Shown here: positions 1 through 64,000 of the stretch, piece after piece
Position numbering within the stretch: the stretch's first letter is position 1
Layout: every line of letters begins with the position of its first letter
Assembly: GCF_019448255.1 (NCBI RefSeq)
Contig: NZ_CP080410.1
Location: forward strand, 2,480,001 to 2,544,000
From: Qipengyuania flava
Lineage (GTDB): Bacteria > Pseudomonadota > Alphaproteobacteria > Sphingomonadales > Sphingomonadaceae
Direction: 5' to 3'
DNA: 64,000 bases
The notes under the pieces: generated by a model
Database searches by the model: none
The model's input: the letters and a program-made list of their open reading frames with translations, nothing else
Told to the model about the DNA's origin: nothing
Made by a program: the position numbers and the translations under genes

Positions 1-368
1 GTGAGGACCAGCAGGTTCTCCGTATCGGCGACGATCATCAGCGCTTCGAGATTGCGCAGGTACTTGTCCATGCGCCAGTCCTTGGTCAGCTCGACCGCGG
101 CTCGCAGCAGCTGGCCGTTGTGCTGTTCGAGCTTGCGCTCGAGCCGTTCGAACAGGGTGAAGGCATCGGCGGTGGCGCCGGCAAAACCGGCCACGACCTT
201 GCCGCCATCACCGATGCGGCGAACCTTCTTCGCGTTGGGCTTCATCACCGTGTTGCCCATGGAGACCTGTCCGTCCCCGGCAATCACGGTGGTACCGCCG
301 CGCTTGACGCCGATGATGGTGGTGGAGTGCCACTGGGTCAGCCCGTGGCGGTTGTCTTTATCGTCCAT
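1..368 (-). CDS. hslV: ATP-dependent protease peptidase subunit HslV (partial, C-terminus outside window)
   Basis: Proteolytic subunit of the HslUV (ClpYQ) cytoplasmic protease. The N-terminal 122 residues are present and the gene is cut by the window edge. After a short pro-segment the sequence reads [13 protein letters not shown], which places the catalytic threonine near residue 16, followed by [14 protein letters not shown] and [17 protein letters not shown], all typical of HslV. The ATG start at 366-368 gives MDDKDN at the N-terminus. Its usual partner hslU would lie to the left, outside the window. The 58-bp gap to bamE, on the same strand, could allow co-transcription. Confidence 0.95.
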
Positions 369-426
369 GGGGAGCGATATGGGGGGTGCAGCCGAGGGGT
401 CAAGCGCCCCTTGGCCAAGGACTGTA

Positions 427-894
427 TCAGCCCGGGCCGCCCGCACCGCCGACACCCGGCGCGCCAACCGCACCGATGTTGCCGAACAGGTCTTCCAGGA
501 AGGTGCGTTCCTTGCCCAGCGTCGGCGTCGCATCGCCATCGGGGCTGAGGTAGACGACCTTGTCCATGCCCGAGAAATCGGCCGAGACTACATTGCCGCC
601 CTGGTCGAACTTCACTGCCAGCACCGAATGCTCGCGAATGCGGGGACGCACGAAGGGACGGCGCCCGGTCGTGCTCGAGACATAGTAGAAGGTCTTCTGA
701 CCGTACTGGCTTTCGAAGGTCGGACGGCCAAGCGTGCCGATCACGCTCTGCTCGTTGTCGATGCCGGGCTGGACCGACTGGAGCAGGGTCACGTCGACGA
801 TGTAGCCGCGCGGTTCGCGGATCGACGAGCAGGCGCTCACAGCGATGGCAGCCGCACCAAGGGCGGCAAGGCCCAGAATTTTCGACCTGTTCAT
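427..894 (-). CDS. bamE: Outer membrane protein assembly factor BamE (SmpA/OmlA lipoprotein)
   Basis: Lipoprotein subunit of the BAM complex that inserts beta-barrel proteins into the outer membrane. The 155-residue product has a lipoprotein signal ending in a lipobox (AVSAC, Cys22), then the SmpA/OmlA fold: a helical start ([20 protein letters not shown]) followed by [18 protein letters not shown] and further beta strands. A Gly/Ala-rich tail of about 20 residues ([15 protein letters not shown]) ends the protein. It is divergent from the cytochrome bc1 chaperone gene, with 161 bp between them that should hold both promoters. Confidence 0.92.
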
Positions 895-1055
895 GGGAAC
901 AGCAAATCTCCGTCTACCGGCAGGTCCTTGGCCGCGGGCGACCTCCTGCCTATATGCTCGGCCAACGCCTTAATCGCAAAGCGTAGGCCCATGCAACTCG
1001 GCAATGGGAAGCGCTTGGGGATCGCGGCCTGTATTGCCGCTGAACGGAGCCTTGA

Positions 1056-1571
1056 ATGTCCTTTTTCGCTCGCCTTTTCGGAACGCAGACCGACCCACGC
1101 GAGGAATGGCGCCAGCTATGGCACCGCACAGTCGCCGAAGCGCGCGATCCCGACTGGTATCGCATGTGCGGCGTCGCCGATTCCGTCGAAGGGCGCTACG
1201 ACATGATCACACTGGTGCTGACCCTCGTCATGCTGCGCCTCGAAGACGAAGGCGGCATGGAAGCAAGCACCGCGCGCCTGACCGAACTCTTCGTCGAGGA
1301 CATGGAAGGCCAGATGCGCGAAGCCGGCATTGGCGATCCCACCGTGGGCAAGAAGATCAACGCGCTGATGGAAAGCCTGAACGGGCGCATCGGCGCCTAT
1401 CGCGAAGGGCTGCGGACCGATCCCAAGGTGCTGGTCGACGCGGTGCGCCGCAACGTCACCATGGCACAGCCCGACGAGGCCGAAGCGCTGGTCCAGCGCA
1501 TGGCGGCGCTGCACGCGCGGCTTGAGCGGACGACCATCGACCAACTGCGCGCCGGGACCTTTGCCGAATGA
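1056..1571 (+). CDS. Ubiquinol-cytochrome c chaperone family protein (CBP3/UQCC-like)
   Basis: Predicted assembly chaperone for the cytochrome bc1 complex. The 171-residue soluble protein starts MSFFARLFG and has the family core LWHRTVAEARDPDWY and VEGRYDMITLVLTLVMLRLE, then VEDMEGQMREAGIGDPTVGKK, which are hallmarks of alphaproteobacterial CBP3 homologs. Its stop overlaps the DUF177 start by 4 bp (ATGA), so the two are translationally coupled. This pairing next to bamE is common in sphingomonads as far as I recall. The function in bacteria is inferred from the mitochondrial family. Confidence 0.88.
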   Translation: MSFFARLFGTQTDPREEWRQLWHRTVAEARDPDWYRMCGVADSVEGRYDMITLVLTLVMLRLEDEGGMEASTARLTELFVEDMEGQMREAGIGDPTVGKKINALMESLNGRIGAYREGLRTDPKVLVDAVRRNVTMAQPDEAEALVQRMAALHARLERTTIDQLRAGTFAE

Positions 1572-2104
1572 GCGCGCCCGAACTCTCCCGCCTGGTGAAG
1601 CCGCGCGCACTGCCGGCCGAACCGCTGGTCATCGAGGCGAGCGAGGCCGAACGCGCCGCGCTTGCCGAACGCTTCGGCATCACCGGTGTCCCTGCGCTAA
1701 GCGCGAGAGTCGATTTCGCCACCAAGGACGAGACTGTGCTGGTGAACGGCACGCTGACCGCGACGCTCGCCCAGCCCTGCGCGATCACCGGCGAGGGACT
1801 GACCTACGACGTCGAGGAGCCCCTTGCCCTGCGCTTTGTGCCCGCCGGATCGGTGGCCGAATACGCGCCGGACGAGGAGATCGAACTCGACAGCGAGGAC
1901 CTCGACGAGATCGGATACGAGGGCGATGCCTTCGACCTCGGCGAAGCGATCGCCCAGACCCTCGCTCTCGCCATCGACCCCTACCGCGAAGGCGAAGGCG
2001 CCGACGAAGCGCGCAAGAAGGCGGGGATCGTCAGTGACGAAGAACAGACGCCGAGCGGCCCGCTGGCCGAGGCGCTGGCGGCGCTGAAGGGGAGGAGCGA
2101 CTAG
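1568..2104 (+). CDS. DUF177 (YceD) family protein
   Basis: The 178-residue acidic protein belongs to the YceD/DUF177 family, whose members are linked to 23S rRNA accumulation or ribosome assembly and usually sit next to rpmF. The visible family features are the central strand VNGTLTATLAQPCAITGEGL and the acidic EEIELDSEDLDEIGYEGDAFDLGEAIAQ stretch followed by LALAIDPY. The rpmF gene does not follow here. A cysteine is present in the QPCAI segment, but no zinc cluster is evident. It overlaps the upstream chaperone gene by 4 bp. Confidence 0.88.
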   Translation: MSAPELSRLVKPRALPAEPLVIEASEAERAALAERFGITGVPALSARVDFATKDETVLVNGTLTATLAQPCAITGEGLTYDVEEPLALRFVPAGSVAEYAPDEEIELDSEDLDEIGYEGDAFDLGEAIAQTLALAIDPYREGEGADEARKKAGIVSDEEQTPSGPLAEALAALKGRSD

Positions 2105-2157
2105 CGAAAGGAGTAAGGTGGAATATCTTCGCCATCCACAGTACCTTTGGCACTGCG

Positions 2158-2538
2158 ATGTTTCGATTTCTTGCTCAGTTTCTCTACGGTAGCCTTTGTG
2201 CGCTTCTACTCTTCTTGGGCCTGAAGGAATTCCGTTGCCCAGAGCACTTTAACTGGTGGGAAGTTTCGTCCTTGGTGACAATGGCTCTGAGCCTTCTTTC
2301 GCTCGCCGCCGTTCTGCTCAAGAGACGGGTCAAATCCCTTATCCTCGCAGCCTGCTCCGGATGCCTGTTGTTGGTGCTCGTGGCGTCGGTGGTGGCTGAA
2401 ATAGCGGCTGCTGGCGCCAACTACATCCCCTCGGGTCCACAATTCCTGTTCTATCTAGCCCTCGTTGCCATCCCAATGGGAATGCTTGGAGTAGCGGTCC
2501 AAGACGCGAGAGGGGCGAAAACTTGTTCGGTTGAATAG
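2158..2538 (+). CDS. Hypothetical small integral membrane protein
   Basis: I do not recognise this 126-residue protein. It has four hydrophobic segments: about residues 3-20 (FLAQFLYGSLCALLLFLG), 36-53, 60-85 and 98-116. A short charged linker (KRRVKS) follows the second. The codon use is less GC-biased than in its neighbours, with many cysteine and serine codons, so it may be a late addition or weakly conserved. The gap to the preceding gene is 53 bp. The start is the first ATG, but no strong ribosome binding site precedes it. It is probably real because the hydrophobic pattern is regular. Confidence 0.5.
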   Translation: MFRFLAQFLYGSLCALLLFLGLKEFRCPEHFNWWEVSSLVTMALSLLSLAAVLLKRRVKSLILAACSGCLLLVLVASVVAEIAAAGANYIPSGPQFLFYLALVAIPMGMLGVAVQDARGAKTCSVE

Positions 2539-2565
2539 GCGGCGCTCAAGAGAAACTGACGAGGG

Positions 2566-2718
2566 CTAGCCAGTCGGCGCGATGCCTTCGCACTCCCAGC
2601 CACCCCAGCGGCCACCTGCGTCAAGGCAACTGTCCTGCGCCATAAACCAAGCGGCCTTCCACCCCAGAAGGAAGAAGGCCGCCGCTATCACAAGATAGAT
2701 GATGAGATTGCGCGCCAT
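2566..2718 (-). CDS. 50-residue single-pass membrane peptide downstream of ssb
   Basis: This small open frame reads MARNLIIYLVIAAAFFLLGW, then KAAWFMAQDSCLDAGGRWGG and WECEGIAPTG. One transmembrane helix (residues 4-20) is followed by a short domain with two cysteines (Cys31 and Cys42) and the pattern C-L-D-A-G-G-R-W. That pattern recurs in small proteobacterial envelope proteins, where it looks like a disulfide-bonded extracytoplasmic loop. It begins 13 bp after the ssb stop on the same strand, so it is probably co-transcribed with ssb. The function is unknown. Confidence 0.65.
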   Translation of the reverse strand: MARNLIIYLVIAAAFFLLGWKAAWFMAQDSCLDAGGRWGGWECEGIAPTG

Positions 2719-2731
2719 TCAGCGCCAGCGA

Positions 2732-3277
2732 TCAAAACGGAATATCGTCGTCGAGGTCGTCGTAGTTCGAGCCACCACCCGAACCGCCGCCCGACGATCC
2801 GCCGCCGCCCTGGTTCCAGCCGCCGCCGCTGTCGCCGCCCGACGAACCTCCGCCGTAGGAGCCGCCGCCCCCACCGCTGCCGTAGCCGCCACCACCGCCG
2901 CCTCCGCCGCGGTTGCCGCCACCCTGCGCGCCGTCGAGCATCGTCAGTGTGCCGTTCAGGCCGCGGATCACGACCTCGGTCGAATAGCGGTCGTTGCCCG
3001 ACTGGTCCTGCCACTTCCGGGTCTGGAGCTGGCCTTCGATGTAGACCTTGCTGCCCTTGCGCAGGAAGCGTTCGACAACGCCGACCAGACCTTCGGAGAA
3101 GATCGCGACCGTGTGCCATTCGGTGCGCTCCTGGCGCTCGCCGGTGTTGCGGTCCTTCCAGGTTTCGGTTGTCGCGAGGCGCAGGTTCGCCACGCGTCCG
3201 CCGTTCTGGAAGCTGCGGATTTCCGGGTCTGCGCCCAGGTTTCCGATCAGCATGACTTTGTTGAGGCTACCGGCCAT
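2732..3277 (-). CDS. ssb: Single-stranded DNA-binding protein
   Basis: Binds single-stranded DNA in replication, recombination and repair. The 181-residue protein has the N-terminal OB fold ([60 protein letters not shown]), then a long Gly/Ser-rich disordered linker from about residue 118 to 170. It ends in the acidic tip [10 protein letters not shown], which recruits partner proteins. The length is normal for alphaproteobacteria; the linker is very glycine-rich. Confidence 0.97.
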
Positions 3278-3379
3278 CGAATCGTCCCTTCGTAAACTGT
3301 AGGCAACGGGCCTAACGAAGGGCGCGAGTCGCTTCTAGGGCTACGCGCGAGTTTCCACCGAAGCGGAGGGAACGGGGCG

Positions 3380-5242
3380 CTAAAGCCCCGCCGCCGTCGC
3401 GATCCAGAAGGTCAGCCCGGCAAAGACGTAGGCCAGCGCGAAGAGATATCCGACCATGAAGGCGGGCCACTTCCAGCCGTTGGTCTCGCGCCGCGCGACC
3501 GCGATGGTCGAGATGCATTGCGGGGCGAAGACGAACCAGGCGAGGAAGGCGAGCGCGGTCGGCAGGCTCCACAGCTCGGCAATGCGATCGGTCACGCCGG
3601 CTGCAGCGAGGTCTTCGTCTTCCGCGTCCACGGCGTAGGTCGTCGCAAGCGCGGAGACCGCCACCTCGCGCGCCGCCATGGCGGGCACCAGCGCGAGGCT
3701 CATCTCGCGGTTGAAGCCGATTGGTTCGAGCACCGGGTGCAGCGTATCGGCGACCATGCCGGCAACGCTTGCGTCCATCTGGCTCTCGCCCTCTTCCGCC
3801 TTGGGGAAGCTCAGCATCAGCCACAGGGCGATGGTGACCACGAAGATGATCGTACCGGCGCGGCGCAGGAACACCCAGGCGCGCTGCCACAGGCCGATGG
3901 CAAGATCCTTGATGCGCGGCAGCTGGTAGCGCGGCATTTCCATGATGAAGCCGCTCGCCGCGCCCTTGGCGACCGAGTTCCGCAAAACCAGTGCCACCAC
4001 CATCGCTCCGACGATGCCCGCGACATAAAGCGCAAAGAGGACCAGGCCTTGCAGGCCCACGCCCGGACCGACCGTGGTCTCGGGAATGACGGCAGCGATA
4101 ATCACCGCATAGACCGGCAGGCGGGCCGAGCAAGTCATCAGCGGCGCGATCAGGATCGTGGTCAGACGGTCCTTGGGGTCGGGAATGCTGCGCGTCGCCA
4201 TGATGCCGGGAATGGCGCAGGCGAAGCTGGAGAGCAGAGGGATGAAGCTTTTGCCCGAGAGGCCCACGCTCGCCATCATGCGGTCCATCAGGAAGGCCGC
4301 GCGCGCCATGTATCCGCTCGCCTCCATCACCAGGATGAAAAAGAACAGGATGATGATCTGCGGCAGGAAGACGACCACCGAGCCGACGCCTGCAAGCACG
4401 CCCTCGGTCAGGAAATCGCGGACGAAGCCCGGCGCCATGCTGTCCGTCACCAGGCCCGAAATCGCACCCACACCGCCTTCGAGCGCATCGGCGAAAGGCG
4501 TGGCCCAGGCGAACACCGCCTGGAAGATCACGAACAGCAGGCCGAACAGGATGACCGGTCCGATCCAGGGGTTCAGCAGGATGCGGTCGACACCGTTTTC
4601 TATCGTGTGGCGGGTCGAGGTCGAGAGGATCGCGGCCTTGGCCATGTGCTTCGCCGACAGGCGGCGTTCCGGCAACGTAAGGTGCCAGCGCTTGTGGGCT
4701 TCCTCATCGGCGTGTGTTTCCGCCTCCGCGATCGCGGCCGCCAAGTCGGGCAGGCCCTTGCGGCGCACGGCCACGGTCGGGACCACCGGAACACCCAGCG
4801 CCTCGGACAACGCCTTGGGATCGAGCGTCAGCCCGTCGCGCTCGGCCAAATCGACCATGTTGAGCGCCACCACCGTGGGGCGGCCGAGTTCGAGCACTTC
4901 CTGCGCAAACACCAGATGCTGTTCGAGGTTCGCAGCGTCGAGAACGAGGATCAGGACATCGGGCGCGCTTTCGCCCTCGAACTCCCCATGGACGAGCTTG
5001 CGGGTCACTTCCTCGTCCGGGCTCGCGGCGTCGAAACTGTAGGAGCCGGGAAGGTCGATCAGCTCAACCGAGTCGCCACCGGGCAGCGCCAGGCGTCCGG
5101 CTTTCCGTTCAACCGTGACACCGGGATAGTTGGCGATCTTCTGGCGCGCGCCGGTCAGAGCGTTGAACAGCGCCGACTTGCCGGCGTTGGGATTGCCGAC
5201 CAGCGCAGCCTTGCGGGTCTTCAAGGGATCGTCGCGGCTCAT
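3380..5242 (-). CDS. feoB: Ferrous iron transport protein B
   Basis: Inner-membrane Fe(II) transporter with a G-protein domain. The 620-residue product has the G1 loop GNPNAGKSALFNALTG near residue 17, G3 DLPGSYS, and G4 NMVD near residue 128. The helical spacer domain follows, then the membrane domain with two Gate repeats (MEASGYMARAAFLMDRMM and CSARLPVYAVIIAAVIPE). The start overlaps the feoA stop by 4 bp. The length is somewhat short for FeoB (commonly 600-770) but all domains are present. No FeoC is seen downstream. Confidence 0.96.
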   Translation of the reverse strand: MSRDDPLKTRKAALVGNPNAGKSALFNALTGARQKIANYPGVTVERKAGRLALPGGDSVELIDLPGSYSFDAASPDEEVTRKLVHGEFEGESAPDVLILVLDAANLEQHLVFAQEVLELGRPTVVALNMVDLAERDGLTLDPKALSEALGVPVVPTVAVRRKGLPDLAAAIAEAETHADEEAHKRWHLTLPERRLSAKHMAKAAILSTSTRHTIENGVDRILLNPWIGPVILFGLLFVIFQAVFAWATPFADALEGGVGAISGLVTDSMAPGFVRDFLTEGVLAGVGSVVVFLPQIIILFFFILVMEASGYMARAAFLMDRMMASVGLSGKSFIPLLSSFACAIPGIMATRSIPDPKDRLTTILIAPLMTCSARLPVYAVIIAAVIPETTVGPGVGLQGLVLFALYVAGIVGAMVVALVLRNSVAKGAASGFIMEMPRYQLPRIKDLAIGLWQRAWVFLRRAGTIIFVVTIALWLMLSFPKAEEGESQMDASVAGMVADTLHPVLEPIGFNREMSLALVPAMAAREVAVSALATTYAVDAEDEDLAAAGVTDRIAELWSLPTALAFLAWFVFAPQCISTIAVARRETNGWKWPAFMVGYLFALAYVFAGLTFWIATAAGL

Positions 5243-5478
5243 GCGGGCTCCACCTCGATCGCAAGCGCGTGCGCGCGGCGCAGGGCAATGGTCATGCGGC
5301 CGATGCGGATGGCCAGCGGGTCGCGCGTGCCGAACACGCCGCGATGAATGACAGCGACTTCCGCCCCCTCATCAACGCCGAGCGCCTTGAGGCGCTTGCC
5401 TTCATCCTCCGCCAAGGCGGACCAGTCCACCGCGACAATGCGCGCGGCCTTCTCGTGTTCGAACCCGTCGAGCGTCAT
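5239..5478 (-). CDS. feoA: Ferrous iron transport protein A
   Basis: Small SH3-like cytoplasmic accessory of FeoB. The 79-residue form starting MTLDGFEHEKAARIVAV is chosen because it matches the normal FeoA length (75-85); an in-frame ATG 36 bp upstream would add an unconserved MQQARASGRGAC segment and would overlap the likely Fur box. The family pattern is visible in EGKRLKALGVDEGAEVAVIHRG and GDP-like DPLAIRIGRMTIALRR. It is the first gene of the feoAB operon. Confidence 0.9.
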   Translation of the reverse strand: MTLDGFEHEKAARIVAVDWSALAEDEGKRLKALGVDEGAEVAVIHRGVFGTRDPLAIRIGRMTIALRRAHALAIEVEPA

Positions 5479-5507
5479 GCAGGCGCCCCTGCCCGATGCG
5501 CGCGCTT

Positions 5508-5527
5508 GTTGCAACTGATTATCAATA
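5508..5527 (-). promoter_or_regulatory. Candidate Fur box upstream of feoAB
   Basis: On the minus strand the bases read TTATTGATAATCAGTTGCAA, 30-50 bp upstream of the chosen feoA start. It contains the TGATAATCA core of the Fur consensus with flanking AT-rich half-sites. Its position before an iron transporter supports Fur repression by iron. Footprinting data are not available, and alphaproteobacterial Fur/Irr sites vary. Confidence 0.55.
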
Positions 5528-5538
5528 AGCGCGTGAGT

Positions 5539-6453
5539 TCAGCAACGTTTGCGCAGGCTCAACATGGCATCGGCGAAGGCTTCGCCAAGCGTAAGATAGT
5601 CCGCCGTCACATAGTGCCACTTGTCCGGCATCTCGTTGAACTGCTCGGTCACGGTGACCAGCGCCGCGCACGGGTCGGCAGCGACAAACTCGGCCTGCTG
5701 CTCCTGGACGAGCGGGGAATACGCCATCACGCGGGTGCCCGGCGTATCGCCCGAATCCTTGATCTTGCCGATCACCACCGGAAGCCCGTCCGTACGCAAG
5801 GCGGCGCGAAGATACCCCATTATGCGGGCCAGATTCGCGCGGTAGCTGGTGGCCGTCTCTTCGGTATGCGCCGCGTCGGATTCACCCTGCATCCACACGA
5901 TCCCGCCGGGCACCAGAGTGTCGGGCGCGCCATCGCCATCGATATCCTGGCGCTGCAGCGCCCCATCGATGGTTGTCAGCGCGTTGTCGTACTGGTTGCG
6001 GCGGTTGCCTTCGCTGAAAGCGGGATCCCAGGAGCCATAGCCCGAGGCTCCATGCACGAGCGCGGTCCCTCCGAGCGAGTATTTCACGATGGCAATCTTC
6101 TGGTCGGGATTGGCTTCTATCAGCCGGGCGGCAAAGGCGATCTCGGGCCCGAATTTGTCGGAATACCGGTTTTCCTGCCCCTCGAGGTCATAACCGCTGC
6201 CATGGCCGCCCTTCAGCGGTTGCCAGATGCCCTGCCCGCCACCGTCCTCTCCGTCCGAAGCGGGGCTGCCGTGAAAGATCGGCACCTGGGCGACCTTCTC
6301 TTCGAGCCCCTCGGGAAGCTCGCTGACGAGACCAAAGCCGTCCATGTTCGATTGCCCGCCTAGGTAGTAGACGGTGTAGTTCCAGCCGTCAGGCGGCGCG
6401 TTCGTACAGCCCGCCAATAGGCCAAAGGCTGCAAACAGTCCTGCCAATCTCAT
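5539..6453 (-). CDS. SGNH-type sialate O-acetylesterase-like lipoprotein
   Basis: Predicted carbohydrate esterase (sialate O-acetylesterase/CE6-like, DUF303) exported as a lipoprotein. The 304-residue form starts MRLAGLFAAFGLLAGC, a clean lipobox with Cys at residue 16, and has a strong ribosome binding site (GGGAGGG) just upstream. The block GGQSNMDGFG holds the catalytic serine. KYSLGGTALVHG and IVWMQGESDA give the Gly/Asn and Glu blocks of the family. A HYVTADYLTLGEAFA segment near the C-terminus fits the catalytic His block. An acetylated or acylated glycan substrate is an inference. Confidence 0.8.
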   Translation of the reverse strand: MRLAGLFAAFGLLAGCTNAPPDGWNYTVYYLGGQSNMDGFGLVSELPEGLEEKVAQVPIFHGSPASDGEDGGGQGIWQPLKGGHGSGYDLEGQENRYSDKFGPEIAFAARLIEANPDQKIAIVKYSLGGTALVHGASGYGSWDPAFSEGNRRNQYDNALTTIDGALQRQDIDGDGAPDTLVPGGIVWMQGESDAAHTEETATSYRANLARIMGYLRAALRTDGLPVVIGKIKDSGDTPGTRVMAYSPLVQEQQAEFVAADPCAALVTVTEQFNEMPDKWHYVTADYLTLGEAFADAMLSLRKRC

Positions 6454-6555
6454 CGTATCCCTCCCCCGCCTGCTCGCCATCGCGGCAGGCTTCGTGCAGC
6501 GCGCATGTGGTCAGCAATCCGCGCTGACCGCAATCCGAATACGAATACGATCGAT

Positions 6556-7215
6556 CTACCGCGCCGGGTAGCGCAGGCGGCCGAGAAAGCGCGACACGCT
6601 GAAACGTTCGCGGTCGGGGTTGAGCCATTTGGCCTTCACCTTCTCGAACTGCATCACCCCGTCGATACGCCGGTCGAGAAAGGCCTTCGTGTCCGCCTTG
6701 TCCTCGCTTTCGTCCTCGACGAACACGGCCAGAGTCGCGCCGTAGATCGAGGCGAGGATCGCGCGCTTGGTGTAGTGGTTGTAATCCGTCGCCGTATCCC
6801 CAGCGAGCCGCCACATGACATCGGCGCTGTTCCAGCCGGTCTTGAGCGCGCGCGGCGCGTTTTGCGGCATGGCCATGATCGCCAACGCACGGCGCAGCGC
6901 TTCTTCCAGCCCCAGCACGGCATCGAGCCGGTACTGGACGAGGCTGCGGATGCGCTCGCGGATCTTCATCTCGGCCAGCTTTGCGGCCGGCAGGTCCAGC
7001 GCCATCTGGCGGTCGATGGTCTCAATCCAGGCGCAGATCATGCCCATCGCGCCATCGTCCTTGAAGGCAAGGCGCGCCACGTCGCGGTCGGCGCCCAGCT
7101 GGTCGGCCGCCATGTCGAGCGCGTCCTGCCCCCAGCCGTCGAACACGGCGGAATCGGCGATCCCGGGGGCGAGCGCGAGGCGCAGCTCGTCGAGTGTCAG
7201 GTCGGCGACGTCCAC
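6556..7215 (-). CDS. COQ9 family ubiquinone biosynthesis protein
   Basis: Lipid-binding accessory factor of ubiquinone synthesis. The 219-residue protein is helical throughout, with the family segments MKIRERIRSLVQYRLDA, WNSADVMWRLAGDTATDYNHYTKR and ILASIYGATLAVFVEDES. These match the TetR-like fold and lipid-binding region of COQ9. The start appears to be GTG (7213-7215). The upstream gene on this strand, the ankyrin protein, ends only 2 bp before, so the two form an operon. Confidence 0.9.
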   Translation of the reverse strand: MDVADLTLDELRLALAPGIADSAVFDGWGQDALDMAADQLGADRDVARLAFKDDGAMGMICAWIETIDRQMALDLPAAKLAEMKIRERIRSLVQYRLDAVLGLEEALRRALAIMAMPQNAPRALKTGWNSADVMWRLAGDTATDYNHYTKRAILASIYGATLAVFVEDESEDKADTKAFLDRRIDGVMQFEKVKAKWLNPDRERFSVSRFLGRLRYPAR

Positions 7216-7217
7216 GC

Positions 7218-7823
7218 TCAGCTCGGCCCGTAGGCGTCGGCCGTTTCGCCGCGTTCGGATTCGGCGCGCTCGATTTCCTCGAGCATGTTGGAACGGCTTC
7301 CCATCAGCGAAGCGTAGTCGCGCGCGGTGCGGCCCGAATTATCGGCCCGGTCGGCGTTCGCGCCCTTGGCAATCAGGATGCGCACCATTTCCGGGTTGCG
7401 CGTGTGGATGGCGGAAATCAGCGGGGTTTCGCCGGTGGCATTGGTCACATCGACCGCGGCGCCGCGATCGGCGAGGATTTCGACGCCTTCGACGAAGCCG
7501 AGCTGCGCAGCGAGCTGGAGCGGCGTGGTGCCCTTCTTGTCAGCGATGTTCGGGTTGGCGCCCTTCGACAGCAGGAAGCGCAGCCACACCGGGTCGCGCC
7601 GTTCGGTCACGATGTGCAGCGCCGTCTCGCCGCTGGTGATGTCGCGCGTGTTGACGAGCACGCTGCCCGGTTCCTGCAGGAACTGGGTCACCTCGGTGCC
7701 TTCGCGCTTCTTGACCGCTTCGAGGAACTTGTAGCCGTCGCGCTGGCCTTGCGCATGCACCGGGCCGGCCACCAGCGATCCTGCGACAGCAGCGAGAAGA
7801 ATGGATTTCGCGAAACGCCTCAC
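7218..7823 (-). CDS. Exported ankyrin-repeat protein
   Basis: A GTG start at 7821-7823 is chosen: it is preceded by AGGGG, and it places a signal peptide (RRFAKSILLAAVAGSLVAGPVHAQ) at the N-terminus. This gives 201 residues. The mature part has about four ankyrin repeats, visible as GETALHIVTERRDPVWLRFL, GTTPLQLAAQLGFVEGVEIL, GETPLISAIHTRNPEMVRIL and NSGRTARDYA. It is probably a periplasmic protein-binding scaffold. It lies in an operon with the COQ9 gene and diverges from the SCO gene. Confidence 0.88.
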   Translation of the reverse strand: MRRFAKSILLAAVAGSLVAGPVHAQGQRDGYKFLEAVKKREGTEVTQFLQEPGSVLVNTRDITSGETALHIVTERRDPVWLRFLLSKGANPNIADKKGTTPLQLAAQLGFVEGVEILADRGAAVDVTNATGETPLISAIHTRNPEMVRILIAKGANADRADNSGRTARDYASLMGSRSNMLEEIERAESERGETADAYGPS

Positions 7824-7892
7824 TTTGTGAAAGCCCCTATTATCCGCAATTGAATGGCTGACTCGCCCTTGAAGATGGGCGGTTAGCAGACC

Positions 7893-8492
7893 ATGAACAA
7901 GGACACCATGCTGCATCGCCGCGCCCCCCTTATCGTCGCCCTCTTGCTACTCGCGTCCTGCGAGAACGCACCGCCGCCCGAACCGCCCCTTGCCGGCGCG
8001 GCCATTGGCGGCGATTTCACCCTGACGAGAGAGGACAACACGCCGGTCAGCTGGACCGATTTTGGCGGGCAGTACCGCACGATCTACTTCGGCTACGCCT
8101 TCTGCCCCGATGTCTGCCCGGTCGACACGCAGCGCGCCATGGCAGGCCTGAAGCTGTTCGAGGAAAGCCATCCGGACCTCGGCGCCAAGGTCCAGCCGCT
8201 GTTCGTCAGCGTCGATCCCGAACGCGACACGCCCGAAGTCCTCACCGAGTTCACCGACAGCTTCCACCCGCGCCTCATCGGCATGAGCGGAACCAAGGAA
8301 GAGATCGACGCGGTGACCGATGCCTTCGCCGTGGTCTATTCGATCGGAGAGAAGACCGAGAACGGCGGCTATCTCGTCGGGCACACCAACATCACCTACC
8401 TGTTCGGCCCGGAAGGTGAACCTCTCGCCATGCTGCCGACCGACGAAGGTCCGCAGGCCGTTGCCGCAGAGCTGGAAAAATGGGTTCGCTGA
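7893..8492 (+). CDS. SCO1/SenC family copper-binding lipoprotein
   Basis: Thioredoxin-fold protein that delivers copper or reduces cysteines in Cu-A assembly of cytochrome c oxidase. The 199-residue product has a lipoprotein signal (LIVALLLLASC), the copper motif FCPDVCP (CxxxC) and the distant His ligand in LVGHTN. The SVDPERDTPEVL block is also diagnostic. The start is ATG 7893; MLHRR, 5 codons on, is an alternative. It overlaps the next gene by 13 bp. Confidence 0.93.
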   Translation: MNKDTMLHRRAPLIVALLLLASCENAPPPEPPLAGAAIGGDFTLTREDNTPVSWTDFGGQYRTIYFGYAFCPDVCPVDTQRAMAGLKLFEESHPDLGAKVQPLFVSVDPERDTPEVLTEFTDSFHPRLIGMSGTKEEIDAVTDAFAVVYSIGEKTENGGYLVGHTNITYLFGPEGEPLAMLPTDEGPQAVAAELEKWVR

Positions 8493-8950
8493 GAGAGCGT
8501 TTCTGGGAACGGCCCCTGGCCGACCTTTCGACCGAAGAATGGGAAGCGCTGTGCGACGGGTGCGGGCGCTGCTGCCTGCACAAGGTCGAATATGAGGAAA
8601 CGGGCGAGATCGAGCACACCAATGTGGCGTGCAAGCTGCTCGACACCCAGACCGCGCGCTGCACCGATTACAAGCACCGCAAGGCCTTCGTGCCCGATTG
8701 CCTGCGCCTGACGCTGCGGATCGTCGACGATGTGACCTGGCTCCCGCCGACCTGCGCCTATCGCCGCCGCGCCAACAACCAGCCACTGCCGCGCTGGCAT
8801 TACCTGCTGACGGGCGACCGCGAAGGGGTGATCCGGGCGGGCGTATCGGTGGCCGGCCGGGTGATCAGCGAGAACGAGGCCGGGCCGCTCGAGCACCATG
8901 TCGTCGACTGGGGCGACGACGGGTTCGAGGACGAGGAGGCAAGCGCGTGA
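8480..8950 (+). CDS. YcgN/YkgJ family cysteine-cluster protein
   Basis: Small protein of the UPF0260/UPF0153 family with a putative Zn or Fe-S cluster. It shows WEALCDGCGRCCLHKVE, then VACKLLDTQTARCTDY and FVPDCLRL, the conserved cysteine set. Its 156-residue length is typical of the family. The biochemical role is unknown. The end overlaps the next gene as GTGA, so it is translationally coupled to the metallopeptidase-like gene. Confidence 0.9.
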   Translation: MGSLRERFWERPLADLSTEEWEALCDGCGRCCLHKVEYEETGEIEHTNVACKLLDTQTARCTDYKHRKAFVPDCLRLTLRIVDDVTWLPPTCAYRRRANNQPLPRWHYLLTGDREGVIRAGVSVAGRVISENEAGPLEHHVVDWGDDGFEDEEASA

Positions 8951-9669
8951 TCGACTGGCTCCGCCGCGAAGCGCTGGAGCCGGTGATCGAGCTGGACGGG
9001 CGCGCAATTCCCATTGCCCTGCGCCGAAACCGCCGCGCCAAGCGCCTGACCCTGCGCATGGCGCCCGATGGCAGCGAGGTGCGCATCACCCTGCCCCACT
9101 GGTGCCGCAGCGCCGAAGCGATCGCCTTTGCGCACGCCCGGCAATCCTGGCTGGCCGCGCAGCTCGCCAAAGTGCCGCCGCCGCGCGATCCTGCACGCGA
9201 AGGCACGCTGCGCTATCGCGGCAAGGACATCGCCCTCGCCTGGCGCGAAGACGCGCCGCGCCGCGCGGTGCTGGACAAGGAATCGCTGACCATTGGCGGG
9301 CCGCAGGATACCCTGTCCAAGCGCCTCCAGCGCTGGCTCGAGAGCGAGGCCCTGCGCCTCTTTGCGCAGGACGCTTCTGATTATTGCGCGCGCGGTGAAC
9401 TTGCCTGCGCCAAGGTCAAGCTCACCCGTGCCCGGCGCCGCTGGGGCAGCTGCTCGTCCGAGGGCGTCCTGCGCCTCAACTGGCGGCTGGTGCAGGCGCC
9501 CGACACGGTGCGCCGGTCGGTGGTCGCTCATGAGGTCGCCCACCTCGTCCATTTCGACCATTCGCCCGCATTCCATGCGTTGCTGGACCGGCTCTACGAA
9601 GACGATATCGATCAGGCCAACCGCTGGCTCAGCCAGCACGGGCGCGAGCTTTACGCCGCCTTCGGCTAG
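8947..9669 (+). CDS. YgjP/DUF45 (SprT-like) zinc metallopeptidase family protein
   Basis: A GTG start overlapping the previous stop gives 240 residues, VIDWLRREALEPVIEL. The C-terminal zinc site is clear: VVAHEVAHLVHFDHSPAFHALL, i.e. HExxH plus a downstream His. The upstream block KVKLTRARRRWGSCSSEG with LRLNWRLVQAP is the signature of the YgjP/M48-like DUF45 family. The function of this family is still poorly defined; a cytoplasmic peptidase is inferred. Confidence 0.88.
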   Translation: MIDWLRREALEPVIELDGRAIPIALRRNRRAKRLTLRMAPDGSEVRITLPHWCRSAEAIAFAHARQSWLAAQLAKVPPPRDPAREGTLRYRGKDIALAWREDAPRRAVLDKESLTIGGPQDTLSKRLQRWLESEALRLFAQDASDYCARGELACAKVKLTRARRRWGSCSSEGVLRLNWRLVQAPDTVRRSVVAHEVAHLVHFDHSPAFHALLDRLYEDDIDQANRWLSQHGRELYAAFG

Positions 9670-9712
9670 CCGATACTGGCGCGGTTCATAGAAAGTCCCT
9701 ATCTTCGTACCC

Positions 9713-10168
9713 ATGCGCTTTACTTCCCGTTTCAACGCCAAGGCCGGGTTCGCCGATCTGTGGGATTATGTCCGCGAGCCGCGACCCTATCGTTGGCCGC
9801 TGCTGGCGGTTTCCTTTGCCATTCCGATGGTCGGGCTCGCCATGCTCTCGCAGGAATCGCATTTCCGCCCGCCCGATGCGCCCGAAGTGACGTATATCTC
9901 GACCTTCGCCGCCGACCGGACGGACGAAGAAATCCGCCGCACCAACCTCGAAAACCAGGCCCGCAAGGAAGCGCGCGCGGCCGAACGCGCCGAGCTCGAA
10001 GAGCGCAAGATCGAGGCTTACAAGGCGCTCGGCCGGGCCACTGGGCTCGACGTCGACGCGATGGAACGCGAAGCGGCTATCGAGCGTGAGCGCGAGGCAG
10101 CCGAAGCCGAAGCGCAGCGGCGCGAACTCTACCAGGCAGGTTCGACGGGTGACAGCGCAGGCGAGTGA
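9713..10168 (+). CDS. Hypothetical membrane-anchored coiled-coil protein
   Basis: I do not recognise a named family for this 151-residue protein. It has one transmembrane helix (about residues 29-46, WPLLAVSFAIPMVGLAML). After it, a long charged helix (residues 68-143) is rich in Glu, Arg and Ala and likely forms a coiled coil. The start MRFTSRFNAKAGFADLWDY is well placed. It ends 20 bp inside ribD, so it is co-transcribed with the riboflavin genes, a layout I believe is common in Erythrobacteraceae. Confidence 0.75.
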   Translation: MRFTSRFNAKAGFADLWDYVREPRPYRWPLLAVSFAIPMVGLAMLSQESHFRPPDAPEVTYISTFAADRTDEEIRRTNLENQARKEARAAERAELEERKIEAYKALGRATGLDVDAMEREAAIEREREAAEAEAQRRELYQAGSTGDSAGE

Positions 10169-11120
10169 CGCCCGCTGGCTCGAATCCGCGGCGCGCATCG
10201 CAGCGCGCGCGCGGCCCGCGAGCTATCCCAACCCGGGCGTCGGCTGCGTACTCGTCAAGGACGGCATCGTGGTCGGGCACGGGTGGACGGCAGCAGGCGG
10301 GCGCCCGCATGCCGAGGCCGCCGCTATCGATCACGCCGGAGACAAGGCGCGCGGCGCCACCGCCTATGTGACGCTGGAGCCATGCGCCCACCAGTCGCCG
10401 CGCGGCCCCTCGTGCAGCGAACGTCTTGTCGAAGCCGGTGTTGCCCGCGTGGTGGCCGGCGTCGTCGATCCCGATCCGCGCACCTCGGGCAAGGGCCTCG
10501 CCCGCTTGCGCCAGGCCGGCATCACGGCCGAGCACCTCCCTTCCGCCGCCTGCGAGGAAAGCCTTGCCGGCTATCTCGCCCGCGCCCGCCACCAGCGGCC
10601 CCATGTGACCATGAAGATCGCGCTTTCGCTGGATGGCTGCATCGCCATGGCGAGCGGCGAGAGCCAGTGGATCACCGGAGCCGAGGCGCGCGCGCATGTC
10701 CATTCGCGCCGCGCGCAGGCCGACGCCATCCTTGTCGGCGGCGGCACCTGGCGCGCGGACAAGCCGAGCCTCGATGTGCGGCTACCCGGGCTCGAAGACC
10801 GTAGCCCGCAACGTGTCGTCCTCACCCGCGGCGTGGCGCCGGACGGGGTCAAGGTCATCAACACGCCCGACCAGATCGCCGGGCTGGAAGCGCAGTATCT
10901 CTACGTTGAAGCGGGCGCGAACATCGCCGCCAGTTTCCTGGCCGCAGACCTCGTCGACCGGCTCGAACTCTACCGCGCGCCGATCGTCATTGGCGGAGGG
11001 CGCGGCGCGGTCGGCGACCTCGGCCTCGAGACGCTGAGCGAGGCGCATGGGCGCTGGAAGCCGGTCGAACACCGCCAGCTTGGCAGCGACCGCTTCGACG
11101 CCTACAGCCGCACCCGCTAA
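10149..11120 (+). CDS. ribD: Bifunctional riboflavin deaminase/reductase RibD
   Basis: Carries out the second and third steps of riboflavin synthesis. The GTG start at 10149 gives 323 residues. The N-terminal cytidine-deaminase-like domain has HAEAAAI with catalytic Glu and zinc ligands, and TLEPCAHQSPRGPSC. The C-terminal reductase domain follows, with MKIALSLDGCIAMASGESQW and DAILVGGGTWRADKPSL. It overlaps the upstream gene by 20 bp and precedes ribE by 12 bp. No FMN riboswitch is seen upstream. Confidence 0.95.
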   Translation: MTAQASDARWLESAARIAARARPASYPNPGVGCVLVKDGIVVGHGWTAAGGRPHAEAAAIDHAGDKARGATAYVTLEPCAHQSPRGPSCSERLVEAGVARVVAGVVDPDPRTSGKGLARLRQAGITAEHLPSAACEESLAGYLARARHQRPHVTMKIALSLDGCIAMASGESQWITGAEARAHVHSRRAQADAILVGGGTWRADKPSLDVRLPGLEDRSPQRVVLTRGVAPDGVKVINTPDQIAGLEAQYLYVEAGANIAASFLAADLVDRLELYRAPIVIGGGRGAVGDLGLETLSEAHGRWKPVEHRQLGSDRFDAYSRTR

Positions 11121-11132
11121 TCAGGAGCCAGC

Positions 11133-11750
11133 ATGTTCACCGGTATCGTCACCGCCATCGGCACTATCACGAAGATCGAGGACAAGGGCGACTTGCGCGT
11201 CGTCGTCTCCTGCCCGTGGGACCCGTCGGGAATCGATATCGGCGCCTCCATCGCCTGCTCGGGCGTGTGCCTGACCGTGGTCGAAAAAGGCGGCGAGAAT
11301 GGCGATGCCTGGGTGGCGTTCGACGTGTCGGGCGAAACCGTCAGCCGCACCGCGCAGGACCAGTGGCGCGCCGGACGCCGGCTGAACCTCGAACCCGCGC
11401 TGAAGCTGGGCGATGAACTGGGCGGCCACCTTGTCACCGGCCATGTCGACGCCATCGGGCGGATCGCGCTGGCAGAGGATATCGGCGGCTCGACCCGGCT
11501 CGAGATCCTCGCGGGCGAGGACATTGCGCCCTATGTCGCCGAGAAGGGCTCGATCACCGTCGATGGCGTGTCGCTGACCGTCAACGAAGTCGAGGACGAG
11601 GCCAATGGCGACGTGCGATTTGCCCTCAACATCATCCCGCACACGGGCGAGGTCACCACGCTGGGCGACCTGTCCGAAGGCGATGCGGTCAATCTCGAGA
11701 TCGATGTGCTCGCGCGCTACCTGAAGCGCATGCAGGCGCTGGCCAAATAA
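11133..11750 (+). CDS. ribE: Riboflavin synthase alpha subunit
   Basis: Dismutates two 6,7-dimethyl-8-ribityllumazines into riboflavin. The 205-residue protein starts MFTGIVTAIGTI, the family hallmark, and has two lumazine-binding barrels. The motif GVCLTVV with catalytic Cys lies in the first and VDGVSLTVNEV in the second. GGHLVTGHVD separates them. It follows ribD directly, with an AGGAG site before the ATG. Confidence 0.96.
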   Translation: MFTGIVTAIGTITKIEDKGDLRVVVSCPWDPSGIDIGASIACSGVCLTVVEKGGENGDAWVAFDVSGETVSRTAQDQWRAGRRLNLEPALKLGDELGGHLVTGHVDAIGRIALAEDIGGSTRLEILAGEDIAPYVAEKGSITVDGVSLTVNEVEDEANGDVRFALNIIPHTGEVTTLGDLSEGDAVNLEIDVLARYLKRMQALAK

Positions 11751-11760
11751 GCCCGCGCCG

Positions 11761-12348
11761 GTGCTGAGCCTCGCGGCCAATTCGCGCCCGTTCCTGTGGC
11801 TGGTCCTTGCCCTGCCCGGGCTGTGGATCGCGGGCAGCTGGCTGCTCACACCCGATAGCTACGGCTATGGTCATGCGATTGGCGATACCGGCCTGTGGGC
11901 CGGGTGGCTGCTGATGGCCTCGCTCGCGGTGACACCGCTGCGCCTGCTGTTCCGGCGCGCGCGCTGGACCGCCTGGCTGCTGCGCCGCCGGCGCGACATC
12001 GGCGTGGCCAGCTTCGCCTACGCGGCCGGGCACACGGCTGCCTACCTCTGGCGCAAGGCCTCGCCCGATCTCATTATCTCGGAAATGGCGACGCCCTACA
12101 TCCTCGTGGGCTGGCTCGCCTTCGCCCTGTTCCTGCCGCTCGCGCTCACGTCGAACGATGTCTCGGTGCGTCGCCTAAAGCGGGCTTGGAAGCGGCTGCA
12201 CCGCCTCGTCTATCCGGCCGCGATCCTGACCTTCCTGCACTGGGTCTGGTCGGCCTTCGATCCGACCACGGCCTGGATCCATGTGGGAATTTTGGCCGCG
12301 ATCGAGATCGTCAGGGTCGCTTTGCAGCGGCGTCAGAGAGTGACGTAG
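11761..12348 (+). CDS. msrQ: MsrQ-like heme-binding membrane protein (ferric reductase-like domain)
   Basis: Predicted membrane cytochrome b subunit that feeds electrons to the periplasmic methionine sulfoxide reductase MsrP. The 195-residue protein has five to six transmembrane helices. Conserved histidines appear in YAAGHTAAYLW, KRLHRLVYPAAILTFLHWVW and the DTGLWAGWLL helix. It starts at GTG 11761. No msrP lies beside it in this window, so its partner must be elsewhere. It converges on, and overlaps by 16 bp, the following minus-strand gene. Confidence 0.82.
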   Translation: MLSLAANSRPFLWLVLALPGLWIAGSWLLTPDSYGYGHAIGDTGLWAGWLLMASLAVTPLRLLFRRARWTAWLLRRRRDIGVASFAYAAGHTAAYLWRKASPDLIISEMATPYILVGWLAFALFLPLALTSNDVSVRRLKRAWKRLHRLVYPAAILTFLHWVWSAFDPTTAWIHVGILAAIEIVRVALQRRQRVT

Positions 12349-12842
12349 TTCTTGAACCGGGCGACTTCGGCTTCGTCGACATACTTGCCGATCTCGCGGT
12401 CGAATTCGCTCATGTCCTCATAGGGACGGTATTCCTCAAACTCATGCTCCATCTTCTCGGTCATGCCGGGGATCAGCTTGAGTTCGTCCTTGGTCGCGGT
12501 GTTGAGGTTGACCGGGACGAAGACGTTGACGAGGACCGCAGCCGCGTCTTCAGCGCCCAGCGTTTCCAGCAGCTTCGCGTTGAGGTCGGTGACGCTCGCA
12601 TAGGGCTGGCCAGCGACGATGGCGGCGGCGAGCTCTTCGCTCACGCCTTCGACGGCAGCGAGCTGTTCGGCCGTGGCGGTGCTGGCGTCGAGCACACCGG
12701 CTTCGGCGGTAGCTTCCTCAGTTTCAGCGCCGGCGTCGGCAGCCGCTTCGGTGGTCTCGGTGGCTTCCTCCGCACCGCCCGAACAGGCGGCCAGGGTCAG
12801 CATCGTGCCCGAAAGGGCGGCGGCGAGTACGCTTTTACGCAT
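12333..12842 (-). CDS. Helix-hairpin-helix (ComEA-like) lipoprotein
   Basis: The start at 12842 gives MRKSVLAAALSGTMLTLAAC, a lipoprotein signal, and a 169-residue product. A stretch rich in Ala, Glu and Thr (about residues 22-48) is followed by two helix-hairpin-helix-like units: STATAEQLAAVEGVSEELA with AIVAGQPYASVTDLNA, and LNTATKDELKLIPGMTEKM. ComEA-type proteins bind DNA during uptake, but this class of sphingomonad lipoprotein has no proven role. DNA uptake is therefore only a possibility. Confidence 0.78.
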   Translation of the reverse strand: MRKSVLAAALSGTMLTLAACSGGAEEATETTEAAADAGAETEEATAEAGVLDASTATAEQLAAVEGVSEELAAAIVAGQPYASVTDLNAKLLETLGAEDAAAVLVNVFVPVNLNTATKDELKLIPGMTEKMEHEFEEYRPYEDMSEFDREIGKYVDEAEVARFKNYVTL

Positions 12843-12918
12843 GTAGGAGAATCCCTCTTGTTGAGAAGTATTCTCATTAGCAGTTTGCCGCGGCTTGGAA
12901 AGGGGTGAATTTCGCCGG

Positions 12919-13458
12919 TTAGGCCAATGGCCCCTCGGCAAAGCTCTCGCGAGGGATCTCGTAGACCAGGTGAACCACCCGCTTCCCCTGGTATTTTTCG
13001 AGTTCGTAGCGATCCGAGCGCACCGCCCCGATCGCTTCGAGCGCGTTGCGCGAACGGTAATTGGTGTCGCCCACACGGAACTCGACCAGCGCCACGTTTT
13101 CGAAGGCGTAAGCCAGCATGGCGCGCTTCATTTCGGGGTTGATGCCCTTGCCCCAGCAGCGGGGGCTGAGGAAGGTCCAGCCGATTTCGACCACGCCGCC
13201 TTCGTCCGGATCGTATTTGTCGAACCGGGTCGAACCCAGGATTGCGCCGCTTTCCTTGTCGGTCACGGCAAATCCGCCGCCACAGGCCAGCGCTTCGTCG
13301 AAGAAGGCATCGAACACCTCGCGCCGCCAGCGGTCGTGGATTGGGTGCTGTTCCCACACCGCGGGGTCGGAAGCGATCGCGTAGAGCGGCTCGCGGTCCT
13401 CTTCGGCAATCGGGCGGATGACCAGCCGCTCGGTCTCGAGGGTCGGCTGGCGATCCAT
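12919..13458 (-). CDS. GNAT family N-acetyltransferase (RimJ/RimL-like)
   Basis: The 179-residue product starts METERLVIRP-style (TLETERLVIRPIAEEDREPL), the usual opening of the RimJ/RimL group. The acetyl-CoA segment is LSPRCWGKGINPEMKRAMLAY, a variant of the Q/RxxGxG/A loop. VGDTNYRSRNALEAIGAVR is the conserved Asn-containing motif. It starts immediately after the aminotransferase stop with no gap, so the two are co-transcribed. The substrate is unknown. Confidence 0.85.
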   Translation of the reverse strand: MDRQPTLETERLVIRPIAEEDREPLYAIASDPAVWEQHPIHDRWRREVFDAFFDEALACGGGFAVTDKESGAILGSTRFDKYDPDEGGVVEIGWTFLSPRCWGKGINPEMKRAMLAYAFENVALVEFRVGDTNYRSRNALEAIGAVRSDRYELEKYQGKRVVHLVYEIPRESFAEGPLA

Positions 13459-14640
13459 TCAGCCCGCCGTGACGTCGGCCAGGGCCGCGATGAACTTGGG
13501 CGTGTTGCCTTCGTGCAGGCCCGCCACGTTGATGCGGCCCGAGCCCGCCATGTAGATCCCGTGGTCTTCGCGCAGCTTGGTGATCTGCTCACGGCTCAGC
13601 GGAAGGATGGCGAAAAGGCCGTTCTGCTCGCCGAGGGCAGCAAGGTTGAGGCCCGGCACCTCGTTATCTGCCGCCGCCAGCCGTTCGCGCACACGGCGCA
13701 TACGTGCGCGCATCTCGCCCAGCTCGTCGAGCCACTGCTTGGTCAGGCCTTCGTCGCGCAGCACGGTGCGCACCGCTGCGCCGCCATGATCGGGCGGCAT
13801 CGACCAGTTGGCGCGTGCCAGCGCGTTGGCGTTGGAGGTGATCGCCGGCAGGTCGGATGCGTCCTTCGCGATCATGTAAAAAGCGCCCACGCGGTCGCGG
13901 TAGAGGCCGAAGTTCTTGTCGCAGCTATAGGCCACCAGCGCTTCGGGCACCTTGGCGAGCACGGTGCGAATGCCCGCGACGTCCTCGTCCAGCCCGTTGC
14001 CGAGCCCGTGATAGGCGATGTCGAGGATCGGCAGCATGCCCTTCGCGACCAGCGCGTCGGCGATCCGCGCCCAGTCCTCGGCGCTGTAGTCCACCCCGGT
14101 GGGGTTGTGGCAGCAGCCGTGAAGCAGGATGGAATCGGTCTCCGCCGCATTGGCGATAGCATCCAGCACCGCGTCGATATCGGCTGTTCCATCGGCTTTC
14201 GCGTGATGGAAGGTGCTGGTTTCAACGCCGACGTCCTGCAGGATCTGCGCGTGGTTGGGCCAGCTCGGTACGCCGAGGTGGATGCGTTTCACGCCAGCGG
14301 ACTTCGCCAGCGCGACGGCAAGGCGCACCGCACCGGTACCGCCCGGGGTCTGCATGCCTTCCACGCGGCCGCCCATCGTGGCGTCCTTGCCGAAGATATA
14401 GGGCTTCAGCGCGTCAACGAAGCCGGTGTCGCCTTCAGGGCCGAGATAGCTTTTGGAATCCTGCGTATCGACCAGCCGCTGCTCTGCGGCCTTGATCGAA
14501 CGGAAGACGGGCGTTGCTCCGTCATTGGTCCGGTAGACACCGACACCAAGATCGATCTTGTCCTGGCGCGGGTCTTCGGCGTGCATCTTGATGAGCGCGA
14601 GCAGCGCATCGGGGGCCTGGGCTTCAAGTTGGTCAAGCAT
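13459..14640 (-). CDS. tyrB: Aromatic amino acid aminotransferase (class I, PLP-dependent)
   Basis: The 393-residue enzyme is of the AspC/TyrB group, transferring amino groups between aspartate, tyrosine or phenylalanine and 2-oxoglutarate. It has IDLGVGVYRTNDG, YLGPEGDTGFVDAL, LHGCCHNPTGVD with the PLP-contacting Asn, and SCDKNFGLYRDRVG with the Schiff-base lysine. The usual SCSKNFGLY has Asp here in place of the third residue. The C-terminal Arg block is GSGRINVAGL. The exact substrate choice (Asp or aromatic) is not decidable from sequence alone. Confidence 0.9.
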   Translation of the reverse strand: MLDQLEAQAPDALLALIKMHAEDPRQDKIDLGVGVYRTNDGATPVFRSIKAAEQRLVDTQDSKSYLGPEGDTGFVDALKPYIFGKDATMGGRVEGMQTPGGTGAVRLAVALAKSAGVKRIHLGVPSWPNHAQILQDVGVETSTFHHAKADGTADIDAVLDAIANAAETDSILLHGCCHNPTGVDYSAEDWARIADALVAKGMLPILDIAYHGLGNGLDEDVAGIRTVLAKVPEALVAYSCDKNFGLYRDRVGAFYMIAKDASDLPAITSNANALARANWSMPPDHGGAAVRTVLRDEGLTKQWLDELGEMRARMRRVRERLAAADNEVPGLNLAALGEQNGLFAILPLSREQITKLREDHGIYMAGSGRINVAGLHEGNTPKFIAALADVTAG

Positions 14641-14665
14641 GCGCGCCTCATTGCCCGATATGGAT

Positions 14666-14697
14666 GGGGCCGCAACAGGAAATCCTGCTGCGGCCCC
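14666..14697 (-). terminator. Strong hairpin between DUF1134 gene and aminotransferase
   Basis: A 15-bp stem (GGGGCCGCAACAGGA with TCCTGCTGCGGCCCC, one mismatch) and a 2-base loop. It lies after the DUF1134 stop and before the aminotransferase start on the minus strand. No U-tract follows, so it may be a weak or factor-assisted terminator. Confidence 0.55.
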
Positions 14698-14745
14698 GGA
14701 GCCATCCGGATTTGTTGTTGGGCGACCCGAAGGGCTCCTATCGAG

Positions 14746-15546
14746 TTAGAACGGCAGCCAGCGCTGCTTCTTCGAAAACTTCATGTAGCCGGCGTTGATG
14801 CCGAGGCGCAGGCCCGCGCCCATGCGGATGGGGATCAGCACGACGTCGCCCTTGCGCAGGTAACTGGCGGTGAGGCCGCCGATCACATAGGCCTGGCCCT
14901 CACCCGAGGGATAGCGCTCGTAAAGCTCTTCGCTGTCGTAGAGGTTGTAGACGAGCACGAAGGTGCTGCCCGCATTGGCCCCGGCGTCGAAGCCGATCGA
15001 CGGGCCGGTCCAGTAAACCGGGCGTTCGCCCTCGATCTTGTGGTAGAGCGTGCCCGAGCCGTAGCGTGCGCCCACGATGAAGGCACCGCCCGCTTCGCGT
15101 CCGACGATATAGCCGTTGGGTTCGCCCTGCTTGGCCAGCAGACCGCGGATCATCTTGGCGACGCCTTCCGCGCCCTTGCCGAAGACGCCCTCGGCCGCGC
15201 CGATCAGGTCATCTTCGCGGTAGGTGCTCGAATCGTCGAGCGCAGCGGTTTCCGTGCCCTCGCGCGCCGCTTCTTCGGCGGCCTGTTCCGACCACTGCGG
15301 CTGTTCGGGATAGGCATCGGCCGGTGCCGCGGCATCGGGCTCGGGCGTGTAGGTGGTCGCGTCGTCGACGGCTTCGGCAGCCGGCTCGCCATAGACCGGC
15401 TGGTCACCCGGCTCTTCGACCAGGTCGCCATCAATGGCGCTGTTGGGGTCGATCGTCTCGACCTGCGCGGCAAGCGGGCTGGCGGCGAGGCCGAAAGCGG
15501 CCATGACCAGGCCGAAGCGCGGCAAAATGCGTGTGGTTTTGATCAT
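14746..15546 (-). CDS. DUF1134 (EipA-type) exported envelope protein
   Basis: The start at 15546 (MIKTTRILPRFGLVMAAFGL) is chosen because it has GGAGGG just upstream and opens a signal peptide ending ASPLAAQ, giving 266 residues. A disordered acidic, Pro-rich stretch (residues 30-120) leads to the DUF1134 domain, seen in YIVGREAGGAFIVGARYGSG, TGPSIGFDAGANAGSTFVLV and MGAGLRLGINAGYMKFS. In Brucella the family member EipA is a periplasmic protein needed for envelope integrity. A similar role here is inferred. Confidence 0.85.
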   Translation of the reverse strand: MIKTTRILPRFGLVMAAFGLAASPLAAQVETIDPNSAIDGDLVEEPGDQPVYGEPAAEAVDDATTYTPEPDAAAPADAYPEQPQWSEQAAEEAAREGTETAALDDSSTYREDDLIGAAEGVFGKGAEGVAKMIRGLLAKQGEPNGYIVGREAGGAFIVGARYGSGTLYHKIEGERPVYWTGPSIGFDAGANAGSTFVLVYNLYDSEELYERYPSGEGQAYVIGGLTASYLRKGDVVLIPIRMGAGLRLGINAGYMKFSKKQRWLPF

Positions 15547-15709
15547 CGATCCCTCCGTGTCGGCGGCCCATGCGCAGACAACTGCGCGACGAGAAGAATC
15601 CTCTTTGAGCGGCGCGGCAATGAAACGGCGATGAACCGAATCGAAAACGCGGCGAATCGAGTCTGGCCTGCCAGGGCGAAAAGACTGCACTTTCGGTGCA
15701 ATTCGCCCC

Positions 15710-15738
15710 TTGTCCGCATGCAGGGCCATGGCTATAGC
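15710..15738 (+). promoter_or_regulatory. Promoter of tRNA-Ser
   Basis: A -35 TTGTCC (15710-15715), 17-bp spacer and -10 TATAGC (15733-15738) lie just upstream of the tRNA, predicting a start near 15745. Confidence 0.6.
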
Positions 15739-15766
15739 GCGCCCCTCGCAGCCAGATTGCGTCAGC

Positions 15767-15858
15767 GGAGACGTGGGTGAGTGGCTGAAACCAGCTCCCT
15801 GCTAAGGAGCCATACCTGGTAACGGGTATCGAGGGTTCGAATCCCTCCGTCTCCGCCA
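15767..15858 (+). tRNA. tRNA-Ser (anticodon GCT), CCA encoded
   Basis: The acceptor GGAGACG (15767-15773) pairs with CGTCTCC (15848-15854). The anticodon loop CTGCTAA carries GCT, flanked by a CTCC/GGAG stem. A long variable arm (TACCTGGTAACGGGTA) marks a class II tRNA, and the T loop is GTTCGAATC. The discriminator G and the encoded CCA end at 15858. The last 15 bases are the attachment core of the downstream island. Confidence 0.96.
15844..15858 (+). repeat. attL core (15 bp) in tRNA-Ser 3' end
   Basis: CCTCCGTCTCCGCCA, identical to 37248-37262. It covers part of the T arm, acceptor strand, discriminator and CCA, so the tRNA stays intact after integration. Confidence 0.88.
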
Positions 15859-15984
15859 CCTATACAATCCCCTGATATCCTAGAAAGTCCCTGAAAGTCG
15901 CAGAATTCTGCGGTTTTTCGGGCTTGCGCTGGATTCTCATGTTCTTATTATGTTCTACATCTTCCCGCTAATTCTACGAAGAAT

Positions 15985-16005
15985 TGTGGGAGCAGATGTG
16001 GGAGC
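15985..16005 (+). repeat. Paired arm-type integrase site, left end
   Basis: TGTGGGAGC occurs at 15985-15993 and 15997-16005, a 12-bp period. The same pair with the same 12-bp period and orientation occurs near the right end at 37165-37185. Paired short repeats inside both island ends suggest arm-type binding sites of the integrase N-terminal domain. Confidence 0.6.
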
Positions 16006-16017
16006 GGAACGGAAAGG

Positions 16018-17169
16018 ATGGATATGGGAAAGCTCACCGCACTGCAGATTCGAAATCTCAAGGAACCAGGACGTTACGGAGATGGCGACGGTTTGGCGCT
16101 TGTCCTGACTGCCCCGAACAAGGGCTACTGGGTACTCCGCAGCACAATCAAAGGCAGGCGTCGCGATATCGGGCTCGGGTCACTTTCGCTCATTACCTTG
16201 AAGGAGGCGCGCGAAAACGCATTCGATATGCGCCGCGATATTCAGCGTGGAATCGATCCGATCGCGGAGCGCAGGAAGCAAGAGGTCGTGGTGCCGACCT
16301 TTGCCAATGCAGCGCGCACCGTGCACCGAGAACAGAAGGCGAGCTGGAAGAATGGCAAGCACCAGAACCAGTGGATCACGACTTTAGAGAAATACGCTTT
16401 TCCAACGCTCGGCGATCGCCTGGTCAATGATATCGAAGGCCCTGTGATCCGCGAATGCCTGCTTCCCATCTGGCTGGACAAACCCGAAACCGCCCGCCGC
16501 GTGAAGCAACGCATCGGTGTTGTTCTGGACTGGGCCTACGCCAATGGCATGCGCGAAACCGAGGCACCCATGCGCTCGCTGGGTCGCGCGCTTCCGCGCC
16601 AGCCCAAACAGGACAGACACTTCGCTGCGATGCCCTACGAAAGCGTTCCAGATTTCATCGTGCACCTTCAGAAGCGCACGAGCGTTGCCCGCCTCGCTCT
16701 CGAATTTCTTGTCCTATGTGCTTCCCGTTCGGGCGAAGTGCGGGGCGCAAAATGGTCCGAGGTCGACCTCAGAAACAGGCTCTGGACCATTCCGGCCGAG
16801 CGCATGAAGGTTGGAAAGGAGCACGTGGTTCCTCTGACCGATGCCGCGATCGATGTCTTGCAGCGCACCCGCCCGTTCTATGCCGAGTGCAGCGACCTGA
16901 TCTTTCCCGGTCGCAATGTCTTGCGCCCGATGTCCGACATGACGCTCCTCAAGATCCTTCGCTACGCCAAGATACCCTTTACCGTGCACGGCTTCCGCTC
17001 CTCCTTCCGCGATTGGGCTGCCGAGCAAACCAGTTACCTGGGCGAGGTCGCAGAAGCTGCGCTTGCGCACACTGTGGCGAACAAGGTCGAGGCCGCTTAT
17101 CGACGCACCAACTACCTCGATAAGCGACGCGAACTGATGCGCGATTGGGCTGCCTTCTGCAGCAAGTAG
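16018..17169 (+). CDS. Tyrosine recombinase/integrase of the island
   Basis: P4-type integrase of 383 residues that should catalyse site-specific recombination between attL and attR. The N-terminal arm-binding domain (DUF4102-like) is LTALQIRNLKEPGRYGDGDG with GYWVLRSTIKGRRRDIGLGS. A core-binding domain follows. The catalytic domain has Arg in LCASRSGEVRGAKWSEVDL, HGFRSSFRDWAAEQ (HxxR), the third His in AALAHTVANK and the nucleophile Tyr in EAAYRRTNY. All catalytic residues are present, so it looks functional. The start follows a GGAAAGG site. Confidence 0.95.
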   Translation: MDMGKLTALQIRNLKEPGRYGDGDGLALVLTAPNKGYWVLRSTIKGRRRDIGLGSLSLITLKEARENAFDMRRDIQRGIDPIAERRKQEVVVPTFANAARTVHREQKASWKNGKHQNQWITTLEKYAFPTLGDRLVNDIEGPVIRECLLPIWLDKPETARRVKQRIGVVLDWAYANGMRETEAPMRSLGRALPRQPKQDRHFAAMPYESVPDFIVHLQKRTSVARLALEFLVLCASRSGEVRGAKWSEVDLRNRLWTIPAERMKVGKEHVVPLTDAAIDVLQRTRPFYAECSDLIFPGRNVLRPMSDMTLLKILRYAKIPFTVHGFRSSFRDWAAEQTSYLGEVAEAALAHTVANKVEAAYRRTNYLDKRRELMRDWAAFCSK

Positions 17170-17211
17170 TGAAGACAGACTGAGCTGCGAGAACGCTGAG
17201 CCGGAGCCCCA

Positions 17212-17460
17212 TCACTTGCTCCGGCTCATCAACCAATCGTCGATCTTATGCTCAATCCACGCGACCGAGCGACCGCCCAGGCGAACCGACTTCGGAAACC
17301 GGCCTTCATCCATCCAGCGGTAGACCGTGGACCTGCCCAGGCCTGTCCGATGCAGGACCTCTCGAAGCCTCAGGAACCGTTCGATCTTGGGCCTCTGGGA
17401 GCACCCATGATCTGCGTCGGCAAGAAACGGCATCGACAGCTGCTCGATCTCATTCGCCAT
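17212..17460 (-). CDS. AlpA-like helix-turn-helix regulator (excisionase type)
   Basis: The 82-residue product starting MANEIEQLSMPF contains an MerR/AlpA winged helix: RFLRLREVLHRTGLGRSTVY then RWMDEGRFPKSVRLGGRSVA and WIEHKIDDWL. AlpA proteins activate integrase or act as excision factors of P4-like islands. It sits convergently next to the integrase, consistent with that role. An upstream in-frame ATG would make it longer, but the extra part overlaps the preceding gene and looks unconserved. Confidence 0.85.
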   Translation of the reverse strand: MANEIEQLSMPFLADADHGCSQRPKIERFLRLREVLHRTGLGRSTVYRWMDEGRFPKSVRLGGRSVAWIEHKIDDWLMSRSK

Positions 17461-17779
17461 GATCGCCTCCCTCTGGACGGGATGCAACGAGGCCGAGGCG
17501 AACGAGCCTACGGTGGTAAGCATCGACCACTCGCTCGCGCAGATCGGTTTCGGGATGGTATGTGAGCAACGCATCCAGCGCGACCGTGATGAAGATGTTC
17601 TGACGCATCGGATCGGTGGCAGGCGTTCTTAAGTCTGCCTCCATATCGCGCATCCATGCATCGTGAATGCAATCGGCAACCACGATGCTGGAGCTGACCC
17701 CGCGCTCGCGCGCTTGGGCCTTTATCCAGTCGTCAACTTGAGCGGTAACGTAAGTCTGTAAGCAATGATCTCTCTTCAT
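17450..17779 (-). CDS. Putative ribbon-helix-helix DNA-binding protein
   Basis: The 109-residue product starting MKRDHCLQTYVTAQVDDWIK has an N-terminal CopG/RHH-like pattern: a beta strand (LQTYVTAQV), then DDWIKAQARERGVSSSIVVAD and CIHDAWM. The C-terminal half is helical, with no domain I recognise. GGAG lies 9 bases before this ATG; an ATG at 17794 is an alternative. Its end overlaps the AlpA-like gene by 11 bp. It probably helps control island excision or its own operon. Confidence 0.6.
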   Translation of the reverse strand: MKRDHCLQTYVTAQVDDWIKAQARERGVSSSIVVADCIHDAWMRDMEADLRTPATDPMRQNIFITVALDALLTYHPETDLRERVVDAYHRRLVRLGLVASRPEGGDHGE

Positions 17780-18531
17780 AATTCCAAGCTCCATATTGAA
17801 AAGGAACCTGGTTCACTCCTGCGAAAGGCGACGACCAATGTAAGTCGCGGCCTGCTTGTAGGAAAATGAAAAGTTTGGCAGCTATTTCAACAGCCTGGTT
17901 GTCTCTGACTTGCAAGTGACTTGCGAATCCAATTCGTAAATCACGTTCAAGTTAGAAGATGCACACCCCGAAATTGACATCCAAAGTCATGATAATTAAC
18001 AAGAATTCTCGGCGGCGTCGCTGCGTCCGGTGTGCCTGTCAAGTTCCAATGTGTGAGGGTGGTGCCAGTGTTCTGGGCTGACTAATCTCGGGAAGCATTT
18101 GCCCTGTGCATCATTGGAGCGTGAGCAACCAGTCCTGCCGCAAAGGTTGTCCCGTCGAGGGCAAAAAACTGCCTCAACCAGACAAGGGCTGCACCCCCGA
18201 AGAGGCGGCGGCAAAGAAGCGCGTGTGAAGCCAGGAACCGGGATCTGTCGGTTCCGCAGGTTCGCGCCGATCCGACCCGCAGCCGCTCGGGAGTGCATGC
18301 GGGGTCCCGAACCAAAAACACCGCACCCTCAGGAGCGCAACCACAGGTTGCGCGGGACAGAGTACGTCCCCAGCCCCGCTCCATTTTATCCCCTCGTTTG
18401 ATAGCAGGAAGGGGCGCTGTCCGGTCGGGACAGCGCCCCTCTCATGAGGATCGATGATGTTGGAAGTCAGTCGACTTCCGGAGCGTCGGTCTTGCCGTTT
18501 TCGTCGCCTGAGTGGACGCGATGCTCTTCCA
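17780..18531. other. Intergenic stretch with no convincing gene
   Basis: The left half is AT-rich, unlike the rest of the window. One weak possibility is a 40-codon plus-strand frame from GTG 18106 to about 18228, which contains CRKGCPVEGKKLPQPDKGC and ends PEEAAAKKRV. It has a GGGAAG site but no known family. Near 18232-18256 GGAACC and GGTTCC form a small hairpin. Together with the strong hairpin at 18410-18440, this could mark a small RNA, but nothing identifies one. Confidence 0.35.
18410..18440. terminator. Strong bidirectional-type hairpin
   Basis: A perfect 13-bp stem, AGGGGCGCTGTCC and GGACAGCGCCCCT, with a 5-base loop. It lies downstream of the desaturase gene on the minus strand and could end its transcript. 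T-rich tails are weak on both sides. Confidence 0.6.
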
Positions 18532-19422
18532 TCATTTTCTTGAGCCCAGCGAGAACGCACCGACGATCGCCGGGTTCTTCGACGCGTGATAGGTCCTCCG
18601 CGCATTCCAGATCTTGAGGTACCGATAGAATGGCACGGTCGGGTAAAGATGGTGGACGAGATGGTAGTTCTGCGAGAGCAACGCAGGCGTCAGTAGCCAC
18701 TCCATGCCCACCCGGTTTGACGTGCACCGATAGCGGTCTTCCTTCGCACTGACCTTATGTGGGTGGTGAGGAAGGAAATCGAACACGAACACGATGAATA
18801 GCTTGGCGAGCCGTGTCGGAAGGAAGAACAGTAGCAGGTACAGTTCCAGCCACCCAAGCAGCGTCATCACTGTGACGACTCCAATCGCAAAGACCAGCGA
18901 CAGGGCAAATTCGACCTTCTCCCTCTTTGGTCTTTTGCGGAAAACTTCCGGTTTCAGATAATTGCTGAAATAGACGAAATCGATGGTCAGCCATCGGAGT
19001 GGCAGAAGCCATGCCACACCGCGTCCACAATAGGTATCCGGATCCTTTTCGTGATCGTTCGTGAACTTGTGGTGCTGCATATGGATGAAGCGAAACAGCA
19101 CGAAGAATGGCCCCGGTTCGAGCAGCAACATCCCGGCCCGCCCCGCCCAATCGTTCACCTTCTGGTTCGAGCTCACAGCGCTGTGGGTCGCTTCGTGAGC
19201 GACGGTGAAGGCAATGTACGAAGCGCCCGCGTTGAATAGGATTGTCCAGAGCAGAGGCAACGCTTCCTCGACATAGGCGAAGGTCGAAATGCCGAAGATA
19301 GCATACGCGCCAAGCAGAAGCATGATGGTGGGCCACGCGACTTTGGGTCGCTTGATGAGCGCTTTGAACAGCGCGGGATCATCCGCCTGCAAGACGCTGG
19401 TGGGGTTCTGAGTCATTTCCAA
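18532..19422 (-). CDS. Membrane fatty acid desaturase/hydroxylase family protein (possible C-terminal frameshift)
   Basis: Non-heme di-iron membrane oxygenase of 296 residues. The three histidine boxes are clear: HEATHS (about residue 95), HMQHHKFTNDHEKD (about 124) and NYHLVHHLYP (about 255). Hydrophobic segments lie around residues 33-70 and 178-205. After the last box the frame stops at AFSLGSRK. At that point a -1 shift on the AGAAAATGA stretch would extend it by 23 residues (MMEEHRVHSGDENGKTDAPEVD, stop at 18467), which look like real coding sequence. The substrate (alkyl chain or sterol/terpenoid) is unknown. It diverges from the GST gene across a shared operator. Confidence 0.85.
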   Translation of the reverse strand: MEMTQNPTSVLQADDPALFKALIKRPKVAWPTIMLLLGAYAIFGISTFAYVEEALPLLWTILFNAGASYIAFTVAHEATHSAVSSNQKVNDWAGRAGMLLLEPGPFFVLFRFIHMQHHKFTNDHEKDPDTYCGRGVAWLLPLRWLTIDFVYFSNYLKPEVFRKRPKREKVEFALSLVFAIGVVTVMTLLGWLELYLLLFFLPTRLAKLFIVFVFDFLPHHPHKVSAKEDRYRCTSNRVGMEWLLTPALLSQNYHLVHHLYPTVPFYRYLKIWNARRTYHASKNPAIVGAFSLGSRK

Positions 19423-19454
19423 GGTCCATCGCGATGTTTAGCCAAAGTCACTCA

Positions 19455-19489
19455 TTGACTGAAGCAATCTATTTGCACTATTAGTGCCA
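19455..19489 (+). promoter_or_regulatory. Promoter with 17-bp island operator (site A)
   Basis: The operator copy is TTGCACTATTAGTGCCA at 19473-19489, a near-perfect palindrome centred on 19481. It belongs to the same family as the sites near 24190, 24244, 36863 and 36889. A -35-like TTGACT (19455-19460) followed 18 bp later by TATTAG places the operator over the -10 region of the GST promoter. The divergent desaturase gene shares the region. Confidence 0.7.
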
Positions 19490-19528
19490 TAACATGCAAG
19501 ATTGGCAATAGCCAGAAGAGACTGAAAC

Positions 19529-20683
19529 TTGACCTACACGCTCTATGGAATGGCCGGATCGCTCTACACGGCGCGAGCCCGCTCCTACATGCGCACCAAT
19601 GCCGTCCCCTTCACAGAGGTGAAAGCAGGCAGCGAGGAGTTCACAGGCGAGATCGTCCCGCAGATCGGTCGCTGGATCATACCCGTGATCAAAACCCCCG
19701 AAGGCTCGATCGTTCAGGACGGCGCAGACATTATCGATCACTTGGATGGGGCCGGGTTCAGCAAGCATCCGATCTATCCTGCGGACCCGGTGCTGCTGCT
19801 GATCGCCCATGCGTTCGAGCTGTTTGGTTCACACGGCCTTCTGCGTCCCGCTATGCACTACCGCTGGAATTTCGATGAAGTGAACCTGCCCTTCTTGCGG
19901 GAGACATTCCGCGACGTCCTCCCCTCGGGTCTGCAAAAAGATGCAGAGGATGCCGCTTTCCTCCATGCCAGCGGGCGCATGAGGCAAGCTGCTGTGGTGT
20001 TCGGGGTTACGCCCGACACGCAGAAATTGGTGGAAGAGAGCTACGCGCAGTTCCTTGTCCTGATGGAACAGCACTTACGCCACCACTCATTCATGCTCGG
20101 AAGCCATGCAACTATCGCCGACTACGGCTTGATCGGAGCGATGTACGCTCACCTTGCCCGCGATCCGGTGCCGCTGAGGCTGATGCAAACAAGCGCTCCC
20201 AACGTGTTTCGCTGGGTCGAGCGGATGAACATGGCGGAGACCTTCGTCGATGAGGCAGTCGCCAAGGCGCAAGGCAAACTCTTCGATGGTGACAGCCTAC
20301 CCGTATCCTTGCTCCAGCTCATGCGTTTCATCGCCGACGACTACCTTCCCGAGATCACGGCGCATGTCGAACGCGCAAACAGCTGGCTTGAGCGTCATCC
20401 CGAAATCGAGACTGGATCGCCGACTAAAAACAAATCGATGAAGAGTGGCATGGGGCTGGCGCCGTTCCAGTGGCGCGGGGAGGAGATCGAAACGGTTGTC
20501 ATCCCGTACCGGTTCTACCTGCTGCAAAGGCTGAAGGATGCGTTTGATCGCCAATCGGAAAATGACCGGTCTACGATCCGCGCGCGTTTTGAAAGTACCG
20601 CGCTTGAAAGCCTTCTGGACCTGCGGATCAACCGCAGAATGGAGCGGCGTGACAATCAGGAAGTCTGGGGCGAACTCCAGTAA
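19529..20683 (+). CDS. Long glutathione S-transferase family protein
   Basis: The 384-residue product has an N-terminal thioredoxin-like GST domain, LYGMAGSLYTARARSYMRTN then RWIIPVIKTPEGSIVQDGADIIDHLD. The PVI...GSIVQDGADI segment is the glutathione-contacting Ser-Asp type motif (here QDGADI). A helical C-terminal domain with HSFMLGSHATIADYGLIGAM follows, and an extra C-terminal extension of about 120 residues beyond normal GST length. The start is TTG at 19529, preceded by AGAAGAG. It is a paralog of the GST at 25361. Confidence 0.83.
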   Translation: MTYTLYGMAGSLYTARARSYMRTNAVPFTEVKAGSEEFTGEIVPQIGRWIIPVIKTPEGSIVQDGADIIDHLDGAGFSKHPIYPADPVLLLIAHAFELFGSHGLLRPAMHYRWNFDEVNLPFLRETFRDVLPSGLQKDAEDAAFLHASGRMRQAAVVFGVTPDTQKLVEESYAQFLVLMEQHLRHHSFMLGSHATIADYGLIGAMYAHLARDPVPLRLMQTSAPNVFRWVERMNMAETFVDEAVAKAQGKLFDGDSLPVSLLQLMRFIADDYLPEITAHVERANSWLERHPEIETGSPTKNKSMKSGMGLAPFQWRGEEIETVVIPYRFYLLQRLKDAFDRQSENDRSTIRARFESTALESLLDLRINRRMERRDNQEVWGELQ

Positions 20684-20803
20684 TAACGGACTGCCATCTG
20701 CTCTATTCGGTCGACCAAGATGTCGCGACAATCACATTTAGTCGACCGGACAAGCTTAAAAATTGATGCCAGCGAAGCTCAGCGACTTCTTCAAGCCCGT
20801 GGC

Positions 20804-21106
20804 TTATTCTCGTCTTGCCGCGGCAAGCTCCTGCGCATTGATCTCACCATCCTTGTTCGCATCCAGTCGCTCGAAGGCCTTCTCATAGGCCCCGAACCGG
20901 CGCACCATAGCAGCGCGCCCGATGTCATCATCGGCATTGGCATTTATGAAGTTTCGAAATTCTGCTCGTGTCAGTTTGCGATTGCTATCAGCATCCGCCT
21001 GCTGGAAATTCTCCCGCGCCTTGGCCCGATCGTCCGCTTTCTCATTTGCTATTGTTGGCGCGGCAACGAGCAGGGCGGAAGCAGCAACAATTCTAGAGAT
21101 TTTCAT
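20804..21106 (-). CDS. Exported EF-hand protein
   Basis: Small 100-residue protein with a signal peptide (MKISRIVAASALLVAAPTIA) and two EF-hand loops, DADSNRKLTRAEF (about residues 38-50) and DANKDGEINAQEL (about 82-94). It should bind calcium in the periplasm. The second loop is canonical; the first has Lys in place of the usual Gly. It follows the DUF2855 gene on the same strand by 27 bp and probably ends that operon. Confidence 0.85.
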   Translation of the reverse strand: MKISRIVAASALLVAAPTIANEKADDRAKARENFQQADADSNRKLTRAEFRNFINANADDDIGRAAMVRRFGAYEKAFERLDANKDGEINAQELAAARRE

Positions 21107-21133
21107 CAGGAACTCTCCTGCGTAGCTGGAATA

Positions 21134-22219
21134 TCAAAGCGAAATCATGATCCCACGGCTGGGCGAAACCTTATTGTCGAGCATATCGCACCAGATTCTA
21201 GCGACATCGCCTGAACCTGAGATGGCTTCAACCGCGATCTGGTCCGAGATCGACCTGGCAATCGCTGCGCCTGCCTCAGATCCGCGACGCCAGATCTCAC
21301 CGTGACCCCATTCGGCATCGCGCTTGGCAATGTGGCCGGGGGCGAAGAAGAATTTGGGCTTGGCACCGGGCAGATCCTTGTCCCGTTTGCGCTCGGCCTC
21401 CCAGTGGGTGGCGCCTACAACGCAACTCTCGACCATGTTCTCGCGGAGCAAATGGTGGAGCTTGCCGGTGAGCGGCCCATCGCCCGACATATCAATCCAC
21501 GCGGCCGGAAGGCTCGCATCGATCGCGTCTTCGGAGCCATAAGTCACAATCTGGTCGCAACAGTTCAGGCTCTCGACGAAGGGCACATTGCCGGATGATG
21601 TCAGGCCGACGACCTTGTGAGTCACATTCGGATCATTTTTGAGAAGATGCGCCAGGCCGAAACCGGTTTTCGAGGAGATCGAACCGATGATGATCTGCTG
21701 TGCCCCAAAGAATTGGTTATCGATCAGATAGTCGTAGAGAACGAAGGAGGTGACGAAGAGAGGAAACAGCAGGCAACGTTCGTCTTCAAGTTTTTGAAGA
21801 GCCTCCGGCTCGCCTTTCGTCCGCCGATACTGATTGTAGAGCGCAGGCAGCTCTGCCCGGTGCTCGCTCACATCCATAAAGAAATCGTCCGCCACATGAC
21901 CGGGTTTCAGGATGACCTCACTTGCCATCGGAAAGAAGCCATAGAGCCGCTCACCTTCGGCAATAGCGTTGCTACGCGATTCCACCACGTCTGCCATGGC
22001 CCACCCGGGGACCTTGCCCCACTCGCCCTCGGCCGGAAAATACTTCCAGTATCCGATTGCTTCCCCCGAGACAGCGTAGCTGACGTTGTTCGCGGTCAGT
22101 CCCATCTTCTCGATGGCGACACGGATCTGGCCAACTTCGAGGGGTTGTTGCTCGCTTTCGACAATCTTCGTGCGCCGAAGGTCGTCGCGGGCGACCCAAA
22201 GCTCGGTCTTCATGGCCAT
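21134..22219 (-). CDS. DUF2855 family protein
   Basis: A 361-residue protein of the DUF2855 family, distantly related to medium-chain dehydrogenases. Visible features are ANNVSYAVSGEAIGYWKYFP, PGWAMADVVESR, and a Rossmann-like core, AQQIIIGSISSKTGFGLAHLL with HKVVGLTSSGNVPFV. The biochemical role is not known. GGAGG precedes the ATG by 5 bases. It is the third gene of the minus-strand operon that begins with the MDR oxidoreductase and is controlled by operator B1. Confidence 0.8.
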   Translation of the reverse strand: MAMKTELWVARDDLRRTKIVESEQQPLEVGQIRVAIEKMGLTANNVSYAVSGEAIGYWKYFPAEGEWGKVPGWAMADVVESRSNAIAEGERLYGFFPMASEVILKPGHVADDFFMDVSEHRAELPALYNQYRRTKGEPEALQKLEDERCLLFPLFVTSFVLYDYLIDNQFFGAQQIIIGSISSKTGFGLAHLLKNDPNVTHKVVGLTSSGNVPFVESLNCCDQIVTYGSEDAIDASLPAAWIDMSGDGPLTGKLHHLLRENMVESCVVGATHWEAERKRDKDLPGAKPKFFFAPGHIAKRDAEWGHGEIWRRGSEAGAAIARSISDQIAVEAISGSGDVARIWCDMLDNKVSPSRGIMISL

Positions 22220-22220
22220 C

Positions 22221-23165
22221 TCAGCCTCCTTTGATGTTTTCGAGAAAGGCGATTACCTCGCGCGCGTAGGCTTCGGGCACGTCCTCGAGGAGGAAATGCG
22301 AGCCGCCTTTCAGGATGATCGGTTCGTAGTCGCGCGTGCCCGGGATTGCCGGGCGGACGCTGTGAAACCCTTTGGGAGAAACCTGATCCTTGTCCGAATA
22401 GATCGCCTGGAATGGCTTTTCGAATCTCTTGAGTTTCTGTAGCGCATGCCAGTTCTCAACCAGCATCGGGTTATCATTGCGCGTCGGCAGCATCTGCGTG
22501 AATTGCCTGTTGCCGACGAGGTAGCGCCTATCAGGATATGGCGCTGCGAAGCCCGCCACGTCCTCAGCCGGCATGTCCTTGAGGGTAATGCGGCTCAAAG
22601 TCTTCCAATGTTGCCAGTTCTTCCGGAGCCGGATGTAGAGTTGAAAGCGGCGCAACATCGCCGCGCCCTTACGAGCCATCTTTGCGATCGGCTCTTCAGG
22701 ATTCCGCACAGGAAAACCCGTATTCGACATAATCACGCTTCGGGCGCGATCCTGATGATCGGCAATCGCACGAAGGCCGATTATCCCTCCCCAATCGTGC
22801 AGGATGAAATGAGCGTCGGTGAGTTGCAGCTTTTCAAACAGCGCCTCCCTCACCCAGGCTACGTGGCGGGCAATCGTGTAGTCGCTCATCTGTGTGGGCT
22901 TGTCCGAACGGCCCATCCCAATGAGATCGATCGCGATGGCGCGGTATCCGTTGGCGGCCAATATCGGGATCAGCTTTCGCCACATAAAGGACCAGGTCGG
23001 ATTGCCGTGGATCATGACCACTGGCGGCCCATCCATTGGGCCTTCGTCGACAAAGGCGAGGCGTAAGCTGCCACCCTCATGATCCGAGACGTCGACATAG
23101 TTCGCCGCAAAGGGAAAATCGGCAAGATTCTCGAAACACGCGTCAGGGGTGCGCAACCGGTTCAT
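22221..23165 (-). CDS. Alpha/beta hydrolase, haloalkane dehalogenase-like
   Basis: The 314-residue protein matches the haloalkane dehalogenase branch of the alpha/beta fold. The oxyanion segment is MIHGNPTWSFMWRKLIP. The nucleophile elbow is FILHDWGGIIGLRA, with Asp in place of Ser as in dehalogenases and epoxide hydrolases, followed by the Trp that helps bind halide. HGN also contributes an Asn halide ligand. The catalytic His lies in KGGSHFLLED. True dehalogenase activity is plausible but unproven. It overlaps the upstream MDR gene by 4 bp. Confidence 0.83.
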   Translation of the reverse strand: MNRLRTPDACFENLADFPFAANYVDVSDHEGGSLRLAFVDEGPMDGPPVVMIHGNPTWSFMWRKLIPILAANGYRAIAIDLIGMGRSDKPTQMSDYTIARHVAWVREALFEKLQLTDAHFILHDWGGIIGLRAIADHQDRARSVIMSNTGFPVRNPEEPIAKMARKGAAMLRRFQLYIRLRKNWQHWKTLSRITLKDMPAEDVAGFAAPYPDRRYLVGNRQFTQMLPTRNDNPMLVENWHALQKLKRFEKPFQAIYSDKDQVSPKGFHSVRPAIPGTRDYEPIILKGGSHFLLEDVPEAYAREVIAFLENIKGG

Positions 23166-24166
23166 CGCGTGTCGCCTACCTTCAGCAACAATTTGCCGTG
23201 GTTCTCACCGCGGAAGATCATCTCGTATGCATCGGGAAAGTTCTCGATGCCCTCGACCACGTGTTCGCGCATCTTCAGACGCCCATCCTTCCAGGCAGGC
23301 ACCAACCATTCGAGTGCTTCAGGCACGCGGTGCATGTAATCGCGCATGGTGTAGCCGCGGATCGTCAGGCTGTGCGTCACGACAGACATGAAATTGGCCG
23401 GACCACGTGCCCCGGCAAAATCGCCATATTGCGAGATGCCACCACAAACGACGATACGCCCGCGATATTTCATAAGGCCGAGTACGGCTTCAAGCGTCTC
23501 GCCCCCGACATTGTCGAAATAGAGGTCGATCTCGTCCGGACATGCCTGCGCCAGAGCTTCGCCGACATTACCGGCCTTGTAATCGATCGCCTTATCAAGC
23601 CCGAGTTCGTCGAGCAGGTATGCGCATTTCTTCGGCCCGCCAGCGATGCCGACGACCCGCGCCCCGGCTCCCTTGGCGACCTGCGCTGCAATCGAACCTA
23701 CCGCGCCCGATGCAGCAGAGACGACGACGGTTTCGCCCTCTTTAGGCCGCCCCAAGTCACTCATGCCGAAGTAGCCAGTGTATCCTGTCATCCCCAGTCC
23801 GCTTAGGAACTTGTTGGATGGCGCGAGCGAAGTGTCGATCTTGCGCAGGTTCTTCGCCCGATAGACGCCGTGCGTCTGCACCCCAGTAAAGCCCGTCACC
23901 CATTCTCCGACATCGAACTGGTCCGACTTGCTTTCGGTTACTTCACCCACCCCGAATGCGCGCATCACGCCGCCGGGTTTCACTGGTGGCAAGTAGCTGC
24001 GTTTGTCGGTAATCCACCCGCTCATTCCTGGGTCGATCGATATCGTGTGGATCGCGACGCCGACTTCGCCATCACACAAGTCACGCATCTCGTCATGCGT
24101 CAATTTCCATACGTCGCGTGCCGGGCTTGCGCCCGGATATCGCGTCATCCGGATTTGAGCTGGCAA
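23162..24166 (-). CDS. MDR-family NADP-dependent oxidoreductase (2-alkenal/curcumin reductase type)
   Basis: A 334-residue medium-chain reductase of the PTGR/CurA group that reduces alpha,beta-unsaturated carbonyls with NADPH. It has DPGMSGWI, GMTGYTGYFGM, the Rossmann motif VVVSAASGAVGSIAAQVAK with GIAGGPKKC, and DLYFDNVGGETLEAVL. No zinc-ligand cysteines are seen. The start is TTG at 24166, preceded by a strong GGAGGTGG; the next ATG is 18 bp further in and too far from that site. It is the first gene of the operon with the hydrolase and DUF2855. Confidence 0.87.
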   Translation of the reverse strand: MPAQIRMTRYPGASPARDVWKLTHDEMRDLCDGEVGVAIHTISIDPGMSGWITDKRSYLPPVKPGGVMRAFGVGEVTESKSDQFDVGEWVTGFTGVQTHGVYRAKNLRKIDTSLAPSNKFLSGLGMTGYTGYFGMSDLGRPKEGETVVVSAASGAVGSIAAQVAKGAGARVVGIAGGPKKCAYLLDELGLDKAIDYKAGNVGEALAQACPDEIDLYFDNVGGETLEAVLGLMKYRGRIVVCGGISQYGDFAGARGPANFMSVVTHSLTIRGYTMRDYMHRVPEALEWLVPAWKDGRLKMREHVVEGIENFPDAYEMIFRGENHGKLLLKVGDTR

Positions 24167-24183
24167 CTTCCACCTCCATTTAT

Positions 24184-24252
24184 TGGCACTTTATATGTCA
24201 TTTTGCATTCTGCCGCGGGTTTTGCAATTGCTTTTTGACATTTATAGTGCCA
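24184..24252. promoter_or_regulatory. Divergent promoter region with two inverted island operators (B1, B2)
   Basis: B1 is TGGCACTTTATATGTCA (24184-24200), next to the MDR operon start on the minus strand. B2 is TGACATTTATAGTGCCA (24236-24252), its inverted copy, next to the MBL operon start on the plus strand. Their centres are 52 bp apart, about five helical turns, so two dimers could sit on the same DNA face or form a loop. TATAAA and TATAGT inside the operators could be the -10 elements. Confidence 0.78.
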
Positions 24253-24266
24253 CTTCTTTCCGACGG

Positions 24267-25349
24267 ATGACGGAGGATGCATTGAAGAAGGTAGGGATCG
24301 GCCTGGTGGCCGTGGTAGGCTTGGCGCTTGTCGCGGTATTCGCATTACAAAAGCCCATCGGGTTTTGGCTATTCCAGCGCGGAATCGAACAGAACCTCGG
24401 CGGCAACACTCTCGCCGGGATCGAGGATGGACTGCATGTCGGGCTGTGTGGAACGGGTTCGCCGATGCCGAACATCGACCGTGCTGGGCCATGCAACATC
24501 GTTATCGCCGGGGACCAGGCCTTCGTTGTCGACATTGGCGAGGGTGGCGGGCGGAACCTGGCCTTGATGGGTTTCAACGCTGGCGATCTGGATGGGGTTT
24601 TTCTGACGCACTTCCATTCCGACCACATCGACGGACTTGGGCCGCTCCAGCTGTTTCACTGGACCCGGGGTTCTAACACTGCCCCGCTCCCGGTCTATGG
24701 CCCAAGCGGCGTAGAAGCCGTGATCGACGGGTTCAACGCGGCTTACGCGACCGATGATGCCTATCGCACTGCGCATCATGGCGAAGATGTAGCCCCATCA
24801 AGCGGTGGCGGATCCGAAGCGCGCCCCTTTGAAATGACCGGCGATAGCGTCATTGTGCTTGAACGAGGCGACCTGAGGGTCGCCGCCTTCAAAGTCCCGC
24901 ATGATCCAGTGGATCCGGCTGTAGGCTATCGTTTCGACTACAAAGGACGCTCGCTCTGCATCAGCGGCGACACTGAGAAATCCGCAAATCTCGAACGTGT
25001 CTGCGAAGGTGCCGACCTGATCGTGCACGAGGCTTTGCAAATGGAAATGGTGAGCGAGTTGCAGGCGATGCTAACTGCACAGGGAGTCGAAAGCGGCGCG
25101 AAGATCATGTTCGATATCAGAGACTATCACGCGTCGCCGCAGGACGCCGCGGAAAGCGCGCAAGCAGCAGGGGCGCAAATGCTGGTACTTAGCCATCTCA
25201 TTCCACCCCTTCCCAGCGCCTACCTGTATCCTGCGTTTCTCGGTGACGCACCCGACCGCTTCGACGGCACGCTGGTCGTGGGCGAAGATGGCATGTTGTT
25301 CTCGCTGCCAGCCTCTAGCGATGCCATCAAGCGGCGCGAACTCATGTGA
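24267..25349 (+). CDS. Membrane-anchored or exported MBL-fold hydrolase
   Basis: The 360-residue product starts with a hydrophobic helix (VGIGLVAVVGLALVAVFAL), so it acts in the periplasm or on the membrane. The metallo-beta-lactamase fold shows GSPMPNIDRAGPCN, the zinc site LTHFHSDHIDGL, SGDTEKSANL, and a late His in VLSHLIPP. It resembles the AtsA/ElaC-like group of MBL proteins. The substrate is unknown; a lactone, ester or sulfate ester is possible. ATG 24267 is used. TTG 24282 has a better-placed GGAGG and is an alternative start. Confidence 0.82.
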   Translation: MTEDALKKVGIGLVAVVGLALVAVFALQKPIGFWLFQRGIEQNLGGNTLAGIEDGLHVGLCGTGSPMPNIDRAGPCNIVIAGDQAFVVDIGEGGGRNLALMGFNAGDLDGVFLTHFHSDHIDGLGPLQLFHWTRGSNTAPLPVYGPSGVEAVIDGFNAAYATDDAYRTAHHGEDVAPSSGGGSEARPFEMTGDSVIVLERGDLRVAAFKVPHDPVDPAVGYRFDYKGRSLCISGDTEKSANLERVCEGADLIVHEALQMEMVSELQAMLTAQGVESGAKIMFDIRDYHASPQDAAESAQAAGAQMLVLSHLIPPLPSAYLYPAFLGDAPDRFDGTLVVGEDGMLFSLPASSDAIKRRELM

Positions 25350-25360
25350 GGAGACCGGCA

Positions 25361-26353
25361 ATGTACACGATCCATGGTGCATTGGGCTCGCCCTATTCGC
25401 TGAAAATGCGCGCCCTAATGCGATATCGCCGGATCACGCACATCTGGTCACACGGTAGCCAGATGCAGCAACTTGCCGCCGAGAAAGGCCTGCCGCCCGT
25501 TATTCCGATTATCGAATATCCTGACGGCAACTTCAGGAACGATAGCACGCCAGTGCTTTATGATCTGGAAGAACGACATTCCGAGCGCAAAGTCGTTCCG
25601 GCAGACCCGGCACAGGCATTTATTGCTCACCTCCTCGAGGATTTCGCCGATGAATGGCTGACCAAGGCGATGTTCGGCTACCGATGGCTGGAGGAAGTCG
25701 ACCAAATCCAGATGAGTCGCTGGCTGTCTTTCGACGCGCTCAAGGGCGGCGGGTTGGATTCCAGCCAGGGCATGGCGGAGGTGTTCCGCGATCGACAGGT
25801 CGGCCGCATGGCGATCGTCGGCTGCACGCGCGAGAATTTTCCGCTGATCGAAGCCTCGACCCGAAGGGTGATGCACGCACTCGAAGATCACGTGGTGAAC
25901 GAGCACTGGTTGTTCGGCAGCCGTCCCTCGCTCGCCGAATTCGGGATCTATGGACAGCTGTCGCAGCTCGGGGTTGATCCCACCGCGCAATCAATGATGC
26001 GCGCCGACTATCCTTACACCTTCCGTTGGTTGCTCCATGTCGATGATGCGTCGGGCATCGAGGGCGAATGGGATGATGCGGATGCTCCGCTCAAGCCCGT
26101 CGCCCAAAGCCTGCTTGCAGAAGTCGGTCGGGTCTACGTTCCTTTCCTGCTCGCCAATGCGGCGGCTGCCGATGCAGGCGAAAAGACATTCCGGATCGAA
26201 GTCGATGACATGCCCTACGAGCAAGGCACCTTCAAGTATCAGCTGAAATGCCTTGCTGATCAGCGGTCGCGCTACGCGGCACTCAGCGATGAAACGCGCG
26301 GGCGGATTGATCCGGTGCTTTCTGCTGCAAACTGCCTGGAGTTCCTTCAATGA
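25361..26353 (+). CDS. Long glutathione S-transferase family protein (paralog)
   Basis: The 330-residue GST-like protein starts MYTIHGALGSPYSLKMRALM, where the SPYSLKMR stretch is the usual Ser/Cys-type active-site helix. LPPVIPIIEYPDGNFRNDSTPVLYDLE is the cis-Pro and glutathione-binding segment. The C-terminal domain has HWLFGSRPSLAEFGIYGQL. It resembles the 19529 GST in length class and in both these blocks. It lies 11 bp after the MBL gene with GAGGAG between, and overlaps the next gene by 4 bp, so all three form one operon. Confidence 0.83.
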   Translation: MYTIHGALGSPYSLKMRALMRYRRITHIWSHGSQMQQLAAEKGLPPVIPIIEYPDGNFRNDSTPVLYDLEERHSERKVVPADPAQAFIAHLLEDFADEWLTKAMFGYRWLEEVDQIQMSRWLSFDALKGGGLDSSQGMAEVFRDRQVGRMAIVGCTRENFPLIEASTRRVMHALEDHVVNEHWLFGSRPSLAEFGIYGQLSQLGVDPTAQSMMRADYPYTFRWLLHVDDASGIEGEWDDADAPLKPVAQSLLAEVGRVYVPFLLANAAAADAGEKTFRIEVDDMPYEQGTFKYQLKCLADQRSRYAALSDETRGRIDPVLSAANCLEFLQ

Positions 26354-26817
26354 AACACGTTCTGGAGCGTCTGTTTCCGGCGCAGTTCGACAATGTCTAT
26401 CGCGGCAACAGACTTGCACTGTGGTTCTTTTATCCGCTCACCGCGGTGACGCTGTGGCGCAGCCAACATCACATGTTTGCGCCGGATGGCGGAGCGCAAA
26501 GCATCGCCACGATCCCGCTAGACAACTACGCGAGCGGCGCAACCGCCACGATCATCGCGATCTTCGCGCAATGGGGCCTGGTGCAACTCTTGCTCGGCCT
26601 GCTGATGTTGCTGGCCGCGTTCCGCTACAGATCCATGGTGCCTCTGATGTGGCTGATCGTGCTCGTGGAATGGACCGGGCGCGGATTGATCGGACGGTTC
26701 AAGCCGGTTGAAACGCTTGGCACTGCCCCCGGCCAGGTCGGCAATCTTGTCGTGCCGGTCATCGCACTTGTCATGCTGATCATGGCGCTCTGGCCAGAGA
26801 AGAAGACGGAAAGCTAG
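26350..26817 (+). CDS. Small four-helix membrane protein
   Basis: A 155-residue protein with four predicted membrane helices, at about residues 19-35, 62-82, 85-105 and 130-148. I do not recognise a named family. It shares a pattern with the island protein at 32260-32730: HxF-PDGGA, then a helix with FAxxG...G-ML-L, then RYxSxVPL and a WT-containing helix. The two are probably paralogs. It ends the plus-strand operon and overlaps the convergent DUF1330 gene by 4 bp. Confidence 0.7.
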   Translation: MKHVLERLFPAQFDNVYRGNRLALWFFYPLTAVTLWRSQHHMFAPDGGAQSIATIPLDNYASGATATIIAIFAQWGLVQLLLGLLMLLAAFRYRSMVPLMWLIVLVEWTGRGLIGRFKPVETLGTAPGQVGNLVVPVIALVMLIMALWPEKKTES

Positions 26818-27227
26818 CGGGCCGACGCTTGCGTCTTGATATTGAGTTGCCCCTCCAGCCCGGCAGCTCGGTGAACCGCGATCTCTTGATACTCAGATGA
26901 AAGTATCATGGCGCGGAAAGCTTCGAGCGAGGGATACTCAACCAACGCGACCATGTCCCAGTTATCCTCGACTTCGCCGAGCATCAGGCCGGTGACAGTG
27001 CCATCGAAAACCGGGCGACCGCCGTGTTTCTCAACCAATGGAAACACGCCGCGCGCGTAGATTGCATAGGCCTCCGCACCACTCAGTTCGGTATCGCGGC
27101 CATCGGGATACTCGGCACTCGCCTTGAACTTGAGCAGGTTGACCATTACGAAAGGTCCATCCTCCTCGCCTCCGAAGAACTCTTTCATTCGTTCGCCCGA
27201 CGGATTCACCTGATTGACGACCTGCAT
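26814..27227 (-). CDS. DUF1330 family protein
   Basis: The 137-residue dimeric alpha/beta-barrel type protein has GPFVMVNLLKFK, GAEAYAIYARGVFPLVEKHGG and LVEYPSLEAFRAMILSSEYQE, which are DUF1330 hallmarks. Family members are often near catabolic genes, but the function is unclear. It is the last gene of the long minus-strand operon, 3 bp after the FGE gene. A GLMLGE motif is shared with the 30069 protein. Confidence 0.82.
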   Translation of the reverse strand: MQVVNQVNPSGERMKEFFGGEEDGPFVMVNLLKFKASAEYPDGRDTELSGAEAYAIYARGVFPLVEKHGGRPVFDGTVTGLMLGEVEDNWDMVALVEYPSLEAFRAMILSSEYQEIAVHRAAGLEGQLNIKTQASAR

Positions 27228-27230
27228 TTG

Positions 27231-28172
27231 CTAATCCTCTCCGTTCAACGCGGGTGGCTCCCGTGCTGTATCGATCACTCGAAAACCGATATGATCGGTG
27301 CCAAGTCCGCGTTCCTGAAATTGTCGGGCAGCAGGGCGGTACCGTGCACAGTAATTGGCAGCGCACAGGAACGAACCGCCCTTGATCACACCGACCCGTT
27401 CAATCGCGTCCGCACGCGCACCTTCAGTCGAAGTCCATTCCCACACATTGCCGATCATGTCGAAGAGCCCGAATGCGTTGGGCTCAAAGCAACCGACCGG
27501 TGCGCGTGAGGTAAATCCGTCTTCGCCCAGGTCCCGGGCGGGAAACACACCTTGGTAATAGTTTGCCAGCGGCTTGCCCGTAGCATCCTTGGGTTCCGTC
27601 AGACTGCCCAATCCAGCACGCGCAGCATATTCCCATTGCTCTTCGCTTGGCAGGCCCTTCCCGGCCCATTCGGCATAGGCCAGCGCGTCGTCATAGGCGA
27701 CCTGGACCACCGGATCGTTCATTCTTCTCTTGATTGAAGAACCAATTCCGTTCGGCGCACGCCACTGCGCCCCGACTGTCCAGGACCACCAGCTTGGGTT
27801 ATCCGAAGTCGGCAAACGGAATGTCGCCGAGCCCGGCTGGAGCATTTCGGGAGGCGCTCCGGGAATGTTGGGCGGCTCGCGCTCCGCCATCGTCACATAG
27901 CCAGTCTCGCGGACAAACTCGGCAAATTGTGCGTTAGTAACTTCGGTCGCAGAGATCCAAAAACCGGGGATTTCCACTTCGCGCGGTGGCCCTTCCTCGG
28001 GATAACGAGGAGCCTCGCCCATCACGAACTTTCCACCTTCGATCCAGACCATCTCGCCGGGTTTGGAAATGCCCTTGCATTGGCTCGCTTCCGACTTAGG
28101 TGCATCGTCTTCCTCTTGTGCCGAGCAACCGGCTAGGAATAGCAAGGCCAGGGCAAAGACGCGCGACTGCAT
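27231..28172 (-). CDS. Formylglycine-generating enzyme family lipoprotein (sulfatase-modifying)
   Basis: Oxidises the active-site Cys of sulfatases to formylglycine. The 313-residue protein has a lipobox signal (RVFALALLFLAGC), unusual for FGE. The FGE fold shows GEMVWIEGGKFVMGEA, PGFWISATEVTNAQFAEFV, WEYAARAGL, NAFGLFDMIGNVWEWTS and IKGGSFLCAANYCARYRPAAR. The two cysteines in the last block are in the canonical Cx4C spacing that binds copper in true aerobic FGE, and the C-terminal HIGFRV is present. Its likely client is the sulfatase at 32727, in the same operon. Confidence 0.9.
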   Translation of the reverse strand: MQSRVFALALLFLAGCSAQEEDDAPKSEASQCKGISKPGEMVWIEGGKFVMGEAPRYPEEGPPREVEIPGFWISATEVTNAQFAEFVRETGYVTMAEREPPNIPGAPPEMLQPGSATFRLPTSDNPSWWSWTVGAQWRAPNGIGSSIKRRMNDPVVQVAYDDALAYAEWAGKGLPSEEQWEYAARAGLGSLTEPKDATGKPLANYYQGVFPARDLGEDGFTSRAPVGCFEPNAFGLFDMIGNVWEWTSTEGARADAIERVGVIKGGSFLCAANYCARYRPAARQFQERGLGTDHIGFRVIDTAREPPALNGED

Positions 28173-28798
28173 CAGTCTTCGATCTGGTCGAGAACATCCT
28201 GCAAGAGCTGTTTGATCGCCTCGAGCGTCTTTTTCTTTGACAGTTCTTCGTCGTGACGAAACAGGCGCCAGGAATCGAAGCTGGTTGCCAGCAGAATGGC
28301 GCGCGCGCGATGTTCGTCATTGCGAACAGGTTCTGGCAGGATTGCATCAAGCGCCTTGCGCTCCGCTTTGAGCAACCCGCGATAATTCTCCATCAATGTG
28401 GGCGAATGAAACCGCTGAACGCTGGTCGAGATACGGAAAGGTGCAATCTCCTCGTAGACCTTGGCCCGGCGCTCCACCAACTCGCCCAATTGTTCGCGCC
28501 AATCGGTTGATTTGTAGGGTTCACGCATCTGCGGCACATAGGCTTCGCCCAAGATCGCATTCATTTCGCGATAGAGGGTCTCCTTGTCGTCGAAATGGCG
28601 GAAGACCGAGCGCAGGCCTACACCAGCCCTTTCGGCAACCCTGGCCGCGCTGGGGTCGATATCTCCCTCGACGATCAGGTCCATCATAGCGTGAATGATC
28701 GCGCGTCTGCTCGCCCGGCTACGCTCGCGCCTGCCGTCTGTATGGGGCTTCTCACCCTCGATCGTATTTCTGACTGCTGCAGACTTACGCGCCATCAT
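28172..28798 (-). CDS. TetR family regulator, candidate regulator of the island
   Basis: The 208-residue protein has an N-terminal helix-turn-helix typical of TetR: SRASRRAIIHAMMDLIVEGD then SAARVAERAGVGLRSVFRHF and DDKETLYREMN. The C-terminal ligand domain is helical, without a family I can name. It is embedded in the operon after the isomerase gene and overlaps the FGE start by 1 bp. It is the only TetR-type regulator in the island, and so the most likely binder of the five 17-bp operators, including that of its own operon. Confidence 0.88.
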   Translation of the reverse strand: MMARKSAAVRNTIEGEKPHTDGRRERSRASRRAIIHAMMDLIVEGDIDPSAARVAERAGVGLRSVFRHFDDKETLYREMNAILGEAYVPQMREPYKSTDWREQLGELVERRAKVYEEIAPFRISTSVQRFHSPTLMENYRGLLKAERKALDAILPEPVRNDEHRARAILLATSFDSWRLFRHDEELSKKKTLEAIKQLLQDVLDQIED

Positions 28799-28837
28799 TC
28801 ACTCTCAAAAATTGTCCTTCCGAAGCAATGGCACCGA

Positions 28838-30040
28838 TCATGCCGAAACTCCAGTGGCGCCCGCGCGTCTACGGATTTCGGCTGCGACGAGCCACAAACG
28901 GTCCTGTCCCCAGACGCACAGGTCTTCTTCGCCCTCGCCGCCTCGCAAACGGTAGCTCGGCACTCCCCAGAGGCCGAGTTCATCCCCCATTTCGGCCTGG
29001 TAGCGAGCGGTTTCGTCCTTCCAACCGGGCGAAACGAGGTGGGCTTGTGCATCGCCCCAGTCGAGACCAGGCTGCTCGACCGCCTTTCGCAATCCGGCCC
29101 TCCTGTGAAGCGCGACGCCCTTGCGAAAAGCGAGGTCGAGCGCGGCGGACATGAGCTGCGTATCGCGCCCCTGCCGTCTCGCCCAAGGAAGCAACGAGTA
29201 AATCCGCCGCGTGGGTTCGCCGATGGGCGTCATGACCGGCCCGAAGCCGATGCCAATGTTCTCCGCCTCGCGCTTGGTGTCGAACATGAGGTAGAGGCCC
29301 TTCTCGCGTGTTGCCGGCACGCCGCGCATGATCATTGGTAGTACTGGCTTGTGAACCAGCTGGACCCCGCATTCGCGCGCCATCGCGATCGTGCGGTCAT
29401 AGATGATCGAGGTATAGGGCGAATTTATGGAAGGATAGAAATCGAGCGTCAGCGCGCTGGCATCGGCACCGCTCACATCAATTTCGGGTCGCGGGCACAA
29501 GAAAGGCAGCGAAACATCGCGGCAAGCGCCAAGATCGCGCAGGCGCTGCTCAAGATAGAACAGCCTATCCACCCCCCAATACCATTCGCCCGCATAGTAA
29601 AACATCGCGCCGGAATAGTGGCCGAGCTCGGCCAGCCTTGCGCTGCCCGCATCGAGCACAGCTTCACTCGGAGCATGATGCGCTGATCGATCGAGCTCGG
29701 ATGGCCGCTTGAGGCCATAGTACGGTGCGATCAGTTCCGCATCGCGCCGTGCCCAGGTGTCGAGTTTCTCCAGCTCTGGCTGGTTTTTGCCGCCGGTTGC
29801 GCGAATCTCGTGCCTGACGAGCTTGATGTCGTAGCGCTCGCCGAACCGGTCAAGGACCTGCTCGGCCAATTGCGAGTAGGGATCGTCCCATTGGTGGAAA
29901 TATTCGACGATATGCGGCGCGCCCTTGCGCACTCTGCGTCGCTCTGCCTTGGCGCGGGCCTTCGCTCGCCTCTCGGGATCAATGACCCGGTCGAACATTC
30001 GCATCATTAGCCGACGCAGCAGCGCCGGCGGATCGACCAT
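28838..30040 (-). CDS. Tandem DSBA/2-hydroxychromene-2-carboxylate isomerase-like protein
   Basis: The 400-residue protein holds two DsbA-like (HCCA isomerase, GST kappa type) units. The second is the clearer, with LTLDFYPSINSPYTSIIYDR at about residue 198 carrying the Ser that activates glutathione, RKGVALHRRAGLRKAVEQPG and LGLWGVPSYRLRGGEGEE. The first unit reads IVEYFHQWDDPYSQLAEQVL near residue 44. Such enzymes isomerise ring-cleavage products of aromatics with glutathione. A basic stretch rich in Arg and Lys precedes the first unit. The single-unit norm is about 200 residues. Confidence 0.8.
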   Translation of the reverse strand: MVDPPALLRRLMMRMFDRVIDPERRAKARAKAERRRVRKGAPHIVEYFHQWDDPYSQLAEQVLDRFGERYDIKLVRHEIRATGGKNQPELEKLDTWARRDAELIAPYYGLKRPSELDRSAHHAPSEAVLDAGSARLAELGHYSGAMFYYAGEWYWGVDRLFYLEQRLRDLGACRDVSLPFLCPRPEIDVSGADASALTLDFYPSINSPYTSIIYDRTIAMARECGVQLVHKPVLPMIMRGVPATREKGLYLMFDTKREAENIGIGFGPVMTPIGEPTRRIYSLLPWARRQGRDTQLMSAALDLAFRKGVALHRRAGLRKAVEQPGLDWGDAQAHLVSPGWKDETARYQAEMGDELGLWGVPSYRLRGGEGEEDLCVWGQDRLWLVAAEIRRRAGATGVSA

Positions 30041-30068
30041 CAGCCGCGAGTTGGGATTGTTTTCAGGC

Positions 30069-30707
30069 TCAACCGGCTGGGTTATCGCGCGAACTCCTCT
30101 TCTCCCGCCGACCTATTGCCGCCAGCCCTGCCCAGGCCAGAATGAGCAATGCCAGACCGACGATCAGGCGGACCTGCACAAACGTCAGCGTCGGACGGGT
30201 AATGAAGACTTCAGTGTGCTCGAGCGCGCCGTATTTGTATTCGCGCGCATCCACCATCTCAGGATCGAGGATCATGTCGATAAGGTCGCGCAGCGAGCGA
30301 TAACGGATCACCGCCACGCGGTCGATTTCCTTGCCATATTCGCCCAGCATCAGCCCCGCAGGCTCGCTCAAAAAGACAGGGTGGCTGCCGCGTGCAAGGA
30401 GAAGCGGCACAACCCGGCCTGTGTACTCCTCTTCGGCTGCGATGGCCTCTGGACCTTGCTTGCGTGTCTCCAGATTGACCGCGTAGAATTCGCGCCCGTC
30501 ATCACGCGGGATCATGTCGGTGAGGTTGCGCAGCATGCTACCCGCCGGTGCCTCGTCGCGATCCAAATCGTACATCTGCTCCATACGCGAGAGGAGCTCT
30601 TCGCCCTCGGCCTCGGTCAACGGATCGCCATTGCCGCCATACCACGCCCAGAAACCTGCATAGAGGATTGCGAGAAATCCGATCCAGATCCATTTCGCCT
30701 TGGTCAT
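30069..30707 (-). CDS. Membrane protein with DUF1330-like soluble domain
   Basis: The 212-residue protein has a helix at each end (residues 6-22 and about 180-200) and a soluble middle domain, probably in the periplasm. Its EFYAVNLETRK, RVVPLLLARGSHPVF and AGLMLGEYGKEIDRVAVIRY blocks parallel those of the DUF1330 protein at 26814, so it looks like a membrane-tethered paralog. The function is unknown. It lies between the CoA ligase and the isomerase in the same operon. Confidence 0.65.
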   Translation of the reverse strand: MTKAKWIWIGFLAILYAGFWAWYGGNGDPLTEAEGEELLSRMEQMYDLDRDEAPAGSMLRNLTDMIPRDDGREFYAVNLETRKQGPEAIAAEEEYTGRVVPLLLARGSHPVFLSEPAGLMLGEYGKEIDRVAVIRYRSLRDLIDMILDPEMVDAREYKYGALEHTEVFITRPTLTFVQVRLIVGLALLILAWAGLAAIGRREKRSSRDNPAG

Positions 30708-30709
30708 GG

Positions 30710-32263
30710 TTACGTATCCTCTCTTGAAAAGAGCTTCCTCAACTCGTTCTTCTTCACCTTGCCCGAGGCAGTACGCGGCAGGATTTCGACGAGTTGGAGC
30801 CGTGCCGGAAGCTTGTAGCGGGCGAGCCTGCCTTCGAGGCCTGAGCGAAGGTCATCCAACCCAATATCGACCCCCTGCTTTGGCACCACCACCGCACAGC
30901 CGATCTCGCCCCAGCGTTCATCCGGCAGTCCGATCACAGCCACTTCGGCGATGTCGTCGCGCGCATAAATGGCACCCTCGACCTCTGCCGGATAGACGTT
31001 TTCACCGCCCGAAATATACATGTCCTTGAGCCGGTCCTGGATTTTGTAGAAACCATCCTCATCGCGCGAAACCACGTCCCCGGTGCGGAACCAGCCGTCG
31101 ACAAAGCTCTCGCGATTTGCCTCGGGGCGGTTCCAGTAGCCGGGGGTTATGCAGGGCCCGCGCATCCAGAGCTCGCCGAGTGACGCCTCTTGACCTTCGT
31201 CATCGACGACCTTCAACTCGAAGCTGTGCGATGCCTTGCCGCTCGCTTCGATTGGCTCCCCAGCGAAGTGAGCCGGCATTGTTACACCCGCTCCCGCACT
31301 TTCCGTCAGACCATAGCCTTCACGCAACCGCAGCCCGCGAGCCTTCCATCCTTCCAAGAGCGCAAGGGGCACCGAAGAGGCTCCCACGAACGAAGTAACG
31401 ATCCTCGAAAAATTGGTCGCCTCGGATTGGGGATGAGCAAGCATCGCCTGGTAGATCGCTGGCACGGCAACAAAGTGCGTCACACCCAGCTCGGGATCGT
31501 CGATCAGGCCAAGCACCTTGCCGGGATCGAAGGTCCTCACAATGGCGACGCAGGCCCCGGCGAGAAAGCAAGGCCCGATTACGCCGTTCACCCCGGCGAT
31601 ATGAAACAGAGGCATGAAACAAAGCGATGTCGAGCTAGTGCCAATCGACGCATCGGCAATCGTGCCCCATGCATTCAAAAGCTGCATCTGGTGGGTGATG
31701 ACCACACCTTTGGGGCGCCCGGTCGTACCCGATGAGTACATCAGCATGCAGATATCAGAGAGTAATGGTGGCGCGTCTGGCCATGCCAGCGACTTCGATA
31801 CCGCTATCGCGCGCTCATAATCGCTCTCGCTGCCATCGCCGGCAGTTTCAATCCGGCATTCGAAGCACGGCATGTCTGCGATATCAGAGGCAAGCTCGCT
31901 CAGGTCACGATCATGAATCAGCAACTTAGGGCCGGCATCTTCGGCAATGAATGTAAGTTCTTGCCCAGTCAGCCGCCAATTCAGCGCGACTGCAACCGCG
32001 CCAATGCGCCAGCACGCGAAAATCACTTCGAATACATCGCTGCTGTTCATCATCAGATAGGCGACACGGTCACCCTTTGCGATGCCTAGCGAGCGAAGAT
32101 GCGCCGCCAGAGCGCCGACGCGGGTATTCATTTGCGCATAGGTAAAGCGCCGCGAACTCGCGATGTCGATCTGGGCAAGATTGTCCGGCGTGCGGTCAGC
32201 TGCGGTAGCGATCCAGTCGAAGCCAAAGGCCGGACCGTGCGACGGAAGTTCGGCGGATATCAT
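30710..32263 (-). CDS. Acyl/aryl-CoA ligase (ANL superfamily)
   Basis: The 517-residue AMP-forming ligase activates a carboxylic acid as its CoA thioester. It has the P-loop MYSSGTTGRPKGVVITHQ, the GYGLTESAG motif, WFRTGDVVSRDEDGFYKIQDR and the hinge DRLKDMYISGGENVYPAEVE. The catalytic Lys lies in RTASGKVKKNELRKLF. The substrate cannot be told; the setting suggests a hydroxylated or desulfated acid. It overlaps the next upstream gene by 4 bp. Confidence 0.9.
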   Translation of the reverse strand: MISAELPSHGPAFGFDWIATAADRTPDNLAQIDIASSRRFTYAQMNTRVGALAAHLRSLGIAKGDRVAYLMMNSSDVFEVIFACWRIGAVAVALNWRLTGQELTFIAEDAGPKLLIHDRDLSELASDIADMPCFECRIETAGDGSESDYERAIAVSKSLAWPDAPPLLSDICMLMYSSGTTGRPKGVVITHQMQLLNAWGTIADASIGTSSTSLCFMPLFHIAGVNGVIGPCFLAGACVAIVRTFDPGKVLGLIDDPELGVTHFVAVPAIYQAMLAHPQSEATNFSRIVTSFVGASSVPLALLEGWKARGLRLREGYGLTESAGAGVTMPAHFAGEPIEASGKASHSFELKVVDDEGQEASLGELWMRGPCITPGYWNRPEANRESFVDGWFRTGDVVSRDEDGFYKIQDRLKDMYISGGENVYPAEVEGAIYARDDIAEVAVIGLPDERWGEIGCAVVVPKQGVDIGLDDLRSGLEGRLARYKLPARLQLVEILPRTASGKVKKNELRKLFSREDT

Positions 32264-32730
32264 AGGGCCTTCGGCTCACGCGGCGTTCGAAGCGAGAGAA
32301 AGAAGAAACCGAGGAGCAGCGGCACAAGCACTAATGTGACGTAGGCTTCGGGTGGCAGATAGCCGTCAGCTTGCCCCTTCGGACCCCACATGGTCCAGGT
32401 GTGAATGCAGCGTTCGAGGAACAGCAGGCCAAGAGCCAGCGGCACAAAACTCTGATATCTCAGCGAAATCAGCAGGAGCATGATCCCCCAGACGATCTGC
32501 GTTGCCCCGGCCCAGGCAAACAGCCGGATAATGGTGTCACCATTTACTGAAAGGTCACGCCCGGCGATCACTCCTGCGCCGCCATCGGGCAGGAATGTGT
32601 GAATGTTGCCCGGAATGATCGTGATCAGCGACATCAGGGCCAGGAACCACGCAGCAGCTCGCGGTCCGGCGTAGCGATCATTAGTGGAAGGCGGCAGCAC
32701 GGCCAAGGTTTGGTCCTCCTGTTGGCTCAA
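32260..32730 (-). CDS. Small four-helix membrane protein (paralog of 26350)
   Basis: The 156-residue protein has four predicted membrane helices (about residues 25-44, 68-88, 92-108, 130-148). The segment HTFLPDGGAGVIAG followed by FAWAGATQIVWGIMLLLISL and RYQSFVPLAL matches the other small membrane protein of the island. It overlaps the genes on both sides by 4 bp, so it is tightly coupled to the sulfatase and ligase. The function is unknown. Confidence 0.7.
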   Translation of the reverse strand: MSQQEDQTLAVLPPSTNDRYAGPRAAAWFLALMSLITIIPGNIHTFLPDGGAGVIAGRDLSVNGDTIIRLFAWAGATQIVWGIMLLLISLRYQSFVPLALGLLFLERCIHTWTMWGPKGQADGYLPPEAYVTLVLVPLLLGFFFLSLRTPREPKAL

Positions 32731-34397
32731 TTCGGCCAGTAAATGTACTCGTCACCGTCCTCGAACCGCTCGGCCAGCGTCTTGTCGATCATGGTCACCA
32801 TATCGGCAGTGGTCGGATAGAGAGCTGGCTTGCGATCCTTGTGATGCGCGGCCAGCAAGGCTTCGAGTTCAGCCAGTTTTTCGGGATTGCGGCTCGCGAG
32901 GTTGACCTGCTCGGTCGGATCATTCGCCAGGTCGAACAACCAGCGCTTGTCCTGCTTGCCATCGACCTGCAGCTTCCAGTCGCCGGCCCGCACGACCTTG
33001 TAATAACCGCTGCTCCAGAATAGCGGCGCGTCAGGGCGCTCCATTTGGCCCGCGCCTGTCATTGCTGGGAGCAAGTTGCGTCCATCGATCGGGACTCCCG
33101 CCGGCAGTCTACCGCCACCAACCGCGGCCAAAGTCGGCATGACATCGACATGCGCGGCTGGCAAATCGATCTGCGTGCCGGGAGCGATCCTGGCAGGCCA
33201 ACGCGCCAGCAAAGGCACACGAATGCCGCCTTCAAAGAAGGAGATCTTGAACCCGCGATACGGCGCATTGACTTCAGGCAATCCGATGTAACCCGCACCG
33301 CCATTGTCGCTCGAGATGACGATGATGGTGTTGTCCGCAAGGCCCTGCTCCTCGAGCTTGGCCATCACACGGCCAACGCTTCGGTCGAGCGAACGGACCA
33401 TAGCTGCGTAGACCCGCAGGCGATGCGGCGCGATATCGCCGACAGCCTCGTAATCCTCGCGCGTCGCCTGCAGCGGCGTGTGAACTCCCCAATGGGCCAG
33501 ATAGAGGAAGAATGGCCTATTGCGGTTGTTTTCGATCACGCGTTCGGCCTGATCGGTCCAGTAGTCCGCCAGATATCCGCCGGGTTCGAATTTCTCACTC
33601 TTGTTGAACGTGGTGCCGTATCGACCCGAAGCCCAAAGGAAATTGTCGATCGGGTCGAAATCGACCTTGGCATTGACGACGTTGGGATCGTCTTCCGGAA
33701 GGTGCATCAGATCGGTCATGACGAGGCTTTCATCAAAGCCTTGGTCAAGCGGGTGAAATCCATTGCCGGTACCGAGATGCCACTTTCCGATATGGACGTT
33801 GTGATAGCCTTGCTCCCTGAGAACTTCGGCGATCGTCACTTCCTCGCTGGGAAGGCCCATATCGTCATAATCGGGCTTCCCGACCTCGGCCTCGGCATCA
33901 TAGGTCGCAGGCGGCAAATCATCCCGGATGTCGTTCCCGACCATGGCGACGACCCTCCCAAATCCGGGGCGGGTCGGCGTGTATTCGAAGCCAGTGCGGG
34001 TCGGATAGCGCCCGGTCATCAACTGCGCGCGTGACACGGCGCAGGTCGCGCTGCCGGAATAGGCTTGGGTGAAGATCGCGCCTTCTGCAGCTAGCCGATC
34101 GATATTTGGGGTAGGCACCGCGCCACCGGCAACACCCCCGCCAAAGGTCGACAGGTCGTTGATCCCGAGATCGTCGAACAGGATGAACACGATGTTCGGC
34201 GCTCGCTCAGCCGGGGGCAAATCCGCCTCGGACGGTCCTTGCTGCCAAACGATGGGCCGGTTGGGCGCGATTTCTTCCTGTTCCGCCCTGCGCTCTACGA
34301 ATGCAAGGATCAGCGCGCTCCGGTTGAGGTAACCAACCACCCCAAGCCCAATCGCAACCACGCCAATGCCTAGCACCCATTTCTGCCAGCGCTTCAT
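32727..34397 (-). CDS. Membrane-anchored arylsulfatase-type sulfatase
   Basis: The 556-residue sulfatase has an N-terminal membrane anchor (WVLGIGVVAIGLGVVGYL), which places it in the periplasm. Metal residues appear in NIVFILFDDLGINDLSTFGG. The modified-Cys site is CAVSRAQLMTGRYPTRTG, where Cys would become formylglycine. The usual CxPSR is CAVSR here, with Val instead of Pro. HIGKWHLGTGNGFHPLDQGFDE and SSDNGG give the remaining active-site blocks. It hydrolyses a sulfate ester of unknown nature. Confidence 0.9.
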   Translation of the reverse strand: MKRWQKWVLGIGVVAIGLGVVGYLNRSALILAFVERRAEQEEIAPNRPIVWQQGPSEADLPPAERAPNIVFILFDDLGINDLSTFGGGVAGGAVPTPNIDRLAAEGAIFTQAYSGSATCAVSRAQLMTGRYPTRTGFEYTPTRPGFGRVVAMVGNDIRDDLPPATYDAEAEVGKPDYDDMGLPSEEVTIAEVLREQGYHNVHIGKWHLGTGNGFHPLDQGFDESLVMTDLMHLPEDDPNVVNAKVDFDPIDNFLWASGRYGTTFNKSEKFEPGGYLADYWTDQAERVIENNRNRPFFLYLAHWGVHTPLQATREDYEAVGDIAPHRLRVYAAMVRSLDRSVGRVMAKLEEQGLADNTIIVISSDNGGAGYIGLPEVNAPYRGFKISFFEGGIRVPLLARWPARIAPGTQIDLPAAHVDVMPTLAAVGGGRLPAGVPIDGRNLLPAMTGAGQMERPDAPLFWSSGYYKVVRAGDWKLQVDGKQDKRWLFDLANDPTEQVNLASRNPEKLAELEALLAAHHKDRKPALYPTTADMVTMIDKTLAERFEDGDEYIYWPN

Positions 34398-34437
34398 TCC
34401 TTCACCCTCTTGCGATCGACCAGTTCGACAAAATGCG

Positions 34438-34469
34438 CCCGGTCCGGCTCACTCGCAAGCCGAACCGGG
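34438..34469 (-). terminator. Hairpin between the TonB receptor and sulfatase genes
   Basis: A 12-bp stem, CCCGGTCCGGCT and AGCCGAACCGGG with one mismatch, and an 8-base loop. It sits in the 99-bp gap after the receptor stop. Such hairpins often lower expression of the downstream genes relative to the receptor. Confidence 0.5.
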
Positions 34470-34496
34470 TCGCAAGGGATGGGAGAGGACCCATCG

Positions 34497-36836
34497 TTAG
34501 AAGCGATACGTGGCGGTCGCGCCGTAAGTACGCGGCGTCCCTTCGGTGCAGCGGATGCCGGTCGAACCCGGGAAAACGCCGTTGCGCAGGCCAAAGGCGG
34601 CATCGAGCGGCTGCGGGAAGCGAACGGTGCAATAGCCCTTGTCGAACAGGTTGCTGCCAAACACCGAGAGTGACCAGCTATCGTTGAGCGATTCAATCGT
34701 GAACCGCGCATCGAGCAAGCCAAACCCGTCCTGGATCGATTGGGGATTTCCGTCGGTCGCCGCGCCGATATAGGCATCGGACTGGAAGCTGTAGTTCGAG
34801 TTCAGACGCCACCCGATGTCCGAGCTACCGAATTCTCCGCGCCACTGGAAACCGAAGGAGCCACTGAATTCGGGTGAGCCCACGGCTACACTTTGCCCCG
34901 TCAGATCTTGCGTTCCGCCCAGCCCCGGAAGACCGGACGCCAGTGGGAAGTCAGTGAACTCGCTGTCGAGATAGGCGAGCGAGGCCATGACCTGAAAACG
35001 GCTCGAGGGACGAATGACCGTGTCGAATTCGAAGCCCTGCTGCCGCAAGTCGCCGGCATTGAGGACGATAAAGCCGATCCCGTCGAAAGTACGATCTTGC
35101 AGTCCGTTCACATCCATCCGGTAGAAGGTGATGTTCGCCTGCAGCGCGCCATCTAGCCAAGTGCTCTTCGCGCCAATCTCGTAATTGTCGATCGTCTCCG
35201 AAGCGAATGTCCTTCGCCCGAGGAGCGGAGCTCCGCTGCCGCCCGAGTTAAACCCGCCCGATTTGTAGCCCGTCGAATGCGAAGCAAACAGAAGTAGATC
35301 GCTGTGGGGCTGGAAATTGATCCCGAGGCGATAGGTGAACTCGTCTTCGTCCAGCGCCAGGACCTGATTTTCCGGCGCACGGAGGGCAGCCGCGAAGGGG
35401 TTGTTGCGCGTCTGAACAAACAGCGCGTCCTTCTTGTCCTGCGTCCAGCGCCCGCCGAGCGTGAACCAAAGGCTATCGCTGGCATAGATATTGGCCTGAG
35501 CGTAGGCCGCGATGCTTTCTACGTCCTGGGTAAAGTCGAGATCAGTCGCATCTTCGCCCAGCCCCATGGCAAGCAGGCCGTTGCATTGCGGCCGCGCAGG
35601 CGGCGGCACCAGCGTGTTGCAGAAGCCCGGGCCAAGCTGGAATTGCTCGTCAATCCGGTAATCTTCCTGGAAGTAATAGAGCCCGGCTACGAAATCGAGC
35701 GCTCCGCCAAGCAAACCACGTTCGGGGGAGATGATTTGCAGCTCGTGGTTGTGGCTCTTGCTGCGGTATGCTCCGTCACGGGTGAAGATATTGACCGGCG
35801 TGAAGCTGATGTCGCCATCGTTCTGAAAGTTGTCCCAGTCACGATAGGAATTGATCAGCCGGAACGTAAACTCGCCCACATCGAGCGACGCGTCGCTCAT
35901 CACACCCCAGTGCTTGTCGTCGAAACGCGATTCCTGGAACTGGTTCAGCGTCCGGTCAAACAAGGTAGTATCTGGCAGCACACCGCCAAGGCGCGCTTGG
36001 AAGAATGCAAGCTGTGCGGGCGTGACCGACGTCGGATCGAAGTCATTGTTCGACAGCCCGTCGCCTGTGATCTTCGAGTAGTCAGCGCGGACAGTCCAGT
36101 CGAGCGAACCGAATTGCGCATTCAGGCTGATCCTGCCGGCAGCGGTTTCCGAGCCACCCAGCTGCTCGCCATCAAGGCGATTGGTCCAATAGCCGCCAAA
36201 GTCCTGATAGAGCCCGGCCGCACGGATCGCGACATTCTCGCCAAGCGGCGCATTGATGAAGCCATCCACACGATAGCGATCACCATTACCAACTTCGCCG
36301 CGCACCATGCCGGAGAACTGGTTCCGAGGCGTGCCCGAACGCAGCGACAGTGCGCCAGCGCTGGCATTGCGGCCAAACAACGTGCCTTGCGGGCCGCGCA
36401 GAAGTTCGACGCCTTCAATGTCGAGAAAGCTTGCGATAACCGAACCTGAGCGCGGAATATAGACGCCATCGAGGAAGGTCGCGACACTCGGCTCGATCGC
36501 GGTGTTGCCAGCAGCACCGATGCCGCGCACGCGCAAAGTGGTAGTGGCGATCTGCTGCGATTGGCGCGCCTGGAAGTTTGGCGCGACTGAAGTCAGCTCA
36601 AGAATGGTGTCGACGTTGGCTTCTTCGAGTGATTCAGCGGAGAACACTGCAATCGAGATGGGCACGTCTTGCACATCTTCGGAACGCTTTTGGGCCGTAA
36701 CGACGATGACGTTATTCTCCGCCTCTTCGTCCGCGCGATCCTGAGCCGATGCCGCCCCTGAGAATCCGGTAGCCATAAGGCCCGCGATGCTCGCAGATAT
36801 CAGAAATTTGGTCGCCTTGCCTTGCCCGTGCTCCAT
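34497..36836 (-). CDS. TonB-dependent outer membrane receptor
   Basis: Energised outer-membrane uptake channel. The start at 36836, preceded by AGGAGGGAGAG, gives 779 residues. A signal peptide (ISASIAGLMATGFSGAASAQ) is followed by the TonB box-like NNVIVVTAQKR, then the plug: DVPISIAVFSAESLEEAN, RVRGIGAAGNTAIEPSV and VELLRGPQGTLFGRNASAGA. The C-terminal beta barrel ends RTYGATATYRF with the terminal Phe. The family (CirA/FyuA-like) is common in sphingomonads for catabolic substrates. It is the first gene of the large minus-strand operon. Confidence 0.93.
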   Translation of the reverse strand: MEHGQGKATKFLISASIAGLMATGFSGAASAQDRADEEAENNVIVVTAQKRSEDVQDVPISIAVFSAESLEEANVDTILELTSVAPNFQARQSQQIATTTLRVRGIGAAGNTAIEPSVATFLDGVYIPRSGSVIASFLDIEGVELLRGPQGTLFGRNASAGALSLRSGTPRNQFSGMVRGEVGNGDRYRVDGFINAPLGENVAIRAAGLYQDFGGYWTNRLDGEQLGGSETAAGRISLNAQFGSLDWTVRADYSKITGDGLSNNDFDPTSVTPAQLAFFQARLGGVLPDTTLFDRTLNQFQESRFDDKHWGVMSDASLDVGEFTFRLINSYRDWDNFQNDGDISFTPVNIFTRDGAYRSKSHNHELQIISPERGLLGGALDFVAGLYYFQEDYRIDEQFQLGPGFCNTLVPPPARPQCNGLLAMGLGEDATDLDFTQDVESIAAYAQANIYASDSLWFTLGGRWTQDKKDALFVQTRNNPFAAALRAPENQVLALDEDEFTYRLGINFQPHSDLLLFASHSTGYKSGGFNSGGSGAPLLGRRTFASETIDNYEIGAKSTWLDGALQANITFYRMDVNGLQDRTFDGIGFIVLNAGDLRQQGFEFDTVIRPSSRFQVMASLAYLDSEFTDFPLASGLPGLGGTQDLTGQSVAVGSPEFSGSFGFQWRGEFGSSDIGWRLNSNYSFQSDAYIGAATDGNPQSIQDGFGLLDARFTIESLNDSWSLSVFGSNLFDKGYCTVRFPQPLDAAFGLRNGVFPGSTGIRCTEGTPRTYGATATYRF

Positions 36837-36854
36837 TGACTCTCCCTCCTCTAA

Positions 36855-36909
36855 CGACATTAATAGTGCCATTTGTTTGTTGGCATATACAGTGCCATTA
36901 TATGAGTCA
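36855..36909 (-). promoter_or_regulatory. Promoter with two island operators (C1, C2) upstream of the TonB receptor
   Basis: C2 is TGGCATATACAGTGCCA (36881-36897) and C1 is CGACATTAATAGTGCCA (36855-36871), each 17 bp and matching the B and A sites. On the minus strand TTGACT (36904-36909) could be the -35 element; the -10 region would then fall within C2. This predicts repression of the receptor operon. Confidence 0.72.
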
Positions 36910-37164
36910 ATTGTAGTGATGACGTAGGTAGCGAAATCGAGGGATTGGTCCTGTCGCTGCTTGAGGGCCAGAGGAATAAGCTCTATTCTGCGACGTCCGG
37001 CCGGGATTGCTTTGCGTCTAAGAAAGCTGGACGCGCGCAATGGTTCGACGCTGCCATTCCTATGACACTGCTTTTGTGCTGGACTCGAGAGAAAACGGTT
37101 TCGGAACCAGAGTTGAGGTAGGTTGCGCGAGGAAGTGGTAGGCCCTGAGGATAGAGCTCAATTC

Positions 37165-37185
37165 TGTGGGAGCAATTGTGGGAGC
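37165..37185 (+). repeat. Paired arm-type integrase site, right end
   Basis: TGTGGGAGC at 37165-37173 and 37177-37185, with the same 12-bp period and orientation as the pair at 15985-16005. It lies 63 bp inside the right attachment core. The rest of 36910-37247 holds no gene that I can support. Confidence 0.6.
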
Positions 37186-37247
37186 ACCATCGAGTTGCTC
37201 CCGGTCTTTCACTTTGGCATCAGACCTTTATGTCTTTCGGCTTGCCA

Positions 37248-37262
37248 CCTCCGTCTCCGCCA
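37248..37262 (+). repeat. attR core (15 bp)
   Basis: CCTCCGTCTCCGCCA, identical to the tRNA-Ser 3' end. The flanking bases differ, so there is no second tRNA here. It marks the right boundary of the island. Confidence 0.88.
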
Positions 37263-37351
37263 TTTTCGCCTCAGGCACGGATCGGGCGACCTATCTCACC
37301 AGAATATCTAGCCTATTGTGCGTTGTTGCCGATTGGGCGACAAGATCGGGG

Positions 37352-40300
37352 ATGTCGCTCTCTCTAAGAGGTCTGCTGATAGCGCTCCCGGTCGTCGCCC
37401 TATTCGTCGGCGGCATGGCGTTCAATTCCTATCAGTCGGCGATCGCCTACTACCGCGCAGACGCGGCCGAGGAGCTGGCCGTGTCAAACCAGGCCACAGC
37501 CGAAGCTGTGCGTCGTGAGATCGCTCTCGCCCTCGGCGTTGAGCGCAAGGCCGCCGAACTGATGGCCCGCAAGCTCGACACTCCCAGCCAGACATCATTC
37601 GATACGGTCTTCGCGCGCGCGGAGGACGGCGCTTTCCACACACGCCCTGCTCTGTGGGATGGCCGCGAACTCGCCGGTTCGATCCGCGTGGAAGGCATGG
37701 GCGGTTTTCTCGCACCGCCCCGCCCGGATGGGGAGCGAAGGACAACCGTGCTCGCCGCGTTCGATACGCTGCGCGACATGGCCAATGGCCTGCCGCGCGA
37801 AATCGAGAGTCTGTACTTCTTCTCTCCCTCAAACGACCTCGTAATCTACGCTCCCCAGCGGCCGGACTCGCTCTCCTTCTACCGGACCGCCCCGGCGGAT
37901 TTCGATTTCCAGGATTCCGAGTTTGCCGAGATCACTTCGCCATCCAGCAATCCGGACGGCGAGTTGCGCTGCACCAGCCTCCAGCAGCCGGCCTATGACA
38001 GTTCGGGAGAGAACTGGACAACGGGCTGCATGCTGCCGGTTTGGCACGAGGGCCAACACCTTGGCGCTTGGGGCGTCAGCATCCCGCTCGCCCAGCTGAC
38101 CGACCGGTTGCGAGCCCCGCCAAGCGGTGCCTCGACCGTCATAGCGAGCGCGGACGGCCGCCTGATTTACCACTCCGGCCTTGCCGGTCTCGATCCGGAT
38201 AGTCTCGCGTCCAATGTCGATCTCTCGACTTCGCAAGAGCCCCTGCTGCGCGGGGTCCACGCCTTTGTCGTGGACCAGCCAGAAGACCAGGTTACCTACT
38301 CCGACACGCTCCAGGCCTATATCGCTACTGAACGACTTGGCGCGCCCGACTGGATCGTGCTCACTGTCCTTCCCGAAGAGGCGCTCAGCGAACCCGCTTA
38401 CGCCATTGCTTCGCGCGCCATTGGAGTGGCGGTGGTTTCCGCGCTGCTGCTGGGTTTGTTGCTGGCCGCAATCTTCCACCGCACGGTCGCCCAACGGATA
38501 ACGCGCCTCGCCAGTCGGACGAACACCATCGCGCCCGCAGAAGGGGCGGTGCCAACGGAATCGAGCAGCGACGAAATTCACCAACTGGAGATCGCGTTCG
38601 AACGCATGGAGCAGCGCCTACAGCTGGCGCGATCGCGCGAAGAGCGGTCCTTCGACGTCCTCGTCGACGCCGCCCGTGGCTACGCGATGGCGCTGTTTGA
38701 GCCTGACGGGCATCTCATTCGCGCCAACAAGGCGGCAACGTCGCTTCTGGGACGCGATGGCCTGAAAGAGATCGGGCAGGAAATCGTCATTGCTCCCGGC
38801 GGGGCTCGCGATGCGGGCATGCCGACGCTGCCCGGACCCGAGCCCCGGACAACAGAACGATTACTGCCAGACGGCCGAAAGATCTGGATCGAGGAAATGG
38901 CCGTCCCGCTTCACGACGATCCCGGTGATATCTTTGCCACCGCTTACATCGGCCACGACCTCACTGAATACCGCGATGCCCAGCGCGAGATCGAGAAAAA
39001 CCTGCTCTATCTCGAGCTCGCGCAGTCGAGCGCGCATGCCGGCCATTTCGCGCTCGATCCGGAGACGATGGAGCTATCCTTGTCGAGCTGGCTGAAAGAC
39101 CGGCTTGGCGTTGAAGCCCCGACGATCCCAATTTCCGATGTCGCCCAGCTGGTGGACGCTGAGGAACGCGAGGCAACTATGACGAAGATCATGAAAGCCA
39201 TCGCCGAAAAGAACGAGTTTGCGTTCGAAACCGTGGGCATCGCCTCTGACGGGTCCCGTTTTCCCGCCATGATCCGCGGGTCGGCTGTGTTCGGCGACGA
39301 CGGAAAGGAAGGGGCCCTGGTCGGCTATTACGGCATCGTCCAGGATATCTCGGAACAGAAGGCCGCCGCCGAAGCGCTGCTGCGCGCCCGCGACGCGGCG
39401 GAGGCCGAAGCGCAGGCGCGGGCCGACATCCTCGCGGTCATCTCGCACGAGATCCGCACGCCTATCTCGGGCATCCTTGGGCTTGTCGACCAGGTCCGGC
39501 GCGAGCGTTCGGAGCGCGAGAGGAACAGGGCACTCGCCCTGATCGCGGATTCCTCCGATGCCCTGCTCAAGACACTGGACGCGACCCTCCAGCGCACCCG
39601 GTCCGAGATCGAGCCGACGAGCAGCCAGACAGAGGCGTTTTCGCCAAAGGCGCTCATTGAAAGGGTCGCCGAACTGTTCCGACCGCTGGCCAGGCGCAAA
39701 GGTCTGGCGCTGGATGTCATCGCGAAGAGCGAAGACCGTGTGCTGGGCCAGCCGGCGCGCATCCAGCAGGTCCTGGCCAATTTCGCGTCGAACGCGATCA
39801 AGTTCACCCCGACCGGCAAGGTGACCCTGGCCGTTGAAGAACCGGATGAAGGTTCGACACAGTGGACTTTCGTAGTGGAGGATTCGGGAGGCGGCATCGA
39901 TCCCGAGCGCATGAAGACGATCTTCGAACCGTTTTCGGGAACGACTCCCGACACGCTCGGCCGCACAGCGGGCAGCGGGTTGGGGTTGTCGATCACCAAA
40001 GATCTTGCGCAGCAGATGGGAGGGCGCGTCACGGCCGAAAACATGGCCGCCGGCGGCGCGCGCCTGCAGCTCGTTCTGCCTCTCGAACCAGTCACTGGCG
40101 ACGAACATGGCCGGTCAACGCGGGGAACGATCACGATCGAGATCGGCCAGGCGTCCCTTGCCCTTCGGGTCGAAATGCTTGCCCAGGAATACGGCTTCCG
40201 GGCTGTGGCCGAGGGTAAGCGAGGAGCGGGCGCAGACACCCCAAGCGTCCTTGTCACCGACGAATCCAACGGCAGCCCTGACAAGCGGTCATTCACACGC

Positions 40301-40417
40301 ATCATCCGCCTATCCGGAGCCGGAGACGTCTTGTCAGACAGCGCGGAAGTGGCCGTATCGGAGACCGAACTGCTCGACGCGCTGCCCGGATTGCTCGATG
40401 AGATCGCCGATGGATAG
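37352..40417 (+). CDS. Membrane sensor histidine kinase (Cache-HAMP-PAS-PAS-HisKA-HATPase)
   Basis: The start MSLSLRGLLIALPVVALFVG gives 1021 residues. One helix at 7-27 and another at about 360-378 enclose a Cache-like periplasmic sensor domain. A HAMP-like segment (FHRTVAQRITRLASRTNTI) and two PAS domains follow. HisKA is ILAVISHEIRTPISGILGLV with His699, and the ATPase domain has NFASNAIKFTPTGK, VEDSGGGIDPERM and GSGLGLSITKDLAQQMGG. No receiver follows in this protein. It lies 90 bp after the island's right end, so its original promoter may have been displaced. It overlaps the next gene by 8 bp. Confidence 0.93.
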   Translation: MSLSLRGLLIALPVVALFVGGMAFNSYQSAIAYYRADAAEELAVSNQATAEAVRREIALALGVERKAAELMARKLDTPSQTSFDTVFARAEDGAFHTRPALWDGRELAGSIRVEGMGGFLAPPRPDGERRTTVLAAFDTLRDMANGLPREIESLYFFSPSNDLVIYAPQRPDSLSFYRTAPADFDFQDSEFAEITSPSSNPDGELRCTSLQQPAYDSSGENWTTGCMLPVWHEGQHLGAWGVSIPLAQLTDRLRAPPSGASTVIASADGRLIYHSGLAGLDPDSLASNVDLSTSQEPLLRGVHAFVVDQPEDQVTYSDTLQAYIATERLGAPDWIVLTVLPEEALSEPAYAIASRAIGVAVVSALLLGLLLAAIFHRTVAQRITRLASRTNTIAPAEGAVPTESSSDEIHQLEIAFERMEQRLQLARSREERSFDVLVDAARGYAMALFEPDGHLIRANKAATSLLGRDGLKEIGQEIVIAPGGARDAGMPTLPGPEPRTTERLLPDGRKIWIEEMAVPLHDDPGDIFATAYIGHDLTEYRDAQREIEKNLLYLELAQSSAHAGHFALDPETMELSLSSWLKDRLGVEAPTIPISDVAQLVDAEEREATMTKIMKAIAEKNEFAFETVGIASDGSRFPAMIRGSAVFGDDGKEGALVGYYGIVQDISEQKAAAEALLRARDAAEAEAQARADILAVISHEIRTPISGILGLVDQVRRERSERERNRALALIADSSDALLKTLDATLQRTRSEIEPTSSQTEAFSPKALIERVAELFRPLARRKGLALDVIAKSEDRVLGQPARIQQVLANFASNAIKFTPTGKVTLAVEEPDEGSTQWTFVVEDSGGGIDPERMKTIFEPFSGTTPDTLGRTAGSGLGLSITKDLAQQMGGRVTAENMAAGGARLQLVLPLEPVTGDEHGRSTRGTITIEIGQASLALRVEMLAQEYGFRAVAEGKRGAGADTPSVLVTDESNGSPDKRSFTRIIRLSGAGDVLSDSAEVAVSETELLDALPGLLDEIADG

Positions 40418-42068
40418 CATGGACAGCATCCCGGCCGAGGAGCGCGCAGAGATACTCGCGCGCCGGCTCGAGCGAAGCGAACGCGCTTTGCGCGACGCCG
40501 AAGCTGCGCTCGAGGACCGGATGAAGGCGCTCTACCGCGCCAATCAGGACCTGGAACGACGAGAAACCGATCTTGCACAAAAGCTCGAGATCGAGAGCGC
40601 TCTCCTGCTCGGTGCCTTGTCCAACACAAGAATGGCGACCGCCTATGGAGAGCGCGAACGCGGTTTCTCGGTTTCGGGCGGTGCAGGCGCGATACTCGGC
40701 ATGCCGACTGGCGAGGAAGCGACGCTGGAGAAACTCGTCGCTGCGCTCCACCCCTTGGACCGAGATCGCATCATGCGCGAAGGCATGCAGTTTTTCGCCA
40801 GCCGCGAAACCGGGGTCGCGCACACCTACGAGCACCGTATCATCAGGCAGGACACCGGCGAAACACGCTGGCTGAAATGGTCCATCAAGCGCGAGCCAAG
40901 CGTTGGAGAACGGCCGTCGCATATCGTGGCAATGGTCCGCGACATTACCGAGGAACGCGGCAACGAGCGGCGGGTCCGCGCCCTTCAGTTGCGCGCCGAA
41001 AGACGGGTACGCGAACTCGCCCGATTGCAGGTTGAATTGGCCGCCGCAAAGACGCAGGCCGAAGACGCGCTTTCTATCCGGAACCGGTTCATCTCCGAGA
41101 TGGCGCATGCGATCCGCACGCCTCTTGCCGCACTGAGCGGGGGCATCGAGCTCCTGCGATCACAGGTTTCGGGCGATGGTCAGAAGGACCTGGCCGTGGC
41201 CCGTGAAGCCACCGAACAGCTCGGCGAGCTCGCCTCGCGTATCATCGAGGAAGCCGCCGCGGACGCCGACGATGCCACTGATGCGCTCGCAGCTGCAACG
41301 CGCCTTCCGGAGCAGGCTCCAGCCACCGCCATTCCCGAACGACCCCGTGTACTCGTGGCCGAGGATACGGAAAGCAATCGATACGTGCTCGAACGGCTTC
41401 TGGATGACCTGGGGTGCGAGGTATCCTCGGTCGAGAATGGAGCGGCTGCGGTCGAAGCGGTCAAGCGCGAGGCCTTCGACCTCGTGGTCATGGACGTAAT
41501 GATGCCCATCATGAACGGCGAACAGGCGACGCAGGCCATTCGGCTGTTGCCCGGTCCCGCCGCGCGCACGCCCATTATCGGGGCAACGGCGCACAGCCTG
41601 CAATCGGAACGCGAACGCCTGCTGGCGGCAGGAATGACCGCATGCCTTGCCAAGCCAGTTCGCCGGGATGCCCTCGAAACGGCCATTCGTACCGCGCTCA
41701 TTTCAGGTGGCGGGGCGGGGCGAAGCGAAGCCCGGTTCGACCAGGAGCTCTTCAGCCGGGCCTTCAACGACCTGCCTAGCGCCTATCGCGAGCGAATGCG
41801 CGATGCCGCCAAGACCGATATCACCAAATACGCTGGAGAGGTCCTGGCTGCTGTCGATGCGGCCGATACAGCAGCCCTGTCGAAGGCCGCCCATTCGCTG
41901 ACCGGCGTAGCGCTCAATATTGGCGCCATTGGGATAGTCGAGGAACTGGCCACTTATCGCGAAAAGGATGGGTCAGACGCCCCCTCGATCGAGCCCTTTC
42001 GCGAAGCGGTCGCCGCCTGCCTCCTGGCAATCGACGACCTCTTCGACGAGCTTGTCAGGGCGGATTAG
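40410..42068 (+). CDS. Hybrid phosphorelay protein: coiled coil-PAS-DHp-REC-HPt, no ATPase domain
   Basis: The start ATG 40410 gives 552 residues. An N-terminal coiled coil (about 8-60) is followed by a PAS domain with RHIRQDTGE-type (HRIIRQDTGETRWLKW) and a DHp helix pair, FISEMAHAIRTPLAALSGGI with His233. The HATPase domain that should come next is absent: the 100-residue link to the receiver has no N or G boxes. REC reads RVLVAEDTESNRYVLE and VVMDVMMPIMNGEQ with Asp362. HPt is KAAHSLTGVALNIGA with His495. It probably depends on the upstream kinase for ATP. Confidence 0.88.
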   Translation: MDSMDSIPAEERAEILARRLERSERALRDAEAALEDRMKALYRANQDLERRETDLAQKLEIESALLLGALSNTRMATAYGERERGFSVSGGAGAILGMPTGEEATLEKLVAALHPLDRDRIMREGMQFFASRETGVAHTYEHRIIRQDTGETRWLKWSIKREPSVGERPSHIVAMVRDITEERGNERRVRALQLRAERRVRELARLQVELAAAKTQAEDALSIRNRFISEMAHAIRTPLAALSGGIELLRSQVSGDGQKDLAVAREATEQLGELASRIIEEAAADADDATDALAAATRLPEQAPATAIPERPRVLVAEDTESNRYVLERLLDDLGCEVSSVENGAAAVEAVKREAFDLVVMDVMMPIMNGEQATQAIRLLPGPAARTPIIGATAHSLQSERERLLAAGMTACLAKPVRRDALETAIRTALISGGGAGRSEARFDQELFSRAFNDLPSAYRERMRDAAKTDITKYAGEVLAAVDAADTAALSKAAHSLTGVALNIGAIGIVEELATYREKDGSDAPSIEPFREAVAACLLAIDDLFDELVRAD

Positions 42069-43498
42069 TAGGCGCCGCGCCCCGACAGGACGGCCGGAAT
42101 GGTCATCAGAAGCAGGCGCATATCCGTGAAGAAGGTGCGGTTCTTGAGATAGGCCCGGTCCATGATCGCCTGGCGATGGAATGGGATTTCCGCGCGGCCC
42201 TTGACCTGCCAGCTGCAGGTGATGCCAGGCTTTCCGCCCAGCCGCTCCCACTGGCGGTCTTCGTAGTTGGCAACCTCACTCGGCAGGGCCGGGCGCGGAC
42301 CGACCAGAGACATGCTGCCGCCGAGCACGTTGAAGAGCTGGGGAAGCTCGTCGATCGAAAGCCGGCGGATTACCTTACCGGTGCGTGTGATGCGCGGGTC
42401 GTCCACCATCTTGAAACACGTACCGGCCCTGTCCGACTGGGCGACCAGCGCCGCGCGGCGTTCTTCGGCATCGGTGAACATGGAGCGGAACTTGATCATC
42501 GAGAAAGTCCGCCCGCCAGCCCCGATACGAGCCTGGCGGAAGAAGACCGGACCGCGGTCCTCGGACCAGATGGCGAGCGTCGTCAGGACAAGCAGGGGCA
42601 TCAGCGCAAGGAGGGCAAGCGAAGCCGCAACGACATCGAAGGTGCGCTTCGCGGCGGCTCCGATCCTCGTATCGATCCCTCGCAGCCGCATCGCCTCCAG
42701 CGCCGCATGGAACAGGAAGGTGACGTTTCCAATCAGGTAGCGGCGCGCCATACGGCGGGGCTCCATCGCCAGACGCCACATCCATTCGCAGCGCAGATTG
42801 CGAATGGCGAGCGGCGCGCGCTTGATGCGGCCGGAGTAGTAGTCGAACAGGCCGCCAACGCCGATGACCACGGGCACATTAAGCCTATGGCGATTGCGGG
42901 CGATCCAATTCTCCTGAAGCGGAACGCCAAAGCCGACGAGCAGGATACCGGCCCCGGATGCATTGATCCGTGCGATCAGCGCGTCTTCCTCGCTCGGGTC
43001 GAAATAGCCGTGATGGCTGCCCCGGATACGCAGCGAAGGCCAGTTGGCGCGGGCCCAGTCACCCGAGGCGCGGGCAACGTCTTCCGGACCGCCGAGCAGG
43101 AAGAGCCCGGTGCCTTCGACCGCAGCGCGTTCGCAGATCAACGGAAAGAGGTCCGTCCCTGTCAGGTTTTCCGGCGCGCCCTGGCCCGCCATGCGCGATG
43201 CGATATCCACGCCAATGCCTTCGGGCAGCAACAGGTCCGTTCGCGCGAGTGCCCGGCGATAAGCAGGATACTTGCGGGCCTGGTTCACACAGTGGGCGTT
43301 GATGAAGTTGATCGTCATCCGTTTTCTGGAGCCGGCCCATTCCACGATCTGCGCGGCGGCTGCTTCTGGGCGGACGCTTGCCATCTCGAGGTCGAACACG
43401 GTGAAGGGACGGAAGGCCTTGGCCAGGACGTCCCGATCAAGACCGGTGCGTACCGGATAGGCGGCAGTGCGAAAGGCTGAGGCGGGAATGTGCTTCAT
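42065..43498 (-). CDS. Fused WecG/TagA glycosyltransferase and undecaprenyl-phosphate sugar transferase
   Basis: The start at 43498 (MKHIPASAF, after AAGGAG) gives 477 residues. The first part (about 50-230) is a GT26 WecG/TagA/CpsF domain with TINFINAHCVNQARKYPAYRR-like block, LLPEGIGVDIASR, LFLLGGPEDVA and VGFGVPLQENW. The second (about 275-477) is a priming polyprenyl-phosphate sugar transferase with KRTFDVVAASLAL, RQARIGAGGRTFSMIKFRSM, LRRLSIDELPQLFNV-type and SLVGPRPALPSE. It likely starts polysaccharide assembly and adds the next sugar. It converges on the phosphorelay gene with a 4-bp overlap. Confidence 0.9.
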   Translation of the reverse strand: MKHIPASAFRTAAYPVRTGLDRDVLAKAFRPFTVFDLEMASVRPEAAAAQIVEWAGSRKRMTINFINAHCVNQARKYPAYRRALARTDLLLPEGIGVDIASRMAGQGAPENLTGTDLFPLICERAAVEGTGLFLLGGPEDVARASGDWARANWPSLRIRGSHHGYFDPSEEDALIARINASGAGILLVGFGVPLQENWIARNRHRLNVPVVIGVGGLFDYYSGRIKRAPLAIRNLRCEWMWRLAMEPRRMARRYLIGNVTFLFHAALEAMRLRGIDTRIGAAAKRTFDVVAASLALLALMPLLVLTTLAIWSEDRGPVFFRQARIGAGGRTFSMIKFRSMFTDAEERRAALVAQSDRAGTCFKMVDDPRITRTGKVIRRLSIDELPQLFNVLGGSMSLVGPRPALPSEVANYEDRQWERLGGKPGITCSWQVKGRAEIPFHRQAIMDRAYLKNRTFFTDMRLLLMTIPAVLSGRGAY

Positions 43499-43530
43499 GG
43501 CGTGGCTCCTTGGTGGGTCGTACCCCAGTC

Positions 43531-43546
43531 CGCAAAGCGCATGCCA
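43531..43546 (-). promoter_or_regulatory. Sigma-54-type promoter P1 (toward the priming transferase)
   Basis: On the minus strand TGGCATGCGCTTTGCG has a -24 GG and -12 GC element with correct 5-bp spacing between TGGCAT and TTGCG. It lies 33 bp upstream of the transferase start. Confidence 0.6.
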
Positions 43547-43620
43547 AAACAATCAAATTACTGAAAACGTGTGTTTTTATAATCCCCGCACACAGCTTTA
43601 GAGCAAGTGAGGGGCGCCAT

Positions 43621-43678
43621 TCGCATATTGCAACGGCTGATCGTCGCAAAATGCATGATCGGCTTGCGCAGAATGCGA
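43621..43678. promoter_or_regulatory. Three-palindrome activator array A
   Basis: Three 13-bp sites: TCGCATATTGCAA (43621-43633), TCGCAAAATGCAT (43644-43656) and GCGCAGAATGCGA (43666-43678). The centres are 23 and 22 bp apart, about two helical turns. They lie between two outward sigma-54-type promoters and match array B. The pattern TYGCAnnnTGCRA resembles the LuxO site of Vibrio as I recall it. Confidence 0.75.
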
Positions 43679-43730
43679 GCGAAAGCACCCAAGCCACGGG
43701 GAAACGGCAGAAACGCGTCGATCTGGCGTT

Positions 43731-43746
43731 TGGCACGGACCTTGAA
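43731..43746 (+). promoter_or_regulatory. Sigma-54-type promoter P2 (toward the flippase operon)
   Basis: TGGCACGGACCTTGAA, with a perfect -24 TGGCACG and a -12 TTGAA in place of TTGCA. It is 14 of 16 identical to the P3 promoter upstream of wza. The flippase ATG follows 32 bp later. Confidence 0.68.
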
Positions 43747-43777
43747 ACGGTGAGGCCGATCGCAGTTCGAGGACCAA

Positions 43778-45043
43778 ATGCCCGCTTTTCGCCCCCTTCT
43801 TGATGCAGCCGCTGCTTCTCCCCTTGCACGGGGTCTGCTTGCCTTCGGCTCGGCCGAGGCAGCGACACGTGTCGTACGCATCGGTACCCTCCTTGTGGTG
43901 GCGCGCCGGCTGACGCCGGAGGCCTTCGGTACCGCCGCGCTCGTGCTCAGCCTGTTCGAACTGGTGCGCGTCCTTGCCAATGCCGGCATCGGACAGCGCC
44001 TGATCATGGCAAGCGATGAAGAGCTCCCGGCTCTCTGCCGCACCGCCTACCGCCTTTTCTGGATGGTTTGCCTGGGCGTTGCCGCAATCCAGCTCGTCGT
44101 TGCCGCAGTGGTTTCAACCGTGTTCGGCCTTCCGGAGGCAGGCGCTATGCTGGCCGCCCTCGCGCTGGTCTATTGCGCGATGCCGCCGGGGCTGGTGCAG
44201 ATCTTTCTCGCCATGCGTGAAATGCGCATGGAGCGCGTCGCAAAGATCGCCGCCACCCAGAACATCGCCGACAGCCTCCTGACCTTGGCCCTGGTCCTCA
44301 TCTGGCCGACCGCCTGGGCGATCGTTCTGCCCAAGCTGCTTGCGGCCCCGGTCTGGACGCTGCTTGCCCGGCGCGCCTTCCGCTGGACCGCCGACCGGAC
44401 CGTTGCCCCGGCACCGCTGCGCGAGTTTGCCCTTTTCGGACCGGCTATCCTGGCAACCGAGCTGCTGACGGCCGCGCGTCTCCACGCTGACAAGCTGCTG
44501 GTTGGCGCGCTGTTCGGCACCGAAGTCCTCGGACTCTATTACTTCGCCTTCAACGCTGGCCTCGGCATTACGCAGAGCTTTGTTGCCGCCTGCAGCCTGG
44601 TGGTGTTCCCGCACCTTGCCCGCAAGGACGGTGGCAGCCGCCGCGCCGAATTCCGCCGGTCCTTCGCTCTTGGCCTTGCCATGCTCGTCCCGGTGGTCGC
44701 AGCGCAGGCCCTGCTCTCGCCGATCTATGTCCCGCTGCTGTTTGGCGAACGCTGGATCCCTGCCGTTCCTTACGTTGCGCTGCTCTCGCTGGCGGCCCTG
44801 CCTCTCTACGCCAGCGCGCTGGTTGGCGCCGCCATGCGGGTCGACGGACGTCCCCAACGTGAGACTGTTCTGAACGCTGCCGGAAGCGCCGCGGCTCTCG
44901 CGGGCCTCGCTGCCGGCGCTCCCTTCGGCCTTGCCGCCGCCTGCCTTGGATACGGGCTTGGCCTTGCCGCCATCGCACTTCCTGCCGCTTTCGCCCGCCT
45001 TTCCGCCACTCCGACCCGTCTCATCCCGATCAAAGGAGCCTGA
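43778..45043 (+). CDS. Wzx/MATE-type polysaccharide flippase
   Basis: The 421-residue integral membrane protein has 12 or more hydrophobic helices and belongs to the polysaccharide biosynthesis/MurJ-MATE superfamily. LAFGSAEAATRVVRIGTLLVVARRLTPEAFGTAAL near the start is the classic opening of Wzx proteins. A helix pair around YYFAFNAGLGITQSF is also characteristic. It should move the lipid-linked repeat across the inner membrane. It opens the plus-strand operon and lies 2 bp before the first glycosyltransferase. Confidence 0.87.
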   Translation: MPAFRPLLDAAAASPLARGLLAFGSAEAATRVVRIGTLLVVARRLTPEAFGTAALVLSLFELVRVLANAGIGQRLIMASDEELPALCRTAYRLFWMVCLGVAAIQLVVAAVVSTVFGLPEAGAMLAALALVYCAMPPGLVQIFLAMREMRMERVAKIAATQNIADSLLTLALVLIWPTAWAIVLPKLLAAPVWTLLARRAFRWTADRTVAPAPLREFALFGPAILATELLTAARLHADKLLVGALFGTEVLGLYYFAFNAGLGITQSFVAACSLVVFPHLARKDGGSRRAEFRRSFALGLAMLVPVVAAQALLSPIYVPLLFGERWIPAVPYVALLSLAALPLYASALVGAAMRVDGRPQRETVLNAAGSAAALAGLAAGAPFGLAAACLGYGLGLAAIALPAAFARLSATPTRLIPIKGA

Positions 45044-45045
45044 CC

Positions 45046-45975
45046 ATGACTACGCCCCGCTTCTCCGTGCTTATAGCCGCGTACAACGCCGAAGGTACGA
45101 TCGAAGAAACCCTCGCCAGCGTCCTGGCCCAGACGGAACGCGACTTCGAGATCATCGCCATCGACGATGGGTCGAGCGACGCAACGCTTTCCATCCTGCT
45201 GCGCCACGCTGCGATGGACCCGCGCATCCATGTTGCCTCGCAGGCCAACCAAGGCGTTTCGGCCGCGCGTAACATGGGCCTCGCCAAGGCCAGAGGCGCG
45301 CTTGTCGCCTTCCTTGACGCCGACGACATCTGGCACTGCGACAAACTAGCGCGCCATGCGCAGCTGCACGATGCCGACCCGCTGCTCGACGCCAGCTTCG
45401 CGCGGATTGCCTTTTGTCCCGACCGCGCAGGTCCGCTGAAGGCTGGCCGCACGAAATCGAGCGTTCCGGACGGGTATTGTTCGCTTGAAGACGTCGTCAT
45501 CGAGAACGCCGTCTGCACCATGTCGAACCTTGTCGTCGCCCGCGACACGCTTGCTGCCATCGGCGGGTTCGACGCCGCCATGCGCCATGTCGAGGACCAG
45601 GACCTGCTCGCCCGGCTGGTCGGTAACGGCCACCTGCTGCGCGGCATTCCCGAAACGCTGGTCGGATACCGCATGAGCGCAGACGGCCTGAGCTGCGATT
45701 TCACCGCAATGCTGTCGGCCTGGAAAGAGCTTGCAGACCGCTGGTCCGACCAGATCGACGTTCGCCGGGGCGAGGCCCTCTATTGCCGCTACCTCGCACG
45801 CCGCGCGCTTCGTTCCGGCGCGAGCGGGGCGCTTGCCCGTGGCTTCGTGCGCCGCGGCATTGCCAGCGATCACAAAGCCTTCCTGTCGGGTGGGGCGCGC
45901 GGCGTCCTCACCGCTGGAGCCGCCCTTGCTGGCGGCGTCCTCCCGGCCCGCGCCCGCGGCGCCGCCTTCGCCTGA
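45046..45975 (+). CDS. Family 2 glycosyltransferase
   Basis: The 309-residue GT-A enzyme starts PRFSVLIAAYNAEGTIEETL, the GT2 opening. The sugar-nucleotide motif is EIIAIDDGSSDATLSIL, and the metal-binding segment is ALVAFLDADDIWHCDKLARH. VEDQDLLARLVGNGH is the likely ED(Q) catalytic region. It adds one sugar of the exopolysaccharide repeat on the cytoplasmic side. It closely resembles the next gene in pattern. Confidence 0.9.
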   Translation: MTTPRFSVLIAAYNAEGTIEETLASVLAQTERDFEIIAIDDGSSDATLSILLRHAAMDPRIHVASQANQGVSAARNMGLAKARGALVAFLDADDIWHCDKLARHAQLHDADPLLDASFARIAFCPDRAGPLKAGRTKSSVPDGYCSLEDVVIENAVCTMSNLVVARDTLAAIGGFDAAMRHVEDQDLLARLVGNGHLLRGIPETLVGYRMSADGLSCDFTAMLSAWKELADRWSDQIDVRRGEALYCRYLARRALRSGASGALARGFVRRGIASDHKAFLSGGARGVLTAGAALAGGVLPARARGAAFA

Positions 45976-45997
45976 TCGAACCCCAAGGAGACCTTCC

Positions 45998-46984
45998 ATG
46001 ACCGCTCCCCGCATGTCCGTCGTTATGCCCGTCTACAACGTTGAGGCCTATGTCGCAGAAGCCATCCAGTCGGTGCTCGACCAGAGCTTCAAGGATTTCG
46101 AGCTGCTGGTCGTCGACGATGGCGGAACCGACCACTCGATGGCTCTGGTCCGCAGCTTCGATGATCCCCGCATCCGCGTGATTTCCCAGAAGAACCGCGG
46201 CCTCGCCGGTGCCCGCAACACGGGGATCATGCACGCCCGTGCCCCCTATATCGCGCTGCTCGATTCCGACGATCGCTGGCACGTCGACAAGCTGCTGCTG
46301 CATTACGTGCACCTGCAGGCCAACCACAATATCGGAGTGAGCTATTCCGGTTCGCGGATGATTGATGCGAATGGCCAACCGATGTCGGTCGCCATGCGTC
46401 CCAAGCTGATCGACGTAAGCGAGAAAGACATTCTGTGCCGCAATCCCGTGGGCAATGGCAGCGCGCCGGTTCTGCGGCGCGAGATGCTCGACCGCGCGGC
46501 CTTCCGCTGCCCCGATGAGCCCAACCGGATCTGCTGGTTCGATGAAAGCTTCCGCCAATCGGAGGACATCGAGCTCTGGGTCCGCCTGTCCTCGGTCCAT
46601 GGCGTGACCTTCGAAGGCATTTCCGGCCTGCTGACCGACTACCGCATCATCGGCGGCGCGCTCTCGGCCAATATCGTGAAGCAATTCATCAGCTGGTCCC
46701 GCATGATCGATGTTGCGCGGGTTGGAGCGCCGAAACTGCTGGCGAAGTACGAGCGCACCGCAAGGGCCTACCAGCTGCGCTACCTCGCCCGGCGCTCGGT
46801 CCAGCTTGGCAACTTCGATCTCGCCGAGGACCTGATGACGCGCGCGACCCGGGTGGATCCGCGGATCCATCTGCGAGAACCGGTCAAATCCGCTATCACC
46901 TGGGCCGCCATCCGTGTCGCGCGTATTGCAGGACCGGAACGCTTCAAGAAGCTCGCCCGCCCCTATCTGGGAGCCGCGGCATGA
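45998..46984 (+). CDS. Family 2 glycosyltransferase
   Basis: The start MTAPRMSVVMPVYNVEAYVA follows an AAGGAG site and gives 328 residues. The GT2 motifs are LLVVDDGGTDHSMALV, PYIALLDSDDRWHVDKLLLH with the DxD-like pair, and RQSEDIELWVRLSSV with the ED catalytic residues. It is a second sugar-adding enzyme of the operon. The stop overlaps the next start by 4 bp. Confidence 0.92.
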   Translation: MTAPRMSVVMPVYNVEAYVAEAIQSVLDQSFKDFELLVVDDGGTDHSMALVRSFDDPRIRVISQKNRGLAGARNTGIMHARAPYIALLDSDDRWHVDKLLLHYVHLQANHNIGVSYSGSRMIDANGQPMSVAMRPKLIDVSEKDILCRNPVGNGSAPVLRREMLDRAAFRCPDEPNRICWFDESFRQSEDIELWVRLSSVHGVTFEGISGLLTDYRIIGGALSANIVKQFISWSRMIDVARVGAPKLLAKYERTARAYQLRYLARRSVQLGNFDLAEDLMTRATRVDPRIHLREPVKSAITWAAIRVARIAGPERFKKLARPYLGAAA

Positions 46985-48015
46985 TCCGGATCGCCCACCT
47001 TCTGGACGATTTTGCCATGGGCGGCGTGACCCGCGCGCTATCGCTCTTCGACGATCCGCGTTTGACGGCGCTGGCTCAATCACGGGTCATCGCCATCGGC
47101 AAATCTCCGAAGGACGCCTGCTACCTTGATGCCGAGCTGATCGTCCTACACGTTCCACCCTGCTGGAGCCGCTTGCCATTCCTCGCTGCCTTGCGGGTGA
47201 AGAACCCGAAGGCGCGCATTGTCCAGGTCGAGCATTCCTACACCCGCGCTTTCGAGTGCGAGCGGGTGGGCTCCAGGCTCCGTTTCCGGTCGATGCTTCG
47301 TATAGCATCCCGTCTGGTCGATGAAGTCATCGCCGTTTCCCGGAACCAGGCCGACTGGCTGCGCGAGGTCGGGATCGATGCAGCAAAACTGCGCACCATC
47401 AACCCCTGGTGCGGACGCGAGGAGCTCTTCTCCGTCCAGCCCTTGCGCGCGCAAGGAGGGCCTGTGCAGCTGCTCTGCTACGGCCGCTTCTCGCCGGAGA
47501 AGAATGTCGCCGCCCTTATCGAGGCCGTGGGTCGCTTCAACCCTGGCAGGGTGGCGCTGACCGTGATCGGCTCGGGCCCCGAACAGGACCGGCTCGAGAC
47601 CGCCGCGCGCCGCTGTACGAATGTCCGCGTGCTCGGCGCGACGAGCGATCCCATGCCGTGGCTGGAACACTGCGACGCCGTCGTCATCCCGTCGATCTAC
47701 GAAGCCTTCGGCCTCGTGGCTACCGAGGCACGTATGGCAGGTCGGCCGATCCTTGTCGCCGAGGTCGATGGCCTCTCCGATCAGGCAGCCGGCGGCGCCG
47801 GCCTTGCCTTGCCGATGCGAGAGCCGATCCAGATCGAAGCGGGGATCCACGATCTCTTGCGCCGTGACCTCGGTGCGATGGGCACCGCCGGGCGGCTCTC
47901 GGTCGCCCCGCAGCATGACGAAATCATCTCCGGCTGGCGCGGCGTGATCCGCCGTGCCGCCGAGCCCCTCGGGGAAGAAGCCGGGACAAACCCGGCCACG
48001 GTTGCCAGCGCCTGA
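46981..48015 (+). CDS. Family 4 glycosyltransferase
   Basis: The 344-residue GT-B enzyme starts IRIAHLLDDFAMGGVTRAL, the acceptor-side glycine loop. The C-terminal GT4 part has LLCYGRFSPEKNVAALIEAV, TVIGSGPEQDRLETAARR, and the donor-binding VIPSIYEAFGLVATEARMAGR with the EAFGLVxxE motif. It retains anomeric configuration. It is the last gene of the plus-strand operon, followed by a terminator. Confidence 0.92.
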   Translation: MIRIAHLLDDFAMGGVTRALSLFDDPRLTALAQSRVIAIGKSPKDACYLDAELIVLHVPPCWSRLPFLAALRVKNPKARIVQVEHSYTRAFECERVGSRLRFRSMLRIASRLVDEVIAVSRNQADWLREVGIDAAKLRTINPWCGREELFSVQPLRAQGGPVQLLCYGRFSPEKNVAALIEAVGRFNPGRVALTVIGSGPEQDRLETAARRCTNVRVLGATSDPMPWLEHCDAVVIPSIYEAFGLVATEARMAGRPILVAEVDGLSDQAAGGAGLALPMREPIQIEAGIHDLLRRDLGAMGTAGRLSVAPQHDEIISGWRGVIRRAAEPLGEEAGTNPATVASA

Positions 48016-48040
48016 ACTGCGACCCCGGGCGCTGCAATGG

Positions 48041-48087
48041 CCGCCTCGTTCCATCCTTAGAAGGGATGGGGCGGGGCGGTTTCCTTT
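48041..48087 (+). terminator. Terminator of the flippase-glycosyltransferase operon
   Basis: Nested inverted repeats, CCGCC...CCATCC with GGATGG...GGCGG, are followed by the T-rich run TTTCCTTTT. It lies 26 bp past the GT4 stop. Confidence 0.7.
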
Positions 48088-48150
48088 TGCCAGAAGGGTG
48101 CGGCAATAGCTCGCATCGGCGAGAGGTGCCTTGACTACAGGCTCGTTTTG

Positions 48151-49410
48151 TTAGCGGGGATCGGGTTCCACCCGGACAAGCGCCTTGCCGATCACCAGCA
48201 GCGCCGGCCAGAAGAGGTAGGCCAGGATCTCCAGGTTCTCACCGAAGGAGTAGAGGAACAGCGTCAGCGTCATCGCTAGTCCCGCGCGTTGCAGGCCTCC
48301 CAGCCGGGCGCGGAGCAGCAGGTTGCCGAGCGTAGCGGCCAGCGGAATGCCGAGCGCGAGCGCACCGGCGAGGCCCTTGACGAACAGCAGACCGTACCAG
48401 CTGTGATGGCTGCCGATCGGCATGTATTCGACCAGGTGTGGACCGTTCTCGACCACGCCATGGCCGAACCAGAAGGCTTCGTTCTCCCAACGATCGAGCG
48501 CGATACGTCCGAGCGCGGCGCGGACCCGGCTTGAATCGGCGCGGGCCGAACTAAAGTCGTTCATGATCTGGTCGAGGAAAGCGACAAGCTCAGTGCCGAA
48601 CATGCCGATCCCTAGCAGAACGGGCGCAGCCAGCAGCCAGGTCGATCCCCGATCAATCCGGGAGGCTGCCCAGACCGCGGGAGCAATCACGGCAAGCGCG
48701 ACAAGCGCAAGGCGCGACTGCGACATCAGCGCGATCATCAGGAAACCGGCAATACCTGCAAGGCGCCAGCCAACGACACGCTCTTGCGCTGCAAGCAGGA
48801 TGAACACCACGGCGACCATCCCGGCGGCCGGCGACCAGGGCGCAAAGAACTGCCAGCGCGGTGTCCCGACCCCCGGCTCGATCGTGTACAGCGTGGTCGC
48901 GAAATACTCCGGCCCCGGACCGCCGACGATCTTGAGCGGCGAGACCCAAAGCGTTTCCGGCAGGCCGAGGAAAGGCGCAGCGATAAAGAGGGGGAGCAGC
49001 GCCAGTGTCCACAGGCCAAGGCGGCACACGGACCGCACGATGACCGCCATGCGGATATCCAGCACAGCGCCAGCGAGGAGGAACAGCGCCAGCAGGGCCC
49101 ATCCCTTGGCCCAGCCGATCGAGCTTTTGATCGTCTGGCCCGCACCAAGCGAAGAGTTGGAGTGGCCGATCCACAGGATCACCAGCATCGCCGCCATCGC
49201 GCCGAGCCACAACCACGCCAGCCCCGGAACGCGCGCAACGGGCGCGCGACCGGTATACAGTTCGGCGAACACCAGGGCAGCGAGAAGCCAGCCGATGACC
49301 GGGCCGGCGATATACAGGCCGCCGACCAGCCACAGCAGCCAGGTGGCCGCGATGGCCCCGCCGACTAGGCGTTCGGCAGGAGTTTGCGGATGATCGGCTG
49401 GCGCAGCCAT
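48151..49410 (-). CDS. O-antigen ligase/polymerase (Wzy) family membrane protein
   Basis: The 419-residue membrane protein has 10 to 12 predicted helices. The large periplasmic loop carries FGHGVVENGPHLVEY and IGSHHSWYGLLFVKGLAGAL, the Wzy_C (WaaL/Wzy) signature with a conserved His and Arg-rich surroundings. It should polymerise the flipped repeat units in the periplasm. The start overlaps the upstream wzz gene by 46 bp without a good ribosome binding site, which suggests translational coupling. Confidence 0.82.
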   Translation of the reverse strand: MAAPADHPQTPAERLVGGAIAATWLLWLVGGLYIAGPVIGWLLAALVFAELYTGRAPVARVPGLAWLWLGAMAAMLVILWIGHSNSSLGAGQTIKSSIGWAKGWALLALFLLAGAVLDIRMAVIVRSVCRLGLWTLALLPLFIAAPFLGLPETLWVSPLKIVGGPGPEYFATTLYTIEPGVGTPRWQFFAPWSPAAGMVAVVFILLAAQERVVGWRLAGIAGFLMIALMSQSRLALVALAVIAPAVWAASRIDRGSTWLLAAPVLLGIGMFGTELVAFLDQIMNDFSSARADSSRVRAALGRIALDRWENEAFWFGHGVVENGPHLVEYMPIGSHHSWYGLLFVKGLAGALALGIPLAATLGNLLLRARLGGLQRAGLAMTLTLFLYSFGENLEILAYLFWPALLVIGKALVRVEPDPR

Positions 49411-50792
49411 ATCAGCAGAAACCCAAAGAGAGTGAGGAGGCTGGCACCCAGCGCACCGAGGATCGCCAGCAGCGGCGAGGGTGCCGATTTTGCCCGGGGA
49501 TAGGAGGGCGCCTCGAGGATCTGGACCAGCGGATAGGAGGCGAAAGGATCCGACTTGTTGGTGTCGAGACGGGCCAGCGCGGAGCTGAATACCGCTTCGG
49601 CCACGCGCAGGTCGCGCAGCAGGTCGGCGAGGCGCGCCGCCTGCTCCACCTGACGCTGAGCGTCGCCCGACTGCTCCGCAATCTGGCGGCGCAGCTCGGC
49701 GAGCGCAGCGCCGTGCCCGGCTCCGCTTGCATCGCGTTCGGTCAGTGTGGCGAACAGGCGTTCGCGCGTGTCCGACACGGCGAGATCGGAGAACGACAGG
49801 ACCGTGCTGCCGCTGGCTCCGCTCACCGCAGCGCCGCGGCTTGCGAGGGCCGTGCGCAGCGCGTCGCGTTCGGCCGAAAGCTCTTCCATAGTCGCGTGCG
49901 CATCGCCCAGCGTCGCACCGCTTTCGGAATGCTGGGCGGCCACATCGGCGTAGCGGGTCAGCAGGTTGCGGAATTCGGGATCGGCCTTCAGCCGCATTGC
50001 CATGCGCGCCTGGGGCAGCGAGATGTCGAGAGTTGCGGCAAGCCGCCCTGCCCCCGCCCGGCTTTCCTGCAACTGCACGCGCCGGTCGCGTTCGCTCGCC
50101 TTGAGCTGGTCCAGCGCGGAAACGCGCCCGGCAAACTGGTCGAGCGATACGAGGCCGGTTTCACCCTGGAAGTCGAGCAGGGCCTTTTGTGCCTCGTCAA
50201 CCTTGGATTCGAGCTCGGCAATGCGCGCGGCATCGGCGCTTTCGCGGGCGTCGGCCTCGTCGGCACGCAGCGTGTCGAGGGCCTGTGTGAATGCGGCCTC
50301 CAGCGCCCGCATACGGGCCTGCGCGGCGACGGGATCCCCCGCCGGCATGGCTACCTCGATCAGATTGGTCTGGTCGATCAGCTTGATGGAGGGCTTGGGA
50401 AACGCCCCTTGCTCCTCACCGGCGCGCTTCGCGGCGTCGCGCAGCACGATGTCGGAGGTAAGCAGGCGTTTGTAATTCTCGGTCGGGCTTAGCGAAGGGC
50501 TCGAGAAGGCCGAAGCCGTGGTGCTACTGGCCTGGCCAATGGATTCCAGGTTGAGCGACCCGCCAACACCCGTACCCGGGAGGATCAGCGTCATACGGCT
50601 GTCGTAGCGATCGGGCGCGAACAGGATGTACGCAAAGGTGATCCCCCAGATGACTGCCATCGGACCGGCCAGGGCCACAAGGTAGCGCTTGTAGCGCCCC
50701 ACCGAAGGCAGGCCGTCGCGCACGACGATCCAGACCCGCTCAAGAAAGCGCGAGTGCGCCGGGATCTGAGGAGGAGCTGCGGTTTCCATCAC
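49365..50792 (-). CDS. Wzz/GNVR-type polysaccharide co-polymerase without kinase domain
   Basis: The 475-residue protein has two membrane helices, at about residues 37-57 and 440-462, bracketing a long periplasmic coiled coil. The N-terminal Wzz domain has DRYDSRMTLILPG and SPTENYKRLLTSDIVLRDAAK. The C-terminal GNVR-like part has DLRVAEAVFSSALARLD and YPLVQILEAPSYPRAKSAPS. It sets chain length. No Wzc tyrosine-kinase domain follows. It overlaps the wza-type gene by 4 bp. Confidence 0.85.
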   Translation of the reverse strand: MMETAAPPQIPAHSRFLERVWIVVRDGLPSVGRYKRYLVALAGPMAVIWGITFAYILFAPDRYDSRMTLILPGTGVGGSLNLESIGQASSTTASAFSSPSLSPTENYKRLLTSDIVLRDAAKRAGEEQGAFPKPSIKLIDQTNLIEVAMPAGDPVAAQARMRALEAAFTQALDTLRADEADARESADAARIAELESKVDEAQKALLDFQGETGLVSLDQFAGRVSALDQLKASERDRRVQLQESRAGAGRLAATLDISLPQARMAMRLKADPEFRNLLTRYADVAAQHSESGATLGDAHATMEELSAERDALRTALASRGAAVSGASGSTVLSFSDLAVSDTRERLFATLTERDASGAGHGAALAELRRQIAEQSGDAQRQVEQAARLADLLRDLRVAEAVFSSALARLDTNKSDPFASYPLVQILEAPSYPRAKSAPSPLLAILGALGASLLTLFGFLLIWLRQPIIRKLLPNA

Positions 50793-52027
50793 AGGGCACC
50801 GTTGACCAGGATTGCCGGCGTGAGACCTTGCGAAACCACGCCGATAGCCTCGCTGAGGTTGGTCCAGCGGCTATCGTAACAGGCAATCGCATCGCCCGGC
50901 ATAAGGAAGGGGTCGTAGGTGTCACGGTCGGCTTCGCGCACGAGTTTCTCGATGTCGCGCTCGATCACCACGCTGCGTCCGTTCATCGGGTTGCGCGAGA
51001 TCAGGACCGCGCGGCGATCGGACTGCATGTAGCTGCCGCCAACGCAATTGGCTGCAACCAGCGCCTGCAGCAGACGGGTGCCATAGGGCAGCGAAGTGGT
51101 TTCCTTGCCAATTGCCGCGCCGGCGTTGTTGTTGGCGCTGCGCGTCAGGTTGGACATGTAAACCCGGATACCCGGCGTCGTCAGCGGGGTCGGGCGCACC
51201 AGGTCTGCGGCAAAACAGCTGCGGCTCGGGACGATGATCCGGTCACCGGTTGTGATCGCGATGTCGTCGGCCGCAAATCCGCGAACGAGACCGGAAAGGT
51301 CCAGCTCGACGAAAGCGTCGCCGCGGACGAGGTAAATGCGCTCGATATCCGCATCGGGGCGAACGCCGCCCGCCGCGCGGATCGCCGTTGCAACCGAGCG
51401 GGACACGTTGGCGTCGCCTGTGACGGCGCCTTCCTTGAGGCCGATGCGGCTTTCCTGTGTACGCTCGCCGGCGCGCACGGCGTTGGGGTCAAACACAGCG
51501 CCCGCCACGGCCACCGAGACACCCGCCGATTCCACCAGCGAGATGGAAACGGCGTTGCGCAGGGGCTTCACCATCCCGCTTTCGACCAGACGCGAACGCA
51601 GGGCGGCTTCCACCACTTCGATCGGAAGGCCGCCTGCGCGGGACGGGGCAATCCCGCGCAGGCGGACCGTGCCGTCGCTTTCGACGACATAGGTGCCGGT
51701 GAGACGATCCACATCACCGAGCACGTTGATGGAGAGGCGATCGCCTGGAGCGAGCGGCGCGTTGACCGTGGCGAACTCGGCACGCGACGCGCGGCGCAGG
51801 CCAGCAATGTCGCCGGGGACCTGCGAGCGGCAGCTTTCGACTACCCGCGTGGACACAGGCATGCCTTCCCATTCTCCTTCCGGATGGCCACCTTTGTCCG
51901 CTGCAAATTGCTGCGGAGCGTAGAGTGCCGCCCGATGGTTCGCCGGGGCCGGTCCGGCGACACAGCCGCCAAGCAGGCTGGCCAGCGCCGTGAAGCCGAT
52001 GAGGCTGCGTGTGGTCGAAGTAGGCAT
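50789..52027 (-). CDS. Wza-type polysaccharide export lipoprotein
   Basis: The start MPTSTTRSLIGFTALASLLG with the lipobox GGC near residue 22 gives 412 residues. The poly-export domain is APGDRLSINVLGDVDRLTGTYVVESDGTVRLRGI, followed by SLBB-like regions (GVSVAVAGAVFDPNAVR and ATAIRAAGGVRPDADIERIYLVR). It forms the outer membrane export channel. GGAGA precedes the ATG. It is the first gene of the minus-strand operon (wza, wzz, wzy) and has the sigma-54-type promoter P3 just upstream. Confidence 0.88.
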   Translation of the reverse strand: MPTSTTRSLIGFTALASLLGGCVAGPAPANHRAALYAPQQFAADKGGHPEGEWEGMPVSTRVVESCRSQVPGDIAGLRRASRAEFATVNAPLAPGDRLSINVLGDVDRLTGTYVVESDGTVRLRGIAPSRAGGLPIEVVEAALRSRLVESGMVKPLRNAVSISLVESAGVSVAVAGAVFDPNAVRAGERTQESRIGLKEGAVTGDANVSRSVATAIRAAGGVRPDADIERIYLVRGDAFVELDLSGLVRGFAADDIAITTGDRIIVPSRSCFAADLVRPTPLTTPGIRVYMSNLTRSANNNAGAAIGKETTSLPYGTRLLQALVAANCVGGSYMQSDRRAVLISRNPMNGRSVVIERDIEKLVREADRDTYDPFLMPGDAIACYDSRWTNLSEAIGVVSQGLTPAILVNGAL

Positions 52028-52057
52028 GGTCGTCTCCGCAATGATCTGCAGGCCCAT

Positions 52058-52074
52058 CTTCAAGCACCGTGCCA
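52058..52074 (-). promoter_or_regulatory. Sigma-54-type promoter P3 (toward the wza operon)
   Basis: On the minus strand TGGCACGGTGCTTGAAG has a perfect -24 TGGCACG and a -12 TTGAA. It lies 30 bp upstream of the wza-type start and is nearly identical to P2. Confidence 0.68.
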
Positions 52075-52128
52075 AACGTGGATTTCTGCGGTTTTCCGTT
52101 CGCATAGGGGGCAAAACGCCACACCTTC

Positions 52129-52183
52129 TCGCAAATTGCGGCAAACACTCTTGCATTTTGCAACAAGCCCTCGCAGAATGCGA
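52129..52183. promoter_or_regulatory. Three-palindrome activator array B
   Basis: TCGCAAATTGCGG (52129-52141), TTGCATTTTGCAA (52151-52163) and TCGCAGAATGCGA (52171-52183). The centres are 22 and 20 bp apart. The second and third are perfect palindromes. They lie 42-125 bp from the two flanking sigma-54-type promoters, the usual distance for an enhancer of this activator class. Confidence 0.78.
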
Positions 52184-52224
52184 GAACGAGCGCACAAAAG
52201 TGCTCGAAATACGGACCCCAGCTT

Positions 52225-52240
52225 CGGCACGCCTCTTGCA
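52225..52240 (+). promoter_or_regulatory. Sigma-54-type promoter P4 (toward the H-NOX operon)
   Basis: CGGCACGCCTCTTGCA has a -24 GG (52226-52227) and -12 GC (52238-52239). The predicted start is near 52251, 30 bases before the H-NOX gene. It suggests that the activator controls its own synthesis. Confidence 0.62.
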
Positions 52241-52280
52241 GGTTGCGGTGAAGAGTTTGCGGATTGCACAGGAGATCGCG

Positions 52281-52814
52281 GTGAAGGGGATCGTATTTTC
52301 AGAGCTTGTCGGGTTTCTCGACAAGGCCGGAGGCCCGGTGTTTGCCGAAAAGGTTCTGGCCGATGCCGGGCTGCCCCATGGCGGGGCCTATTCCCGCGTC
52401 GGACAGTACCCTTGGCAGGAAGCTGTCCGCGTCGTCGAAGCTGCCTCGCGCGAGACCGGGGCCGATGCAGCCGACCTGTGTCACCAGTTCGGCGTCTATT
52501 TGTTCGAGCGTTTCACCGTTCTCTATGCCGATATCGTCGGGCGCTACGCGACCGCCGAAGCGCTGCTGGCCCATGTCGGCGACCACATCCATGAAGAGGT
52601 GAAGGTGCTGTATCCCGACACCAGCCCGCCCAGCGTGACCGCGCGGGCAGACGGCACGACCCTGCATGTCGAATACGCCTCGCACCGCCCTTTCGCGCAC
52701 ATCGCGCACGGCCTTGTTGCTGGCGCGATGAAGCATTTCGGCGACGAGCGGGAACTGCGCTGGATCCACGCCAGTGATGACGGGTCGCAGGCCGAATTCG
52801 CCCTTACGGAGTAA
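52281..52814 (+). CDS. H-NOX heme nitric-oxide sensor
   Basis: A GTG start with GGAG six bases upstream gives a 177-residue protein beginning VKGIVFSELVGFL, the H-NOX opening. His102, the proximal heme ligand, is present in GDHIHEEVK, and the YxSxR heme-propionate motif is Tyr132-Ser134-Arg136. The YPDTSPPS block precedes it. The position of the distal Tyr140 of O2-binding H-NOX proteins is an Ile here, so NO rather than O2 sensing is predicted. It lies 3 bp before the sigma-54 activator, and the two should work together. Confidence 0.92.
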   Translation: MKGIVFSELVGFLDKAGGPVFAEKVLADAGLPHGGAYSRVGQYPWQEAVRVVEAASRETGADAADLCHQFGVYLFERFTVLYADIVGRYATAEALLAHVGDHIHEEVKVLYPDTSPPSVTARADGTTLHVEYASHRPFAHIAHGLVAGAMKHFGDERELRWIHASDDGSQAEFALTE

Positions 52815-52817
52815 ACC

Positions 52818-54230
52818 ATGTCCAAGCCTGCCGTACTCATCATCGAAGACAGCGCCTCGCTCGCCCTGGGCTACGCCGCGCAGCTCGAGGAAGCAGGTTA
52901 CAAGGTTAGCCTCGCCGCCACGCTTGGTGAGGCACGCAAGGCCCTGGCAGAGGGGTCTTTCGCGGCCGCACTGCTCGACCTCCAACTGCCCGATGGCGAC
53001 GGCCTTTCGTTGCTCGAACAACGCCGGGACGATGGCCCGAGCTTCGTGGTCGTCACTGCGGACGGGTCCCTGTCGCGGGCGATTGCCGCCATGCGGCTCG
53101 GCGCTTTCGACTTCCTCGTTAAGCCGGTCGCCGGATCGCGCCTGCTTGCCACTATAGCAGCCGCCGCCGAGCGCGCGCAGCAGCAGCCGGCCGCCGCCCC
53201 GGGGGAAAGACCCGCCACTGGCGATAGCTTTCATGGCTTCATCGGATCATCACCCGCCATGCGCTCGGTGTTCCGGACCATCGAGCAGGTCGCGGATTCC
53301 CGCGCCGCCGTGTTCGTGACCGGCGAAAGCGGCACGGGCAAGGAAGTGACCGCCGAGGCGCTGCATTCCGCATCGCGGCGGCGCAACCACGCCTTCGTGG
53401 CGATCAACTGCGGTGCCATCCCGGAAAACCTGCTCGAAAGCGAGCTGTTCGGCCATGTGAAAGGCGCCTTCACCGGCGCTGTCGAGAACCGCATCGGTGC
53501 CGCCAAGGCGGCCGATGGCGGTACGCTATTTCTCGACGAAATTTGCGAGATGGAATTGAAGCTGCAGGTCAAGCTCCTGCGCTTCATCCAGACCGGCATG
53601 ATCCAGCGGGTCGGCACCTCCAAGGCCGAGCCGGTCGATGTGCGCATCGTGTGCGCCACCAATCGCGATCCGCTCAAGGAGGTCGCGGCGGGGCGGTTCC
53701 GCGAAGACCTGTTCTATCGCCTGAACGTCATTCCCGTGCAGCTTCCCCCGCTGCGCGACCGCGGCGACGATATCCTGCTGCTGGCCGACCGGCTGACCGA
53801 ATCCATCGCCCGCGAAGAGGGCAATCCGGGCCTGCGCCTCAGCGCCGCCTCGCGCGCCCGTATCCTCGCCTATCCTTGGCCCGGGAACGTCCGCGAGATG
53901 CAGAATGCGCTGAGGCGGGCCATCGTGGTTTCCGAAAGCGACGAAGTCGAGGTGACGTTGTCCGCTTCGCCCGCTGCGGACTTCGCCGAGCCAGCTTACG
54001 CTCCGGCGCCTCTGCCGGCAGTAGAGACAACTTTGGAGGCCCGGACCCCGCCTCTCGCAGCGCCGTTCGACTTCAGCGGAAAAACGCTGGCCGAGATCGA
54101 GAAACTGGCTATCGAAGCAGCAATCGAACGCAGCGGCGGAAACGTGACGCGCGCCGCGAAGGAGCTCGCGGTCAACCCGAGCACGATTTACCGAAAGCTC
54201 GAGCGCTGGGCACAGGAGAGTGAGGTCTAG
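52818..54230 (+). CDS. LuxO/NtrC-type sigma-54 activator with receiver domain
   Basis: The 470-residue response regulator has a receiver (residues 1-120) with Glu10-Asp11, the phosphorylated Asp54 in ALLDLQLPDGDG, and Lys in FLVKPV. The AAA+ domain (about 147-385) has VTGESGTGKEVTAEALH, the sigma-54 contact GAFTGA in HVKGAFTGAVE, and GGTLFLDEICEM. The Fis-type HTH is GGNVTRAAKELAVNPSTIYR at the C-terminus. No kinase is fused to it. It likely binds arrays A and B and activates the four polysaccharide and H-NOX promoters. Confidence 0.93.
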   Translation: MSKPAVLIIEDSASLALGYAAQLEEAGYKVSLAATLGEARKALAEGSFAAALLDLQLPDGDGLSLLEQRRDDGPSFVVVTADGSLSRAIAAMRLGAFDFLVKPVAGSRLLATIAAAAERAQQQPAAAPGERPATGDSFHGFIGSSPAMRSVFRTIEQVADSRAAVFVTGESGTGKEVTAEALHSASRRRNHAFVAINCGAIPENLLESELFGHVKGAFTGAVENRIGAAKAADGGTLFLDEICEMELKLQVKLLRFIQTGMIQRVGTSKAEPVDVRIVCATNRDPLKEVAAGRFREDLFYRLNVIPVQLPPLRDRGDDILLLADRLTESIAREEGNPGLRLSAASRARILAYPWPGNVREMQNALRRAIVVSESDEVEVTLSASPAADFAEPAYAPAPLPAVETTLEARTPPLAAPFDFSGKTLAEIEKLAIEAAIERSGGNVTRAAKELAVNPSTIYRKLERWAQESEV

Positions 54231-54261
54231 TCTCACCCTCCTGCCCATGCTCTAGCCCGCG

Positions 54262-57200
54262 TCAGGCCGAGCGCCGGTGCCCCTGCGCATCGACAGCCCG
54301 GTCGAGCCACTCGAGCTGCTCCAGGATCACCGGGGTCACGTCGCGGCTGGCCTTGTGGCCGATAAACAGGTCCATGTGGCCATAACCCGGCACGATCCGC
54401 TGCTGGTAGAGATCACGCCCGTTCGCATCCTGCAGCCACACACGGGTCCGCTGGCCACTTTCGGGGTAGAAGATCTTGTTTGTCGCCCCCGACAGGAAGC
54501 TGATCGGCAGCGCCAGGCGCTTGGCGGCTTCGTCGCTGGTATAGGCGGCGCGGCCCTCGGCATCGACGGCAAGCCCCTCGCGCATGATATCCTGCAGCTG
54601 CTCGAACGGCTTCAGCGAAACCCGGCTGAACATGCTGCCGAGTGCAAGGTGCGTATCGTGCCCAAGCTGGTTGTGGTCCCAGCTCGGCCCGAACACGCCG
54701 AACACGCGGCGACAGGTCGGGTTCTTGCAGGCCTGCCCGTCGGGCACGGGGATCTGGTAGGCGATCGCGTCGATCTCGTAGTCCGCCTCGCTGCCCTGGC
54801 TGACGAAGTCGAGATGCCCGTCGAGCAGCGAGACCTCGCCAAGCGCGCCTGCCACCCCAAGGTCGGCCTTCATGTAGTTCAGCCAGTCGGTCACCGGATG
54901 CAGCGTGAGCTGCGAGGAGATGAGTGAGCGCACATGCGTGACCCACCCGGCGCCAAGACCCATGAGTAGGCTCATCGAACCCACGCAATGGGCGATAGCC
55001 TGCACGCTGTCCGCACCCGAGACATCGCGCACCTTGGCGATGGCCGCCGACCAGTCATACCGGGCGATGTCGTCGATGGTGAACTCGGGCGGGTTCTCGG
55101 TATCGTTGCCCGAATCCGCGCTGGCGCGGTAATCGAACAACCAGACGTCATACCCCTGCGCGACCAGGCTCTCGGTCAGGTTCTCCTCAACCGTCGGAGT
55201 GGCGAAACTCGATGCACGGACCGAGAAACCGGGCGCCAGCATGAGCGGCCCGCGCGAACCGCCTCGATAGCGTGTGAGGCCGATGTTGACCCCGTCGCCG
55301 GTCGGTACGACATGGCGTTCGGCCGGCGGGAGGCGCATGGTGCGCGCGACCAGATTGGCCGCATCCTTGCCCGGGAAATCGTTGAGCGTTGCCAACATCC
55401 CGCCATAGGCGCGGAACACCGTCATCGCGAAGAAGCCCGCGTATTTGGCGACGAAATAGGTCTCGATCGCCTTCTTGGCGCGCGGGATCAGGTTGACGAC
55501 ATGACCCACCAGCGTGTCCGTGTCGTGCACCTCGATCGTGGTCAGCTGGCGCATGAACTCGTCGATGCCTAGCTTGAGTACGCCGCGCCCGATCAGCGCG
55601 CCGCTCGCGTCCTCGCCGTGGCGCAGGGTGACGAACAGCGTGGTGAGATCGGTCCAGGGGTCCGAAGCCGTCTGGCCCTGCCCGCGCTGTTCCAGCGTCT
55701 TGAAGCCGTGGAAGTGGATCGGTCCCTCCGGCCCTTCCAGCACCATGTCGTAGAGCATCTTCCAGCTTTCGGCCTTCGCCGGATCGGCGACAAGCAGGCG
55801 GAAGGTGCCTTCACGAACCGGCAGCGGGTCGGGCGAGATTGCGCTGACCGTCACCGTCCCGGTGATGCGCGAGCGATGCTCCTTTTCCTCGATCATGCGG
55901 TGGAGGTTGTCGGTCGTGACCGTCAGCAGGAATTCGCATTCGTTGCCTTCGGTGCGGCCCCAGGCCTCGCCATTGGCGTAGTCGTCGCGGATGCGTTCGG
56001 CCTGGTTGCAGGCACGATGATGGCACCCGGTCGCGCTGATATGGCCGGCCATGGTCTCGGTGAAGGAGAGGCCGGGGCTCATCGCTTCGGGATGGTCTTT
56101 CACCAGCTGGCGGATGGCCGCCTTGCCCTTGTCGACAGCGCCAGCCTCGAAATGCTTCGCGACGCCTTCGATGCTGCGCGAAACCGGATCGATCGCGTGA
56201 CCCGCGACCCATTTGGCCACCGACAATTCGAGCTTCGTGCCGAAGTTTGCAGCGACGGGCTCGTCTTCCGCTTCTTCGGCTTCTTCCGGCTCGGGTTCGG
56301 GCAGCGGCTCTTCTGCGGCGAGTCCATAATCGATGGTCCAGCCCTGGCGCTGCGCCAGCTTCTCGACCGCGCGTTCGGCCACTGCCGTGATGGTCAGCAG
56401 CGGATTGACCCCGACTGCGCCCGGCAGAGCCGCGCCGTCGCACACGTAGAGGCCTTCATGCACCTTGGTGCCATCAGTGCCCGCAAACACACGGCAGCTG
56501 TCATCGACCACGCCAAGTGAGGCGTCATCGCCCATTCTGCAGCCCCCGATGGGGTGCACGGTGATCAGCTTCTTGCCGAAGGGATCGCTCCACAGCGGGT
56601 CGGAGAAATACTGCGCATCTATCGCCTCGGCGACTTCGCGCATCGTGTCATCATCGCGGCGGAAGCTGCGCTGCTCGCCCGCGCCCTTCCAGTGGATCGC
56701 GATGCGGTCATCTTCGAGCGCGAGCTGCCCGCCGGAATCGTCGACGCTCATCACGAGGTAGATCTGCGTGCGCGCCATCGGGCCCTTGTAGGCCCAATCG
56801 GCAATGCTTCCCGGATCGGTCTGGACCGCCTCGCCCATCGCTTTCGCATCGAGCAGGCGCGGTTTGACCTGGTCCATGCCGAAGCGGGTAAACCCATCGG
56901 CCAGCGCCTCACCGAAGAAGAAAGCAGGAGCCAGCGCGCCGGCGAGAATGCCGGGCGCAACGCCCTCTTCCACGACCAGACCCTTGGTCACATCCTGCGT
57001 GCCGCGCATGTCGATGACGCCGGTGATGCAGGGACCGGGGTACGCTTCCTTGGTCACATCGGCCGCGCCCACGCCCATGGCGTAAAGCGGCTTTGCGGTG
57101 AGCGTATCACCGTCCTTCTCGGCCTTGAGATAGCTGTCGTAGGCAAAGCCCAGCGCGTCGCCATTGCCCGAGAAGCCTGCGCCAAGGCGGTCGGAAAGCG

Positions 57201-58074
57201 GCAAGCCCTTCTCGCGCGAGCGCAGCAGGATCTCGGTCGAGCCGATAGCACCGGCTCCGAGGATGACGTGGTCGGCCGTGATGCTTGCCGGCCCCTTCGC
57301 TGCATCCTTGCCATTGGGTTCGAGGTGGACGCGCCAGCGCTCGCCTTCGCGTTCGACCCACAGGACCTTGGCCTGCGTGAAGATGTCCGCTCCGTGGTTC
57401 GCCGCATCGGGCAGGTAGTTCATCAGCGTCGTGTTCTTCGCGCCGACATTGCAGCCCGAAACACAGTCGCCGCAATTGGTGCAGGCGGGCTGCGGCACGC
57501 CGAACTTGTTGAGCTTATCTTCGAAAGTGACGTTGATCGGCGTCTTGTAGAACCGCTCGCCCATGGTCTTGGCCGAATGCTCCAGCGCCTCCAGCTTGCC
57601 GAGCGCCGGGTGGCTGTCGGGATAGGGATTGGGGCTGAGCATTTCGCGCGCGCGTTCGTAATAGGGATCGATTTCCTGCGCATGGTCGCGGAACGCAGCC
57701 GGCCAGTGCGCCTCGTCGAGCAGACGCTTGTCGAGCTCGAGCGAAACGTTGGCGTTGATCAGCGACGTGCCGCCGAGCCCGCAGCCCACCAGCGCGTACT
57801 GGTCATCGTTCACATGCACTTCGAACAGCGCATCAGGATCGCCGATGCGGCCACCCTTGGCGTTGATCTGGACCGCGTCCTGCGCTTCGGAAAGCTTGTT
57901 CGGGTACTCGCCCGGCAGACGTTCCTTGCCGCGTTCGAGGACGCAGACATCCTGCCCGGCGCGCGCGAGGCGTGAGGCGGCGACACCGGCCCCGTAGCCC
58001 GAACCGATGACTAGGACGGTGTAATGCGACTTGGCCTTGGAGAGGCTCTTCGCGATGCGCTTTTGCATGGTCAT
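54262..58074 (-). CDS. GMC-type FAD oxidoreductase fused to an alpha/beta hydrolase
   Basis: A 1270-residue fusion. Residues 15-570 form a cholesterol-oxidase-like GMC domain, with VLVIGSGYGAGVAASRLARA (FAD fold), CGLGGTSLINANV and HPIGGCRMGDDASLG. An Fe-S-like cysteine run is CTNCGDCVSGCNVGAKN. A middle region of about 270 residues has no family I know. From about residue 880 a hydrolase domain follows with LAPGFSVRASSF, VWLFDYRAS and the nucleophile elbow AIAHCVGSMSLL, which has Cys in place of Ser as in PHA synthases. The C-terminal His may be in GYGHMDLFIG. The substrate is unknown, perhaps a sterol or lipid. Confidence 0.83.
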   Translation of the reverse strand: MTMQKRIAKSLSKAKSHYTVLVIGSGYGAGVAASRLARAGQDVCVLERGKERLPGEYPNKLSEAQDAVQINAKGGRIGDPDALFEVHVNDDQYALVGCGLGGTSLINANVSLELDKRLLDEAHWPAAFRDHAQEIDPYYERAREMLSPNPYPDSHPALGKLEALEHSAKTMGERFYKTPINVTFEDKLNKFGVPQPACTNCGDCVSGCNVGAKNTTLMNYLPDAANHGADIFTQAKVLWVEREGERWRVHLEPNGKDAAKGPASITADHVILGAGAIGSTEILLRSREKGLPLSDRLGAGFSGNGDALGFAYDSYLKAEKDGDTLTAKPLYAMGVGAADVTKEAYPGPCITGVIDMRGTQDVTKGLVVEEGVAPGILAGALAPAFFFGEALADGFTRFGMDQVKPRLLDAKAMGEAVQTDPGSIADWAYKGPMARTQIYLVMSVDDSGGQLALEDDRIAIHWKGAGEQRSFRRDDDTMREVAEAIDAQYFSDPLWSDPFGKKLITVHPIGGCRMGDDASLGVVDDSCRVFAGTDGTKVHEGLYVCDGAALPGAVGVNPLLTITAVAERAVEKLAQRQGWTIDYGLAAEEPLPEPEPEEAEEAEDEPVAANFGTKLELSVAKWVAGHAIDPVSRSIEGVAKHFEAGAVDKGKAAIRQLVKDHPEAMSPGLSFTETMAGHISATGCHHRACNQAERIRDDYANGEAWGRTEGNECEFLLTVTTDNLHRMIEEKEHRSRITGTVTVSAISPDPLPVREGTFRLLVADPAKAESWKMLYDMVLEGPEGPIHFHGFKTLEQRGQGQTASDPWTDLTTLFVTLRHGEDASGALIGRGVLKLGIDEFMRQLTTIEVHDTDTLVGHVVNLIPRAKKAIETYFVAKYAGFFAMTVFRAYGGMLATLNDFPGKDAANLVARTMRLPPAERHVVPTGDGVNIGLTRYRGGSRGPLMLAPGFSVRASSFATPTVEENLTESLVAQGYDVWLFDYRASADSGNDTENPPEFTIDDIARYDWSAAIAKVRDVSGADSVQAIAHCVGSMSLLMGLGAGWVTHVRSLISSQLTLHPVTDWLNYMKADLGVAGALGEVSLLDGHLDFVSQGSEADYEIDAIAYQIPVPDGQACKNPTCRRVFGVFGPSWDHNQLGHDTHLALGSMFSRVSLKPFEQLQDIMREGLAVDAEGRAAYTSDEAAKRLALPISFLSGATNKIFYPESGQRTRVWLQDANGRDLYQQRIVPGYGHMDLFIGHKASRDVTPVILEQLEWLDRAVDAQGHRRSA

Positions 58075-59507
58075 TCGGCTGCCTCCCGCAGGACGTCGTT
58101 GGATTTGTCGAGCATGGCGCGGACCTTCACATCCGCCTCGTGCTGGATGCGGCCGTGCACGATCTGGGAGAAATCCGCCCAGACATCGGCGGCGCGCGCC
58201 ACCGCTTCGCCTGCTTCGTCGGCGAGGCGCGAGACGCGCCCGCTACCCTCCACCCGGACCGGAGCCATGGTGCCGTCGGTCGGATCGTTGAACAGGCGCA
58301 GCGAGGCCACTTCAAGGTCATCCGACACCAGCATGGCAGCGCAGCCCTGCACCGGCATCAGCGTCGGCTCGTCGAGCACCCAGCCGCCAGTGTTGAAGAC
58401 GCCGACCGGCAGTTCATAGCCATCGACCCTGAGCTCGTCCTGGAACGGCTTGTGCGTGTGCCCGAACACGAAATTAAGTTCGCGCGGCAGATCGCCAAGC
58501 TCGTCTCGCAATTGCGCTGCCATCGGGGTGGACAGGTACCAGCCGATGTCCTCAATCTCCGCTTCGCCCAGCACATGGCCGTAGCCGTCACGCTGGCGCT
58601 CAGCGGCGCGGCCGGCGGTCAGGTCGACGCCGGCGTGGATCAGGTTCTCGATCGAAATGCCGTATTTGAGCTGCATCTTGGGATTGATGCCGAGCTTGGA
58701 ATTGAGCCCGCCGGTGATCCGGCGCGCCATGCTTTCGGCAAAGTCATGGCTCGCTCCGGCGCTCAGCATGGTGGCGTAGAGCGATCCCGCATCGCCGCCG
58801 ACTTCGCCCGCGCTGCCGAGGTCCGACCAGAGGAAGTCGATCCACGGGCCATTCTCGGCCTCGAGCTGGTGCATGGTGGCAGGGCGCGCTTCGCCATTCT
58901 CAAGGAAACCGCGCAGGTTCGACAAGGCGCGGTACATGCCATCGAGGTAGTGTCCGTGGTGCATGACCACCGCCCGGCCGCTGTCTTTGTCGGCAAGGCC
59001 CCAGTTGGGATAGGCGATCCGCACGCTGGCACCGGCGAGATGCGGGCGGTGGGCGATCAGCGATTCCATCAGGCGGCAGGTGTGGTTGGGCCGGCCGATG
59101 ATCTTGGTCACATGTTCGAGGTCGCGCGGGATTTCGCCGCCCTGAAGCGCGTTGATGAAGCAGTGATCCTGCGCCATGCGCCACAGGTGGTGGTCGTGAT
59201 TGCCCGCCACATAGACGATCTCGCGGCTGAACAGCTCGCGGCCATCCTTCGGGAAGAAGGCATCAAGCAGCTGGAGGAAGCTGTTCGACACATCGCCGAA
59301 GGGCGACAGGCCAAGATCGAGCGCGTCGCCGAGCAGAACCAGCTGGGGTTTCTCATCTGCGCGAAGGGTCGCCTTGAGGCCTTCGGCAAAGGCGGACAGG
59401 ACCCTGGAGGGGCCATCGATGATCTCGCTCGCTGCGTTGACATGGGTCAGCAAGCTGTCGCGCGCTCCGAGGTGGAGGTCCGACAGGACGATCTGGGCAA
59501 TGCTCAT
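58071..59507 (-). CDS. Metallophosphoesterase family protein
   Basis: The start MSIAQIVLSDLHLGARDSLL gives 478 residues. Calcineurin-type motifs are DLHLG near residue 10, LVLLGDALDLG (GD), VAGNHDHHLWR (GNHD), MHHGHYLD and FGHTHKPFQDE (GHTH). All metal ligands are present. The substrate is unknown. It overlaps both neighbours by 4 bp, so it belongs to one operon with the serine hydrolase upstream and the fused oxidoreductase downstream. Confidence 0.9.
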   Translation of the reverse strand: MSIAQIVLSDLHLGARDSLLTHVNAASEIIDGPSRVLSAFAEGLKATLRADEKPQLVLLGDALDLGLSPFGDVSNSFLQLLDAFFPKDGRELFSREIVYVAGNHDHHLWRMAQDHCFINALQGGEIPRDLEHVTKIIGRPNHTCRLMESLIAHRPHLAGASVRIAYPNWGLADKDSGRAVVMHHGHYLDGMYRALSNLRGFLENGEARPATMHQLEAENGPWIDFLWSDLGSAGEVGGDAGSLYATMLSAGASHDFAESMARRITGGLNSKLGINPKMQLKYGISIENLIHAGVDLTAGRAAERQRDGYGHVLGEAEIEDIGWYLSTPMAAQLRDELGDLPRELNFVFGHTHKPFQDELRVDGYELPVGVFNTGGWVLDEPTLMPVQGCAAMLVSDDLEVASLRLFNDPTDGTMAPVRVEGSGRVSRLADEAGEAVARAADVWADFSQIVHGRIQHEADVKVRAMLDKSNDVLREAAE

Positions 59508-60754
59508 GCGTTCATCTCCAGGCAGGCATAGAAGGCGTCGCGCACGATTTTCTCGCGCGGATCGTCCCATTTTCCGGTTCCGAGTTGGTTGGTGATCCAG
59601 GCGTAGGCCACGCCGTCGTCGGGGTCGGCGAAGGCTAGGCTGCCGCCCACGGCAAAACTGCCGAAGGCGCTGCGGGTGCGGGCGTATTCCCACTCGCTGA
59701 ACGGTTTTTCAAAGCCGTAGGAATAATACATGTCGGCGGTGAGGATCTGGTCCTTGAGGCCGCCGCTGGGATAGGCATGGCCCTGCTTGAGCGTGTCCAT
59801 CACCTCATCGGTGACGCCCAGCGCCTCCCCGCCTTCGGCAAAGGCGTTGTAGAGCGCGGCAAGCCCGCGGGCCGACGCCATGCCTCCGGCAGCGCCCTGA
59901 CCCACGCGCCAGAATGCCTCGCAATCGAGGGCACCGGGCCCTTCTAGGATCAGCGGGTTGTTGAGCGTGCGGAAGGCGAGCGTCCCCGGCAGGCACATCT
60001 TGAAGGTTAGCGGCCAGGGCATGGTCGTGTGGTGGATGAAGAGATCCTGCAGCCCGAAGCCCTGGATGCGCGCGATCCGCTCGCGCTCGAAGCTGTCGGG
60101 CAGGCCGAGGAAGACATCGGCGCCGAGCGGGCCTGCGATCTCCTCGTTGAAGAAGCACGGTAGGCGGCGCCCTTCGGGGTCGCGGCGATGGATCAGCTCG
60201 CTGGCGATCCAGCCCAGCGTGTAGGCGTGGTTGCCCGAATAGCGGCCCGGCGCCCAATTGGGTTTCTGGCGCGCGATGGCGGCGCAGATGGTTTCCTCGT
60301 CACCGATCGCGTCGAGGGTGAGCTTGTGATCAATCGCGGCAAGGCCCGCCTGTTCGGACAGGGCTTCGCCTACAGTGATCGAGCCTTTGCCATGCGCGGC
60401 GAATTCGGGCCAGATGTCGGCCACCGGCTCGTCATAGGCGAACAGGCCGCGCGACACGGCGACGGCAGCGGCCATGCCAGTGAGGCCCTTGGTAAGCGAA
60501 TAGACGAGCGCGATGTCGTCACACTGCCAGGCCTGCGTGCGCGCTTTTTCGCGCCAGCCGCCCTGGAGATCGACCACTATCTCGCCCCGGTGAATGATGG
60601 TGCAGGCCGCCCCCAGCGCCGTCTGTGCCTGGATCGCGGAAGCAAAGGCATTCGCTACCGGTTCGAAACCGGGTGCGACGTAGCCGCGGGTCCATTCGTC
60701 GACAGGTGAAGAGTGCTTTGTGTGCTGCGCTTGCGCGCGATCGGACTGCTGCAT
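59504..60754 (-). CDS. Beta-lactamase-family serine hydrolase (EstB type)
   Basis: The start MQQSDRAQAQHTKHS gives 416 residues with no obvious signal peptide. The class C-type SxxK is in YSLTKGLTGMAAAVAV. YSGNHAYTLGWIASELIH fits the YxN region, and the C-terminal block is AFGSFAVGGSLAFADP-like. Enzymes of this family act as esterases or peptidases, not usually on beta-lactams. The substrate is unknown. It is the first gene of the three-gene operon. Confidence 0.85.
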   Translation of the reverse strand: MQQSDRAQAQHTKHSSPVDEWTRGYVAPGFEPVANAFASAIQAQTALGAACTIIHRGEIVVDLQGGWREKARTQAWQCDDIALVYSLTKGLTGMAAAVAVSRGLFAYDEPVADIWPEFAAHGKGSITVGEALSEQAGLAAIDHKLTLDAIGDEETICAAIARQKPNWAPGRYSGNHAYTLGWIASELIHRRDPEGRRLPCFFNEEIAGPLGADVFLGLPDSFERERIARIQGFGLQDLFIHHTTMPWPLTFKMCLPGTLAFRTLNNPLILEGPGALDCEAFWRVGQGAAGGMASARGLAALYNAFAEGGEALGVTDEVMDTLKQGHAYPSGGLKDQILTADMYYSYGFEKPFSEWEYARTRSAFGSFAVGGSLAFADPDDGVAYAWITNQLGTGKWDDPREKIVRDAFYACLEMNA

Positions 60755-60923
60755 CGATGCCCCCCATTTGCGCGGGGCCCAAGCCCCGTATTCCGCAGCG
60801 TCAGGGGCTATCGAAAAATGGTTAACGCGGAGTAAGGGGCTGCACCGATAACCTTGCCCTGCCTCGATTTTTTGCCGCAGGAAGCGTTTGTATTGCCGCG
60901 CCGGGCGTGCAAATCCGGCAGGC

Positions 60924-63900
60924 ATGAGCAGCGGTAGCGCATCTGGAGCCTGGCGTTTCGCCGTCGACCGTGGCGGGACGTTCACCGATGTCGTCGCGCT
61001 GACGCCCGATGGCCGGCTGGTCACCGACAAGCTGCTGTCCGAAAATCCGGGCCAATACGCCGATGCCGCGAGCGAGGCGGTGCGCCGCCTGATGCAGCGT
61101 CACGGCGAAGGGCCGATTGCCGAGATGCGCGTAGGCACGACGGTCGCCACCAACGCGCTGCTGGAACGCAAGGGCGAGCGCCTTGCGCTGGCGATTACCG
61201 AGGGTTTCCGCGACGCTCTGCGGATCGGCAACCAGGCACGGCCGGATATCTTTGCGCGGCATATCGTCCTGCCCGAGCAGCTTCCCAGCCATGTGATCGA
61301 AATTTCCGAGCGGGTTTCGGCGACTGGCGAGGTGCTGACACCGCTCGATGACGACCGGGCCCGCGCCCAGTTCGAACAGCTCCGCCAGGACGGCTTCGAC
61401 GCACTTGCCATCGTCCTTTTGCACGGATGGCTCTACCGCGATCACGAGGAGCACCTGGCCGCCCTCGCCCGCGAAGCCGGCTTCACGCAGGTCAGCGTCA
61501 GCCACGAGGTCGCGCCGCTCATCCGCATCGTCCCGCGGGGCGATACGACCGTGGTCGATGCCTATCTGTCCCCGGTGCTGCGCCGCTACACCGACGGGCT
61601 GCAAGGAGGCCTGCCTGAAACCGGAGCCCTGCGGTTCATGCAGTCCAACGGAGGACTGGCCGAAGTCGGCGCCTTCCGGGGCAAGGACGCCATCCTTTCA
61701 GGCCCGGCAGGCGGCGTTGTCGGCATGGTCGCCGCCAGTGCGCCGCTCGGGCACACAAAGCTGATCGGCTTCGACATGGGCGGGACGAGCACGGACGTCG
61801 CCCACTACGCCGGCGATTACGAGCTGACCGGCGACAGCGTTGTCGCCGGCGTGCGGGTGGCCGCGCCGATGATGCATATCCACACCGTCGCGGCGGGCGG
61901 CGGCTCGATCTGCCAGTACGACGGCGGGCGCTTCCGCGTCGGTCCGGACAGCGCCGGCGCCGATCCCGGCCCGGCCTGCTACCGCAAGGGCGGCCCGCTG
62001 ACGGTCACCGATTGCAATCTCTTCCTCGGTCGCATCGACCCCGCCTTCTTCCCGCATGTCTTCGGGCCGGACGGCACCGCACCGCTCGACAGGGACGCCG
62101 CGCGGCAGCGGTTGGAAGAGATTGCCGAGCGCCTTCCCGAGACAACGTCGCTCGAGGAGATCGCCGAAGGCTTCCTCGCCATCGCGGTCGACAATATGGC
62201 CAACGCGATCCGCAAGATCAGCGTAGCACGCGGGCATGATGTGACGGCCTACGCGCTCGCCTGCTTTGGCGGTGCGGGCGGGCAGCACGCGTGCCGTGTG
62301 GCCGATGCGCTGGGCATGGAGACGGTGCTGGTCCATCCGCTGGCAGGCATCCTGTCGGCCTATGGCATCGGCATCGCACCCATGAAGGTGATCCGCGAGG
62401 CAAGCCTCGTGCGTCCGCTCAGCGAAGACCTCGCCGAAGCGCTCAAGCCTCTGGAAGAGGAGGCGCGGGCAGCGCTGGTCGGTCAGGGCATTCCGGCAAG
62501 CGCGATCACCCTTACCCGCAGCGCGCGCTTGCGCTTCGAAGGCAGCGACAGCCTGCTGACCATCGCCTGCGGCCAACGCGACGCCATGGCGAGCGATTTC
62601 CGCGCCCTGCATCGCCAGCGCTTCGGCTATTCCGATGAAGAGGCGCCGATCATTGTCGAAGCGCTGAGCGTGGAAGCCAGCGGATCGGCGGGCGGCCTTG
62701 GCGAGGCGGTTGCGGAGCCCGCGGAGGTCCGCGCGCAAGCCTCGGGCAGCTGGCCCACGCGCGACCGCGCTTCGATGCGGGAGGGGGAGAGCGTGCAGGG
62801 CCCCGCCCTCATCATCGACCCGTCATCCACCACGGTTATCGAGAAGGGGTGGGAAGCGACCCGCGCGGAGGATGGCAGCCTCGTCCTCTCTCGCGCCCAA
62901 GCCGCCGAACGCGCGGCCGCCGTCGGAACGCAAGTCGACCCGGTCCGGCTCGAGATCTTCAACAACCTCTTCATGGCGATTGCCGAGGAGATGGGCGTTG
63001 TCCTGCAAGCCACCGCCACTTCGGTGAACATCAAAGAGCGGCTCGATTTCTCCTGCGCGCTGTTCGATCGCCAAGGCGCTCTAATCGCAAACGCACCTCA
63101 CATCCCGGTGCACCTCGGCAGCATGGGCGACAGCGTTGCGCGGGTCATCGAGGCGCGGGGCGCTGCGCGCGACGGGCGCGGTTTCAAGCGCGGCGATGCC
63201 TATGTCCTCAACGACCCCTATCGCGGCGGCACGCACCTGCCCGACATCACGGTCATCGTGCCGGTGTTCTTCGAGGCCGAAAGCGCCGAACCCGACGCTT
63301 TTGTCGCTGCGCGCGGGCACCATTCGGACATCGGCGGCATCGCGCCCGGCTCCATGCCGCCCGAAAGCCGCACGATCGAGGACGAGGGCGTCCTTATCGA
63401 CAACGTCCTGCTCGTCGACGAAGGGCGCTTCTGCGAGACAGAGATGCGCGCCCTGCTCGCCTCGGCAACCCATCCGGCGCGCAATCCGGACCGCAACCTT
63501 TCGGACCTCAGAGCCCAGCTTGCCGCCTGCACGCGGGGCATGGAATTGCTCGCGGCAACCACGCGCGAACAGGGCGGAGCGGTGATCACCGCATACATGG
63601 ATCACGTCCTCGCCAACGCCGAAGAGAGCGTGCGCCGCCTGCTCGACCGGCTGGAGGACGGCGCGTTTGCCTATCCCATGGACAACGGCGCGGTAGTGAA
63701 GGTCTCCATCCGGATCGACCGCGAGCGGCGCGCGGCAACCTTCGATTTCTCGGGCACAAGCGACCAGCTGCCCGGCAACTTCAACGCGCCCAAGTCGATC
63801 ACCCGGGCCGCCGCACTCTATGTCGTGCGCACGCTGATCGACGACGCGATCCCGATGAACGACGGGTGCCTCCGCCCGATCGAGCTGGTCGTGCCGGAAG

Positions 63901-64000
63901 GCTCCATGCTCAATCCAAATCCCGGCGCAGCCGTCGTGGCCGGCAATGTCGAGACGAGCCAGGTGGTCACCGATGCGCTGTTCGCCGCGACCGGCCGGCT
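60924..64000 (+). CDS. Hydantoinase A/B fusion (5-oxoprolinase type), partial at the right edge
   Basis: An open frame of 1025 codons runs off the window. It starts [20 protein letters not shown], the HyuA opening with the phosphate-binding [10 protein letters not shown]. The A domain has [32 protein letters not shown] and [13 protein letters not shown]. From about 62935 the HyuB domain begins, [20 protein letters not shown], with the frame unbroken. The [16 protein letters not shown] block is also present. It is an ATP-dependent opening of 5-oxoproline or a hydantoin; which one is not decidable here. Confidence 0.92.

Follow-up and report, generated by a model that had tools for sequence, protein, structure and literature searches.

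The island at tRNA-Ser and its cargo

The window, by which we mean the whole 64,000-nucleotide stretch of Qipengyuania flava DNA analysed here, carries a 21.4-kb insertion of lower GC content at a tRNA-Ser gene (15844-37262). ARAGORN places tRNA-Ser(GCT) at 15767-15858 on the plus strand; its last 15 bp (15844-15858) constitute attL, and this 15-bp repeat of the tRNA 3' end recurs on the plus strand as attR at 37248-37262. A tyrosine integrase (16018-17169, plus strand; Pfam PF00589, PF13356 and PF22022) lies beside the tRNA, and the tRNA end is directly repeated at the opposite border, as in tRNA-integrated islands; the integrase is followed by an AlpA-type regulator or excisionase (17212-17574, minus strand; PF05930). 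A sister island, L075, encodes a TetR regulator 98% identical to that of the window; its alignment ends exactly at 37262, where the 15-mer is present in L075 too. The island ends were placed at 15844 and 37262 because of the att repeat, the GC content and the end of this alignment. No tRNA was present in the three stretches fetched from the same genus that contain the right-flank kinase, and so they show no empty site. Spread by plasmid was considered and rejected: a search of the plasmid collection with the TetR found nothing at E 1e-5.

Seventeen cargo genes lie within these ends. A fatty-acid-desaturase-fold enzyme (18532-19422, minus strand; PF00487, under all NCBIfam cut-offs) and GST1, of glutathione transferase fold (19529-20683, plus strand; PF13417), flank a divergent gap. 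The MDR operon, on the minus strand, comprises an MDR-family reductase (23162-24166, gene 1; curcumin/prostaglandin reductase-like, under those cut-offs), a haloalkane dehalogenase family protein (22221-23165) and, as gene 3, a DUF2855 protein (21134-22219; PF11017). On the plus strand are an MBL-fold hydrolase (24267-25349; PF12706), GST2, again of glutathione transferase fold (25346-26353; PF13417), and a small protein judged membrane-bound by eye (26350-26817; without Pfam family, homologues in 9 of the 79 loci described below). All other cargo genes are on the minus strand: a DUF1330 protein (26814-27227; PF07045), a formylglycine-generating enzyme (27231-28172; PF03781) with what by eye is a lipoprotein-like leader (LAGC), the TetR-family regulator (28172-28798; PF00440) that is the candidate binder of all sites discussed below, a DSBA-domain protein (28838-30040; PF01323), p212, by eye membrane-anchored and DUF1330-like (30069-30707; no Pfam match, homologues in 48/79 loci), an AMP-binding acyl-CoA ligase-like enzyme (30710-32263; PF00501), a second small, by eye membrane, protein (32260-32730; no Pfam match, homologues in 26/79 loci), a sulfatase with a putative Cys-type motif and, by eye, an N-terminal anchor (32727-34397; PF00884), and a TonB-dependent receptor (34497-36839; PF00593 and PF07715), the first gene of the long run on the minus strand to which tetR also belongs. 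We take the DSBA domain to be that of 2-hydroxychromene-2-carboxylate isomerases and kappa GSTs.

Palindromic sites in the window, the genome and related loci

The earlier note on this DNA had reported five copies of a 17-bp near-palindrome, and all five are present exactly where it placed them. Each written on whichever strand bears its strong half, they are O1 (19473-19489, minus; TGGCACTAATAGTGCAA) between the desaturase and GST1, O2 (24184-24200, plus; TGGCACTTTATATGTCA) upstream of the MDR operon, O3 (24236-24252, minus; TGGCACTATAAATGTCA) upstream of the MBL operon, and O4 (36855-36871, minus; TGGCACTATTAATGTCG) and O5 (36881-36897, minus; TGGCACTGTATATGCCA) at the TonB unit. The proposed consensus held in part: four of the five sites match it at ≤3 mismatches and O1 exceeds that number. 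The sequence is described more accurately as a symmetric palindrome of 17 bp, TGRCAYTNNNARTGYCA, embedded in a longer, AT-flanked site. O2 and O3 are indeed inverted and 52 bp apart, as had been noted, with their strong halves outward; O4 and O5 are separated by 26 bp. A decayed sixth copy (28829-28845, plus; TGGCACCGATCATGCCG, score 11.1) lies just upstream of tetR, and L081 (18.1) and L077 (14.8) have better counterparts at a similar position. O1 is unchanged in the sister island (0/17 bases), where O2, one of the five operators, differs at 3 of 17. O3 overlaps a -10-like TATAGT (24243-24248), an overlap that counts for little because a promoter scan gave 4 promoter-like matches vs 7.0 expected, no excess over shuffles.

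At ≤3 mismatches the consensus finds nothing in the window beyond four of the five sites; shuffled windows contain a mean of 0.24 matches, and 0 of 100 shuffles reach four. Across the whole 2.85-Mb genome, the same search returned 10 matches, vs 8 for the reversed control pattern. Three have fewer than three mismatches, all of them island sites, and seven have exactly three, one of these on the island. The expectation that the 17-mer would be confined to the island is thus borne out for the original consensus, which has no match with <3 mismatches elsewhere.

We then turned to relatives of the TetR, using a matrix built solely from the five window sites (threshold 17 bits) and 79 loci (1.38 Mb), which are the best 80 of 228 TetR-relative loci found, minus L075. 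The matrix detects 115 sites in these loci, a rate far above random chance: 200 column-permuted matrices gave a mean of 0.49 and a maximum of 6. The sites hold 91 distinct 25-mers, and at least two of them are counted twice because L072 and L079 are overlapping stretches of one contig. Conservation extends to flanking bases outside the matrix, at up to 1.1 bits. In 34/79 loci a site lies ≤350 bp upstream of tetR (permuted mean 0.04, maximum 4), and 112 of the 115 fall ≤300 bp from the start of a listed family member, where random placement in the same loci expects 17.2. The operator-adjacent families are TetR (34), dehalogenase (25 sites in 25 loci, the commonest enzyme), GST2 (20), p212 (16), TonB (9), MBL (7), two sulfatases (7 each), and MDR, GST1 and DUF1330 (4 each); sites also stand upstream of GST1 homologues in L042 and L045. 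Haloalkane dehalogenase, sulfatases, formylglycine-generating enzyme and glutathione transferases are the core members elsewhere.

The spacing of paired sites recurs as well. We examined the 79 loci together with L041-L049 after removal of duplicates (L041/L070, L042/L072/L079, L045/L080 and L048/L081). Pairs occur at 25/26 or 52/53 bp, the exceptions within 150 bp being 12 bp (two, weak) and 120 bp (one). At 13 bits, 25-bp pairs are found in 5 deduplicated genomes and 52/53-bp pairs in 6, besides the 26 and 52 bp of the window, and other TonB promoters bear sites 25 bp apart.

No site ≥17 bits is present within 350 bp upstream of tetR in 45/79 loci, or anywhere in the fetched stretch in 20/79. 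These 20 include L069, whose TetR is 86% identical and whose contig is only 9.4 kb; distant TetR relatives may read a different operator. Strict palindromes were counted in 49 of 71 TetR-bearing genomes, the omitted 22 being mostly more distant: 25 of the 49 contain 34, of which 25 are within 20 kb of tetR, and 24 contain none. Of the nine distant sites, three are at a dehalogenase, a GST2-sulfatase unit and an MBL gene, which are regulon families in trans; no regulon family could be tied to the other six, and the ORFs beside three of these showed nothing regulon-like by eye. In 49 genomes in which no such TetR was detected there are 11 strict palindromes in 8 genomes, 8 of them in 6/13 genomes of other families and 3 in 2/36 of the window's genus. 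Judged from these sequence comparisons, the pairing of operator and TetR is conserved well beyond the island, across many aquatic sphingomonads.

The TetR regulator and the proposed regulon

The regulator has an N-terminal HTH (PF00440, 29.1 bits, cut-off 24), and its recognition region is nearly invariant across the aligned TetR relatives. Its predicted structure is all-helical (pLDDT 90.5), and many of the 50 Foldseek matches listed are titled TetR regulators, with a best E of only 7.7e-4. It scores above no NCBIfam equivalog cut-off: the best match is FasR (20.8 bits vs 330), and PsrA gives 15.8 vs 300. FasR, PsrA and FadR-type TetR regulators are acyl-responsive. Their sequence matches to the island TetR are weak, far under the cut-offs, and FadR (3whb) and FasR (6o6p), although among the 50 fold matches listed, resemble it in no more than the overall TetR fold (query TM 0.58-0.66). 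Reading a ligand from the structure was therefore rejected, the fold matches being generic.

Local, autoregulated TetR-family repressor regulons of catabolic clusters are a known general kind. The island resembles them: its cluster contains a TetR-fold regulator, several of its promoters have palindromic operators, some promoters are divergent, and relief by a ligand is likely. It differs in that the regulator passes no named equivalog cut-off. A literature search (titles and abstract openings of the matches listed, with RegPrecise outside its scope) found no description of this TetR regulon or operator, and no paper was found with the operator spelled out in variant forms.

We consider it highly probable that the sites are operators of the island TetR repressor, and that they define an autoregulated, ligand-relieved catabolic regulon of four units. 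One repressor very probably controls the seventeen island genes jointly through five sites. The earlier note had named the TetR as binder, and the comparison across species strongly supports this assignment: an operator defined from the window only accompanies TetR relatives of other species, stands immediately before tetR in 34/79 loci, and marks the same gene families. We infer binding, repression rather than activation, operon structure, inducer and pathway order. Without inducer, TetR dimers on the 17-bp palindromes would block transcription of the desaturase/GST1, MDR-dehalogenase-DUF2855, MBL-GST2 and TonB-sulfatase-ligase-tetR-FGE units; tetR would be repressed by its own product, since it sits in the TonB gene run. 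The repressor would be freed by a compound imported via the TonB receptor or by one of the first products made from that compound. Release would allow uptake and periplasmic desulfation by a sulfatase matured by the co-regulated formylglycine-generating enzyme, together with hydrolytic dehalogenation, glutathione-dependent steps and CoA activation.

The sites do lie in AT-rich promoter gaps, as chance repeats or a general promoter element might, but the shuffles never reach their number, the genome has no close match elsewhere and permuted matrices yield almost nothing; we rejected a chance origin and give this explanation a negligible probability. Another host regulator could bind the palindromes while the TetR merely travels with the cluster. 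TetR binding is deduced, and more than half of the TetR relatives have no site directly upstream, which would fit such an arrangement. Against it, good consensus matches in the genome are confined to the island, for which reason a host-wide regulator was rejected; from genus to genus the sites accompany the TetR and mark the same set of gene families; strict palindromes are scarce in genomes of the window's genus without this TetR; and among the cargo genes scanned with Pfam no transcription-factor gene besides tetR was seen. We regard this as very improbable. Control by the TetR of only the MDR/MBL and TonB units, with O1 serving GST1 alone and the desaturase as unregulated cargo, is a good deal less remote, though we do not favour it. 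O1 could serve either gene because the gap is divergent, and the desaturase has a homologue in just 2/79 loci, adjoining none of the 115 sites. Conversely, O1 is intact in L075, and the desaturase begins 51-57 bp downstream of it, depending on the start codon chosen. The earlier proposal of one regulon for all cargo units is supported for the MDR/dehalogenase, MBL, GST and TonB units, and is weak for the desaturase, whose few homologues are next to no site.

Cargo enzymes and the candidate substrate

The earlier note had missed that the hydrolase at 22221-23165 is, by family cut-off, a predicted haloalkane dehalogenase (NF002043, 307.7 bits, cut-off 265). Its best PDB relative is 4mj3 (E 2.9e-68), with 6f9o and 5esr also among the matches; these three are presumably DmrA, DpcA and DccA of haloalkane dehalogenase subfamily I. 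The motif of these enzymes is a nucleophile Asp followed by Trp, after an HGxP turn. The window protein has HGNP and HDWGG, and 49/49 family members in the loci keep the Asp-Trp pair. Like subfamily I, it passes the NCBIfam cut-off and keeps the HG[E/N]P turn and the Asp-Trp nucleophile; unlike subfamily I, it lies in a predicted sulfatase/GST regulon with its own operator, of which the papers listed in the literature search gave no example.

Cys-type formylglycine sulfatases carry the motif C-x-P/A-S/T-R. The window sulfatase has CAVSR at this position, and sulfatases of the loci have C-x-P-S/T-R in 82/84 cases, with one CAVSR and one unaligned there; the Cys pair of the formylglycine-generating enzyme is present in 55/55 family members of the loci. 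The nearest solved relatives of the window sulfatase are carrageenan sulfatases, and a steryl-sulfatase is also among the matches listed. The carrageenan S1 sulfatases of marine bacteria (6prm, 9fo1) share its fold; unlike carrageenan systems, the 17 cargo genes include no recognised polysaccharide-cleaving enzyme. The CoA ligase, dehalogenase and GSTs in the cargo point instead to small lipophilic substrates.

Dehalogenase and sulfatase genes beside the operator and TetR relatives hint at breakdown of natural halogenated sulfates. We tentatively suggest, as a reading of low probability, a dedicated mobile system for uptake and breakdown of natural halogenated sulfate esters, most likely microalgal chlorosulfolipids. 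After entry through the TonB receptor, the ester would be desulfated in the periplasm by sulfatases that an exported formylglycine-generating enzyme has matured. At least one haloalkane dehalogenase would then dechlorinate it hydrolytically, reactive intermediates would be opened or reduced with glutathione, and CoA activation would follow, with the island TetR as sensor. There is about an even chance that the regulon serves ordinary sulfate esters that carry no halogen, such as alkyl or steroid sulfates, and that the dehalogenase-family enzymes do something else: a halogenated substrate is conjectural, and the closest sulfatases act on carrageenan, with the steryl-sulfatase also listed. The prominence of dehalogenase-family genes at operators and the invariant Asp-Trp pair argue otherwise, as do the hydrolases tested from other clusters, four of five scoring 430-456 bits (cut-off 265) and the fifth, from L045, 103.2.

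If the halogenated-sulfate reading is true, haloalkane dehalogenases of these clusters would gain a natural substrate class. Such enzymes are described as widespread in organisms with no history of degrading synthetic organohalogens, which is taken to suggest a role with natural halogenated compounds (PMC6299022). The recognisable operator of the predicted regulon can be traced in dozens of genomes from aquatic sphingomonads and related bacteria. By linking dehalogenases with TonB uptake, with sulfatases and with the enzyme that activates these, the regulon makes a sensor, an operator and a class of substrates available for direct tests.

Operators in the window and the island that encloses them

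All five operators proposed in the earlier note, at 19473-19489, 24184-24200, 24236-24252, 36855-36871 and 36881-36897, are present in the window, as is the 52 bp distance it gave for the pair in the 24-kb gap. In each site one half is strong (TGGCACT or its complement) and the other weaker, and the operator is better described as the palindrome TGRCAYTNNNARTGYCA. With up to three mismatches, the note's consensus recovers four of the five sites and no others in the window (shuffle mean 0.24). The expectation that the 17-mer would be confined to the island holds across the genome searched, a single contig of 2,852,278 bases: only three matches have fewer than three mismatches, every one of them on the island, while at up to three mismatches there are 10 matches versus 8 for a reversed control pattern.

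At the island's left side, a tRNA-Ser gene (15767-15858) precedes the genes for a tyrosine integrase and for a protein of the AlpA type. The terminal 15 bases of the tRNA gene have one further copy in the window, at 37248-37262, just past the TonB promoter, and GC content is 58.3% within the island versus 65.6% and 65.2% outside. A sister island on an uncultured Erythrobacter contig (L075) shares this DNA at 92.4% identity from ~18180, where the L075 stretch compared ends, to exactly 37262; it carries the 15-mer at that end as well, its flank beyond has no match to the window, and three bases differ in the 24184 operator. The island encloses all cargo and all five operators.

From gene order, we infer that 17 genes, tetR included, lie behind the five operators. 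The TonB promoter would serve a minus-strand unit of receptor, sulfatase, small membrane protein, acyl-CoA ligase, p212 (a protein with no Pfam match), DSBA-domain protein, TetR (28172-28798), formylglycine-generating enzyme and DUF1330 protein. The 24-kb gap separates a leftward unit (MDR reductase, haloalkane dehalogenase and DUF2855) from a rightward one (MBL protein, the glutathione transferase-type GST2 and a small membrane protein), and the 19-kb gap separates the leftward desaturase from the rightward GST1. A terminator-like hairpin of 14 pairs on the minus strand (34438-34469) separates the TonB gene from the sulfatase and could reduce expression of distal genes including tetR; the scan overall gave no excess over shuffles. 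By eye, p212 (30069-30707) resembles the DUF1330 protein (26814-27227) plus a membrane anchor, and the small membrane proteins at 26350-26817 and 32260-32730 are similar to each other.

Conservation of the operator with TetR

Relatives of this TetR occur in 71 of the 396 genomes searched within the order, counting the window's own (E 1e-8). The named genome collection yielded 228 stretches with such relatives, and the best 80 of these were retained. A symmetrised matrix built from the five window sites alone finds near-perfect palindromes adjoining TetR relatives in other genera. Across 79 named loci (the best 80 of 228, minus L075; 1.38 Mb) it returned 115 sites of at least 17 bits, versus a mean of 0.49 and a maximum of 6 for 200 symmetric column permutations. 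In 34 of the loci the 350 bp upstream of tetR contain such a site (permuted mean 0.04, maximum 4), and the three bases on each side, outside the matrix, are likewise conserved. In the window, 28829-28845, upstream of tetR, is a decayed operator; at about the same place L081 has a good site and L077 a moderate one.

Of the 71 TetR-bearing genomes, 49 were scanned for a strict form of the palindrome; 25 of them carry it, at 34 sites in all, and 25 of the 34 sites are within 20 kb of tetR. Among 49 genomes with no detected TetR there are 11 sites in 8 genomes: three in 2 of 36 genomes of the window's genus and eight in 6 of the 13 genomes belonging to other families. The bare palindrome thus also arises without TetR, and it is the clustering near tetR that carries weight. 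This co-conservation, together with the permutation control, strongly supports the note's choice of TetR as candidate binder of the five sites. Directly upstream of tetR, no good site is seen in 45 of the 79 loci; 20 loci have none in the stretch covered, among them L069, whose TetR is 86% identical; operator drift or too short a stretch may account for these. One contig (L042) has two tetR copies, 526-1143 and 18717-19337, at the cluster's two ends, which share 72% and 55% identity with the TetR of the window.

The sites mark particular genes: for 112 of the 115, the start of a window-family gene or of the related dehalogenase or sulfatase is no more than 300 bp away, against 17.2 expected from random placement within these loci. 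Tallied by adjoining family, and with a single site able to score for two divergent genes, 34 lie at TetR, 25 at the core dehalogenase, 20 at GST2 (25346-26353), 16 at p212, 9 at TonB, 7 each at MBL (24267-25349), the sulfatase and the second sulfatase, and 4 each at MDR (23162-24166), GST1 (19529-20683) and DUF1330. Among the families present in the loci are sulfatase and formylglycine-generating enzyme (53 each), p212 (48), core dehalogenase and second sulfatase (39 each) and GST2 (33). The proposal that one regulon unites all cargo is supported for the MDR/dehalogenase, MBL, GST and TonB units; the desaturase, with a homologue in only 2 of 79 loci, is doubtful as a conserved member. Three of the nine strict sites away from tetR lie at a dehalogenase (L152, 3505), a GST2-sulfatase unit (L153, 4140) and an MBL gene (L159, 3474), and are probably regulon members in trans; no regulon family could be tied to the other six.

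Operator spacing and promoter geometry

The pair in the TonB promoter is 26 bp apart. Among relatives, surveyed for pairs of at least 13 bits at distances up to 150 bp, 25-bp pairs occur in five genomes, with a TonB gene downstream where the neighbour is shown, and 52/53-bp pairs in six, for example between MDR and MBL genes in L047 and between sulfatase and GST1 genes in L045; pairs from homologous promoters are not independent counts. The only other spacings are 12 bp (two pairs, both weak) and 120 bp (one pair). The recurrence of 52 bp in two different divergent promoters suggests a spacing constraint, reflecting either two dimers cooperating on one helix face or the layout of promoters set back to back. 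The second hexamer of a promoter-like TTTGCA-16-TATAGT falls within the 24236 operator, an overlap that would fit steric repression; the scan that found it gave fewer matches than shuffles.

Enzymes, substrate and predicted regulation

The window's hydrolase (22221-23165) scores 307.7 bits, against a haloalkane dehalogenase cut-off of 265, and its best 10 solved relatives are all named haloalkane dehalogenases. Of the five hydrolases from other clusters that were tested, four reach 430-456 bits and one, from L045, falls under the cut-off at 103.2. All 49 dehalogenase matches keep the Asp-Trp pair, all 55 matches to the formylglycine-generating enzyme keep its Cys pair, and 82 of 84 sulfatase matches have the usual motif C-x-P-S/T-R. 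The window's sulfatase (32727-34397) reads CAVSR, with Val replacing Pro, as in one relative. The formylglycine-generating enzyme (27231-28172) has a lipoprotein-like leader (LAGC), suggesting that it is exported and membrane-bound beside a membrane-anchored sulfatase.

This enzyme set suggests that the substrate is a sulfated, halogenated aliphatic compound. The literature searches, made outside RegPrecise and reaching few subscription papers, listed no work recognisably on this regulon or operator. Chlorosulfolipids are natural products that are both sulfated and halogenated. One source (PMC13413282) places them in freshwater chrysophytes and, recently, in Pacific coastal water too. They fit the predicted enzymes indirectly, and we consider it rather unlikely that they are the regulon's substrate.

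Regulators of this type usually repress, with a ligand giving relief. TetR would accordingly be expected to repress the cluster until a ligand relieves the repression, and the position of tetR within the TonB gene run would create feedback.
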